From Sacculina carcini (lineage: Eukaryota > Arthropoda > Thecostraca > Sacculinidae), in contig OU696583.1 of NCBI GenBank assembly GCA_916048095.2, positions 2,579,001 through 2,643,000 of the forward strand: a stretch of 64,000 bases of DNA, written 5' to 3'. The position numbers were made by a program, and so were the translations under genes. Positions 1-64,000 of this stretch are shown piece after piece (positions within the stretch are counted from its first letter, which is position 1; the number at the start of each line of letters is the position of its first letter). The notes below the pieces were generated by a model that was given only the letters and a program-made list of their open reading frames with translations, did no database searches and had not been told where the DNA came from.

Positions 1-2161
1 GCAACTGGAAACAATTGTTGTTGACAGATTGTTTGCTTAGATTTGTCTTGATTGAGCGCTTGAACCTGTGTAGCAGATCTCATCGATATGTGGAGGATCC
101 TGCACAACATTCATGTGTTCTGGCGTGTTTTCTTGCCACGGAGCGTGATCCGTCTCGCCACGTCTGGGCGAACTCAGTGGGAGCGGCTTAAACGCTCAAC
201 GCGTAGTCCGCCATATCTTTTCATCTGACCCGCCAAGTGGCATAAGATTCGCCAAATTGTCAAGCATCAGTTGTGGCACATTGAATTGTGATTAGGTGTT
301 GAATTGTGATTTGTAGGTTAGTGTACTAGATCTTAATAACCTGTTAATAACGACATCGCTTAAATTGTAGTTTGGCCCATGACTCGGTGAAGAAATTAGT
401 ATGTGGCCTCTTGTCTGAAGTTGACCTGCCACTGGCGTGCGGTCACGACTGCGCGCACACGGGAGCCGTTATAAAAAGTGTCTCGTGATGATCATGGTGC
501 ATGAGTGCGATAGTCACACAATTTATAGCGTTTGCGTTGCTTTCATTCCAGTTTCATCATTGATTTGAGTGAAAACAATGATGATGAAGCGAATGCGACA
601 CATTTCTGAGAGACGAGCTCAAGTGTTTCTCCTCGTCATGCAGTCCAGCCGTGACTTTTGACGCACATAGCCTGCAACATAGCCGCTCAACTACTAGACT
701 GACTTGCCATGCATTACCCGGTGTCTCACTCTTGACTTCTTGCAGTACAAAAACCACATACCAGACATGCATTCTAGACAAAAAAGAGGAAGTGCTTCAT
801 CTGTGTAATTGGGTTTGTGAATGACGGCAGCTGACCCCCGTGTGACGGATTGAGAGGATGAAGGACAATTTCAATTCAATGTGGCCGATTCTTCGATTGT
901 CTTGCGTGCTGTGACCAGGGTCTTTGTTGGCTTATATTGGCTGGTCGGGCAGTTCAACATCACTGTGCTGAATTGTCACACATTGTACGTAGATTATTCG
1001 GACTGGGTCTTATTTCGTGATGCTGTGTGACGTGCAGCAATGATGTGCTGCTGTTTGAATTTCAACAGTCACATCATGTGTATTGTTATTGAATGTATTT
1101 TATTGAATATCATTGTACTGTTAATGCATACTACCGCGTGGAGGTCGGTTCCATACAGTTTGATTCGAGGGATGTATTGTATCACCACCATGCAGTATAT
1201 ATACATATTTTGTTTGTTCCATGATCCCACTGCCTCTCACTCTGAGCCCGCCCATGTACTGTGCTATGTTACAATGTTAATGTATTGTCAATGTTATGAT
1301 GCCATGTAATTGTTATAATGCCATGTAAGTGTTATGATGAAAATATATTTGTATATAATCGTTTACACTGTATGCGATCATGCGCAGTGTAAATGTATGT
1401 CATCGGGCTCATTGTACACATGGCTTGATGTAATGTTGCAATGGTTTAATTTCCCTGAATGTTATACATGTATAATGTCATTGAATGTTGATGATTGATT
1501 ATATTTGTCTCTGATGATCAATCAATTGATATAAATGTTGATTTCATGTCGTTTGTATGATGTGTGTATAATGCGTTTATGTTATGTTTGTGTAATAATT
1601 CATGTGTTAGGCATATGTGTTAAATATAGTTCAGAATGTTCATACTGTTTATTGACTTCTCAACCGCAATCTTAACAATGCCTGATAGCACCACAATTAC
1701 TAGCGTGTTCGGTAATGTTTGAATAGTCCGTGACAAGTGCAGTGAGTATCATGACATAAAAACAATTGTGTTCTTGATCGACTGGCTGCTGGTTATATGG
1801 AAAGGTTAGTGTTTGATGCTGTTACAACTTCAATCATAGTCTGACTAAAACATAACTGTGTTGACCAACTCAAACATAATGTAGGTGCAAGGTGCTGTGG
1901 CAGAGCTTCATAGTAAAATTAATATACTCGAAAATGAAGCATCACACATTTGGGCATTTCTATTAAATTCTATTGCCATTCTTTAGTCGTGTTTCATTTT
2001 TTCAAATATCGCTCATTCATTTGAAGGGAATATCCCTATACTACAATTGACTGACAATATATATTTACAAGTATTCTTCCAGTTAAACTGTTATATGTTC
2101 TGTATTTGCTACATTATTCTTATGAATGCTCTTCCGCACGACGGGCGGGTTTTAATGCTAG
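1..2161. other. Apparently single-copy intergenic sequence left of the repeat array
   Basis: I see no supportable gene in this stretch. The short ORFs have no recognisable motifs, and start and stop positions look random. GC falls from moderate in the first kilobase to AT-rich after about 1040. The last 35 bases or so (about 2127-2161) already carry the hairpin motif and the TTTTAATGCTAG terminus of the array that begins at 2162. It could be the 3' untranslated part of a gene outside the window, but nothing visible demonstrates that. Confidence 0.5.
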
Positions 2162-2192
2162 TCTATATATATAAAAGAGATCCTCTGTGTGT

Positions 2193-2229
<37 letters not shown>

Positions 2230-2339
2230 CGACCCTCCTTGGTCCATTTTCTATCAGCTATTATTCGGCCACCACTCAGCCTACCCGCTAACAATTTATA
2301 CCATCACGTTGGAAATTTTCTTGTCTACACTTTAGATTA

Positions 2340-4100
2340 AATTTTAAATTTCAAAAATGAAATCATAAAAAGTTATAGCGGTGAAAAGACAAAATGAACC
2401 CTGAAAAATGCGAAAATTGTGGTCAATGCTCTGCCATCTACTCCTCATAAACCAGAAATGGTACAGCCAAACAGATTATACCACTGTGTAGAGAATTTTC
2501 TGTTCTACAAGATAGGTTATAATTCATATCCAAAAATAGAACATAAAAGATGTAAACATGACAAAATTTCAATCTATATTCAAAATTATATTTATACTCC
2601 ACGCGTCCGATTTTCTATACTTTTTTCTCTATGTATCAAAAACTAATTATCACACAACTAAATAAATAATACCATCATGCTGGGAATTTTGTTTGCTACA
2701 ACACGGTATAATTTTTAATTTTCCAAAGTGTATTGAAAAAAAGTTACGGCGGTGTGAAGTCAAAATGACAAAGTCAAAAATGCAAAATTAGCACTGGAAA
2801 CCGTGAATGTTTTGGTAAATATTCCCCTATCTATTCTTCATAAACCAGCAATGGTACAGCTATAAAAATTATACTATTGTGTAGATAATTTTGTGTTCTA
2901 CAAGAAAAGTTATAATTTATACCCACAAATGATACAAAAAATGTGTAAAATTGGCAAAATTGTCAAATACATCCAAAATTAAAATTGATCACCGGGCGCC
3001 TAAATTAATTCATTTTTCTACCTATTTCTCAGGAACTATTTGTCACACATTAAAATAAATTATATCATCGTGCTGGAAATTGTATTTTTTTAAATGCGGT
3101 ATAATTCTTAATTTTCCAAAGTGTATCTGAAGGAAGTGACGGCGGTGTAAAGTCAAAAGGACATATTGCCAATTTGACAGCTATTATGCGCACTTGCGAT
3201 TACACAGGAATATACTACTGTGTAGAGAATTTTGTGTTCTACAAGAAAAGGTATAATTTATACCCACAAATGATACAAAAAACGTGTAAAATTGGCAAAA
3301 TTCTCAAATGCATCCAAAATTACACTAGAACACCGGGTGACTAAAATTTATTCATTTTTCTACCCATTTCTCAGGAACTGTTTGTCATACCTTAAAATTA
3401 ATTATACCATCGTGCTAGAAATGTTGTTTTCTACAATACAGTATAATTCTTAATTTTCCAAGGTGTATCTGAAGGAAGATACGGCGGTGTAAAGTCAAAA
3501 TGTCATGTTGCCAATTTGACAGCTATTATGCGTACTTGCGATTACACATGAATATACACTGATTTAATTTCACTCAAGTCCAATCACAATTTACGCACTT
3601 GCGATTACACAGGAATATACTACTGTGTAGAGAATTTTGTGTTCTACAAGATAAGCTATAATTTATACCCACAAATGATACAAAAAACGTGTAAAATTGG
3701 CAAAATTCTCAAATACATCCAAAATTACACTTGAACACCGGGCGACTAAAATTAATTCATTTTTCTACTATTTCTCAGTAACTATTTGTTACACATAAAA
3801 ATAAATTATACCATCGTTCTAGAAATTTTTTCTTCTACAATACGGTATAATTTGTAATTTTCCAAAGGGTATCTGAAGGAAGTTACGGCGGTGTAAAGTC
3901 AAAAGGACATATTGCCAATTTGACAGCTATTATGCGCACTTGCGATTACACAGGAATATACACCGATTAAATTTCACTGAAGCCCAATCACAATTAAGAA
4001 TGCATCATATTATCTCCAAGCATGGATGGTGTGGTTTTATTGCGTACAGTTTAATTAATGCTACACTCTACTGAATATAAAGGCTTTATTGTCCTCAATA
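2340..4100 (+). repeat. Internal long tandem repeats of unit 1 (four copies)
   Basis: Four diverged copies, anchored by TGTAGA...TCTACA near 2489, 2881, 3221 and 3625, are spaced roughly 340-400 bp apart. Each copy carries the potential stem TGTAGA/TCTACA with an 11-base loop. Most also carry a perfect 15-base palindrome GGTATAATTTATACC (for example 3250-3264) or a close variant. Each later copy ends with GCACTTGCGATTACACAGG. These repeats are the main length-variable part of the units: three, four or six copies depending on the unit. The ORF of about 75 codons present in the first repeat has no signal of selection that I can see and recurs only because the repeat recurs. Confidence 0.8.
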
Positions 4101-4104
4101 ACGT

Positions 4105-6640
4105 TCCGCACGACGGGCGGGTAAAATGCTATTGGGAACAAAGTAAACTACTGAATTTAACTGTGTAATTTAATTGGTTTAATTTCAAGTTGCATAAGCA
4201 TAAGTTGCATAAGAATATGGGCTGCAATATCATGTAATGCCAACTTATGCTGTTTTAGCGGAAGCATTAACCTGGAATTATAGAGATGACAAAAGGTTGC
4301 ATTGTTTTGATAGTGTTGTGGAAAAACATGTTTTCTAAATTGAAACATAAATTTCACATTTAGACTTTTAGATTAGCTATAACTTTCCTGTGGGTTTGTT
4401 TTTCTTTTTCAATTTGCACTAATTTTTTTATGAATTGAATATTAATTATATTTTATGAACTGTTCCGCACGACGGGCGAATTAAATGTATCTATAAAGAG
4501 TGGGTTTAAATGATAGCGAGGTATATGATATTTTGCTAGCAGTAAATATTCTAGCGATAAAAGTAGAATAGCTCTTAAGCAAATGATTTTGGAGAATGAT
4601 GTGAACCTTTAAATATATTTTGCGATCTGATGATATATGTATTAGGAATAATACGTAGCAGAATATAGATTGCATAATATAATATCGGCTGTAATATCAA
4701 GGGCTGCATTATCGATGTAATCCAAAAAATAACAACTGTATGAATATGATGCATTAGTGGAAGCATTAAACGGGAATTATGAGATAATATGATAATGGTG
4801 TAAAATTATATCGCATTATGCAACAAATGTGAATTTAGCTACCTTACAGTTTGGTCCCGATACTATATTGGCGGGTTGAGAGAAAAGTATTGGTGGGCCG
4901 CGTGTTTGGGACCCCTGGGGTAGATAATCTCAGTCTTCTGATTACAAATTATGATCGCATCAGTATATTTTGTGATCACAAACTAATAAGTTAAATCACC
5001 TCAGACTAGGCTGAGAGCGGTCAAGATTGAATGGTTGGGTTGGGTTGGGTAGGTTTGACTCAGGTTATATTGGGTTTTAATGATAGCGGAAAATATATAA
5101 ATTTTAACAATAAATATTATAGCGGTAAAAGTGAAATAGTACTTAAGCAAATGATATTGGGGAATGATGTTAAGTAATAAATATAGTTTGGAAACAGTCT
5201 GATGAAAAGATTTCATCATCTTTCATTGTTTGTTTCGTGTTTGTGTTCTGAATTATACCACACGACGGGCAGATTTATATATCAGGCGGGTTGAGGGATA
5301 ATATTTGTCAAAATAAGAACAAAAATATTCACATTTAGACTTTTCTATTGGTCAAGATATTTATAGGTTACATTTTTTGCTTTTCGATTTGTATTCATTA
5401 TATTTTATGGATTTGATATGAATTTTATTGTATGAATTGTTCCGCACGACGGGTGGGCTTAAAAAAGTGTTTTTAGATCATTTTTTCAAATGGTTCATTT
5501 AAAAAAAGTTTTTTTTTTTAAAAATAAAAATGTTCCGCGGGCAGCAACTATAGACAATAGAACGTTCAATTTACCCTGTAGAATTAATCCATACACAAAA
5601 CCAATGGATTTGACTTCAAGATGCAGAACGGATCGTGTTCGAGTTCTGAATTATTCAGCACGACGGGCGGGTTTAAAAATGACTCAGGCGGACTGAGGGG
5701 AAATATTGTGTCGAAATAAAAATAATTAAACTTATAATTTTCAATTGATTAATATTTTTATGTGTGTACCCTATTTCATTTTTATTTTTCCATATTTTTT
5801 ATGAATTGAATATGAATTTCATGTTATGAATTGCTCCGCACAACTGGCGGGTTTTAATGCTATATATATACATAAAGAAGAAATTATCTGTCTGTCTGTG
5901 TATGTATGCTTGAATATGAGGTGACATAATTGCGCTGGCTCATGGTTCGCTGGTTCAATTATCAGGGGCTTCAAACGCAAACGAAGCGATGGCTCATTTT
6001 TATGAAATAAAAATGTCCCGCGGGCAGCAATAAAACGTTCAATTTCACCGTATAGAATGAATTCATATACAAAACTAATGGATTTGACTTCAAGAACCAG
6101 AACGGATGGTGTTCGAGTTCTGAATTTCTCCTCACGTCGGGCGGGTTTAAATATGAGGCGGGTTGAGTGAAAATATTTTGTCAAAATAAAATTAAAAATA
6201 ATGAAATTTAGACTTTTTAATTGATTAAGGTCTTCATGAGTTTGCCTTATTTATTTTTAATTTGCAATATTTTTATGAATTGTTCCGCACAACGGGCGGG
6301 TTTTAATGCGGTTTTAATGCTATATATATACATAAAGAAGAAATTATCTGTCTGTCTGTGTATGTATGCTTGAATATGAGGTGACATAATTGCGCTGGTT
6401 CATGGTTCGCTGGTTCAATGATCAGGGGCTTCAAACGCAAACGAAGCGATGGCTCATTTTTATGAAATAAAAATGTCCCGCGGGCAGCAATAAAACGTTC
6501 AATTTCACCGTGTAGAATGAATTCATATACAAAACTAATGGATTTGACTTCAAGAACCAGAACGGATGGTGTTCGAGTTCTGAATTATTCCGCACGTCGG
6601 CCGGGTTTAAATATGAGGCGGGCTGAGTGAAAATATTTTG
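4105..6640 (+). repeat. Hairpin-bearing 3' monomers of unit 1
   Basis: These are AT-rich monomers of about 150-350 bp. The typical order is a GC-rich motif (CCGCACGACGGGCGG), GTTTAAATATGAGGCGGG, an A-rich stretch, TTTAGACTTTT, then TTTATGAATTGAATATGAA leading to the next GC-rich motif. Variants include CAGCACGACGGGCGG, CCTCACGTCGGGCGG and CCGCACGTCGGCCGG. The same motif immediately precedes the TTTTAATGCTAG terminus of several units, so the terminal hairpin appears to have been copied serially. A TTGGGTTGGGTTGGG tract lies at about 5037-5051. Confidence 0.75.
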
Positions 6641-6735
6641 CTATATATATACATAAAGAAGAAATTATCTGTCTGTCTGTGTATGTATGCTTGAATATGA
6701 GGTGACATAATTGCGCAGGTCCAATGGTATATATA

Positions 6736-9700
6736 TCTATATATATAAAAGAGATCCTCTGTGTGTCTGTCTGTCTGTGTGTGTGTGTGTGTGTTCGACC
6801 CTCCTTGGTCCATTTTCTATCAGCTATTATTCGGCCACCACTCAGCCTACCCGCTAACAATTTATACCATCACGTTGGAAATTTTCTTGTCTACACTTTA
6901 GATTAAATTTTAAATTTCAAAAATGAAATCAAAAAAAGTTATAGCGGTGAAAAGACAAAATGAACCCTGAAAAATGCGAAAATTGTGGTCAATGCTCTGC
7001 CATCTACTCCTCATAAACCAGAAATGGTACAGCCAAACAGATTATACCACTGTGTAGAGAATTTTCTGTTCTACAAGATAGGTTATAATTCATATCCAAA
7101 AATAGAACATAAAAGATGTAAACATGACAAAATTTCAATCTATATTCAAAATTATATTTATACTCCACGCGTCCGATTTTCTATACTTTTTTCTCTATGT
7201 ATCAAAAACTAATTATCACACAACTAAATAAATAATACCATCATGCTGGGAATTTTGTTTGCTACAACACGGTATAATTTTTAATTTTCCAAAGTGTATT
7301 AAAAAAAAGTTACGGCGGTGTGAAGTCAAAATGACAAAGTCAAAAATGCAAAATTAGCACTGGAAACCGTGAATGTTTTGGTAAATATTCCCCTATCTAT
7401 TCCTCATAAACCAGCAATGGTACAGCTATAAAAATTATACTATTGTGTAGATAATTTTGTGTTCTACAAGAAAAGTTATAATTTATACCCACAAATGATA
7501 CAAAAAATGTGTAAAATTGGCAAAATTGTCAAATACATCCAAAATTAAAATTGATCACCGGGCGCCTAAATTAATTCATTTTTCTACCTATTTCTCAGGA
7601 ACTATTTGTCACACATTAAAATAAATTATATCATCGTGCTGGAAATTGTATTTTTTTAAATGCGGTATAATTCTTAATTTTCTAAAGTGTATCTGAAGGA
7701 AGTGACGGCGGTGTAAAGTCAAAAGGACATATTGCCAATTTGACAGCTATTATGCGCACTTGCGATTACACAGGAATATACTACTGTGTAGAGAATTTTG
7801 TGTTCTACAAGAAAAGGTATAATTTATACCCACAAATGATACAAAAAACGTGTAAAATTGGCAAAATTCTCAAATACATCCAAAATTTCACTTGAACACA
7901 GGCCGAATAAGATTAATTAATTTTTCTACTATTTCTCAGTAACTATTTGCTAAACATAAAAATAAATTATACCATCGTGCTAGAAATGTTGTTTTCTACA
8001 ATACAGTATAATTCTTAATTTTCCAAGGTGTATCTGAAGGAAGATACGGCGGTGTAAAGTCAAAATGTCATGTTGCCAATTTGACAGCTATTATGCGTAC
8101 TTGCGATTACACATGAATATACACTGATTTAATTTCACTCAAGTCCAATCACAATTTACGCACTTGCGATTACTCAGGAATATACTACTGTGTAGAGAAT
8201 TTTGTGTTCTACAAGATAAGCTATAATTTATAACCACAAATGATACAAAAAACGTGTAAAATTGGCAAAATTCTCAAATACATCCAAAATTTCACTTGAA
8301 CACCGGCCGAATAAGATTAATTAATTTTTCTACTATTTCTCAGTAACTATTTGCTAAACATAAAAATAAATTATACCATCGTGCTAGAAATCTTGTTTTC
8401 TACAATACGGTATAATTTGTAATTTTACAAAGTGTATCTGAAGGAAGTTACGGCGGTGTAAAGTCAAATTATCATGTTGCCAATTTGACAGCTATTATGC
8501 GCACTTGCGATTACACAGGAATATACACCGATTAAATTTCACTGAAGCCCAATCACAATTAAGAATTCATCATATTATCTCCAAGCATGGATGGTGTGGT
8601 TTTATTGCGTACAGTTTAATTAATGCTACACTATACTGAATATAAAGGCTTTATTGTCCTCAATAACGGAATATACTACTGTGTAGAAAATTTTGTGTTC
8701 TACAAGAAAAGGTATAATTTATACCCACAAATGATACAAAAAACGTGTAAAATTGGCAAAATTCTCAAATACATCCAAAATTACACTTGAGCACCGGGTG
8801 ACTAAAATTTATTCATTTTTCTACCTATTTCTCAAAAACTAATTGTGACACATTAAAATGAATTATACCATCGTGCTAGAAATTTTGGTTTCTACAATAC
8901 GGTATAATTCTTAAATATCCAAAGTGTATCTGAAGGAAGTTACGGCGGTGTAAAGTCAAAATGTCATCTTGCCAATTTGACAGCTATTATGCGCACTGGC
9001 GATTACACATGAATATACACTGATTTAATTTCACTGAAGTCTAATCACAATTGACGCACTTGCGATTACTCAGGAACATACTACTGTGTAGAGAATTTTG
9101 TGTTCTACAAGATAAGCTATAATTTATACCCACAAATGATACAAAAAACGTGTAAAATTGGCAAAATTCTCAAATACATCCAAAATTACACTTGAACACC
9201 GGGCGACTAAAATTAATTCATTTTTCTACTATTTCTCAGTAACTATTTGTTACACATAAAAATAAATTATACCATCGTTCTAGAAATCTTTTCTTCTACA
9301 ATACGGTATAATTTGTAATTTTCCAAAGGGTATCTGAAGGAAGTTACGGCGGTGTAAAGTCAAAAGGACATATTGCCAATTTGACAGCTATTATGCGCAC
9401 TTGCGATTACACAGGAATATACACCGATTAAATTTCACTGAAGCCCAATCACAATTAAGAATGCATCATATTATCTCCAAGCATGGATGGTGTGGTTTTA
9501 TTGCGTACAGTTTAATTAATGCTACACTCTACTGAATATAAAGGCTTTATTGTCCTCAATAACGTTCCGCACGACGGGCGGGTAAAATGCTATTGGGAAC
9601 AAAGTAAACTACTGAATTTAACTGTGTAATTTAATTGGTTTAATTTCAAGTTGCATAAGCATAAGTTGCATAAGGATATGGGTTGCAATATCATGTAATG

Positions 9701-12700
9701 CCAACTTATGCTGTTTTAGCGGAAGCATTAACCTGGAATTATAGAGATGAGAGAAAGTTTCATTGTTTTGATAGTATTAAATTCTGAATTACTACACACG
9801 AAGGACGGGTGAGAATTTGAGCAGTGTTGAGGGAAAAAACTTCGACAATAATTAAAACAAGAATTCACAAATTTGACTTTTTCTATTGGTCGTTTTTCAT
9901 CAATTTTCTTTGTGTTTGTTTCGTGTTTGAGTTCTGAATTTTTCCGCACGACGGGCAGCTTTAAATATGAGGCGGGTTGTGGAAAAACATGTTTTCTAAA
10001 TTGAAACATAAGTTTCACATTGAGACTTTTATATTGGCTAAAACGTTTCTATGGGTTTTTTCAATTTGCACTAATTTTTTATGAATTGAATATTAATTAT
10101 ATTCTATGAACTGTTCCGCACGACGGGCGGGCTTAAATGTATATATAAAGAGTGGGTTTACATGATAGCGAGGTATATGATATTTTGCTAGCAGTAAATA
10201 TTCTAGCGATAAAAGTAGAATAGCTCTCAAGCAAATGATTTTGGAGAATGATGTTAACCTTTAAATATATTTTGCGATCTGATGATATATGTATTAGGAA
10301 CAATACGTAGTAGAGTATAGATTGCATAATATAATATCGGCTGTAACATCAAGGGATGTAATATCGGTGTAATCCAAAAAATAACAACTGTATGAATGTG
10401 ATGCATTAGTGGAAGCATTAACCGGGAATTATGAGATAATATTATGGAAAAAATTCATGTATATACTAAAAAAATTTATTGTTATTTTGTGTTTACATTT
10501 CGAAATTATACCTGACGACAGGCGGGCTTAAGTATGAGGCGGGTTGACTGAATAATATGTCGTCAATTATTAGAATAAGAATATGCAAATTCAGAACAGG
10601 AATTTTCTATTGGTATAGATTTTACAATTCAGAGTTTTCTATTAGACTGGCTGTTTGCATGTAAATATGTATTACTTCTGTTTTATTAGTTGTTCCGCAC
10701 GACGGGTGGGTTTAAATATTAAATGTTACCGTGTAGAATGAGTTCATATACAAAACTCACGGGCTTGACTTCAAGATCCAGACTCACTAATGAAAATGTA
10801 TATTAAATGGTGTATAATTAAATCACATTATACAATAAATGTGATTTAACCAGTCTTACAATTTGGTTTCTATACTATAACGGCGAGGTGCGAGAAAAGT
10901 ATTGGTGGGCCGCGTGTTTGAGTCCCCTGGCGTAAATAATCTCAAACTTCTGATTAGAAATTATGATTGAATCGGTTCATTTTGTGATCACAAACTAATA
11001 AGTTGGATCACCTCAGATTAGGCTGGGTTATGTCAAGATGGGGTGGTTGGGTTGGGTTGGGTAGGTTTGACTCAGGTTATATTGGGTTTTAATGATAGCG
11101 GAAAATATATAAGTTTAAGCAATACATATTATAGCGGTAAAAGTAAAATAGTACTTAAGCAAATGATGTTGGGGAATCATGTTAAATAATAAATATAGTT
11201 TGGAAACATTCTGATGAAAAGATTTCATCATCTTTCATTGTTTGTTTCGTGTTTGTGTTATGAAGTATACCACACGACGGGCAGATTTATATATCAGGCG
11301 GCTTGAGGGATAATATTTGTCAAAATTAAAACAAAAATATCCACATTTAGACTTTTCTATTGGTCAAGATATTTATAGCTTACATTTTTTGCTTTTAAAT
11401 TTGTATTCATTATATTTTATGGATTTGGTATGAATTTTATTGTATGGAAACAATAAAATGAAATTCCTGATTGTTCCGCACGACGGGCGGGTTTAAAAAA
11501 AAGTGTTTTTAGTTCATTTTTTCAAATGGTTCATTTAAAAATATGTAATTTTTTTAAATAAAAATGATCCGCGGGCAGCAACCATAGACAATAGAACGTT
11601 CAATTTCCCCTGTAGAATTAATCCATACACAAACCAATGGATTTTACTTCAAGATCCAGAACGGATCGTGTTCGAGCTCTGAATTATTCAACACGACAGG
11701 CGGGTTTAAAAATGACTCAGGCGGACTGAGGGGAAATATGTTGTCGAAATAAAAATAATTAAACTTATAATTTTCAATTGATAAATATTTTATGAGTGTA
11801 CCCTATTTCATTTTTATTTTTCCATATTTTTTATGAATTGAATATGAATTTCATGTTATGAATTTCTCCGCACAGCGGGCGGGTATTAATGCCATATATA
11901 TACATAAAGAAGAAATTATCTGTCTGTCTGTGTATGTATGCTTGAATATGAGGTGACATAATTGCGCTGGTTCAATGGTATATATATATACATAAAGAAG
12001 AAATTATCTGTCTGTCTGTGTATGTATGCTTGGATATGAGGTGACATAATTGCGCAGGTTCAATGGTATATATATACATAAAGAAGAAATTATCTGTCTG
12101 TCTGTGTATGTATGCTTGAATATGAGGTGACATAATTGCGCGGGTTCAATGGTATAGATCAGGGGCTTAATTGTTCCGCACGACGGGCGGGTAAAATGCT
12201 ACTGGGAACAAAGTAAACTACTGAATTATTGTACCATATAGAACCATTAAATAAAAAACCATTATTATATAATAAAAAACCATTTGAATATTAGTTAGTT
12301 AGTTGTCATTAGTTGGTTTATATATAAAGAACCATTGGTGTTGGGGCTTAATTGTTCCGCACGACGGGCGGGTTTAAATATGAGGCTGTTCGAGGGAAAA
12401 TGTTAAATGTTTTGCTTTTTAATTTGTATTCAGTTTATTTTATGGATTGAATATGCATTTTATTTTATGGATTGAATATGCATATTATTTTATGGATTGA
12501 ATATGCATTTCATTTTATAAATTGTTCAGCACGATGGGCGGGTTTAAATATGAGACGGGCTGAAGGAAAATATGTTGTCAAAAAATATAATTGAATTTAG
12601 ACTTTTCAATTGAGTAAGATTTTAATGAGTATATCTGTTTTCTTTTTTAATTTGCAATATGTTTATGAATTAAATATGAATTTAATGCTTGAATATGAGG

Positions 12701-13552
12701 TGACATAATTGCGCTGGCTCATGGTTCGCTGGTTCAATTATCAGGGGCTTCAAACGCAAACGAAGCGATGGCTCATTTTTATGAAATAAAAATGTCCCGC
12801 GGGCAGCAATAAAACGTTCAATTTCACCGTATAGAATGAATTCATATACAAAACTAATGGATTTGACTTCAAGAACCAGAACGGATGGTGTTCGAGTTCT
12901 GAATTTTTCCTCACGTCGGGCGGGTTTAAATATGAGGCGGGTTGAGTGAAAATATTTTGTCAAAATAAAATTAAAAATAATGAAATTTAGACTTTTTAAT
13001 TGATTAAGGTCTTCATGAGTTTGCCTTATTTATTTTTAATTTGCAATATTTTTATGAATTCTTCCGCACAACGGGCGGGTTTTAATGCGGTTTTAATGCT
13101 ATATATATACATAAAGAAGAAATTATCTGTCTGTCTGTGTATGTATGCTTGAATATGAGGTGACATAATTGCGCTGGTTCATGGTTCGCTGGTTCAATGA
13201 TCAGGGGCTTCAAACGCAAACGAAGCGATGGCTCATTTTTATGAAATAAAAATGTCCCGCGGGCAGCAATAAAACGTTCAATTTCACCGTGTAGAATGAA
13301 TTCATATACAAAACTAATGGATTTGACTTCATGAACCAGAACGGATGGTGTTCGAGTTCTGAATTATTCCGCACGTCGGCCGGGTTTAAATATGAGGCGG
13401 GCTGAGTGAAAATATTTTTTCAAAATGTAAATTAAAAATAATAAAATTTAGACTTTTTAATTGATTAAGGTTTTTATGAGTTTGCCTTATTTATTTTTAA
13501 TTTGCAATATTTTTATGAATTCTTCCGCACAACGGGCGGGTTTTAATGCTAG
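6736..13552 (+). mobile_element. Helitron-like array, unit 2 (long form)
   Basis: The unit starts with TC at 6736, inside an AT tract where unit 1 and its distant duplicate diverge, so this looks like a clean insertion or junction point. A TG tract and leader are followed by six internal long repeats (anchors near 7053, 7445, 7785, 8189, 8675, 9086) and then hairpin monomers from about 9562. Within 11,890-12,160 three short second-type leaders (CTGTCTGTCTGTGTATG) are tandemly stacked. It ends with TTTTAATGCTAG at 13552. No protein-coding gene is visible. Confidence 0.6.
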
Positions 13553-13584
13553 TCTATATATATAAAAGAGATCCTCTGTGTGTC

Positions 13585-13622
<38 letters not shown>

Positions 13623-16600
13623 CGACCCTCCTTGGTCCATTTTCTATCAGCTATTATTCGGCCACCACTCAGCCTACCCGCTAACAATTTATACCATCAC
13701 GTTGGAAATTTTCTTGTCTACACTTTAGATTAAATTTTAAATTTCAAAAATGAAATCAAAAAAAGTTATAGCGGTGAAAAGACAAAATGAACCCTGAAAA
13801 ATGCGAAAATTGTGGTCAATGCTCTGCCATCTACTCCTCATAAACCAGAAATGGTACAGCCAAACAGATTATACCACTGTGTAGAGAATTTTCTGTTCTA
13901 CAAGATAGGTTATAATTCATATCCGAAAATAGAACATAAAAGATGTAAACATGACAAAATTTCAATCTATATTCAAAATTATATTTATACTCCACGCGTC
14001 CGATTTTCTATAATTTTTTCTCTATGTATCAAAAACTAATTATTACACAACTAAATAAATAATACCATCATGCTGGGAATATTGTTTGCTACAACACGGT
14101 ATAATTTTTAATTTTCCAAAGTGTATTAAAAAAAAGTTACGGCGGTGTGAAGTCAAAATGACAAAGTCAAAAATGCAAAATTTGCACTGGAAACCGTGAA
14201 TGTTTTGGTAAATATTCCCCTATCTATTCCTCATAAACCAGCAATGGTACAGCTATAAAAATTATACTATTGTGTAGATAATTTTGTGTTCTACAAGAAA
14301 AGTTATAATTTATACCCACAAATGATACAAAAAATGTGTAAAATTGGCAAAATTGTCAAATACATCCAAAATTACACTTGATCACCGGGCGCCTAAATTA
14401 ATTCATTTTTCTACCTATTTCTCAGGAACTATTTGTCACACATTAAAATAAATTATATCATCGTGCTGGAAATTGTATTTTTTAAATGCGGTATAATTCT
14501 TAATTTTCCAAAGTGTATCTGAAGGAAGTGACGGCGGTGTAAAGTCAAAAGGACATATTGCCAATTTGACAGCTATTATGCGCACTTGCGATTACACAGG
14601 AATATACTACTGTGTAGAGAATTTTGTGTTCTACAAGAAAAGGTGTAATTTATACCCACAAATGATACAAAAAACGTGTAAAATTGGCAAAATTCTCAAA
14701 TACATCCAAAATTACACTTGAACACCGGGCGACTAAAATTAATTCATTTTTCTACTATTTCTCAGTAACTATTTGTTACACATAAAAATAAATTATACCA
14801 TCGTTCTAGAAATCTTTTCTTCTACAATACGGTATAATTTGTAATTTTCCAAAGGGTATCTGAAGGAAGTTACGGCGGTGTAAAGTCAAAAGGACATATT
14901 GCCAATTTGACAGCTATTATGCGCACTTGCGATTACACAGGAATATACACCGATTAAATTTCACTGAAGCCCAATCACAATTAAGAATGCATCATATTAT
15001 CTCCAAGCATGGATGGTGTGGTTTTATTGCGTACAGTTTAATTAATGCTACACTCTACTGAATATAAAGGCTTTATTGTCCTCAATAACGTTCCGCACGA
15101 CGGGCGGGTAAAATGCTATTGGGAACAAAGTAAACTACTGAATTTAACTGTGTAATTTAATTGGTTTAATTTCAAGTTGCATAAGCATAAGTTGCATAAG
15201 GATATGGGTTGCAATATCATGTAATGCCAACTTATGCTGTTTTAGCGGAAGCATTAACCTGGAATTATAGAGATGACAGAAGGTTGCATTGTTTTGATAG
15301 TGTTGTGGAAAAACATGTTTTCTAAATTGAAACATAAATTTCACATTTAGACTTTTAGATTAGCTATAACTTTCCTGTGGGTTTGTTTTTCTTTTTCAAT
15401 TTGCACTAATTTTTTTATGAATTGAATATTAATTATATTTTATGAACTGTTCCGCACGACGGGCGAATTAAATGTATCTATAAAGAGTGGGTTTAAATGA
15501 TAGCGAGGTATATGATATTTTGCTAGCAGTAAATATTCTAGCGATAAAAGTAGAATAGCTCTTAAGCAAATAATTTTGGAGAATGATGTGAACCTTTAAA
15601 TATATTTTGCGATCTGATGATATATGTATTAGGAATAATACGTAGCAGAATATAGATTGCATAATATAATATCGGCTGTAATATCAAGGGCTGCATTATC
15701 GATGTAATCCAAAAAATAACAACTGTATGAATATGATGCATTAGTGGAAGCATTAACCGGGAATTATGAGATAATATGATAATGGTGTAAAATTATATCG
15801 CATTATGCAACAAATGTGAATTTAGCTACCTTACAGTTTGGTCCCGATACTATATTGGCGGGTTGAGAGAAAAGTATTGGTGGGCCGCGTGTTTGGGACC
15901 CCTGGGGTAGATAATCTCAGTCTTCTGATTACAAATTATGATCGCATCAGTATATTTTGTGATCACAAACTAATAAGTTAAATCACCTCAGACTAGGCTG
16001 AGAGCGGTCAAGATTGAATGGTTGGGTTGGGTTGGGTAGGTTTGACTCAGGTTATATTGGGTTTTAATGATAGCGGAAAATATATAAATTTTAACAATAA
16101 ATATTATAGCGGTAAAAGTAAAATAGTACTTAAGCAAATGATATTGGGGAATGATGTTAAGTAATAAATATAGTTTGGAAACAGTCTGATGAAAAGATTT
16201 CATCATCTTTCATTGTTTGTTTCTTTTTTGTGTTCTGAATTATACCACACGACGGGCAGATTTATATATCAGGCGGGTTGAGGGATAATATTTGTCAAAA
16301 TAAAAACAAAAATATTCACATTTAGACTTTTCTATTGGTTAAGATATTTATAGGTTACATTTTTTGCTTTTTGATTTGTATTCATTATATTTTATGGATT
16401 TGATATGAATTTTATTGTATGAATTGTTCCGCACGACGGGTGGGTTTAAAAAAGTGTTTTTAGATCATTATTTCAAATGGTTCATTTAAAAAAAGTTTTT
16501 TTTTTTAAAATAAAAATGTTCCGCGGGCAGCAACTATAGACAATAGAACGTTCAATTTACCCTGTAGAATTAATCCATACACAAAACCAATGGATTTGAC

Positions 16601-17847
16601 TTCAAGATGCAGAACGGATCGTGTTCGAGTTCTGAATTATTCAGCACGACGGGCGGGTTTAAAAATGACTCAGGCGGACTGAGGGGAAATATTGTGTCGA
16701 AATAAAAATAATTAAACTTATAATTTTCAATTGATTAATATTTTTATGAGTGTACCCTATTTCATTTTTATTTTTCCATATTTTTTATGAATTGAATATG
16801 AATTTCATGTTATGAATTGCTCCGCACAACTGGCGGGTTTTAATGCTATATATATACATAAAGAAGAAATTAGATCATGTCTGTCTGTGTATTATCTGTC
16901 TGTCTGTGTATGTATGCTTGAATATGAGGTGACATAATTGCGCTGGCTCATGGTTCGCTGGTTCAATTATCAGGGACTTCAAACGCAAACGAAGCGATGG
17001 CTCATTTTTATGAAATAAAAATGTCCCGCGGGCAGAAATAAAACGTTCAATTTCACCGTATAGAATGAATTCATATACAAAACTAATGGATTTGACTTCA
17101 AGAACCAGAACGGATGGTGTTCGAGTTCTGAATTTTTCCTCACGTCGGGCGGGTTTAAATATGAGGCGGGTTGAGTGAAAATGTTTTGTCAAAATAAAAT
17201 TAAAAATAATGAAATTTAGACTTTTTAATTGATTAAGGTCTTCATGAGTTTGCCTTATTTATTTTTAATTTGCAATATTTTTATGAATTGTTCCGCACAA
17301 CGGGCGGGTTTTAATGCGGTTTTAATGCTATATATATACATAGATATTTAGATAGATACATAGATATTTAGATATTTTATTTAGATTACATAGATATATA
17401 TACATACATATTTAATGCTATATATATATATGTGTATGTATGCTTGAATATGAGGTGACATAATTGCGCTGGTTCATGGTTCGCTGGTTCAATGATCAGG
17501 GGCTTCAAACGCAAACGAAGCGATGGCTCATTTTTATGAAATAAAAATGTCCCGCGGGCAGCAATAAAACGTTCAATTTCACCGTGTAGAATGAATTCAT
17601 ATACAAAACTAATGGATTTGACTTCAAGAACCAGAACGGATGGTGTTCGAGTTCTGAATTATTCCGCACGTCGGCCGGGTTTAAATATGAGGCGGGCTGA
17701 GTGAAAATATTTTGTCAAAATGTAAATTAAAAATAATGAAATTTAGACTTTTTAATTGATTAAGGTTTTTATGAGTTTGCCTTATTTATTTCTAATTTGC
17801 AATATTTTTATGAATTCTTCCGCACAACGGGCGGGTTTTAATGCTAG
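13553..17847 (+). mobile_element. Helitron-like array, unit 3 (short form)
   Basis: The unit starts TCTATATATATAAAAGAG immediately after CTAG. It has only three internal long repeats (anchors near 13881, 14274, 14613), then hairpin monomers from about 15089. It is closely similar to unit 6, at an offset of about 15,711 bp. A private AT-rich insertion with ATAGATATTTAGATA repeats lies at about 17338-17440. It ends in TTTTAATGCTAG at 17847, again directly followed by TC. Confidence 0.6.
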
Positions 17848-17868
17848 TCTATATATATAAAAGAGATC

Positions 17869-17900
<32 letters not shown>

Positions 17901-20900
17901 CTGTGTGTGTGTGTGTTCGACCCTCCTTGGTCCATTTTCTATCAGCTATTATTCGGCCACCACTCAGCCTACTCGCTAACAATTTATACCATCACGTTGG
18001 AAATTTTCTTGTCTACACTTTAGATTAAATTTTAAATTTCAAAAATGAAATCAAAAAAAGTTATAGCGGTGAAAAGACAAAATGAACCCTGAAAAATGCG
18101 AAAATTGTGGTCAATGCTCTGCCATCTACTCCTCATAAACCAGAAATGGTACAGCCAAACAGATTATACCACTGTGTAGAGAATTTTATGTTCTACAAGA
18201 TAGGTTATAATTAATATCCAAAAATTAAATATAAAATATGTAAAAATGACAAAATTTCAGTCTACATTCAAAATTATATTTAAGCTCGACGCGTCCGATT
18301 TTCTGTACTTTTTTCTCTATTTCTCAGCAACTAAACATCACACATCTAAATAAATATTACCATCATGCTGGGAATTTTGTTTTCTACAGCACGGTATAAA
18401 TTTTAATTTTCCAGAGCGTATTAAGAAAAAGTTACGGCGGTGTGAAGTCAAAATGACAAAGTCAAAAAGGCACTGAAAAGCGCGAATATTTTGGTCAATA
18501 TTCCGCTATCTATTCCTCTTAAACCAGCAAAGTTACAGTTATAAAAATTATACTATTGTGTAGAAAATTTTGTGTTCTACAAGAAACGCTATAATTTATA
18601 CCCACAAATGATACAAAAAACGTGTAAAATTGGAAAAATTCTCAAATACATCCAAAATTACACTTGAACACCGTGCGACTAAAATTAATTCATTTTTCTA
18701 CCTATTTCTCAAGAACTATTTGTTACACATAAAAATAAATTATACCATTGTGCTGGAAAGTTTGTTTTCTACAATACGGTATAATTCTTAATTTTCCAAA
18801 GTGTATCTGAAGGAAGTTACGGCGGTGTAAAGTCAAATGGACATATTGCCAATTTGACAGCCATTATGCGCACTTGCGATTACACAGGAATATACTACTG
18901 TGTAGAGAATTTTGTGTTCTACAAGAAAATGTATAATTTATACCCACAAATGATACAAAAAACGTGTAAAATTGGCAAAATTCTCAAATACATCCAAAAT
19001 TACACTTGAACACCGGGTGACTAAAATTAATTCATTTTTCTACCCATTTCTCAGGAACTGTTTGTCATACATTAAAATTAATTATACCATCGTGCTAGAA
19101 ATTTTGTTTTTTACAATACGGTATAATTTTTAATTTTCCAAAGTGTATCTGAAGGAAGTTACGCCGGTGTAAAGTCAAATTGTCATGTTGCCAATTTGAC
19201 AGCTATTATGCGCACTTGCGATTACACATTAATATACACTGATTTAATTTCACTGAAGTCCAATCATAATTTACGCACTTGCGATTACACAGGAATATAC
19301 TACTGTGTAGATAATTTTGTGTTCTACAAGATAAGCTATAATTTATACCCACAAATGATACAAAAAACGTGTAAAATTGGCAAAATTCTCAAATACATCC
19401 AAAATTTCACTTGAACACCGGCCGAATAAAATTAATTAATTTTTCTACTATTTCTCAGTAACTATTTGTTAAACATAAAAATAAATTATACCATCGTGCT
19501 AGAAATCTTGTTTTCTACAATACGGTATAATTTGTAATTTTACAAAGTGTATCTGAAGGAAGTTACGGCGGTGTAAAGTCAAATTATCATGTTGCCAATT
19601 TGACAGCTATTATGCGCACTTGCGATTACACAGGAATATACACCGATTAAATTTCACTGAAGCCCAATCACAATTAAGAATTCATCATATTATCTCCAAG
19701 CATGGATGGTGTGGTTTTATTGCGTACAGTTTAATTAATGCTACACTATACTGAATATAAAGGCTTTATTGTCCTCAATAACGGAATATACTACTGTGTA
19801 GAAAATTTTGTGTTCTACAAGAAAAGGTATAATTTATACCCACAAATGATACAAAAAACGTGTAAAATTGGCAAAATTCTCAAATACATCCAAAATTACA
19901 CTTGAGCACCGGGTGACTAAAATTTATTCATTTTTCTACCTATTTCTCAAAAACTAATTGTGACACATTAAAATGAATTATACCATCGTGCTAGAAATTT
20001 TGGTTTCTACAATACGGTATAATTCTTAAATATCCAAAGTGTATCTGAAGGACGTTACGGCGGTGTAAAGTCAAAATGTCATGTTGCCAATTTGACAGCT
20101 ATTATGCGCACTGGCGATTACACATGAATATACACTGATTTAATTTCACTGAAGTCTAATCACAATTGACGCACTTGCGATTACTCAGGAACATGCTACT
20201 GTGTAGAGAATTTTGTGTTCTACAAGATAAGCTATAATTTATACCCACAAATGATACAAAAAACGTGTAAAATTGGCAAAATTCTCAAATCCATCCAAAA
20301 TTACACTTGAACACCGGGCGACTAAAATTAATTCATTTTTCTACCTATTTCTCAGGAACTGTTTGTCATACTTTAAAATTAATTATACCATCGTGCTAGA
20401 AATTTTGTTTTCTACAACACGGTATTATTCTTAATTTTCCAAAGTGTATCTGAATTTTCCAAAGTGTATCTGAAGTGTTATGAATTGCTCCGCACAACGG
20501 GCGGGTTTTAATGCTATATATATATATATATATATATATACATAAAGAAGAAATTATCTGTCTGTCTGTGTATGTATGCTTGAATATGAGGTGACATAAT
20601 TGCGCTGGTTCATGGTTCGCTGGTTCAATGATCAGGGGCTTCAAACGCAAACGAAGCGATGGCTCATTTTTATGAAATAAAAATGTCCCGCGGGCAGCAA
20701 TAAAACGTTCAATTTCACCGTATAGAATGAATTCATATACAAAACTAATGGATTTGACTTCAAGAACCAGAACGGATGGTGTTCGAGTTCTGAATTATTC
20801 CTCACGTCGGGCGGGTTTAAATATGAGGCGGGATGAGTGAAAATATTTTGTCAAAATAAAATTAAAAATAATGAAATTTAGACCTTTTAATTGATTAATG

Positions 20901-22345
20901 TTTTCATGAGTTTGCCTTATTTATTTTTAATTTGCAATATTTTTATGAATTGCTCCGCACAACGGGCGGGTTTTAATGCCATATATATACATAAAGAAGA
21001 AATTATCTGTCTGTCTGTGTATGTATGCTTGAATATTAGGTGACATAATTGCGCTGGTTCATGGTTCGCTGGTTCAATGATCAGGGGCTTCAAACGCAAA
21101 CGAAGCGATGGCTCATTTTTATGAAATAAAAATGTCCCGCGGGCAGCAATAAAACGTTCAATTTCACCGTATAGAATGAATTCATATACAAAACTAATGG
21201 ATTCAACTTCAAGAACCAGAACGGATGGTGTTCGAGTTCTGAATTTTTCCTCACGTCGGGCGGGTTTAAATATGAGGCGGGTTGAGTGAAAATATTTTGT
21301 CAAAATAAAATTAAAAATTATGAAATTTAGACCTTTTAATTGATTAAGGTTTTCATGACTTTGCCTTATTTATTTTTAATTTGCAATTTTTTTATTAATT
21401 GCTCCGCACAACGGGCGGGTTTTAATGCTATATATATATATATATATATATATACATAAAGAAGAAATTATCTGTCTGTCTGTGTATGTATGCTTGAATA
21501 TGAGGTGACATAATTGCGCTGGTTCATGGTTCGCTGGTTCAATGATCAGGGGCTTCAAACGCAAACGAAGCGATGGCTCATTTTTATGAAATAAAAATGT
21601 CCCGCGGGCAGCAATAAAACGTTCAATTTCACCGTATAGAATGAATTCATATACAAAACTAATGGATTTGACTTCAAGAACCAGAACGGATGGTGTTCGA
21701 GTTCTGAATTATTCCTCACGTCGGGCGGGTTTAAATATGAGGCGGGATGAGTGAAAATATTTTGTCAAAATAAAATTAAAAATAATGAAATTTAGACCTT
21801 TTAATTGATTAATGTTTTCATGAGTTTGCCTTATTTATTTTTAATTTGCAATATTTTTATGAATTGCTCCGCACAACGGGCGGGTTTTAATGCCATATAT
21901 ATACATAAAGAAGAAATTATCTGTCTGTCTGTGTATGTATGCTTGAATATTAGGTGACATAATTGCGCTGGTTCATGGTTCGCTGGTTCAATGATCAGGG
22001 GCTTCAAACGCAAACGAAGCGATGGCTCATTTTTATGAAATAAAAATGTCCCGCGGGCAGCAATAAAACGTTCAATTTCACCGTATAGAATGAAATCATA
22101 TACAAAACTAATGGATTCAACTTCAAGAACCAGAACGGATGGTGTTCGAGTTCTGAATTTTTCCTCACGTCGGGCGGGTTTAAATATGAGGCGGGTTGAG
22201 TGAAAATATTTTGTCAAAATAAAATTAAAAATAATGAAATTTAGACCTTTTAATTGATTAAGGTTTTCATGACTTTGCCTTATTTATTTTTAATTTGCAA
22301 TTTTTTTATTAATTGCTCCGCACAACGGGCGGGTTTTAATGCTAG
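17848..22345 (+). mobile_element. Helitron-like array, unit 4
   Basis: Six internal long repeats (anchors near 18177, 18560, 18898, 19308, 19795, 20203) occupy 18010-20475. Near 20475 the last repeat is broken and joined directly to a hairpin motif and then to a short tandem array of second-type elements (20512-22340), so the usual set of 3' monomers is missing. The unit ends in TTTTAATGCTAG at 22345. The first internal repeat is more diverged than in the other units, and the ORF seen there in other copies is destroyed. Confidence 0.6.
20512..22340 (+). repeat. 914-bp higher-order repeat of about 457-bp second-type elements
   Basis: Four tandem units of about 457 bp each start CATATATATACATAAAG or with a longer TA tract. 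They continue with CTGTCTGTCTGTGTATG, TGAGGTGACATAATTGCGC and GGGGCTTCAAACGCAAACG, and end with CCGCACAACGGGCGGGTTTT. Units 1 and 3 have a long TA tract and the GAATTATTCC variant; units 2 and 4 have a short TA tract, ATTAGGTGAC and GAATTTTTCC. The array is therefore a duplicated dimer, two copies 914 bp apart. The second-type element shares its 3' end with the large units but has a different 5' end. Confidence 0.75.
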
Positions 22346-22374
22346 TACATATATAAAAGAGATCCTCTGTGTGT

Positions 22375-22411
<37 letters not shown>

Positions 22412-25400
22412 CGACCCTCCTTGGTCCATTTTCTATCAGCTATTATTCGGCCACCACTCAGCCTACCCGCTAACAATTTATACCATCACGTTGGAAATTT
22501 TCTTGTCTACACTTTAGATTAAATTTTAAATTTCAAAAATGAAATCATAAAAAGTTATAGCGGTGAAAAGACAAAATGAACCCTGAAAAATGCGAAAATT
22601 GTGGTCAATGCTCTGCCATCTACTCCTCATAAACCAGAAATGGTACAGCCAAACAGATTATACCACTGTGTAGAGAATTTTCTGTTCTACAAGATAGGTT
22701 ATAATTCATATCCAAAAATAGAACATAAAAGATGTAAACATGACAAAATTTCAATCTATATTCAAAATTATATTTATACTCCACGCGTCCGATTTTCTAT
22801 ACTTTTTTCTCTATGTATCAAAAACTAATTATCACACAACTAAATAAATAATACCATCATGCTGGGAATTTTGTTTGCTACAACACGGTATAATTTTTAA
22901 TTTTCCAAAGTGTATTGAAAAAAAGTTACGGCGGTGTGAAGTCAAAATGACAAAGTCAAAAATGCAAAATTAGCACTGGAAACCGTGAATGTTTTGGTAA
23001 ATATTCCCCTATCTATTCTTCATAAACCAGCAATGGTACAGCTATAAAAATTATACTATTGTGTAGATAATTTTGTGTTCTACAAGAAAAGTTATAATTT
23101 ATACCCACAAATGATACAAAAAATGTGTAAAATTGGCAAAATTGTCAAATACATCCAAAATTAAAATTGATCACCGGGCGCCTAAATTAATTCATTTTTC
23201 TACCTATTTCTCAGGAACTATTTGTCACACATTAAAATAAATTATATCATCGTGCTGGAAATTGTATTTTTTTAAATGCGGTATAATTCTTAATTTTCCA
23301 AAGTGTATCTGAAGGAAGTGACGGCGGTGTAAAGTCAAAAGGACATATTGCCAATTTGACAGCTATTATGCGCACTTGCGATTACACAGGAATATACTAC
23401 TGTGTAGAGAATTTTGTGTTCTACAAGAAAAGGTATAATTTATACCCACAAATGATACAAAAAACGTGTAAAATTGGCAAAATTCTCAAATGCATCCAAA
23501 ATTACACTAGAACACCGGGTGACTAAAATTTATTCATTTTTCTACCCATTTCTCAGGAACTGTTTGTCATACCTTAAAATTAATTATACCATCGTGCTAG
23601 AAATGTTGTTTTCTACAATACAGTATAATTCTTAATTTTCCAAGGTGTATCTGAAGGAAGATACGGCGGTGTAAAGTCAAAATGTCATGTTGCCAATTTG
23701 ACAGCTATTATGCGTACTTGCGATTACACATGAATATACACTGATTTAATTTCACTCAAGTCCAATCACAATTTACGCACTTGCGATTACACAGGAATAT
23801 ACTACTGTGTAGAGAATTTTGTGTTCTACAAGATAAGCTATAATTTATACCCACAAATGATACAAAAAACGTGTAAAATTGGCAAAATTCTCAAATACAT
23901 CCAAAATTACACTTGAACACCGGGCGACTAAAATTAATTCATTTTTCTACTATTTCTCAGTAACTATTTGTTACACATAAAAATAAATTATACCATCGTT
24001 CTAGAAATTTTTTCTTCTACAATACGGTATAATTTGTAATTTTCCAAAGGGTATCTGAAGGAAGTTACGGCGGTGTAAAGTCAAAAGGACATATTGCCAA
24101 TTTGACAGCTATTATGCGCACTTGCGATTACACAGGAATATACACCGATTAAATTTCACTGAAGCCCAATCACAATTAAGAATGCATCATATTATCTCCA
24201 AGCATGGATGGTGTGGTTTTATTGCGTACAGTTTAATTAATGCTACACTCTACTGAATATAAAGGCTTTATTGTCCTCAATAACGTTCCGCACGACGGGC
24301 GGGTAAAATGCTATTGGGAACAAAGTAAACTACTGAATTTAACTGTGTAATTTAATTGGTTTAATTTCAAGTTGCATAAGCATAAGTTGCATAAGAATAT
24401 GGGCTGCAATATCATGTAATGCCAACTTATGCTGTTTTAGCGGAAGCATTAACCTGGAATTATAGAGATGACAAAAGGTTGCATTGTTTTGATAGTGTTG
24501 TGGAAAAACATGTTTTCTAAATTGAAACATAAATTTCACATTTAGACTTTTAGATTAGCTATAACTTTCCTGTGGGTTTGTTTTTCTTTTTCAATTTGCA
24601 CTAATTTTTTTATGAATTGAATATTAATTATATTTTATGAACTGTTCCGCACGACGGGCGAATTAAATGTATCTATAAAGAGTGGGTTTAAATGATAGCG
24701 AGGTATATGATATTTTGCTAGCAGTAAATATTCTAGCGATAAAAGTAGAATAGCTCTTAAGCAAATGATTTTGGAGAATGATGTGAACCTTTAAATATAT
24801 TTTGCGATCTGATGATATATGTATTAGGAATAATACGTAGCAGAATATAGATTGCATAATATAATATCGGCTGTAATATCAAGGGCTGCATTATCGATGT
24901 AATCCAAAAAATAACAACTGTATGAATATGATGCATTAGTGGAAGCATTAAACGGGAATTATGAGATAATATGATAATGGTGTAAAATTATATCGCATTA
25001 TGCAACAAATGTGAATTTAGCTACCTTACAGTTTGGTCCCGATACTATATTGGCGGGTTGAGAGAAAAGTATTGGTGGGCCGCGTGTTTGGGACCCCTGG
25101 GGTAGATAATCTCAGTCTTCTGATTACAAATTATGATCGCATCAGTATATTTTGTGATCACAAACTAATAAGTTAAATCACCTCAGACTAGGCTGAGAGC
25201 GGTCAAGATTGAATGGTTGGGTTGGGTTGGGTAGGTTTGACTCAGGTTATATTGGGTTTTAATGATAGCGGAAAATATATAAATTTTAACAATAAATATT
25301 ATAGCGGTAAAAGTGAAATAGTACTTAAGCAAATGATATTGGGGAATGATGTTAAGTAATAAATATAGTTTGGAAACAGTCTGATGAAAAGATTTCATCA

Positions 25401-26918
25401 TCTTTCATTGTTTGTTTCGTGTTTGTGTTCTGAATTATACCACACGACGGGCAGATTTATATATCAGGCGGGTTGAGGGATAATATTTGTCAAAATAAGA
25501 ACAAAAATATTCACATTTAGACTTTTCTATTGGTCAAGATATTTATAGGTTACATTTTTTGCTTTTCGATTTGTATTCATTATATTTTATGGATTTGATA
25601 TGAATTTTATTGTATGAATTGTTCCGCACGACGGGTGGGCTTAAAAAAGTGTTTTTAGATCATTTTTTCAAATGGTTCATTTAAAAAAAGTTTTTTTTTT
25701 TAAAAATAAAAATGTTCCGCGGGCAGCAACTATAGACAATAGAACGTTCAATTTACCCTGTAGAATTAATCCATACACAAAACCAATGGATTTGACTTCA
25801 AGATGCAGAACGGATCGTGTTCGAGTTCTGAATTATTCAGCACGACGGGCGGGTTTAAAAATGACTCAGGCGGACTGAGGGGAAATATTGTGTCGAAATA
25901 AAAATAATTAAACTTATAATTTTCAATTGATTAATATTTTTATGTGTGTACCCTATTTCATTTTTATTTTTCCATATTTTTTATGAATTGAATATGAATT
26001 TCATGTTATGAATTGCTCCGCACAACTGGCGGGTTTTAATGCTATATATATACATAAAGAAGAAATTATCTGTCTGTCTGTGTATGTATGCTTGAATATG
26101 AGGTGACATAATTGCGCTGGCTCATGGTTCGCTGGTTCAATTATCAGGGGCTTCAAACGCAAACGAAGCGATGGCTCATTTTTATGAAATAAAAATGTCC
26201 CGCGGGCAGCAATAAAACGTTCAATTTCACCGTATAGAATGAATTCATATACAAAACTAATGGATTTGACTTCAAGAACCAGAACGGATGGTGTTCGAGT
26301 TCTGAATTTCTCCTCACGTCGGGCGGGTTTAAATATGAGGCGGGTTGAGTGAAAATATTTTGTCAAAATAAAATTAAAAATAATGAAATTTAGACTTTTT
26401 AATTGATTAAGGTCTTCATGAGTTTGCCTTATTTATTTTTAATTTGCAATATTTTTATGAATTGTTCCGCACAACGGGCGGGTTTTAATGCGGTTTTAAT
26501 GCTATATATATACATAAAGAAGAAATTATCTGTCTGTCTGTGTATGTATGCTTGAATATGAGGTGACATAATTGCGCTGGTTCATGGTTCGCTGGTTCAA
26601 TGATCAGGGGCTTCAAACGCAAACGAAGCGATGGCTCATTTTTATGAAATAAAAATGTCCCGCGGGCAGCAATAAAACGTTCAATTTCACCGTGTAGAAT
26701 GAATTCATATACAAAACTAATGGATTTGACTTCAAGAACCAGAACGGATGGTGTTCGAGTTCTGAATTATTCCGCACGTCGGCCGGGTTTAAATATGAGG
26801 CGGGCTGAGTGAAAATATTTTGCTATATATATACATAAAGAAGAAATTATCTGTCTGTCTGTGTATGTATGCTTGAATATGAGGTGACATAATTGCGCAG
26901 GTCCAATGGTATATATAT
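22346..26918 (+). repeat. Segmental duplicate of 2162-6736 at constant offset
   Basis: Landmarks at 2419, 4157, 4481, 5001, 5490 and 5819 recur at 22601, 24339, 24663, 25183, 25672 and 26001, all exactly 20,182 bp later, so there are almost no net indels over 4.5 kb. Private variants are shared by the two copies and absent from other units, such as AATCATAAAAAG near 2363 and 22545. Homology stops at 6736/26918, exactly where unit 2 begins in the first copy. This indicates a recent copying event inside the array. Confidence 0.85.
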
Positions 26919-29267
26919 ACATAAAGAAGAAATTATCTGTCTGTCTGTGTGTGTATGCTTGAATATGAGGTGACATAATTGCGCGGGTTCAATGGTATAG
27001 ATCAGGGGCTTAATTGTTCCGCACGACGGGCGGGTAAAATGCTACTGGGAACAAAGTAAACTACTGAATTATTGTACCATATAGAACCATTAAATACAAA
27101 ACCATTATTATATAATAAAGAACCATTTGAGTATTAGTTAGTTAGTTGTCATTAGTTGGTTTATATATAAAGAACCATTGGTGTTGGGGCTTAATTGTTC
27201 CGCACGACGGGCGGGTTTAAATATGAGGCTGTTCGAGGGAAAATGTTAAATGTTTTGCTTTTTAATTTGTATTCAGTTTATTTTATGGATTGAATATGCA
27301 TTTTATTTTATGGATTGAATATGCATTTTATTTTATAAATTGTTCAGCACGACGGGCGGGTTTAAATATGAGACGGGCTGAAGGAAAATATGTTGTCAAA
27401 AAATATAATTGAATTTAGACTTTTCAATTGAGTAAGATTTTAATGAGTATATCTGTTTTCTTTTTTAATTTGCAATATGTTTATGAATTAAATATGAATT
27501 TCATCTTATGAATTGCTCCGCACAACTGGCGGGTTTCATTGCTAGACGGTGATATTAAGTTATTAAAATATTTTGGAAACATTATGATGAAAAAGTGTAG
27601 TCATTTTTCATTGTTTCGTGTCTGAGTTCTGAATTATTCAGCACGACGGGCATGTATAAATATGAGGCGGTTTAGGCAAACTATTTTGTGAAAATAAATA
27701 TGAAAATATAGAAATTTAGACTTTTGTATGGGTTTACTCAACTCTTTTTTAATTCATATTCCTTTTCTCTCATGAATTGAATACAAATTTAATAGTATGA
27801 ACTGTTTCGCACGACGGGCGAATTTACATGCTAGGATTTTCATTGTTTGTTACGTGTTTGTGTTCTGAATTATTCCGCACAATGGGCTGGTTTATATATG
27901 AGGCGGGTTGAGGGAAAATATTATGTCAAAATAAAAATAAAAATATTCACACTTGGACTTTTCTATTGAGTAAGACACTGATGAGTTTTCATTTTCTTTT
28001 TTAATTTGGAATATTTTTATGAATATGAATTATTATGAATATTAATTCCATTTTATGAATTCCTCCGCACAACGGGCGGGTTTTAATGCTAGTATATACA
28101 TAAAGAAGAAATTATCTGTCTGTCTGTGTGTGTATGCTTGAATATGAGGTGACATAATTGCGCGGGTTCAATGGTATAGATCAGGGGCTTAATTGTTCCG
28201 CACGACGGGCGGGTAAAATGCTACTGGGAACAAAGTAAACTACTGAATTATTGTACCATATAGAACCATTAAATACAAAACCATTATTATATAATAAAGA
28301 ACCATTTGAGTATTAGTTAGTTAGTTGTCATTAGTTGGTTTATATATAAAGAACCATTGGTGTTGGGGCTTAATTGTTCCGCACGACGGGCGGGTTTAAA
28401 TATGAGGCTGTTCGAGGGAAAATGTTAAATGTTTTGCTTTTTAATTTGTATTCAGTTTATTTTATGGATTGAATATGCATTTTATTTTATGGATTGAATA
28501 TGCATTTTATTTTATAAATTGTTCAGCACGACGGGCGGGTTTAAATATGAGACGGGCTGAAGGAAAATATGTTGTCAAAAAATATAATTGAATTTAGACT
28601 TTTCAATTGAGTAAGATTTTAATGAGTATATCTGTTTTCTTTTTTAATTTGCAATATGTTTATGAATTAAATATGAATTTCATCTTATGAATTGCTCCGC
28701 ACAACTGGCGGGTTTCATTGCTAGACGGTGATATTAAGTTATTAAAATATTTTGGAAACATTATGATGAAAAAGTGTAGTCATTTTTCATTGTTTCGTGT
28801 CTGAGTTCTGAATTATTCAGCACGACGGGCATGTATAAATATGAGGCGGTTTAGGCAAACTATTTTGTGAAAATAAATATGAAAATATAGAAATTTAGAC
28901 TTTTGTATGGGTTTACTCAACTCTTTTTTAATTCATATTCCTTTTCTCTCATGAATTGAATACAAATTTAATAGTATGAACTGTTTCGCACGACGGGCGA
29001 ATTTACATGCTAGGATTTTCATTGTTTGTTACGTGTTTGTGTTCTGAATTATTCCGCACAATGGGCTGGTTTATATATGAGGCGGGTTGAGGGAAAATAT
29101 TATGTCAAAATAAAAATAAAAATATTCACACTTGGACTTTTCTATTGAGTAAGACACTGATGAGTTTTCATTTTCTTTTTTAATTTGGAATATTTTTATG
29201 AATATGAATTATTATGAATATTAATTCCATTTTATGAATTCCTCCGCACAACGGGCGGGTTTTAATG
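26910..29267 (+). repeat. 1,179-bp direct tandem duplication
   Basis: The two halves 26910-28088 and 28089-29267 match at a constant 1,179-bp offset and look identical wherever I compared them. Each contains a second-type leader, the ATAGAACCATTAAATACA segment, a TTAGTTAGTTAG stretch, five or so hairpin monomers and a terminal TTTTAATGCTAG. The first terminus (about 28090) is followed by a second-type leader, the second (29271) by a unit 6 leader. A related single copy with small differences is found at about 12130-12560 in unit 2. Confidence 0.85.
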
Positions 29268-29271
29268 CTAG

Positions 29272-32200
29272 TATATATATAAAAGAGATCCTCTGTGTGT
29301 CTGTCTGTGTGTGTGTGTGTCTGTGTGTGTGTTCGACCCTCCTTGGTCCATTTTCTATCAGCTATTATTCGGCCACCACTCAGCCTACCCGCTAACAATT
29401 TATACCATCACGTTGGAAATTTTCTTGTCTACACTTTAGATTAAATTTTAAATTTCAAAAATGAAATCAAAAAAAGTTATAGCGGTGAAAACACAAAATG
29501 AACCCTGAAAAATGCGAAAATTGTGGTCAATGCTCTGCCATCTACTCCTCATAAACCAGAAATGGTACAGCCAAACAGATTATACCACTGTGTAGAAAAT
29601 TTTCTGTTCTACAAGATAGGTTATAATTCATATCCAAAAATAGAACATAAAAGATGTAAACATGACAAAATTTCAATCTATATTCAAAATTATATTTATA
29701 CTCCACGCGTCCGATTTTCTATAATTTTTTCTCTATGTATCAAAAACTAATTATTACACAACTAAATAAATAATACCATCATGCTGGGAATATTGTTTGC
29801 TACAACACGGTATAATTTTTAATTTTCCAAAGTGTATTAAAAAAAAGTTACGGCGGTGTGAAGTCAAAATGACAAAGTCAAAAATGCAAAATTTGCACTG
29901 GAAACCGTGAATGTTTTGGTAAATATTCCCCTATCTATTCCTCATAAACCAGCAATGGTACAGCTATAAAAATTATACTATTGTGTAGATAATTTTGTGT
30001 TCTACAAGAAAAGTTATAATTTATACCCACAAATGATACAAAAAATGTGTAAAATTGGCAAAATTGTCAAATACATCCAAAATTACACTTGATCACCGGG
30101 CGCCTAAATTAATTCATTTTTCTACCTATTTCTCAGGAACTATTTGTCACACATTAAAATAAATTATATCATCGTGCTGGAAATTGTATTTTTTAAATGC
30201 GGTATAATTCTTAATTTTCCAAAGTGTATCTGAAGGAAGTGACGGCGGTGTAAAGTCAAAAGGACATATTGCCAATTTGACAGCTATTATGCGCACTTGC
30301 GATTACACAGGAATATACTACTGTGTAGAGAATTTTGTGTTCTACAAGAAAAGGTGTAATTTATACCCACAAATGATACAAAAAACGTGTAAAATTGGCA
30401 AAATTCTCAAATACATCCAAAATTACACTTGAACACCGGGCGACTAAAATTAATTCATTTTTCTACTATTTCTCAGTAACTATTTGTTACACATAAAAAT
30501 AAATTATACCATCGTTCTAGAAATCTTTTCTTCTACAATACGGTATAATTTGTAATTTTCCAAAGGGTATCTGAAGGAAGTTACGGCGGTGTAAAGTCAA
30601 AAGGACATATTGCCAATTTGACAGCTATTATGCGCACTTGCGATTACACAGGAATATACACCGATTAAATTTCACTGAAGCCCAATCACAATTAAGAATG
30701 CATCATATTATCTCCAAGCATGGATGGTGTGGTTTTATTGCGTACAGTTTAATTAATGCTACACTCTACTGAATATAAAGGCTTTATTGTCCTCAATAAC
30801 GTTCCGCACGACGGGCGGGTAAAATGCTATTGGGAACAAAGTAAACTACTGAATTTAACTGTGTAATTTAATTGGTTTAATTTCAAGTTGCATAAGCATA
30901 AGTTGCATAAGGATATGGGTTGCAATATCATGTAATGCCAACTTATGCTGTTTTAGCGGAAGCATTAACCTGGAATTATAGAGATGACAGAAGGTTGCAT
31001 TGTTTTGATAGTGTTGTGGAAAAACATGTTTTCTAAATTGAAACATAAATTTCACATTTAGACTTTTAGATTAGCTATAACTTTCCTGTGGGTTTGTTTT
31101 TCTTTTTCAATTTGCACTAATTTTTTTATGAATTGAATATTAATTATATTTTATGAACTGTTCCGCACGACGGGCGAATTAAATGTATCTATAAAGAGTG
31201 GGTTTAAATGATAGCGAGGTATATGATATTTTGCTAGCAGTAAATATTCTAGCGATAAAAGTAGAATAGCTCTTAAGCAAATAATTTTGGAGAATGATGT
31301 GAACCTTTAAATATATTTTGCGATCTGATGATATATGTATTAGGAATAATACGTAGCAGAATATAGATTGCATAATATAATATCGGCTGTAATATCAAGG
31401 GCTGCATTATCGATGTAATCCAAAAAATAACAACTGTATGAATATGATGCATTAGTGGAAGCATTAACCGGGAATTATGAGATAATATGATAATGGTGTA
31501 AAATTATATCGCATTATGCAACAAATGTGAATTTAGCTACCTTACAGTTTGGTCCCGATACTATATTGGCGGGTTGAGAGAAAAGTATTGGTGGGCCGCG
31601 TGTTTGGGACCCCTGGGGTAGATAATCTCAGTCTTCTGATTACAAATTATGATCGCATCAGTATATTTTGTGATCACAAACTAATAAGTTAAATCACCTC
31701 AGACTAGGCTGAGAGCGGTCAAGATTGAATGGTTGGGTTGGGTTGGGTAGGTTTGACTCAGGTTATATTGGGTTTTAATGATAGCGGAAAATATATAAAT
31801 TTTAACAATAAATATTATAGCGGTAAAAGTGAAATATTACTTAAGCAAATGATATTGGGGAATGATGTTAAGTAATAAATATAGTTTGGAAACAGTCTGA
31901 TGAAAAGATTTCATCATCTTTCATTGTTTGTTTCGTGTTTGTGTTCTGAATTATACCACACGACGGGCAGATTTATATATCAGGCGGGTTGAGGGATAAT
32001 ATTTGTCAAAATAAGAACAAAAATATTCACATTTAGACTTTTCTATTGGTTAAGATATTTATAGGTTACATTTTTTGCTTTTCAATTTGTATTCATTATA
32101 TTTTATGGATTTGATATGAATTTTATTGTATGAATTGTTCCGCACGACGGGTGGGTTTAAAAAAGTGTTTTTAGATCATTTTTTCAAATGGTTCATTTAA

Positions 32201-33471
32201 AAAAAGGTTTTTTTTTTTTAAATAAAAATGTTCCGCGGGCAGCAACTATAGACAATAGAACGTTCAATTTACCCTGTAGAATTAATCCATACACAAAACC
32301 AATGGATTTGACTTCAAGATGCAGAACGGATCGTGTTCGAGTTCTGAATTATTCAGCACGACGGGCGGGTTTAAAAATGACTCAGGCGGACTGAGGGGAA
32401 ATATTGTGTCGAAATAAAAATAATTAAACTTATAATTTTCAATTGATTAATATTTTTATGAGTGTACCCTATTTCATTTTTTATTTTTCCATATTTTTTA
32501 TGAATTGAATATGAATTTCATGTTATGAATTGCTCCGCACAACTGGCGGGTTTTAATGCTATATATATACATAAAGAAGAAATTATCTGTCTGTCTGTGT
32601 ATGTATGCTTGAATATGAGGTGACATAATTGCGCTGGCTCATGGTTCGCTGGTTCAATTATCAGGGCCTTCAAACGCAAACGAAGCGATGGCTCATTTTT
32701 ATGAAATAAAAATGTCCCGCGGGCAGCAATAAAACGTTCAATTTCACCGTATAGAATGAATTCATATACAAAACTAATGGATTTGACTTCAAGAACCAGA
32801 ACGGATGGTGTTCGAGTTTTGAATTTTTCCTCACGTCGGGCGGGTTTAAATATGAGGCGGGTTGAGTGAAAATATTTTGTCAAAATAAAATTAAAAATAA
32901 TGAAATTTAGACTTTTTAATTGATTAAGGTCTTCATGAGTTTGCCTTATTTATTTTTAATTTGCAATATTTTTATGAATTGTTCCGCACAACGGGCGGGT
33001 TTTAATGCGGTTTTAATGCTATATATATACATAAAGAAGAAATTATCTGTCTGTCTGTGTATGTATGCTTGAATATGAGGTGACATAATTGCGCTGGTTC
33101 ATGGTTCGCTGGTTCAATGATCAGGGGCTTCAAACGCAAACGAAGCGATGGCTCATTTTTATGAAATAAAAATGTCCCGCGGACAGCAATAAAACGTTCA
33201 ATTTCACCGTGTAGAATGAATTCATATACAAAACTAATGGATTTGACTTCAAGAACCAGAACGGATGGTGTTCGAGTTCTGAATTATTCCGCACGTCGGC
33301 CGGGTTTAAATATGAGGCGGGCTGAGTGAAAATATTTTGTCAAAATGTAAATTAAAAATAATGAAATTTAGACTTTTTAATTGATTAAGGTTTTTATGAG
33401 TTTGCCTTATTTATTTTTAATTTGCAATATTTTTATTAATTCTTCCGCACAACGGGCGGGTTTTAATGCTA

Positions 33472-33472
<1 letters not shown>
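29272..33472 (+). mobile_element. Helitron-like array, unit 6 (last unit)
   Basis: This three-repeat short form matches unit 3 nearly throughout (for example 15144 to 30855, 15468 to 31179, 15562 to 31273, all at +15,711). It ends with hairpin plus TTTTAATGCTAG at 33472, followed by a T and a TA microsatellite. That is the right boundary of the 31-kb array. Small private changes, such as AAATATTAC near 31833, show the copies have diverged slightly since duplication. Confidence 0.6.

Positions 33473-33510
<38 letters not shown>
33473..33510. repeat. (TA)n microsatellite at the array boundary
   Basis: About 38 bases of alternating TA directly follow the terminal CTAG of unit 6. An AT-rich target next to the terminus fits the A/T insertion preference known for Helitrons. 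Confidence 0.9.
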
Positions 33511-33511
<1 letters not shown>

Positions 33512-33623
33512 CATGCTCTTGTGTATGTACTAGCGCACAGACACACTGACAGACAGACAGACATACATGGAAAGTAATGCGCACAGGTGGCACTTTCAGT
33601 CATTGTTCACGCTGAGAACAAAC

Positions 33624-33873
33624 ATGTATGTTTGTGTGTATGTATGTATGTGTGTGTGTGTATGTTCACACATACGCACATTTACGAACATACATACACA
33701 AATACACATATATACGCACACACACACTTACACACACACTTACACGCACACACGCGCACCTGAACACACAAACACAAACACACAGAGACGTTCATATGCT
33801 GAGCGACAAAAAAGACATTCGTTAAGGGAGCCAGACATTAGCACATAACGATAAAAAGTGAGTAAGCTGGTCG

Positions 33874-33904
<31 letters not shown>

Positions 33905-33938
33905 ACTTTCTCACTCGTGTGTGTGTGTGTGTGTGTAA
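33624..33938. repeat. Facing TG and CA microsatellites
   Basis: A TGTATG/TGTG tract (33624-33665) is followed by a CACA/CATA tract (33667-33785). A second CA tract (about 33873-33902) is followed by a TG tract (33917-33938). Each pair is self-complementary and could fold back. The ORFs across this region are low-complexity by-products. Confidence 0.8.
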
Positions 33939-34067
33939 TTGAATACTTTTCTCGGTTTTATAACCAATTTCTACCCAAAAATATGGTGTGTGTGTGCGTG
34001 TGTGTTCAATATAGTTGCAGATTATAATGTGTTATTATTATTTATATTATTAGTATCAGTATTATTA

Positions 34068-34292
34068 CACTGGCGGATTCAGAGGGGATGTTGAGGGGGC
34101 TGAACCCCCCAAGATGTTTCCATCAACTCCTCATAACCAAGAGGTTCAATAAAAGAGGTCTAGAAAAAGTACTTTTTCTGTTGAATTTGTTGATATCATC
34201 ACTATCGCAAAGATGTTGCATAATGATGCATGTACATGACCGATCGCCCCAAAATTCAGCCCTCCCAAAATTGCATTCTGGATCCGCCACTG
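34068..34292. mobile_element. hAT-like MITE, family with CACTGGCGGATTCAG end
   Basis: The left end CACTGGCGGATTCAGA and the right end TCTGGATCCGCCACTG form imperfect terminal inverted repeats of about 16 bp. Flanking 8-mers TATTATTA and TATCATTA match at 7 of 8 positions, the duplication length known for hAT elements. A diverged second copy lies at 41824-42085, and the two share ATGTTTCCATCAACTCCTCA and TTGCATAATGATGCATGTAC. It is non-coding. Confidence 0.75.
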
Positions 34293-34508
34293 TATCATTA
34301 TTATTTAAATCAATTGATAATGTGAAACGAGAAAAGCGCCAACGCTACAGGTCGATTTTACGCTATAATTTGGCTAAACATTTTTTGGCAGCTCAAAATC
34401 AACACATTATAATTGTCAATCTATTGACCGCTAGTTTGACATTTTGAAAACTCTTTTTTCGGCCGTTCACTAACAACAGGTTGAAAGTGGAGGTTGAAGG
34501 TCTCAAGT

Positions 34509-34823
34509 GACAGCTGCTACACGGGAAGAAGCCGAAGCTTATGAACACACACAGGTGTGTCCCGTGCAGCTCGCTGTCATCGCAGAACCGACCCTCTCCA
34601 CGCTATGACGCCACAAGGACGGAAGGCGTATTAGAGAGGGCCACCTCCCCAGAATGCATGGCACAACACATGACTGATATCTGGTAACATTATTTACTGC
34701 TGGGTGGACAGGGGCTGTTGGAGTATAGAATCCGCGCAAAGAAATTCTCCTCCGCCGGGATTCGAACCACGGACCTCCCGCTTGTGAGGCGGGTGCGCTA
34801 CCCACTACACCACGGAGTCCAAC
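34509..34823 (-). mobile_element. tRNA-derived SINE (tRNA-Val-like head)
   Basis: On the - strand the head has an A box TGGTGTAGTGG (complement of 34802-34812) and a B box GGTTCGAATCC (complement of 34758-34768). The anticodon stem CCCGC/GCGGG encloses CTCACAA, giving a CAC anticodon. The acceptor stem pairs only about 5 of 7 positions and the T stem has mismatches, so this is not a working tRNA. The body contains CCACCCAGCAGTAAAT, a motif I associate with central domains of invertebrate SINEs. The outer limits are approximate. Confidence 0.65.
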
Positions 34824-34897
34824 AGTAATTTATTTACGCTGGTTCTATCAATTAAATATACGGTCAGCTGATTGTCAGCGTCTGTGTGTTTATATGC

Positions 34898-35191
34898 CAG
34901 TGGCGGCGCCAGGAATTTTCCTGGGGGGAGGGCTAAGGAAAAGTTGAGGGGGCTCGGCGAAGCATGAAGAGCTACACTCGAACGCTGACTACATAATATT
35001 ATAATAAGGAACTGGGGCACACTGATTCAGTCCTCGAACTGGAACCATAATTACAGGGCTTCATTTACAGCGGTAAGAAATTTCAATGTCCATGATTATG
35101 ATTTTTGTAGAGGCTTGGGGGGTGCGGGGCTTGGAATATTTTTGGGGGAGTTGAAGCCCCCCAAGCCCCAGCCCCCTGGACACCGCCACCG
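34898..35191. mobile_element. hAT-like MITE, CAGTGGCGGCGCCAG family, copy A
   Basis: The left end CAGTGGCGGCGCCAG faces a right end CACCGCCACCG. Flanking 8-mers TTATATGC and GTATATGT share the core TATATG (6 of 8). Internal landmarks GGCTCGGCGAAGCATGA and ACTACACTCGAAC-like sequence recur in the related copies at 40834, 49430 and 53729. It has no coding capacity. Confidence 0.7.
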
Positions 35192-35349
35192 GTATATGTG
35201 TTAGAAACTCGAAAAGTACGAAAGAATCTGCATAGTTAGTGATTCCATTCATTTGTAAGTATCTAATGCGTGTTATACTTGGTATACTTGGTATACTTGG
35301 TGTTATACTCAAGTATGTCTGTGTCTGTACAGTACATGATTGATTTGAT

Positions 35350-35554
35350 TGTGTGTGTGTGTGTGTATGTGGGTATGTATGTGTGTGTGTGTGTGTGTGT
35401 GTGCTGGTGTGTGGGTGTTGGTTGGTTGGTTTTCATTTAGGACACACAAATTATCTGCGGAATTCGATCGGCCATCGGAATATTCTTCAATGATGAATGT
35501 TCTTTATATACGTTTGTCGAGGCCTGTCGTTCTCAAATAGATGAACATTTGTCG

Positions 35555-35594
<40 letters not shown>

Positions 35595-35874
35595 TATGTG
35601 GGTATGTATGTATGTGTGTATATGTGTTTATGTGTGTGTGTGTGTGCATGTATGTGTGCGTATGTGTGTGCATGTGTGATCTTGTGCGTGTATGCGTGTG
35701 TGTGTGTATGTGTGTGTGTGTGTATGTGTGCGTGTGTGTATATGTGTGTGTATGTGTGCTCTTGTATGTATGTGTGTGTATGTGTGTGTGTGTTCAACAT
35801 GTATTCCTGAGGATGTGTGTTTGTGTGCTCGAGACTGTGTGTCTGTGTGTTTATGTGTGCTTGTGTGCTAGTGT

Positions 35875-35906
<32 letters not shown>

Positions 35907-35908
35907 TA
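35350..35908. repeat. Long compound TG/TGTA microsatellite
   Basis: TG tracts lie at 35350-35403 and, almost continuously, at 35557-35908, with TATG and TGCG interruptions. All three frames on each strand can stay open for long distances, which produces Cys/Val or His/Thr low-complexity ORFs that should not be read as genes. Confidence 0.9.
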
Positions 35909-35939
35909 ACACAAAGCACAAAGTGGGTGAAGTCCAAAG

Positions 35940-38242
35940 TGACTGCCTCCCAAAAACACTAGCAAACTCGTTATGTAGCCACAGAACGCAAGCGACATTT
36001 CAAAGCGTGAAAGTTGCTCTCCAAAAACGAGAAAATTATATATAAGTAATTGTAAAACTGACAGTTATCGGTCTATGAATTTTTAAAGAAAAGTTGTCAA
36101 TGGAATTGCATTTCGTTTTAAAAAAAAAATTGGCAAAAATGTGATAAGCATTTGGTAGTATTTTTTAGTGCATTCAAGATATTTGATACGTACTCGCCGC
36201 TTGTGATAATAAGAAAATCACAGGTGAAAAATAAACGTGAAAACTCAGATGAAAAACTCGGCAAATTCCCACGCTACACCCCAATTACCACACACCAGAA
36301 AACTGAATTGAACATCATTACAAATTATTGGACTTTCGTAAAAGGTGCTGAGAACAGGAAACACTACTTGGGACATCCTTGTGTTATGTGCTTTCGAGGT
36401 GTGTTAATTTGATGACCATCATGTGCGTTATTGCGTGGTCATTTTGGTGTGAAGTTGGGCCTATGATAGATGTATGCAATCACTCAACCGAAACCAAGTC
36501 GCATCTGACCATAGGCGGACATAGACACTTCGATTGAGTGGAGTGCTAGAGAATATTTACTTCAAGCACAGAGCAAAAGCTAGAACTGTTTGCATAATTT
36601 TTATTTCTGGGTTTTTGAGTGCAGGGAGATGAAGCCCCAGTTTGTTTGGTTCCTTAATCCGCCCCTGTCGCTGATGAATCGCTTTCTACACGCCGATTGA
36701 CCGAGAGAAATCACTCAGAGCGCAAAACAAGCGGAAATAGGCGCAAAAGTGTGACTGTGTAAATATTATAATTATCCCCTAAATACATCGACAAATTCTC
36801 ACACATATTATATATTATGTATATATATATATATATATCTCACACAAATTAACGTCATTTGGGCGGATGTGCCAAAAATAACTTGGCCACATTTTAAAAA
36901 TAATCCGATATGAAAGTGCAAAATATTTCAAAACCGGTGCTAACTATGTGAAAAATATTTTATGAAATATACGAAAAACACAAGAACATAAAGTGTCCCA
37001 AGAGGAATTTCGGCGAAATATTTTAGCATCCTGTTGGCAAAAATCGTATATTTTATATAATTTTAGGCTACGTTTGATTACCCTTCTAGTATTTAATAAT
37101 ATTTATTTAATATTTATTATTATTATTTATATTATTGCCTATATGTACTTTTCATTTGATTTGTGAAGATTTTTATATATTGTAATATTTTGTGTAAGCT
37201 TATGACTTTTGTATCAATTTTGTATTTCAGTATATTTCGTATAAGTTTTGTGGGTAAATTTTACTCGATCGCTTGACAATACATGTTGTGTTGTGCGCTG
37301 GAATCTGTTTATATTTTAATTGTACAATGTTTTAATAAACAATGTTTACCTTCATTCATTTTAAAATTGCTTAGGTCAATAACGTGTAGAATATAATTAT
37401 ATAATCCAAGCACAAACTATTTTGAATTCAACTGCATATTATACGCATTCAATTAATGTTTTACTTGAAAAATTCTACCGAAAAATAGTGAAAGATTTTT
37501 CGTTCGTTTTTTTGCGTAAAATACTCGTTCTTTCAGTTTAAAAAACTTCTATGCATATATGTAGTTAGTGGGTGTAAATACTAGCAAATGATTGTGTTTT
37601 TAGCAAAAAATAAACGAGCGAATATTTATGAAAACCAACTATTGAATTTTGCATAAATTCTTTTTGCAAGTATGCCAATAAAAATTGTCTCACAAATGTT
37701 GCAATTTTTGCGACTTTGCCATTAATTTGACCAGTAAATTTTTGACGAAAATTTTTTGACGAAAGTTCAACGCTGTGAACACCTGATGGTTGGGAGTTTC
37801 ACTAACCTTTGTGATTGCAAAGCGACACTCTGAAGCTCAACTAACTAGTGCGCCCATTTGAAACTTTCAAAACGTTCCGGTGTACACTTTTCACGGCACC
37901 TCTCCAAACACCTGTGCTGAGGCTTCTGTCTTCACACAACTAATGATAAACAGGTGACCTGACTGACGAGCGGGGCATCATGTTTCTGCTCCGAAAGAGA
38001 GCGCTGATTGGCTGATGGTCAGCGTCATCTATACCGCACAATCTATACGGCCGGTCTTGACAAATAATTGGTGGCTCTTGGTAAAGGGAATTTGATAATC
38101 TCATAGAAATGGAAATATTTACCGAAAGATATAATAATGTAATAGGTATAAATTTTTTATTATCATTAATAATTGATATGAAATAGTATTTAATGAAGAA
38201 GATGAATAATGTTATCTTATTATTATATAGTTCTGGTAAATA
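35940..38242. other. AT-rich intergenic stretch, no gene seen
   Basis: I see no convincing coding sequence. A possible decayed hAT-like MITE lies at about 36512-36669: its left end CATAGGCGGACATAGAC and right end CCGCCCCTG are weakly inverted. A short TA tract lies at 36817-36838. The rest (36840-37900) is AT-rich and featureless to my eye. Confidence 0.4.
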
Positions 38243-38294
38243 TGGAGAAGAGATGCGGAGAAGAGATGCGGAGAAGAGATGCGGAGAAGAGATG
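38243..38294 (+). repeat. 13-bp minisatellite, four copies
   Basis: The unit GGAGAAGAGATGC is repeated four times without error and sits about 50 bp beyond the 3' end of the transposase remnant on the opposite strand. Confidence 0.9.
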
Positions 38295-38340
38295 CGGAAT
38301 TTCGCCTTCTTTTCATCGTTGCATTGCAGCTCCCTCAACT

Positions 38341-38772
38341 TCATCTGCAGGGAGGCAGGGCGTCTTCCATGGGAAAGTCAAAGCGAGCAGTGAGAAGCTT
38401 GAAGTCAGCAGCCAACACCCTGACTCCTGCAAAACGGCAAGCAAATTCCTTACGTAGAGAGCAGACGGCACTAACGCAAGTGTTCAGGTTCACATCGTCA
38501 GTGGTACATGCAGCAAAGCGAGGAAAATTCACAAGCTGACCAGAAGCCAATTCAGCCTCACACAAGCGGAGCTTAACCTCGAAGGCAATGTTCAGGTGCG
38601 CCGTGATGTCCGTGAGCAGGGTCAGGCGAGCTAGCCACCGCGGATCAGAGAATTGGTCGGCGTGGGGAAGGTTCTTCTGACGAAGAAAGGTGGCTATCTC
38701 TTGCTGAAAGTAGCACACCCGAGACAGCATGGCCCCACGACCCAGCCACGACTCAGCCAGCGTACCTCACAG
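38341..38772 (-). pseudogene. Degenerate ZBED/hAT-like transposase fragment
   Basis: A 129-codon frame contains, in order, FSDPRWLARLTLLTDITAHLN (split here by position: FSDPRWLAR at about 28-36 and LTDITAHLN at about 39-47) and then KLRLCEAELASGQLVNFPRF. This order and wording match the hAT-related ZBED5/GTF2IRD2/SCAND3-like proteins, in which LTDVTAHLN is followed by a longer linker. The linker (normally LNL-LQG and following) is missing here, so there is an internal deletion. Upstream, EVRWLSRG is readable in a different frame, so at least one frameshift separates it. No BED zinc finger or C-terminal dimerisation region is attached. It is a dead fragment. It is cut on its 5' side close to the Harbinger-like MITE at 38817. 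Confidence 0.75.
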
Positions 38773-38816
38773 AAGTAGAGCAAGAAGTAGCCTCACAGAA
38801 GTAGGTTAGAGTCTAA

Positions 38817-39556
38817 AGCCGTGGTCACACGATGGCAATTGTTGACCAAGCCAACTGTTGGCCAAGCCAATCGTTGGCTTGGTCAACAATTGTCTCGAAA
38901 ACCGAAGTTGAACATGTTCAACTGTTCAAGCCAATTGGCCTGCATTTCAGCCGTTTGCCTCAAGAGGGCGCTACGTTGCCGTGCAATGAACGCGCAGTGT
39001 CACGCTGAAAATGATAGAATTCTCGCGCAAGGCGAATATTCGATCCTCGGTTTTTCACCACATGGCGCTGAAGCAACGCGTGCAGTGAATTCAACTCAGT
39101 TTTAGGGATTTTGATGTGTTGTATGTTTTTGTGTTCGTTTTATTGTGCTAATTTTTGTCATGATGAGGTGGAATCTGTAATATAATATTTGTATAACTTA
39201 CGTTAATGTTTGGTACATTACTAGATTAAATTTTGATAAATAGATATATAAGCAAAAATATATAAATGCTGTAGAATATGTTTACATATGCATATTATAC
39301 GATCAGAATATATTTATGATCTGTACATTCAAGAATACACCTGGATTTAATCAAAATTCAAATGGTATAGTCAGGAGAGATAAATAAACCACACCGACGT
39401 ACTCTGCACCACATCTATTGGCTTGGACAATTACTGGCCTCGTGTGACCACTCGCAAGCCAATTGTTGGCCAAGCCAACGATTGTCCGCTACAAGCCAAC
39501 AGTTGGCTAGGCCAATCGTTGGCTTGGCCAACAATTGGCCTCGTATGACCACGGCT
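38817..39556. mobile_element. Harbinger-like MITE with compound inverted repeats
   Basis: The left end AGCCGTGGTCACACGA and the right end, complement of TCGTATGACCACGGCT, form terminal inverted repeats. Perfect TAA flanks at 38814-38816 and 39557-39559 fit the 3-bp TWA duplication known for PIF/Harbinger. The arms (38817-38905 and about 39420-39556) are built of iterated AAGCCAAC/GTTGGCTTGG palindromic blocks, so each arm also folds on itself. The interior is about 500 bp, with no ORF that I can support. Confidence 0.75.
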
Positions 39557-39981
39557 TAATAGTCATACTTGAGAACAGTAACAAAAGTTATCTGAAATAC
39601 TACTGATGAAAAGTTTGAATTTCGGGCGGGCTTATTGGACCATGCTGGTAAAAATCTTGTATTTCATGTCTGAAAAGTGGCATGGTCTTAATGCACAGAT
39701 GGACTTAATGGCCGATACTTAAGCTATGTTGCAACACTCTCCCTACAGAGGAGCCTCCATACCACACACACCACTCTCCTGCAGCTAGTGCGTGCGCCAG
39801 AAGCGGTCATTCCAATTAGGTACGCGCAAATTCGTCTTTGACACTTTCACTTTCGGTCTACGCTCAATTAGTGCGATTTTAGCATGGAGTCTGTGTGACG
39901 AATTGTGCGGTTGCACGTAGATTGGTACACTGCAGAAGCACCTGTTTGAAATATTCACCACTCTTGTTGCGCGCACTAGAG

Positions 39982-40246
39982 CAGTGACTCTTAACCTGCT
40001 TTCTCTGATTCCCCCCACTTCTCAATGAGCCATCTCTTCATTTTTCACACAACAGCGCTGATGAATTCAATAAATTCAGTTGCTAAATCAAAGTAAATGT
40101 CAATAAGTCATTAGAAACAAAAATAAACGAATGTGAATTGATAAGAACACACATAGTTGTCCTATTCTGTCCGACCTTTAGCTTGCCACTTGGCAACTCT
40201 TCCATTCTCTACCAGTGGGGAATTCCTCACAGGTTAAGAACGACTG
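39982..40246. mobile_element. hAT-type MITE, CAGTGGTTC family, 265 bp
   Basis: The ends CAGTGACTCTTAACCTG and CAGGTTAAGAACGACTG are inverted. Flanks CACTAGAG and CGCTAGAG are an 8-bp target duplication with one mismatch and resemble the known hAT target preference (nTCTAGAn). The same family and the same 265-bp length occur at 50025-50289. Confidence 0.85.
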
Positions 40247-40315
40247 CGCTAGAGCGTTCAACAATCTGAAATTCTCAAATTACCCATAAAAACTGAGCTT
40301 GTATATGTCCTAAAC

Positions 40316-40659
40316 CAGTGATCCCAAACCTGTGTGGTACACGATGGTCTTCCATGTGGTACGCGGAACACTTTCGGGGTCATGAATAATGACACCAGGA
40401 TATGATTTCCGATGTGTTGTGAGTGAAGTAATGTCCCTCATTGACCAGCTGGTGGAGAAGAAGCAGATACAGTCCTCACATTGGGTTGTTTAAATCGAAT
40501 TTGTGCGTTCTACCTGTACAATTCTGTAAATTTAGTGATATCTGATCGAATTGGGGTTTCTATGGAATCAAGTGATACACGGCGACTGTACGGGACTTTC
40601 ATGTGGTACTCGATCTCAACAAAGTTGGGCGCCACTATGCTTAACAACGGGTTTCACTG
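40316..40659. mobile_element. Probable hAT-like MITE (CAGTGATCCCAAACC end)
   Basis: The left end CAGTGATCCCAAACC faces a right end GGGTTTCACTG. The flanking 8-mers TCCTAAAC and TCTAAGAT only weakly match. Other than the termini I see no coding content. Confidence 0.45.
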
Positions 40660-40833
40660 TCTAAGATTGTGGGTACCTTGAAAAGATGCAGTAACACTGG
40701 TCTATGCTGCCTAATGCCCTAGTAAACTGTACTGACATATATTAAAATTCCACAGTCAATCAGTGATATCTGTCCTTATTAATGTATGAATGTTATTTAT
40801 GTATATCGTCTTTTTGAGCTTCTTTTTTCGCAC

Positions 40834-40987
40834 CAGTGGCGGTGCCAGGTTTTTTCCGGCGGCGGCTGACGAAGGGGCTCAGGAAAAAGAGGGGGTTTGG
40901 CGAGACATGAGGAACTACACTCGAACTGCTCATGGTCAGAATTTTTGGGGAGCTGAGGCACATTTGAGAGAGAGCTTCAGCCCCTAG
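40834..40987 (+). mobile_element. CAGTGGCGGCGCCAG-family MITE, copy B (truncated)
   Basis: The left end CAGTGGCGGTGCCAGG is present, and GGCGAGACATGAGGAACTAC is shared with the copy at 49430. The right terminus is not found, and similarity fades near CTTCAGCCCC. Confidence 0.6.
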
Positions 40988-40989
40988 AT

Positions 40990-41823
40990 ACTAGATGCTT
41001 TCTAGATACTACGCGCAATACAATGCAATGCACATCTCCGTGCAATCCCCGCTGCAAGGTGATGTCTTGCAATGTCTGCGCACCCCATGTTGATCGAGGA
41101 AGACGCCGTCACTATGCGGCAGGGCTCAACACCAGTCAGGCATACCAATTTGGCCCGTGGGTCGCTGCCTGCTGCTACAGTGACAAGCCCATGAGATAAC
41201 ACGAGGTCACAGACATCCCCAACAAGGAAGAGAGCGAAAAGAGTTGTGGACCCCCGAGGATATTACTGAATTTTCCTACATCATGGAGAATCGCTCCGCA
41301 ATGAAATTCTACATCAAGCTCTACATCAAAAGCTGATGGGATTGCAAGAGAAACTGGAGTGATTAACACAAAAATCACAACGCTACTTGTAGTCAGAATA
41401 AGTTGAATCAGAAGTTCAGCCAGAAATAATTGCAAGTTCTTTCTCGAGTTGCTGAAATCGGCTGAGAATTTATGGATCAAAGTAGCAGAAAAGAAGTTGG
41501 TAAAACACGTTCAGCATCAACCAACCGTTTCAATCTCGGTTTCCGACAACAACGAAAAAAGGACTCTCGCGTGCAGGCACCCGTCCGTCCAAGGTCGTCT
41601 ACTGAGACTGCTGGAGTGACACCTCGTCAAGTCTACATGACAGCCACACAGCGGGACCTCCATTCAGCGGTTATATTTTAATTACCGGCGCTCGTGCATG
41701 ATCATTCAATGCGCCGCCGTCTTACTGAAACCCTCGGCCTGCTAGATATGTGCTTCGCTCACGAATACCACTTATTCAATTAGTCTGCATTGGTTGTTGT
41801 GTTTGTATAAGCACAGATGAATT
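40990..41823. other. Intergenic stretch without a recognised gene
   Basis: Bases 41175-41480 hold a 101-codon frame (- strand) with a hydrophobic middle section, but no start context, splice signals or family motif support it. The GC content is higher than in the flanks. I leave it uncalled. Confidence 0.35.
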
Positions 41824-42085
41824 CACTGGGGGTTCCAGAGGGGGGAGGGGGGGCTCAGAGTACTGAAACTCCCCCAAAATGTTTCCATCAACTCCTCATA
41901 ATCTAAAAGAGGTTCACTAAAAGAGGTCAACGAAAATGTGCTCCGTATATTTGGTTTATATATGAACATTATCGCAAAGACGTTGCATAATGATGCATGT
42001 ACATGACTGATCGCTCCTAAAATTCAGTCCCCCCCAAAAAAATTCATTCAGCCCCTCCCAAAATTGCACTCTGGATCCGCCACTG
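41824..42085. mobile_element. hAT-like MITE, second copy of the 34068 family
   Basis: The ends CACTGGGGGTTCCAGA and TCTGGATCCGCCACTG are inverted. Flanks GATGAATT and GATAAACT match at 6 of 8. The interior shares ATGTTTCCATCAACTCCTCA and CATAATGATGCATGTACATG with the 34068 copy and carries extra C-rich sequence before the right end. Confidence 0.75.
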
Positions 42086-42431
42086 GATAAACTCGACATT
42101 TAGGTAGCATCATTGTCCAGTCGGTATTAAAACCAGATGCTGTAGAAGTACACGTGGCTCAAAGATAGATTTAATATGGTTAAATATTACTCGGGCCATG
42201 CTTTCCAGTAAAAATTGTCAACTCAAAATAATCACAAATAAGTGTCAAATTTAGAGAAAAAAAATATTCATCCTATAGTAGGATTTTAATTCATAAAAAT
42301 ATAATTATTACTATTTCAATATTATCTGCTTGAACTGTTGTTGATTTCGAAGCTGAGTTATTAACACCTTTCTTGAACGCAAGCAATTCCATTCAAGCCA
42401 GAACAATTTACACCAATTCAATCCTAGCATT

Positions 42432-42632
42432 CAGCTCCTTGGTTAATGGCTCAATGGTTAGGCGCTGAATTCTCGTGTCAGAGGTTCGCGGTTCGAATCC
42501 TGGCCCAGGTTCGTTCATCAACACCTCCGCTTGAGTCCACTGGGGGTCACTACTGTAAATGGGCTCACAGTGGGACACGCCATATAGTCTAAACTGGCTG
42601 GTGCGCGAAACTAAAAACTAAAAAATCTAAAT
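42432..42632 (+). mobile_element. tRNA-derived SINE
   Basis: An A box TGGCTCAATGG (42447-42457) and B box GGTTCGAATCC (42490-42500) are spaced 33 bp apart as in tRNA genes. The anticodon arm and the acceptor stem do not pair properly, so this is not a functional tRNA. The body has GTCCACTGGGGGTCACTACT and ACTGTAAATGGG, reminiscent of the central motif in the SINE at 34509-34823. The tail is A-rich (AAAAACTAAAAAATC). Confidence 0.65.
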
Positions 42633-42709
42633 CTGCCGGTTTGAAAACCGTTTTGAAAAACGTCAATATATTTTAGTGGGAAAATTACAGCATCTCTAAA
42701 CACCCAGAT

Positions 42710-43003
42710 CAGTGGTTCCCAACCTTTTCGATAAACCTTTTAAAAGTTCCCGGCACCCATATATGAAAATACATATTTAAAATTTCCGGTGTTTTCATTA
42801 TATTCTTTTTTATCTTGGACATTTTGCATCGGCGTAACAACACCCTATACCTAGATATGAAAATTTTCTTTGCACTGATCCTCCTATTACAAAAAATGTT
42901 ATTATAATACAAATATGCAATATTTTCCCCTGAATTTTGGCGGCATCCTCAAAAGATGTCACGGCGCCCCTTGCTTCCGCGGCACAACGGTTGGGAACCA
43001 CTG
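42710..43003. mobile_element. hAT-type MITE, CAGTGGTTCCCAACC ends
   Basis: Near-perfect 15-bp terminal inverted repeats CAGTGGTTCCCAACC and GGTTGGGAACCACTG bound a 294-bp non-coding element. The flanks ACCCAGAT and GTCTAAAT differ by transitions only, so a decayed 8-bp duplication is plausible. The interior differs from the 265-bp family, so it is a separate member. Confidence 0.8.
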
Positions 43004-43072
43004 GTCTAAATACTCACTGCAATCGTGTTAGTGTATTTGTGTTGGCGTTTGTTTGAGCGGTACTGTTAAATG

Positions 43073-43330
43073 TATGTCTGGTTGTGTGTACGTGTGTGTG
43101 TGCGCAGTGTGTTCACGACTGTAGAATAGGGTGTATGTGCATGCGTGTGTTCATGTGATGTTTCGAGTGATCGGTGTTTATAGAACTGCTTGCTATGTGT
43201 ATGTATGTATTGTTCTGTGTATGTATGTATGTATGACTGTATGTATGTTGACTGTATGTATGACTGTATGTATGTTGACTCTATGTATGTGTGTATGTAT
43301 GACTGTATGTATTGTTGGCAACTACAAGAC
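43073..43330. repeat. TGTA/TGAC-type compound microsatellite
   Basis: Iterated TGTATGTATGACTGTATG sequence, with a TG tract at 43084-43103, lies just before the 5' truncation point of the next retrotransposon fragment. Confidence 0.8.
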
Positions 43331-43364
43331 AAACAATATCGCATAAATTAGACACACAAAAGTC

Positions 43365-44491
43365 ATTTTGTGACGAGCATGGGATGGCGATAAATGAGAA
43401 GAAAACAATTTGAGTTTGTCATTGGTGGAACAGAACGTGATGCTGAACCACTACGGCTGGACGGGCTTGTGATCAGCTCCTGCAAACAATCTACTTACCT
43501 GGGCTTCCTTACCATTCACCAACGACGGCTCGACGTCGTCTGCGATTAGAGCGCACGCTAAGGGCAAGATGGGGCACGTACTGAAATTTATAGCTTTTGT
43601 CACTAAGAATAACGACGTCCCTTTTTTGCTGAAGCGCAGAGTGTTTGATGCCGCTCTTACGTTGACGCTACTGTACGGATGTGAGTCATGGGCTGGAGGT
43701 AGCCTGAAGCCTGTGACAAAACTATACAACTGGACTTTGAAACAACTGATGGGCGTCAGAAAATCAACACCGAGCATTGTATGTTACACAGAGAAGGGTT
43801 GTCCGGGTTTTTTATATGCTAAAGCGGTAGCCGAGAGGTCTGGCATGACGGATGATCCATTGATGTTGTGTCTGGATGCTGTTGAGAAAGCGAGCACAGA
43901 CACGAGTAGGAGAATTGAAGGATTCGTGAATTCCACAGTGCCGTCCATAAATGAGGTTATGTCCACTGTACACAAGCGTGTCACGACAGCAGGCGGATCT
44001 CGGAGTGTTGCGTACCGAGATATGAACCCCAGTTTCTCGGAGCGCCGTGTGTACAGAGATCGACATACAGTAGAAGACCGTTATAGGACGGCATTCACTC
44101 GTTTCCGGGTGTCTGCACATAGATTGAGCATCGAGACGGGAAGATGGAATCGAAGAGGAAGGGGTCGTCTACCGAGGGATGAGCGCTTGTGCATATGCGG
44201 AGCAATGCAAACGGAACATGTTGTGGAGGACTGCCCTGTCTCAAGATGCGTCCGAGAAGTGAATGAATAAGATGGACGAGTTATTTAGCGGGAAATATCC
44301 CCATCACGTCCCATGTAAGATTATTTATGATATTTTGAACTTATATGTATGAATCAACGTATGAATGAATGTATGAACGAATGTCTCTATATATATATGT
44401 GTGTGTATGGACTGCAGTACGTTTGAGTATGTATGTTTAGAAGTGTTGTATTTTGTGCACTGTGGTCAATAAATCATCTATCTATCTATCT
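43365..44491 (+). pseudogene. 5'-truncated, frameshifted non-LTR retrotransposon (RT C-terminal part)
   Basis: The longest frame (43569-44270, 233 codons) carries LLYGCESW at about residues 34-41, a typical landmark after the reverse transcriptase palm. Near its end is a zinc-knuckle-like segment CICGAMQTEHVVEDC, followed by a stop. Upstream, MAINEKKT and CKQSTYLG are readable in other frames with stop codons, so at least two disruptions exist and the element is dead. The 3' untranslated part runs to AATAAATCATC and then a (TATC)n tail at about 44474-44491. Short tandem tails of this kind are known for several LINE clades. I do not assign the clade. Confidence 0.8.
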
Positions 44492-44585
44492 GTGTGCGTG
44501 TGTGTGTGAGAGTTTAAAATTGACAAGCAAAACCAACTGGACATGGGCAAAAATATCGAACTTCCTCGGCTGAAAATCACACCTG

Positions 44586-44586
44586 T

Positions 44587-44648
<62 letters not shown>
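44586..44648. repeat. (TG)n microsatellite
   Basis: About 63 bases of almost pure TG. The overlapping Cys-Val ORFs are artefacts. Confidence 0.95.
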
Positions 44649-44649
<1 letters not shown>

Positions 44650-44899
44650 GCTCGAAATGCGACGAACATATTATGTGCGCATCCAATCGGAGCGTAGAAT
44701 ACCCAGTCAACGTTTCAGTCATTTGGCACATTCTTCAAGGTCATGTCGAGGTCATGCGTTGCGTGTGTGTGTTTACACTATCACACAAAAATCCACGACA
44801 GCTTTGCACCGAATGTTCAACCACATACACACACACGCACATGTTAACTGGACAATTTAATATCGCATGTACTGAGGCAAAAATCAAATTAACCAGCGC

Positions 44900-45430
44900 A
44901 TGTAGAAATTGGGTGTAAAAATGGGAGATTGGAGTTTTCAAAACACCTCTTTCTCAGCTTCTCGCATAAGCACACGAATATATGGAAACTTGATATTTAT
45001 GTGGGCATATGTTCAGAATGTCATTCACTTATGAAAATTAGACTTAAACATATGCCAAATTTGATTTCAATAGACACACTTAAGTGACCGGATTTCATTC
45101 TATAAAACAAGATGTTAGAATACTTTTTTTAAACAATTTGTCTAGAACTATTTGCTAAAAAAATTTATGCAAACACATTTTATATATTTAATAAATATAA
45201 AAAATACAATAAAATAAAATAAAATGGAAAATAAAATAGAAAAATAAGTATAAAATAAATTTGGCTGGTATCCGCTTATAAAAAGTCGTCAAAACTAGCC
45301 ATAATATATGCTTTAGTATGCTTATAATTTAAGTATATACATATTATAATAAAGTATATATTATAAAACAAAATACAAGTATAATATAATCTCAAATATA
45401 ACTTATATATAAATGCAAAACAGTGTACGT
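44900..45430. other. AT-rich spacer
   Basis: No gene is seen. AT-rich direct repeats such as ATAAAATAAAAT occur at 45200-45240, and TATAATA-rich sequence follows up to the next TG tract. Confidence 0.5.
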
Positions 45431-45431
45431 T

Positions 45432-45444
45432 CGTGTATGCGTGT

Positions 45445-45484
<40 letters not shown>

Positions 45485-45553
45485 TGTGTGTGTGTGTGTG
45501 GTGTGCGCGTGTGGTGCGCGCGTATGTGTGTGTGTGTGCGCGCGCGCGTGTGT
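45432..45553. repeat. TG/CG compound microsatellite
   Basis: A TG tract with CGCGCG interruptions (near 45540) consists of alternating purine-pyrimidine, a composition that favours Z-DNA. Confidence 0.9.
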
Positions 45554-45734
45554 GCCGTGTATGAATCCAACGAAACTGGTAAATATTCTATTAAATATTT
45601 AAGTATTTCCGGTCTGTATTTCAATTATCTGTGTCTCGCAGTATCCCATCTTTCCCGCATGCAGAGTGTGTAAGGGGTCGCCTGATGTAGTTTATAACAC
45701 TCTCGTTTTTGTTCACGTCACCTTGCTGGGTTTT

Positions 45735-45736
<2 letters not shown>

Positions 45737-45805
<69 letters not shown>

Positions 45806-45826
45806 GTGTGTGTGCGTGTGTGTGGC
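45737..45826. repeat. (TG)n microsatellite
   Basis: About 90 bases of TG with two CG interruptions near the right end. Confidence 0.95.
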
Positions 45827-46330
45827 AATAATGCAAATGCTAATCATATAGACAACAGAATCGACATAACTAAATACAATACAATTTGATACGCGATTTT
45901 TTATTTTAAGTACGCAATATACCTTGATTATCTTATTATTTCATTGATAAAGTAATTTATTGAAAAAAGCACATTATTAAAATAGATTATTAATAACAAA
46001 TTAGTGAAGTAATAATATATTGATTCGCTCACTGTGTTAAACTATCAAATATTTTATTAAGAACAAATTTTTTTTGAGTCTGTCTAGATTTCAGTAACGT
46101 GTTATGTAATCAAAATTTCCATCAATAGCATCGCCTCAATGCAATAACAATAATTAGTTAAAATTTCAGTTAGCAATACCATCATTGTGCTGACAGACTT
46201 CACTATACACCAACCCACAAACAATAAAACCAACTCACACACACACATACACACACACACACATGTATATTCATGTGAAATCCTTTGTGTAAACAAGCCA
46301 AAAGCTATGTCGTGTGGTATATGAATGGGA

Positions 46331-46428
46331 CTCGAGTTAGGCAGCTATGAGATTCGCCTCGAGCGATATGAGCTCACATGACCCGGGCGGCTCTATAAAA
46401 GGCGGCGTTGACATGCAGTTGGCTCATT
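46331..46428 (+). promoter_or_regulatory. TATA-box promoter of the Arg/Met-rich peptide gene
   Basis: TATAAAA at 46394-46400 is followed 32 bp later by TCATT (46424-46428), which fits the arthropod initiator. The predicted start site is A46426, giving a 73-base 5' untranslated region before ATG at 46499. Two CTCGAG palindromes (46331-46336, 46358-46363) lie upstream and could bind a bHLH-type factor. The local rise in GC (GGGCGGCTC just before TATA) contrasts with the AT-rich surroundings. The spacing is seen directly; function is inferred. Confidence 0.6.
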
Positions 46429-46498
46429 CGTGAACGGTACGTGCACCAGCGTGTGTGTGCAGCTCTGACAGCTTTGGTTTCACTTTGAACTGCCGAAA

Positions 46499-48275
46499 AT
46501 GGTCAGTGGCTTCGTGCCATGTGAGATGTTTTGTCATTTTTTTTCGTCAAAGTATAACCAGAGTAAGACAGTATAAGCCTTATTGCGAGCGTGCACTAAA
46601 TCTTCAAGTATTTGAAACGCCAATATTAACAACACAGGCATAACAAATAAAAGTTTAGTTTTCTGATAAAATAATATTCATTAATTTCATTTAAAAAATC
46701 AACCCAATAAAATCAACTCAAGTCAAATTAGACGAAATCAAAGAGATTAAAACTCTTATAGCTGCCTAAGTATCGATTTATTGATAAAAAAACGAAACAT
46801 ATTAAGCTGAAATAAACACCAATTGTTCACAGCCAAAAACATTACAATCAAGCAGTAATTTACGTAATTACCACTTGATTAGCATTTACGTAATTACCAC
46901 TTGATTAGCATTTACGTAATTACCACTTGATTAGCATTTCCCTTATCACAGGTTATCCCATATTAATCACAGGTGTGGTGTGAACTATTGTCAGGTGAGC
47001 GGCTCGGGCAGGTGTTTGATAGTGGGTCTTGTTGTGCTAGCGACTGTGTTCAGCTGTTGTTGTGCGCAACGATCAAGACCAGTCCAACAGCCAGCCTCTA
47101 GACAAAGAAGACCGCAGTCCTTGCCCATCGAAAACTTCATGCACAGCATGGTGGACGTCAGCATGGTATGATTAAAAATATTTGCAAGCATTCAGAATGT
47201 TACGATTTCACCGTTTACAAGTGAATTTTTCAAAATTGAAAATAAATTATGTCTTTTCACTTTTGTAAAATTGAATTGTAAATGGTGTTAAAATATATTT
47301 CTCCCCAAAAGCAGACACCACAAAAAGAGAAGAAAATAATTAAAAACGGCATTCACATTGAATTTTCTTTATAAATACACAATATTGGGGAGCATCAATT
47401 TTGTATAATGACTTGAAGTATCAGATAAAATTGTATGCAAAAAACAAGGACAGAGTGCAGGAAAATATAACAAAACACAGAACACACCGTGACAAAAAGC
47501 CACCAATAATTACCAAACTGCTAATCAGCTAATGATAACAATCTCAGACATTATTGTACTCCCGAATTCCCTGCCTTGTACAATGACTTAACTTAATTTT
47601 TCATAGTTTTTGTATAATAATAGTATAATTTATATATATATTATATATTATTTTTATATATTATAATAGTATAATGTAGTATCATTTTTTATGGTAATAT
47701 TTTTTTGTAGTTGAGCTATAATTCACCTGTGTAGCAATAATGAGAAAAATACAAATTGGTGTTAAATCGCTGATTGAATTAAATTAATAATGTATGATTG
47801 TCAATTGCATTGTCGTTTTATTGTAATTTGTAAAAGTGCTAATGAATTTCAATTTGTATTTGGTGTGGTATTATCCTCTGATTATGATTTCGCGTGATTT
47901 GTTTTCGCATTCTTACTTATGGTGCCCCATGTGTATGTGTATGTGTTTGCTTATGTATGTGTGTGTGTATGTCTCTGTGTGTGTGTGTGTGTGTGTGTGT
48001 GTTCCTATGTGTGCATTATGTGTTCTTACTGTTGTCCCATGTTTATCTCCATAGTTGTGTTTGCCTTTTTCATTTTGTCGCGCTTCTGTACATATTAGCG
48101 CAACAACTAATACATTGATTGACTAATTGATTGGTCGTATTTGGCCCAGATTCCTCTGCATATGATAGCGCGAGGTGGTCGCATGATACAGCGCAACATG
48201 GTCATGCCGCTGATGAGAAGAACCCGTATGTTGATGAGGCCCGCCCGACTGCGGGGCCGGTATTTCTACTATTAG
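46499..48275 (+). CDS. Putative secreted Arg/Met-rich 99-residue peptide (three exons)
   Basis: I do not recognise the family. The model joins 46499-46501 (ATG alone), 46995-47165 and 48150-48275; all junctions are phase 0. Acceptors are TTGTCAG and GGCCCAG. Donors are GTCAGT (weak at +3) and GTATGA. The product has a signal peptide (hydrophobic core about residues 8-24, CLIVGLVVLATVFS then CCC) with likely cleavage after Ala25, leaving an N-terminal Gln. A furin-like SRQRR lies at 36-40. The 74-residue mature part has 15 Arg and 10 Met but only two acidic residues (E47, D55), and it ends GRYFYY. Such composition fits a cationic secreted or antimicrobial-type peptide or a peptide precursor, but that is inference. 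A TATA promoter lies 98 bases upstream of the ATG. A further strong donor (AAAAG/GTAAGT at 48351) suggests a spliced 3' untranslated region. No AATAAA was found nearby. Confidence 0.5.
46859..46936 (+). repeat. 26-bp minisatellite in intron 1 (three copies)
   Basis: TTTACGTAATTACCACTTGA plus TTAGCA is repeated three times without visible change, just upstream of the acceptor of exon 2. Each unit contains the palindrome TACGTA. Confidence 0.9.
47927..48003. repeat. TG microsatellite in intron 2 of the Arg/Met-rich gene
   Basis: Compound TGTA/TG tract about 150 bp before the exon 3 acceptor. Confidence 0.9.
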
Positions 48276-48351
48276 AAATAGCAGGTACCTGGCGCATACA
48301 CTTGCTTCAGTCATACGAAACCTGTTGATTCAATTGAAAAGCTGTAAAAGG

Positions 48352-49429
48352 TAAGTAACAGCTTAGAACCAAAGCAAAAATATAGATAAATTCTGTCAAA
48401 TTTGCTTGTTGAGGAATATAATACTTTTTATGATGAATAACGTTATTCATTGCTATAAACAAAAATTCCATAATTTTTGCTTAAAAATTCAATGGTCTCA
48501 AATACACATACACCTTGCTATAGATTGATCAAACGGTCGTATGCTTTCCAGATGTCACGGTATAAAGGGTTTCGTTGTGCATGTTTCGGCTATTCGTTAG
48601 CTCACCATCAAGAAACACCTCAACTGGCCGAAATGAGATTTCAAGAATATTTTCTATTTATTATTGAGCATGTTCTATCGTTCAATTTGTGTTTGTGTTT
48701 TTTACTCTGAACTGACACACCCACTGTTCCACGTGGATACACTCTCATATATTGACAATGTCCTCTGTTTTCTGACATCGCTTCATCTTAGCTGTGCAAA
48801 CATGCCACTTTCGCAATACAACCACATGCTCTCGAAAGTGTTTCACTCTCAACCCGGCGACCACGTGATAATTTGCCAGTGATATATGAGGCCAGATGAA
48901 ACGAGACCGAAATTCACCTTGTGAACGTAGACGCGACGTGATTTATACCGCTTGATGTAGCGGTGTGTTACGAGCACTGAGACTGCCGGGCAGCCTATCA
49001 TGAGTGGCATCATGAAACTGTTGTGCCCGTGCAACATTGCATCGTTGCAACAGTGGCTGGGAAACAACTGTTCGTCGTCGATGTGACGCAACTGCGGTCG
49101 GCGGCGCTGCCTCCACAGCCAGCAACACCACGCCGCTAACGACCCACTCAATTACCAGCTGGGAGTGGAGCGTGTGACCGAGCCGCGCAGGCTATCGCAG
49201 ACTACATATTCAGGACAGCAGCGGTCCGGGGCGACAGCCGCAGACACAACACTAAACGCTCGTAAAGCCAGCTCATTGAGTCGCTTTAACGGGCCAAGGT
49301 CGTGTTGAATCGCTGGAGAGAACGGCGTCACGCCTGACAACGTCCAATCACTGCTCGCAATGACACAACGACACCTTGACAATCGGCACAGCCACCAGGA
49401 ACAGTATGTTCCTCAGCGCGACCATGGTC
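48352..49429. other. Intergenic stretch, no gene seen
   Basis: Frames at 48477-48710 and 48849-49382 are short and without motifs. The GC-richer part 48930-49370 shows no recognisable domain on either strand. Confidence 0.4.
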
Positions 49430-49629
49430 CTATACTTTGCGCCAGGATTTGTCTGGTGGATGGGCTGAGGGGAACTAAGGAAAAATATGCGGGACATGAG
49501 AAACTGCACTCCGAAATGTCCATGGTCAGGATTTTTGGGGAGTTCAGGGGGCTGGAAATTTTTTGGATTGAAGTTGCAGTCCCTCTAAGCCTCTAGTCTT
49601 CCTTGAGTCCCCCCTTGGCGCCGCCATTG
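49430..49629 (+). mobile_element. CAGTGGCGGCGCCAG-family MITE, copy C
   Basis: GCGCCAGGATTTGTCTGG near the left end, GGGACATGAGAAACTGCACT and CCATGGTCAGGATTTTTGGG in the middle, and GCGCCGCCATTG at the right end match copies A, B and D. The left TIR is degraded. Confidence 0.6.
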
Positions 49630-50024
49630 CTGAATTGTATGAGCGCTAGAGGGAGACACATTTGATTTTTAATCACATGCAAATTGCGCAATTTATGCGT
49701 CATCACGACAGACAAATGCTGAATCACTCCGCTTACTGTTGGAGTCGAGTATGAAGTGATTCGTCAGGCGGAACGCTGCATTGTCTAGCTGTAATGTCTG
49801 GGCTGTTATGGGGACAAAGACCACATCGTCTCAATAGACCACAGCGCAACCGTAATGAGAAGTAAATGCTGTAATGGGCCCGACACGACACACCTGACAC
49901 AACGCCGCCAATGAGGAAGCAAAGAGACAATGAAAAGCGAACATCCGGCCTATGCTGATATCATGAATCTAAAAACAAAACGGTGATTGAATTTCCTCAG
50001 CGGAGCAGCATGAATGCTATAGAG

Positions 50025-50289
50025 CAGTGGTTCCCAAACTTTATTCTCTCTGATTCCCCGCTTCTTAATGAGACATCTCTGCATTTTCCACAGAACAGTG
50101 CTGTTAAATTCAATAAATTCAGTTGATACATCAAAGTAAATGTCAAGAGGTCATTAGAAACAAAAATAACAAAATTTGAATTGATAAAAACACACATAGT
50201 TGTCCTGTTCTGTCCGACCTTTCGCTTCCCACTTGGCAACTCTTACATTCCCCACCAGTGGGGAATTCCCCACAGGTTAAGAACCACTG
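50025..50289. mobile_element. hAT-type MITE, second 265-bp CAGTGGTTC copy
   Basis: The ends CAGTGGTTCCCAAACTTT and GGTTAAGAACCACTG are inverted. The length equals that of the 39982 copy. The two share ATTCAATAAATTCAGTTG and CACATAGTTGTCCT. Flanks CTATAGAG and TCTAAGAG share AGAG and are hAT-like targets. Confidence 0.8.
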
Positions 50290-50297
50290 TCTAAGAG

Positions 50298-51713
50298 CAA
50301 AAAAAACAGTGTGAACTTAAAAATAAAACAATTATTTTCAGCTGTGCTAGTCATATAATGTATACAATCTCTGCTTCATGCTGGAGAACTAAAATAATCC
50401 AATCTAAATCGGTCATAACCGGTGGTGGACGCTGAAACATTGCGCCTGAAACAGCTTGGAGTTATAGCGCTTCCGTCTCTTGAACAATTCAACTTTCAAA
50501 CACATATTCTGGTGGCTAGGCATAAATAAAACGTAATATATATTTGATGCAGTGTACAATTGAAAATTATTTATTAACAATTCAAAAATTACTTTAGAGT
50601 GCACCTAAATTTCTTGTACTTGCATTCAAGCTTAATTTAAGCATCACTCATTTAACGTGCATTAAATATCAAGCCACCAGCTCGAACTATTGGTCCGCCA
50701 CTGGTATTGACAACTATTTTCTTTGCCATATCAAAATCTTGTTGGAGAATGATCGGGAAACCAGAAATGATATGTCAAGTTTAAAAGACAAACGACCAAA
50801 AATCTCCGGGGTTCTGTCGAATTTTGACGTGACACAAGGGACGAGTGCTGGACTGCAAGTACATCGGAGATATTTGCTCGTAAGATTCATCTAGCACAGG
50901 AACGGGCCACATCCGGCCCTCGAAGGCTTAGAGTCCGGCCCGCCAGCCTGCTATAATTTATTATTGCAATCCGTGCAATAGTGTAATCGTGCAATCCGTG
51001 TAATCTCAATCGTGATTTTTTATTACTGTAATTGCCCGCACACTTCCCACTAAAAGTAGAGAAGAAATTCCGATAAATCTTAAGTTTTGTAAAAATATAT
51101 ATTATTGAACTACTTATACATTTTATTATTATTATTATTATTGTCATTATAATATTTAGCAATAGTAGTCTGAGATATCGTTCGCACAGGGGAGGATCTT
51201 GATCGGGAACATGATCAAGGACAACAATATATAGTTGTTCTTTCAACATCAGATATTAAGCTGTTGAAGATTTCGTATGATTTGATGTGACCAGGGAAAA
51301 TTTCAGTCTCCAATAATTTGCAAATGTCAAAATGTAAAATTTACTCGTCTATTCACTAATGTTAATTGAAAACTATTTAGAAAAATAACCCAGCCCTAAT
51401 ATTCTGCTCGTTGCTGGCATATAAAAATTCCAATTTTCACTTAATTTGCAGCAAAAATATTAAATATTCAAATATGTAATAAAATATAATACAAAGTTGA
51501 GGCTTGTGTATGGAATATTAGGTGGAGGAAATATTCACTGGCTTGTGCTTAATGTAATGTGATAGAGGTCAGTGTAATATAGATTAATTATTGTAATTCT
51601 CCGACACCTATAGCACCGCATGCATTGCACACTGCAATGTACTGAAAACTTGCATTGCAAAAAATGTCATTGAGATGCGAGTTTCTATTGCACTCACATC
51701 TGCTATGATAGGC
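50298..51713. other. Intergenic stretch with possible MITE ends, no gene
   Basis: ATTGGTCCGCCACTGG near 50690 and GAACGGGCCACATCCGGCCC near 50898 look like ends of common hAT-like MITEs, but I could not pair them with partners. The remainder is AT-rich, with a TTATTATTATTATTA run near 51123. Confidence 0.4.
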
Positions 51714-51729
51714 ACACACACACACACAC

Positions 51730-51765
<36 letters not shown>

Positions 51766-51807
51766 ACATACACACACACACATACACACACATACACACA
51801 CACACAC
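51714..51807. repeat. (CA)n microsatellite
   Basis: About 94 bases of CA with ACATA interruptions. Confidence 0.95.
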
Positions 51808-51962
51808 CGAGCATTTAGCTAATTTTCAGCAAATTTGTTTCGACAAAAATGTAGGTGTAAAAAACATTGACGTGTTTTTTGGTAACGTGCTAAATAGTTT
51901 AAACAATAATTAAAATATAAAGAATTTACACCTACACCATCTATACCTACTAATTTTCATTC

Positions 51963-52103
51963 GACCCAGCTGAAATCAAAATTGTCCCAACTGGGATCAA
52001 AATTGTCCCAACTGGGATCAAAATTGTCCCAACTGGGATCAAAATTGTCCAAACAGAAATCGAAATTGTCCCGAGCTAAATTAAAATTTGTCCCAACGGA
52101 AAT
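51963..52103 (+). repeat. 21-bp minisatellite
   Basis: TCCCAACTGGGATCAAAATT plus G occurs about three times exactly, with diverged copies on both sides (GACCCAGCTGAAATC, AAACAGAAATCG). Each unit contains the palindrome CCCAACTGGG-like core. The 21-bp period keeps frames open (PTGIKIV per unit), so ORFs here are unreliable. Confidence 0.85.
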
Positions 52104-52592
52104 GACCAATATTCAGTGACTTGGACAGTGAATTATATTTTTCTCAAATATGTTTATTGTGGGAATGTTAGCAGCACCAGACACCTGTTAAGCTGTAACC
52201 TGTAATTTGTAAGCCTCAGTAATTCAGTAAACCTGTTATTTGCAAATCTGTAATTCAGTTTGTAATGTCATCTAGTGGTGATCTCGCATTCACCTCACAG
52301 TTATGATGCCTCTTGACTTTCGGTACTGCTGTTTTTGTTGCAATAAATATTCATTTATTCAAGTATGAGTGTGACTCGGGTAGGACTAAGATATATAAGA
52401 TATTTGTGTGTGGTGTGTGTGTGTGATATTTTTGTATAAGTGGCTTCATAAGTCATTTATTACATTTGAATGTTAATTGAATGTTTTTATATAAATTCTG
52501 TATATTATCTGGCTGAATATATACATACTAAAATGAATATATACATTATATATATATATATATATATGTAATAAATAATAATAACAAATATA

Positions 52593-52629
<37 letters not shown>

Positions 52630-53728
52630 AACATGATGATTGAACCTGCACAGATGGTGCATTGCTCGGCAAGCTACTTCACATTCAAACGAACGAGTGG
52701 GAGTGGAAAAAAGATGGCGTCGCGGTTTCGTGCCTTTGTGCTATGAGCGATAATTGAACGATATCACTGACATTGTGAAACATATGAAAGGTATTGTTTT
52801 ACAAAAATATTTGTTTGCAGTAGATGCGTTTCAGGGCGAATATTGATTTCATGAGAATATGCTTACAACAGCAACACTTTTACTGCACACACACAATTTT
52901 GTTCTCAAATTTTTAACATTTTCAGCGGATAATGGATATTTCTAGCACGCTGAGGCTCGATGAATTAGATGAATTCGACTGATCAAAATTTTTCCTTTCA
53001 TTGCTGTTTTATTTATTCAGTTAATAACATACTTATCTCTTCTACTATCCCATAATCCCTTCCCTGCGTATCCCACTTTTTCCAAAATTGAGAAACATGA
53101 CAAAGATTCGTCCATCTTTCAAAAATTCGGCTCAGATTGATGTAATTTTGCATTGATGTTTAGACAATCTTGAAGACAATCACTGAAATATTTCTATAAA
53201 ATGCTAAAAGCAACGCAATCCCATTTATAATTGACCAACTATATAAGCTATACTGTTGTGTAGCACATATATGGCTTGATGAAATGACACGACCGACTCC
53301 AGCGAAAACATTTCATCCGCTTGGCATCAAGCGAAACAATTGAGTACAATATGAAAAGCCAATATGAAAGACACAATAGGAAGCGACACAACGAATGTAC
53401 GAATTGAATAAACGCCGTGAATAGATATACAATGATAACGTCTCCATTAGAGCCGACAGCCCTTTCATTGCTTGAAGAGTCGTCTTTGAGAGCCTTGGTG
53501 GAGGTCACATGCATGCAACAATGAAAATCGAAGAAAGGCAAGTGATTGCGTGACAACACTGCACTTGCAACGCTGCACAGCCAGAGGCGCAGCCAGTTAG
53601 GAGGTAATAGACCAACAACGTGGCGTGGACAGTATGCGGCAAGTCAGGAGGTGATTTTGTCACAGCCAGCTCGCTTGAGTCAGTGTGATGTCTGTTCCCT
53701 GGATATACTCGTGTGGAAACCTACGAGG
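52104..53728. other. AT-rich intergenic stretch, no gene seen
   Basis: It contains TA microsatellites at about 52548-52567 and 52594-52622. ORFs at 53248-53731 lack any family signal. A fragment CAGAGGCGCAGCCAG near 53582 resembles a MITE end. Confidence 0.4.
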
Positions 53729-53930
53729 TAGTGACGGCACCTGGCGGGCAGGATTGGCGGGGCTGAAACCGCCCGGAAATGTGCCAAACCCCTTCTGAGC
53801 GCCACCAAAAATAGTCCCGACCATGAACATTTCGAGTGTTGTTGCTCATGTGTTCGCCAAGCCCCCACATATCTTTTCCTAGCCTCTCCTTGTCAGCCCA
53901 CCTATGGGAAAAATACTGGCGCCGCCACTG
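53729..53930 (-). mobile_element. CAGTGGCGGCGCCAG-family MITE, copy D (inverted)
   Basis: Read on the - strand it starts CAGTGGCGGCGCCAGTATTT and contains GGGGGCTTGGCGAACACATG and CACTCGAAATGTTCATGG. The other end is a degraded TAGTGACGG. Flanks CTACGAGG and CCACGACG match at 6 of 8, consistent with a hAT duplication. Confidence 0.7.
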
Positions 53931-54796
53931 CCACGACGCCATCTTGTCAAGTGTGAGAAACCCACCATTTCGCAGAAACCATGTTTACTGAAGAGGTGTC
54001 GGGTGAGCTTCAAATTCTGGCCACGCACACAATGATTGTTTTTCAACTCAGCCTTGGCACTCGATGGAAAATACAAGCCGACTCCGCACCACCGCCGTAC
54101 TGAGCGCGCCTTTGCGCCGTTTGCTTGGAGTCCATTCTCAGCAACAAGCAAGCGTCTACCTATACACAAACACGCACACACATTTGCACAGTCATGTACA
54201 TTGTACATTGTTGGACCAGGGAAACGAAAAGCGCGAGTTGCATTGGGTACATATCATGGTGGTTTGCACGATCACAGACGTAGCCCGCTGTTCCGAAGTG
54301 CAGAAACCATTGAACGGATTACTTTAATCACACCTGTAATCATAGGGAAAAATCCGATGCTTCGTGGCAGTATTCTCGCTCAATTGCCTATATTTGCGTC
54401 ATCTCATTCGTTGAAAATAACAATGAATCTATATTTGAGCAACAATGATGGATTCCTGGATCAAGGCGAGGTGTGGTTACGAATTCAACTGCACGTACAC
54501 AATAAGTTATGAAAGAGAATCGAATAAGAAGGACTTCAATTATTTGTTCTTGCTCGGGTGGCGTTCTGCGAGTGGAGTGATAATCCACTAAGACCAACTA
54601 CGCAGCACACCATTCCTCCTATTTGATAGCGGTTCATAGTTGTCGGAGTACGATTTGGAGATAAAGATTAATTCTATCCTGAATCCACATACATATACAT
54701 TTTATGGGCTTGTTCCCGGCAAACGTGGGCGAGCCATATCGGAGTCCTCACCTGTGGCTCAGGTGCAGTTTCTGGTCGTCTATCGCGACACGCGAC

Positions 54797-54837
54797 TGTG
54801 TGTGTGTGTATGTGTGTGTGTGTGTGTGTGTGTGTTA
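54797..54837. repeat. (TG)n microsatellite
   Basis: About 41 bases of TG, roughly 330 bp upstream of the start codon of the His-rich gene. Confidence 0.9.
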
Positions 54838-54839
54838 GC

Positions 54840-55164
54840 GTGATATCCGGCTGCGCAGTTTGTCGTCAGCGGACGGTCAGTAAGCGACGAGGTCCGGTGG
54901 TTGCAGCGCGGTGCCAGGTCCGTGACTTCGAAATCATTTAACACTGGGTGCGTCTAACATCTCACGCGTCGATCGAGTCAGCTCGCGGTGGAGTGTCGTG
55001 TCGCTTGGAGTAGTGTAGTGCGCGAATTTTGTGAGGCGGAGAAAGTCGCCAACACAGCGGTTGTGTCGTTTTGACGAGTGGGAGTGTAGTTCTGTCAGTG
55101 AGGTCCTCGTTGTCGCAACTGTTCGTTGGAGAATTCCGCTGCGATTCAACAACACGGTGTTAAG
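54840..55164 (+). promoter_or_regulatory. GC-rich upstream region of the His-rich gene
   Basis: The stretch has GC and CpG well above its surroundings and directly precedes ATG 55165, so it probably holds the promoter or the 5' untranslated exon. TCAGT elements occur near 54877 and 55097, but no TATA box sits 30 bp upstream of either. I cannot fix the start site. Confidence 0.4.
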
Positions 55165-58100
55165 ATGTCGGCCGCAGTGCAACGGTCTGTCATGCTTTTG
55201 CTGGCGATTTTGGCTGGGCTGAACGTTATCGGCGCCATGACAGAAAAACACCGACAACGTTTGGCTGAAGGTGAAATTTTTATCGCTTTTGTATCAGTTG
55301 AAATCAGAGAGCCTTTTGCTAGCACAAATCGCGAAAATGTTTGCAATTGAAGTGGATACTCTTCTTTAACTTGAATAGTGAAGGATTTTAGATCGTATGA
55401 TGAATTCTGGCTTAATAGTTGAAAAACTAGGTTGAACTAAAGGTTAACTTTGAAGTTATATATCACGTTTGGACACTGGGTCTTTCACTCAGTCCTTCAA
55501 ATTTTTTCAGCAGCGTACCTGATGGAGTAAGAATATACAGAACAAATAACATACAGTTTGACCGTCAACTTCGCACGGCATTATTTAAGGTGGTACAATG
55601 TGTTGTCTAGAATAATCCCGAACACCCAGAGAAGTCGTCCGCAGCCTGTGGGAACCCACAGGTAACTTCCCAGCATTTTTATTGTTGGAACCAGATCCGT
55701 AGCAACCGCCCCCCGTAACCCCCGGCCGGGGGGCCCCCGAATGTTGAGAGGCGCCGTTGCTTCACGTTTGATATTATAATTTATCATATTTGTTATGTAT
55801 AGCCTTTACCTTGTTGCTCAAATGTTTTCACCTGAGCTTGTATTATGTGATTATGTCTAATAAATATATTCATTATTTGGTGCTATATTTATAATGGGGG
55901 CTCCAAGTGTTGCCTTCGGGGGCCCATAATTCTTCGCAACGGCTCTGGTTGGAACTACTGAATTGTTGAATTTCTCAGCGATGTTAAGGACAATATAGAG
56001 TTGGATCATTAATAACTGATGAATCATCGAAAAAACATTACTGGCCACCGATCCAGAGTGTAAACACATTTTTTTAAGTGAAAAATATCTTGTCTGAGTC
56101 CTATCGTTCTTATCATTGGGTGCACACAAACCAGAGCCATGAGTTTTTCCAGAATTTCTCAGACGATTGATCCGTGAGTAGAAGCCAACCGACAACCGCA
56201 AAAACCAAGCTCACTTCTAAATGATATTTGTAAATGATGAGCGATCAATGTTCTTTTCTATAATCATCCATTGTTGCTTTCATTCAATGCTCAACCGGCG
56301 TATTTCCGAAGTTCCTGTCCTCGATCGTGGTCTGTCTGAAGTGCGTCTGCAGAGGGTGGCAATATAATTGAATGCTTTGTGACCATGACACGACGCCAGT
56401 GCAATGACAAAAGTAGTCATGGCGAGGCGTCAGAACAACTTTCGTGCGCTTCAATGGTGTGTGATAGTGAAAGTTGTTGTGGTCATGCGCGCCCAATGAA
56501 AGTTGACTTGTTTTTCTCCACTGTCTCCGGGCAAGGCTCCAAGTTTGATCTAGATTACCAGAGATCATTTATTGTAGTTATTAGATAGTTTTCAATTAAC
56601 CTTTTTTAATCTCATTCTGCGGAGAATTGCGTAGACCGCTGATGTCATATCCTTCAAGATCAGAGAATTGGAAGGAGAGTGTGATTCAGAAAGTTGTTCT
56701 ACTTTGTTCTCGGCATTTGAACAGACCAGTGCTGCATCGAGCGTCAGTTGGCACACGATGTCCAACCATTGTGGTGTCTCATGCTGGCGAAATGGACATG
56801 CGCACACGTTTTACAACCTCCACACAAACACACACACGCACCAGACACACACACAAACACACACTAACACACACACAGATGACCGATTGCTCAACAAGTG
56901 TGTCACTGTGGGCCGAGCTGTGATGCAACCCTCGACGGCGATGTGTCATGACAATGTCGGATAGCCTAATAGCCACAAGCCGACCTTGGACGGGCAGAAT
57001 TGCGCGTGTGCGAACAAGATGTATCATTCGAGCGAAAGAGCGGATGATCAGGAGGAGAGATTGGACTAGAGGAGAGAGACGGAGAGAGTACAAGCTTGTT
57101 GGAGATAATCCGACGGTTTTTCAGACGACCTTGAGTGTGCTAGCTTGTGCAGTGACCACAATCTGCCTTCCTATCACTTTTGCGATGATTCAATAGGAGC
57201 CGATTGTGACACACATGCACACGCACACACGCACGTGTGTCATTTTAATATTGTGCATAATGGGCTTGGAGATAAAACGAACAAGCTGTGTGATTATAGT
57301 CATATGTCAGAATAAACGGAAAACTTGCACAAAACTAACGTCTGCACAAACGGAAAAACTGTCACAGATTGATATGTGTTATTATGGAATAGTTCCGATT
57401 TCACGAATCCTGTTTCACATGTTCCGCGCTTCTTCTGAGAACAGCTACTCTTTCCTTGAGAGAGCGATGACAGACCAGCAATGTTTGGACCACAAGACAA
57501 TGGGAGCATAAGTTGTATGATCGGACGCACGATAGTGATTGTTGGAACAGTGCATTGGGGATATTTTCCATTGCAAACGTACCAAATTATAACGATACCT
57601 TAGCATGTTATAGTCTTGCAAATACGTGTGAGTATGTGGGAACGATGATATTACGCTTACGGACCATTGCGCCTACGCTTAAGTTCCGGCTCTATTCTCT
57701 TTGTTGTTAGGTTAGGTGAGGCTGGATTAGGTGTGGCTAGTTAGGTTGGGTCAGTTAGGAAAGCGAAAAAGAGCTGGCACTGAAGGGTAGGCGTAATGGT
57801 CCGTAGGCGTAATATCCTTAGCTCCGTTAATATCTAAACAACGTAGAGTTCGGTAGATCCGAATTCGACAAATGTGAACCCTGAAATGACTCGTATCAAC
57901 ATGATTCGCTTTTAGCCTACAACAAGTGTGGTTCAACAACAACATCCAACAACACACACACACACACACGCACAAACACACAGAATGTGGAGCGGCCTAC
58001 ACAACAGGATTACCTTAGGTCTGTCCTACAGTGAAAGTTCTCCCAGACGAAACAGGATATCCCGCGACACCGTCCTTGTGACTATGTGTCACTGAGCCGA

Positions 58101-59514
58101 GATCAAGCTAGATGAGTCGTCGAGCGGATTTTTCACCTGCTAAATGACTTTTACCTCTTCACATTTGACAGTTGTAAATGTATACGTAGAAAATTATATG
58201 TAAATACACTCAGTTGGTTCGAATGTATTGCACGTATCACGCAGACATCAATGGTGACCTACTATTGTGTATGTGTTGTCTGTATGTATGTGTGTGTGTG
58301 TTTTTTGTGTGTTGCAGATGTGCTCACCAGCTTGGCATCTTCAACAGAAGTCAGTCGACAAAAACGCAGTCTTGCTGATCTGGATCATCACGGAGCCCAT
58401 CACCATGGCGACCATCAGCATGAAGATCACCATCACGATGAAGACCACCATCACGACGGAGATCACCATCACGACGGAGACCACCATCACGACGGAGATC
58501 ACCATCACGACGGAGATCACCATCACGACGAAGATCACGACCAACATCACGAGACCACTATTGCCGAGGTCCAGGTGTGGCGTACCATCAACGAGACGGA
58601 CCGGTTCGGTTGCGTGGCAAAGCTGAGCTGCATGCTTCAGAGCAAGCAGCACCGCCATAATGTGACCGCTGCCGAAAATTCCGTACTCGACTATGTCTCG
58701 TGAGTCACCTGTGCCGATTCACGAGCGTATTTTCAAATAGGCGACAGGATTGCAAAAGCACTGATCGGGAAGGCTGCATTGTTTGGAATGAGAGGAATCA
58801 AGTCAAGGGGACATGGTATGAAACTGAAAACATTAGATGCCGACAGACGATGAAACAGAACAATTTTCTGTACAGGGGCATAGATAAGTGGAATTGTTTA
58901 GACAGCGGAATGACAAAAACGAGAACAATTCAATTGTTCAAGGAGAGCCTAGATATATCATGATTTGGAGACGGGACAGCTCGAGCGCAAGCTCATATCC
59001 CGTAATGCACAAATTGGACACCAAGACCACTATCAATAATCCAATGCAGCTCTACATAGATATACAAACACACCTAAAGTCTCCTTTGAATCTGAAAAAC
59101 CATGAACCCACTCATTTACAAGAGAATATTATGTAGCGACAGAATATTATTATTCAATGTTATAATTCTTACTAATTCATTTTATTGTTATTCGTTTACA
59201 ATACAATTATATTTTTACATATAAGGTTCCATTTTTCCCTGGCGAAATCGCACCATATTGAACGAATTTGCATCGTATCTTTGTCATCCATGATGAAATG
59301 ACGTGTGTGTGTCTGTGTCTTCAGAAAAGCACCTGAGGAGGGAAAGGAGTTTTACGAGATGACCATACTCAAGGCACCCTACTACTTTGCCTGCTTCATC
59401 GGTCTCAAGATGGGCGACAGAATGTGTGCGAAATTCTTCCCCGACTGCGCGCACGAAATGAAGGACATGTCGAACTTTGTCAACACTTTCGACTTTCACA
59501 GCAGCGCGGCTTGA
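55165..59514 (+). CDS. Putative secreted histidine-rich protein, 225 residues (three exons)
   Basis: The model joins 55165-55270, 58318-58699 and 59325-59514. Donors are AAG/GTGAAA and CTC/GTGAGT, acceptors TTGCAG and CTTCAG; phases 1 and 2 match exactly. Signal peptide: hydrophobic core about residues 9-23, likely cleavage after Ala24. A furin-like SRQKR at 48-52 would release a mature chain starting SLADLDHHG. Residues 58-113 are His/Asp-rich: 28 His, with six HHHDGD-like repeats encoded by an 18-bp DNA repeat, so zinc or copper binding is plausible. Residues 120-225 form a compact domain with Cys at 134, 140, 186, 197 and 204. N-glycosylation sequons lie at N127 and N150. The Cys pattern resembles uncharacterised secreted arthropod proteins, but I cannot name a family. 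The introns contain a MITE, a foldback and a LINE remnant. No AATAAA is seen close to the stop. Confidence 0.75.
55689..55950. mobile_element. Probable MITE in intron 1 of the His-rich gene
   Basis: The left end AACCAGATCCGTAGCAAC and the right end, complement of CGCAACGGCTCTGGTT, are inverted. The interior has C-rich and G-rich halves (GGCCGGGGGGCCCCCG near 55723; TTCGGGGGCCC near 55915). No clear target duplication was found. Confidence 0.45.
57647..57816. repeat. Foldback element with 47-bp arms and TTAGG-rich loop
   Basis: The left arm 57647-57693 and the right arm 57770-57816 are inverted with about 41 of 47 positions matching (both carry ACGGACCATT). The 76-base loop contains GTTAGGTTAGG and further TTAGG-like pentamers (near 57708, 57737, 57752, 57763). 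It sits in intron 1 of the His-rich gene. Confidence 0.8.
58424..58560 (+). repeat. Coding 18-bp repeat of the His-rich exon
   Basis: GATCACCATCACGACGGA is repeated about six times with third-position changes (GAC/GAT, GAA/GGA). It encodes HHHDGD and HHHDED. Near-identical units indicate recent expansion or slippage, with the frame kept because the period is a multiple of three. Confidence 0.9.
58743..59003 (+). pseudogene. LINE 3'-end remnant in intron 2 of the His-rich gene
   Basis: A short frame ending at 58963 has FLYRGIDKWNCLDSGMTKTR and then FKESLD. This resembles the extreme C terminus of non-LTR reverse transcriptases (aromatic-x-R ... WN-L ... FK--LD). Just after the stop, 58971-59003 forms a hairpin: outer stem ACGGGA/TCCCGT and inner stem GAGC/GCTC closing a GCAA (GNRA) loop. 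A structured 3' tail is a known recognition element for several LINE reverse transcriptases. The assignment is inference from a short stretch. Confidence 0.5.
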
Positions 59515-60839
59515 GCAACAGCCTACTCGCATAGAACCATAGCCATGAAATCCTGTCTTCCATGTGCGATTCTTGCGATGTGCCCGTTCATTTTGCGCTC
59601 AACGATATCGTCCACCGTATTTACACAGGGCTACTCACGCTAGAAAGCCGAGATTTCCTCGGCAATAGCTCCGTGTAATTACCAAGATATAATTAATATT
59701 AATTAATATTTGTAATAATAGCATCTGGTCAGTTTTTGTGTTGTGCACACTCAGCTTTAGTGTTGTCATCGCTGTTTTTTTCTGTGAAATTTTCAAGTAT
59801 ATTGAGAACTTACTTGTTTTCATTGAAGCGAAAATTAGCATTGAAATCACCATGTTGAAGCTTTTTGCAAATAGAGCATGATTTTATCAATATATTCAAT
59901 GTACTTGCCCTTTATTATATAATGCGTTTATATCGTTTATATCGTTGGCTGATTTAAATCCAATTGATTTATATCAATTGATTTAAAAAAATCAATGATT
60001 TTAATCAAATTCAGTTATTTAATTCAGTTTACAAATATTGTGCGGTTTTACTAAGTGATACCTTACCGGGGTTGGCTCATTGAAATCAGGCTGGTCTAAA
60101 TGGTTTAAATCAACCAATTTGTTATCAGTGACACAAATCAAACACTGTTAGTGGATAGTTCACTGTTAGTGAATCTACATTAGTGCTGTTCACCGGATTT
60201 TACATGTATGTAAAATGAGCAAAAAAATAATTTGCATTTGCATTTTTTCAAAAGGTACGTAATTGTTTTACACATATCACTTGATGGCTTCACATAATTA
60301 ATTCATATAAATGTGTCAGTAAAATTGCAGAAAAGTTTCCTTCTTGATATAAATTTTATTATTTATAACATTTTCTAATAGCTTGGTGCAATGCTTAATC
60401 ACATTGGTTAAGTAAAAGCTGAGTACTAAAGTATGCACATTTTATTCAAAACATCAAAAAACATCATGACAAATGTGGACAAGACACGTCATTTTGTGTG
60501 GAGTTTGCGTATTCTATTATTATTATTATTATTATTAATTACAGGCAAATCCAGTAGCATGGGAAGAGTGCAAGCACTATTACCACCCTAAGGTGGCCCC
60601 ATGTACCGGAAGCGCCCAAAAGATTCAGAGAGAAAGAGAGTTCGAAGAGAAAAAAGTCTAGAAAGAGAGTTGGAAAGAAAATAATAAATAAATAACAATA
60701 AATAATAAACCATCATCCGATAACAATCCATAATGTCACTCCGCCCACGTTCCTCAATAAATAATAACAATCAACAATAAATATGTGATTCAGTAAATAA
60801 CAGCCATCAATAAATAAGAATAAATATTAATAAATAAGT
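59515..60839. other. AT-rich region after the His-rich gene
   Basis: It probably includes the 3' untranslated region of the His-rich gene. A segment near 59945-60120 is rich in the alternating words TGATTTA and AATCAAT, which are partly self-complementary. A (TTA)n run lies at about 60515-60538. No further gene is seen. Confidence 0.4.
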
Positions 60840-61203
60840 AATAAATAACAATCAAGAACAATACATATGATTCAATAAGAAACATCCAACAATAAATATA
60901 AATATGATTCAATAAGTAAAAACAACACAAATAGATATGATTCAATAAACAATAACACCAATAAATATGATTCAATGAACAACAACAACAATAAATATGA
61001 TTCAATAAACAGCAACAACAATAAATATGATTCAATAAACAACAACAACAATAAATATGATTCAATAAACAACAACAACAATAAATATGATTCAATAAAC
61101 AGCAACAACAATAAATATGATTCAATAAACAACAAAAACAATAAATATGATTCAATAAACAGCAACATCAATAAATATGATTCAATAAACAACAACAGCC
61201 AGC
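60840..61203 (-). repeat. 30-bp minisatellite at the 3' end of the LINE
   Basis: On the + strand the unit is ATAAATATGATTCAATAAAC plus AACAACAACA. Eight near-perfect units fill 60961-61200, and degenerate ones extend to about 60840. Frames on both strands are open because the period is a multiple of three. It lies downstream of the reverse-transcriptase ORF as that ORF is transcribed, separated by TATTTATTG-type shorter repeats (61205-61345). Confidence 0.9.
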
Positions 61204-61391
61204 ACTGAGTAAAAGTATAATTTAATAAATAACAACAATCAATAATAAATAGTAATAAATAGAGAGTAAAATAGGAATAAATATAAATAAATAGAAAATA
61301 AATAACAATAAGCATGAATAAATAACAATAAATATGAATAAATATACAATTAATAAGACTCAACAGTCAATTCCGCTCTTTCAGTAGCATT

Positions 61392-62816
61392 TCATTTACT
61401 TTGGCCTTGAATTTGTTCAAATTGTTCTGCGAGAAAGCAACGTTGGAATTGCTTTGTACGACAACGAATTGGAGCCATGCACTGGGAATGCTGTTTGGAT
61501 GTAAACCGTGTGCTTCTTGCTGCCACGAAATCATCAGGAATTGACTTGCTCATCGGATGATGGTTGTTGTTTTTGATCTTGTACAGCATGCACACGCTGC
61601 TGACCTTTCGACGATGGCAAAGATCACCAAGAACCAAGTCACCACAGAGGAACTTGCAAGTTCTAACAACTCTGTTGATGAGATTGAGGTGACAATCCGC
61701 AGCAGAAGACCACACGGGGGCGCAGTACTCCAGAATTGGCAAAATGAAACAGCGAAAACAACTTTTTGAGATTGTGCTGCTACCGAACATCCGATATGCC
61801 TTTCTTATAACTCCCAGTTTCCGCGATGCCGAACAAACTAGCTTCCGAATGTGACTGTCAAACGTCAGCTTTGAGTCTACATGTACTCCCAATATTTTGA
61901 GCTCATCACACACGTTGAGTTGGGCGTCATTTATGAGGATAGCTCCATGTGAAGGCTGAACGGTACGTGACCTAGAAACCAACAAGCATTTAGATTTCGA
62001 AGTGTTCAGCATCATATTCCACCTCTCACACCACTTCAGGACGCTGCTGAGATCGTCGTTGACCGTTTGACGCACCTGTGGTCTGTCCGAAGGAGATGAA
62101 ATTACAGCCATCAAGGTGATATCATCAGCATATCCATATACAGGTTTGCGTGTGGTTGTGTACAGGTCAGCGGTGTAAATGTTGAACAAAATAGGACCCA
62201 ACACACTTCCCTGCGGGACACCGGACACAATGCTCTGCCAGCCACTGTATGCTCCATCGATGGCAACACGTTGTACGCGATTGGATAGAAATTGATGCAA
62301 AACACTTAGCAAACGGCCGCCGACTCCAATGTTTCTCAGTTTTTGCAACAAGCCCTGGTGGCTCACACGGTCAAATGCTGCCGAGAAATCCAACTGCACA
62401 ATCCAGGCTTCACTGCCTTTGTCTAGCACTTGCTGGAGCTCATGCGTGATAGTAAGCAGAGCGTCAGTCGTGCTGAGTTTTTTGCGGTATGCAAATTGGT
62501 TTTCCGACAGCAGATTGCTGCTCTCCAGGTACTTGGACAGTCTGGAAGATATCAAGTGCTCGAATATTTTGGACAGAATCGGCGTAATTGATATTGGCCG
62601 GTAGTTTGCAACATCAGCTGAATTGGTTCCTTTTGGTATGGGCGTGATATTCGCAACCCGCCAACATGATGGAAACGAACCAGTCTTCACCAAGCGCCTG
62701 AAAAGAGCACTGAATTTCGGAGCTAGAGTATCTGCCGTGTTCTTGAAAAATAGCGGAAACATATTCAGAGGGTCTGTTCCTCCGTGGGCATCAAGGTCTT
62801 TCATGAGATTCGCCAC
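61392..62816 (-). CDS. Reverse transcriptase of a truncated non-LTR retrotransposon
   Basis: The 474-codon frame has no internal stop. Visible landmarks in order: NYRPIS at 71-76 (fingers), DFSAAFDR at 143-150 (motif A with catalytic Asp), GVPQGSVLGP at 199-208 (motif B), YADD at 229-232 (catalytic pair), then LGVHVDSKLTFDSHI and LPILEYCAPVW in the thumb and connection region. This is the RNA-directed DNA polymerase of a LINE, acting at the target site to copy its own RNA. The frame begins at a GTG codon with SKEV just upstream and an in-frame stop ten codons before it, so no true start codon remains. The N-terminal endonuclease is missing. The intact catalytic set suggests a fairly young insertion, but the copy cannot be autonomous. 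Confidence 0.85.
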   Translation of the reverse strand: MANLMKDLDAHGGTDPLNMFPLFFKNTADTLAPKFSALFRRLVKTGSFPSCWRVANITPIPKGTNSADVANYRPISITPILSKIFEHLISSRLSKYLESSNLLSENQFAYRKKLSTTDALLTITHELQQVLDKGSEAWIVQLDFSAAFDRVSHQGLLQKLRNIGVGGRLLSVLHQFLSNRVQRVAIDGAYSGWQSIVSGVPQGSVLGPILFNIYTADLYTTTRKPVYGYADDITLMAVISSPSDRPQVRQTVNDDLSSVLKWCERWNMMLNTSKSKCLLVSRSRTVQPSHGAILINDAQLNVCDELKILGVHVDSKLTFDSHIRKLVCSASRKLGVIRKAYRMFGSSTISKSCFRCFILPILEYCAPVWSSAADCHLNLINRVVRTCKFLCGDLVLGDLCHRRKVSSVCMLYKIKNNNHHPMSKSIPDDFVAARSTRFTSKQHSQCMAPIRCRTKQFQRCFLAEQFEQIQGQSK

Positions 62817-62835
62817 TTCTTTTGATCGGAAGGAT

Positions 62836-63156
62836 CTAATTCATAGCCTTAAACAAAAAAACTAACTTGGCAGACTTCTCTGTTCCTAAGCGGTTCCTCA
62901 CTTTGGAGTGGACCAGCCCATGGGAAAGGAACACGTTCTCCACTCCGGAGGACGAGGCAACTGCTGTCAGTAATTGCCGCACCGAAGTCATGACCTCATC
63001 ATCTAGAAAACTCGAGTGTGATTCTCACCACTCGATGGCAGACAGCTTTTCGGTAACAGATTCAGCGAACTTGAACTGTTGAAAAGGCGGCGACTTTGCC
63101 TGCAACTTCATAATGATGGGCACCAGCTTCTTATGCTCCACGTTAGCGTACTCCAT
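62836..63156 (-). pseudogene. hAT transposase C-terminal dimerisation remnant
   Basis: Read from 63156 the frame starts MEYANVEHKKLVPIIMKLQA and, after one in-frame TGA (following AIEW), continues with FLDDEVMTSVRQLLTAVAS, SSGVENVF and GLVHSKVRNRLGTEKSAKLV, then a TAG at 62836-62838. The sequence S-S-x-VE--F...HSK-RNRLG is the signature of the hAT-family C-terminal dimerisation region found in DUF659/BED-type transposases. The stop codon and the missing N-terminal part make it a pseudogene. It is too different in position and content to be the partner of the fragment at 38341-38772. A LINE lies immediately downstream. Confidence 0.8.
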
Positions 63157-63159
63157 TGC

Positions 63160-63484
63160 AGAGAAAATATCTACCCCCCATACCCCCCAGGATTTACACC
63201 CATGCGGAAATGTATTAAATGCAAATGAGACCGAGAAATGACAATAATTTATTAGTTTGATACATTTTTTACAAAATAAAAGATCTCAATCATAGTTTAA
63301 ACGTGTTTTGGTTAAGTTCAAGTTCAGAAAAATGCAAGTTGAATAAATAATCCTGCATTTTTCCGTCTGTCAGTACACTAGGTGAAAGTCACGAGATATT
63401 GAAAATTTACATTTCTAGCAAATCGCAGTCGATGACAGATGTTGGTATCTGAACCTCGTCATTCCTTCGTTGTGAGCAACGTGA
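63160..63484. other. Spacer between hAT remnant and right-edge ORF
   Basis: The stretch starts with a C-rich tract (CCCCCCATACCCCCCAGG near 63175) and continues AT-rich, with no gene apparent. The right-edge frame opens at 63485, after a stop at 63482. Confidence 0.4.
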
Positions 63485-63574
63485 TACGGAGCTGTTGATC
63501 AAGTTATTGATCCATACAACTCGTACTACAGCGCACGATTCTACGGATATCCCTGTCTGATCGGTGTCAGCGTT

Positions 63575-64000
63575 ATGGCATCGAACGCGGCAGAAGAATA
63601 CGGCTTTGAAGCCATCCGTCGGCACTTGTGCCGGCTGGAAAATATGATGTTGAGTCTGACCGATAAGGTGGACATCATCGCCGCTTCGGTCAGCCCACCG
63701 AAGCTGGGTGACCTCAGTGTCACCCACGACGAACGCCACTGTGCAAATAACACCTCTGCAGTGGCGCACGTTAAGCCTGCTCAAAGCGGGCTTGAAGAGC
63801 CAGCCAACATCAACATCGGCTCTGGCAAGCAACAACAAAAACCAGAGAAGACAACAACTAAGAAAACGTCATCGAAAATGTCTCCTCGGGAGTCTTCACT
63901 GGCCAAGATGACAGAACATCACACTTCGAGAAGACGGCAATCACAAGACAAAAGATCGATCGCCAAGAGGGAACGTAGTAGTTCCACCTACATCAATCGT
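63575..64000 (+). CDS. Partial ORF running off the right edge, basic low-complexity protein
   Basis: From ATG 63575 the frame is open for 142 codons to the last base and remains open upstream to 63485. I do not recognise the family. The first 45 residues could form a helix or coiled coil (AIRRHLCRLENMMLSLTDKV). The C-terminal half is rich in Lys, Arg, Ser, Thr and Gln (TTTKKTSSKMSPRESS, TSRRRQSQDKRS, AKRERSSS), as expected for a nucleic-acid-binding or nuclear protein. The layout (short coiled coil, then basic region) would suit ORF1 of a non-LTR retrotransposon, but a host exon beginning after the CAG at 63568-63570 is also possible. The GC-rich, codon-like composition differs from the AT-rich flanks. 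Confidence 0.4.
   Translation, partial: MASNAAEEYGFEAIRRHLCRLENMMLSLTDKVDIIAASVSPPKLGDLSVTHDERHCANNTSAVAHVKPAQSGLEEPANINIGSGKQQQKPEKTTTKKTSSKMSPRESSLAKMTEHHTSRRRQSQDKRSIAKRERSSSTYINR

Follow-up and report, generated by a model that had tools for sequence, protein, structure and literature searches.

A head-to-tail array of non-autonomous Helitrons beside an apparent RepHel-bearing element in Sacculina carcini, and its probable growth by insertion at resident 5′ ends

The window, the whole stretch of 64,000 nucleotides that was analysed, contains a row of same-facing Helitron units of about 31 kb (2162-33472), which abuts an apparent RepHel-bearing helper element. All units lie on the forward strand. 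The upstream neighbour in the row, U0 (1-2161), is apparently the 3′ part of the RepHel-bearing element and ends in CTTCCGCACGACGGGCGGGTTTTAATGCTAG. It is followed by the non-autonomous unit U1 (2162-6735), with the 5′ end TCTATATATATAAAAGAGATCC and no CTAG of its own; by U2 (6736-13552), which starts as A|TC within the TATATATA tract of a type-B module and ends in CTAG; by U3 (13553-17847), with CTAG|TC joins on both sides; and by the diverged U4 (17848-22345), which is 92-93% identical to the other A units and has about four 3′ modules of 449 bp. U5 (22346-26913) has the 5′ end TACATATATAAAAG after CTAG and again lacks its own CTAG. Two units of 1,179 bp come next: B6a (26914-28092), with the variant 5′ end TATATACATAAAGAAG and a terminal CTAG, and its exact tandem duplicate B6b (28093-29271; 100% over 1,179 bp), with the join CTAG|TATATACATAAAG. 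The final unit, U7 (29272-33472), ends in CTAG, and to the right of the array lies a (TA)19 tract (33473-33510), the first base of which is T, as expected for insertion between A and T.

Rereading of the sequence confirmed the junctions of the original prediction: CTAG|TC is present at 2161/2162, 13552/13553 and 17847/17848, CTAG|TA at 22345 and 29271, and the TC reported inside an AT tract at 6736 is an A|TC at 6735/6736, with the T at 6736 as the first base of the unit. The single orientation of the array also stands, but the count of six units does not; a further CTAG join at 28092/28093 had been overlooked, and therefore the unit drawn at 22346-29271 consists of U5 and the two identical 1,179-bp units. 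Two units, U1 and U5, lack a terminal CTAG. The array is real, and the observation is confirmed in part, with its unit count and, as described below, its supposed lack of RepHel corrected.

Neighbouring A units in the window share 92.5-98.2% identity over the first 1.4 kb (about 2-7.5% difference), while the non-adjacent pair U1 and U5 is 100% identical over 1,338 bp within this part and U3 and U7 are 99.8% identical over 1,332 bp. Each A unit of 4.2-6.8 kb carries 7-13 terminator-like motifs; only the last of them, if any, ends in CTAG. Satellite DNA consists of long arrays of near-identical monomers; it was rejected as a class on the unit sizes (1.2-6.8 kb), the 92-100% likeness among all A units of the window and the spread of copies over many contigs.

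The original prediction also described an array with no Rep/helicase gene. Inside 2162-33472 no Rep/helicase frame was found, the listed frames of at least 130 aa being only 132-150 aa; the directly joined upstream element, however, has one. An intact RepHel ORF of 1,704 aa was found at C18:2556633-2561744, about 20 kb upstream of window positions 1-2161, with the Pfam domains Helitron_like_N (PF14214), PIF1 (PF05970) and Pif1 2B (PF21530). This upstream element ends in the same 3′ terminus as the array. Short ORFs occur beside RepHel and in window 1-2161.

Among the 30 best RepHel matches, 12, the one on C18 being one of them, have the sequence of window 662-2161 at a distance of 20.6-27.7 kb downstream; 17 others lack the array's upstream 3′ end over a distance of 40 kb, and in the remaining one it lies 3.8 kb away. 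The segment between RepHel and the 662-2161 sequence is also recurrent in the genome (best 40 candidates scored), and RepHel matches together with their neighbouring segments recur at fixed spacings of 29,275 bp (C36) and 36,974 bp (C21). The 3′ end of the autonomous partner resembles that of the units, with 85-97% identity over the last 29-68 bp. We infer that the RepHel region and the array's upstream 3′ end form one transposing unit, which appears to span at least 26.6 kb (C18:2554501-2581161), and that its protein may move the units of the array. An assignment of locus L089, which has no family termini within it, to an unrelated Helitron was dropped in view of its distance from the 3′ terminus at window 2161. 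The RepHel element's 5′ end was not found within L089; because positions 1-1200 of this locus are common to other copies from the first base, that end is probably situated further left. A 201-bp piece on C19 was rejected as the partner's 5′ end, as an ordinary unit follows the 3′ end there after a spacer of 12 bp. The 5′-end sequence for comparison with the 5′ end of the RepHel element is TCTATATATATAAAAG.

Exact matches in the 264-Mb genome number 1,994 for the 24-base 5′ motif and 2,874 for the 20-base 3′ motif; the perfect 34-base CTAG|TC join is found at 361 places, on many contigs with different neighbours. Each reversed-pattern control gave 0, and these patterns are therefore not due to chance. 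These totals, like those for A|TC (1,680) and for the wider and head-to-head joins below, are whole-genome counts, whereas the spacing, remnant and neighbour counts cover the first 100 places in contig order and so are not random samples; DNA similarity searches had 40 candidates scored each. The base before 30 exact 5′ ends was A in 23 and G in one, with a CTAG join in six; after 30 exact 3′ ends, all with CTAG by selection, it was T in 29 and A in one. Host-flanked copies read A|TC...CTAG|T nearly without exception, many of them with (TA)n flanks, and insertion without target-site duplication was seen in a filled/empty comparison on C1 (one event). The Helitron identity with TC and CTAG termini that had been predicted is supported by these flanks, and the possible objection, solo copies flanked by target duplications or bearing different ends, was decided in favour of the Helitron reading. 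The candidate 3′ hairpin is weak (a CCGC/GCGG stem that stops 13 nt short of the terminus, with -4.1 kcal/mol and z between -0.5 and -1.6 at three ends). Rfam at gathering scores gave one tRNA and nothing else. Helentron/Helitron2 elements have an endonuclease domain, asymmetric terminal inverted repeats and insertion other than between A and T; this class was rejected on the A|T flanks and on the RepHel ORF, in which Pfam found no endonuclease domain at E 0.001.

The filled/empty comparison concerns a repeated locus on C1, of which five copies hold a single unit and one holds two. In the two-unit copy an extra unit, U, lies exactly between the left flank and the resident unit, V, to which it is 95.0% identical. 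The flanks of the filled and empty sites are 100% (left, 1,404 bp) and 99.5% (right) identical, and V is 99.94% identical to the single unit at L016. From sequence comparison, the CTAG|TC join here is most readily explained by a different unit having inserted beside a resident one; an ancestral pair that lost U would be a less parsimonious account, and the copies of the locus may be segmental duplicates. The join had originally been taken as a sign of rolling-circle read-through. It is no proof of that and on its own is not diagnostic, because a copy that inserts in the ordinary way at a resident's front edge (A|TC) gives the same join.

Genome-wide, the 361 perfect head-to-tail joins compare with one perfect head-to-head locus, a ratio that overstates the orientation bias, since a perfect head-to-head join forms a long palindrome and could disappear in cells or during assembly. 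In the first 100 5′ ends listed (C1), neighbours closer than 8 kb were on the same strand in 30 cases and on the opposite strand in four (p 3e-6; three of the 34 pairs were head-to-head), versus 33 and 32 beyond 8 kb. In this set no head-to-head neighbour lay within 200 bp, and one opposite-strand 3′ end lay at most 58 bp outside a 5′ end. A same-strand 3′ end lay at most 200 bp upstream of 14 of 55 5′ ends in the C1 listing, with a spacing of 0 or -2 in 11 of the 14 and spacers of 6-18 bp in the other three. Imperfect or spaced head-to-head neighbours were found at two of the 30 5′ loci (L028 and L038) and at C1:10594351 and C8:8643007. A wider pattern of CTAG joins gave 689 places genome-wide; 61 of the first 100 have a perfect TC. 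Another 23 of these 100 have no TC, a class that is unaccounted for by the end-insertion explanation.

We consider it reasonably probable that the units of the array are non-autonomous members of a canonical Helitron family that was recently active, lying directly downstream of a large element that bears RepHel and shares their 3′ terminus, and that the array grows mainly by new same-facing copies inserting at a resident 5′ boundary (A|TC). The observations behind this reading are the termini, the flanks of A and T, one filled/empty site, the orientation bias, the identical runs and the recurrence of RepHel with the same 3′ end at similar spacing. An incoming copy would land at the A|TC edge of a resident in the same direction, giving a CTAG|TC join without duplication or loss. 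The family Rep would nick the 5′ terminus of resident copies, as required to start transposition, and this strand-specific nick could be the landing site; nicking of the resident end by Rep would then be the cause of end insertion. Short runs of identical units would come from a second process, in which an intermediate with joined ends (circular) or formed by read-through is copied over several lengths. It is also conceivable, though we put less trust in this, that Rep treats resident 5′ termini as strand-specific landing sites in general, making them permanent docking points with one-way upstream growth and mixed subfamilies, and that later damage to internal CTAGs fuses arrays into composite Helitrons.

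The array could instead be a read-through or concatemer product, laid down head to tail by a complex that passes the 3′ terminator or circles a joined-end template repeatedly, which as an account of the whole we hold to be rather unlikely. It fits the exact CTAG|TC joins, the single orientation, the identity of B6a and B6b and the runs of equal-length identical units; circles of Helraiser bear precisely the CTAG-TC join (PMC4778049), and plant and bat tandem arrays have been so interpreted (PMC5876387). Equal join spacings were found on C4 (4545/4544/4544), C2 (4596/4596) and C6 (4612/4609), and neighbouring spacing pairs were equal within 10 bp in four of eight cases, against 0.42 by permutation (p 0.0002; first 100 listed joins); three of the 13 multi-join runs with at least two spacings among the joins listed were unequal (C1, C1 and C3). 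The C4 run has three identical 381-bp junctions. The identical tandem units in B6a/B6b and on C4 indicate that concatemer formation contributes, and read-through or concatemer formation is likely behind the identical-unit runs (B6a/B6b, C4 and C2), which probably arose by rolling-circle copying rather than unequal crossing-over. Against this origin for most window junctions stand the differences between neighbouring A units and the separation of the identical pair U1 and U5; the C1 case joins two different units, and the last unit of the C4 run, like that of the C2 run, is joined to a resident of a different subfamily. With the C4 junction as query, all 40 scored places matched over its full length at 97-100%; 37 of these lie elsewhere than in the C4 run, and the query thus failed to separate local runs from dispersed joins; together with the unequal spacings, this means that some joins may be copied dimers and not fresh events.

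Enlargement of an initial unit pair by unequal crossing-over or segmental duplication is improbable as the main source. The pairs U1/U5 and U3/U7 suggest a duplicated multi-unit block, the fixed RepHel spacings on C36 and C21 point the same way, and such exchange is able to expand equal-length runs; it cannot, however, create the first CTAG|TC join, and it leaves the different-subfamily joins on many contigs unexplained. Ordinary insertion between A and T in TA-rich DNA, with resident 5′ ends as just another TA-rich target and no preferred direction, would account for the (TA)n flanks and the 6-18 bp spacers. It predicts equal numbers of head-to-head and head-to-tail joins, against the one perfect locus and 361 observed, and joins inside the resident TA tract, of which the expected remnants (TATATAT, TATAT or TAT) were seen in none of the first 100 of the 689 wider joins; simple TA-tract targeting was rejected as the main cause on these two grounds and is very improbable. 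False expansion of near-identical copies in assembly is scarcely credible, since the A units of the window show differences of as much as 8% and the 361 joins are spread over many contigs and have different neighbours, although identical units such as those of C4 and B6a/B6b are of the type that assemblers can multiply.

Head-to-tail Helitron arrays have served as evidence for rolling-circle transposition. That argument has to be handled with caution if joins often arise by insertion at the ends of residents; array formation would then be a targeted process linked to the Rep nicking site and a possible route for Helitrons to gather many termini and grow into composites. Because the genome contains natural joins by the hundred, along with near-identical copies and an apparent RepHel partner, counting can tell the two mechanisms apart here.

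The element itself is of a known kind; what is unusual is how clearly array formation can be seen. Like Helraiser/Helibat1 (PMC4778049), the family has a 5′ TC, a 3′ CTAG, insertion between A and T without duplication and a RepHel partner; unlike it, genomic joins number in the hundreds here, often between subfamilies, and the RepHel element is apparently at least 26.6 kb. Tandem Helitron arrays of bats, maize, rice and Drosophila (cited in PMC5876387 and PMC5148889) likewise have head-to-tail or tandem copies with joined ends, while in the present genome the filled/empty site and the count of orientations speak for resident 5′-end insertion as a main source of mixed arrays. The FoHeli self-insertions of Fusarium and Metarhizium, described as single cases in the available portion of PMC5148889, concern Helitron2-like elements with asymmetric inverted repeats, in contrast to the canonical Helitron of this array. 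Maize Helitrons, according to PMC3288121, prefer to insert near or inside other Helitrons and acquire multiple or pseudo 3′ termini by nested insertion; the present units similarly contain internal 3′-end copies with a damaged CTAG, and differ in carrying as many as 7-13 terminator-like motifs per A unit.

In the 264 Mb genome (43 contigs), the exact 5′ motif of the array units was found at 934 + 1,060 places, the exact 3′ motif at 1,406 + 1,468, and the perfect 34-base join, with the 3′ CTAG of one unit directly against the 5′ TC of the next, at 175 + 186. Because these counts are high and the reversed-pattern control gave zero for each, a chance origin of motifs and joins is excluded. Thirty 5′ loci and 30 3′ loci were read. 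The base before the 5′ end was A in 23 of 30 and G in one (L015), and in six of 30 the 5′ end lay directly against CTAG, three with TC and three without; the base after the 3′ end was T in 29 of 30 and A in one (L045). The A|TC...CTAG|T flanks are the canonical Helitron pattern, which bears out the original prediction of Helitron termini with insertion between A and T. The 3′ hairpin is weak.

Plain insertion between A and T at the A|TC front edge of a resident, that is, a copy already in place, would leave CTAG|TC; read-through would likewise yield CTAG|TC. Insertion and read-through were told apart in three ways: comparison of a locus on contig C1, direction, and position. Among the loci read, the C1 locus (1.73–2.43 Mb) has six copies, five of which (L016, L017, L018, L022 and L023) hold a single unit V, while the sixth (L020/L021) reads left flank, U, V, right flank, with a CTAG|TC join. 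Its left flank is that of the single-unit copies (100% over 1,404 bp), its V matches the single-unit V at 99.94%, and its right flank matches theirs at 99.5%; U and V are 95.0% identical. The simplest account of these sequences is that U inserted at the A|TC of V. Perfect joins genome-wide were head-to-tail at 361 loci versus head-to-head at one, a ratio that loss of palindromes may inflate; imperfect or spaced head-to-head neighbours exist (L028, L038, C1:10594351 and C8:8643007). Among the first 100 5′ ends listed, neighbours less than 8 kb apart on C1 were on the same strand in 30 cases versus opposite strands in four, and those more than 8 kb apart in 33 versus 32. The first 100 of 689 joins comprised 61 with a perfect TC, 23 with TC missing, six with TA for TC and 10 others, and contained no short TA-tract insertion remnants. 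Roughly one in four of the first 100 joins listed lack just the TC with which the downstream unit would begin, reading CTAG|TATATATATAAAAG; the window has this form at 22345 and 29271. In the TC-less joins compared, the subfamilies differ between the two sides.

Concatemers occur too. Four joins on C4 are spaced 4545, 4544 and 4544 bp apart, and runs on C2 (4596 and 4596 bp) and C6 (4612 and 4609 bp) are similar; spacings are unequal in two runs on C1 (3709/3952/4587 and 7167/3330 bp) and one on C3 (6641/2024 bp). Among the joins listed, neighbouring spacings were equal in four of eight cases, against 0.42 expected (p 0.0002). Three junction pieces of the C4 run are identical across 381 bp, and the fourth shares their 3′ end but leads into a different downstream unit; the first unit has the left flank ATA|TC and a 5′ part slightly unlike the others. 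A purely local origin of this run is opposed by the presence of its junction in full, at 97–100%, at 37 outside places among the 40 scored. For arrays of this kind, the evidence points to one-way insertion targeted to resident ends as a main route of formation.

In the window, which spans C18:2579001–2643000, the array (2162–33472) consists of eight segments in a single orientation: the A-type units U1, U2, U3, U4, U5 and U7, whose 5′ end is (TCTA)TATATATAAAAGAGATCC or a near variant, and B6a and B6b, of 1,179 bp each, with a 5′ end unlike the A type. CTAG stands at the unit boundaries 2161, 13552, 17847, 22345, 28092, 29271 and 33472, and U1 and U5 are without a CTAG of their own. The junction positions predicted originally were correct, except that 28092 was overlooked and 6735/6736 was off by one base. 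Each segment has 7–13 terminator-like motifs. In A units, no more than the final motif terminates in CTAG; B6a and B6b each have two extra inexact terminator motifs ending in CTAG. Over the first 1.4 kb, adjacent A units are 92.5–98.2% identical, U1 and U5 100%, and U3 and U7 99.8%; B6a and B6b are identical across 1,179 bp. Since copies of the first kilobase of U1 at 98–100% are located on many contigs, the identity of U1 and U5 requires no special local event; block duplication is a possible source. Immediately right of the array is a tRNA match (34750–34817, minus strand, 46.7 bits), and an open frame of 482 aa (61392–62840, minus strand) may, from its resemblance by eye, encode a non-LTR reverse transcriptase.

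The PF14214 profile gave 150 matches genome-wide, one of them roughly 20 kb before the window starts, inside an intact ORF of 1,704 aa (C18:2556633–2561744) with Helitron_like_N, PIF1 and Pif1 2B domains. Window 662–2161, in the 3′ part of this upstream element, has near full-length matches (92–100%) at 16 of 40 places scored, the window counted. Among the best 30 of the 150 matches, 12 are followed on the same strand by this 3′ end, 20.6–27.7 kb further downstream (C18, C1 twice, C8, C11, C12 twice, C19, C21 twice, C35 and C36; in pieces at both C12 places). For one match the distance is 3.8 kb, and for 17 no such end lies within 40 kb, some of these being another RepHel family of just 72–74% DNA identity. 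The segment directly after the RepHel ORF and its inverted partner recur at many of these places, and the terminal 29–68 bp of the RepHel element match the 3′ ends of the small units at 85–97%. Because the spacing recurs and the terminal bases match, the element joined at 2161/2162 appears to bear RepHel as well as a 3′ terminus of the type seen in the array, and the recurring spacing suggests that RepHel region and 3′ end form one transposing unit, its 5′ end lying left of the C18 DNA covered. A RepHel gene sharing the units' ends had been proposed as a search target, and this intact ORF answers to it with respect to the 3′ end. The element is likely the helper of the units.

Segments of about 0.7 + 0.7 kb beside the RepHel ORF recur inverted about 12–15 kb off (C18:2561745–2576767), with equivalents on C1, C8, C19, C21 and C36. 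RepHel matches also occur at large fixed spacings of 29,275 bp (C36) and 36,974 bp (C21). A shortened relative of the RepHel element (C19:5004526–5021184), in which just about 1.4 kb separates the upstream and 3′ parts, is present in two copies at a period of 12,568 bp. Many RepHel copies (C1, C7, C8, C11, C19 and others) are interrupted alike near profile position 162, where the match resumes in a different frame a few bases on; possible explanations are an inherited frameshift, a small insertion and recoding. Partial Helitron_like_N matches, many at about profile positions 100–191, cluster at C35:3.3–4.5 Mb.

Both the kind of element and its arrangement are already known. In the partial texts covered by our literature search, no count of join directions was seen, nor any filled/empty comparison for the 5′ end of a resident copy. 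As far as those texts go, tandem Helitron arrays are known from bats and plants and were used to support rolling-circle transposition (PMC5876387), Helraiser circles have a precise CTAG-TC join (PMC4778049), and for the one case of three tandem copies in Fusarium both readings were proposed (PMC5148889). Maize Helitrons are reported to reach 39 kb (PMC6431247), and internal pseudo 3′ termini like those of the array units are likewise described in maize Helitrons (PMC3288121).
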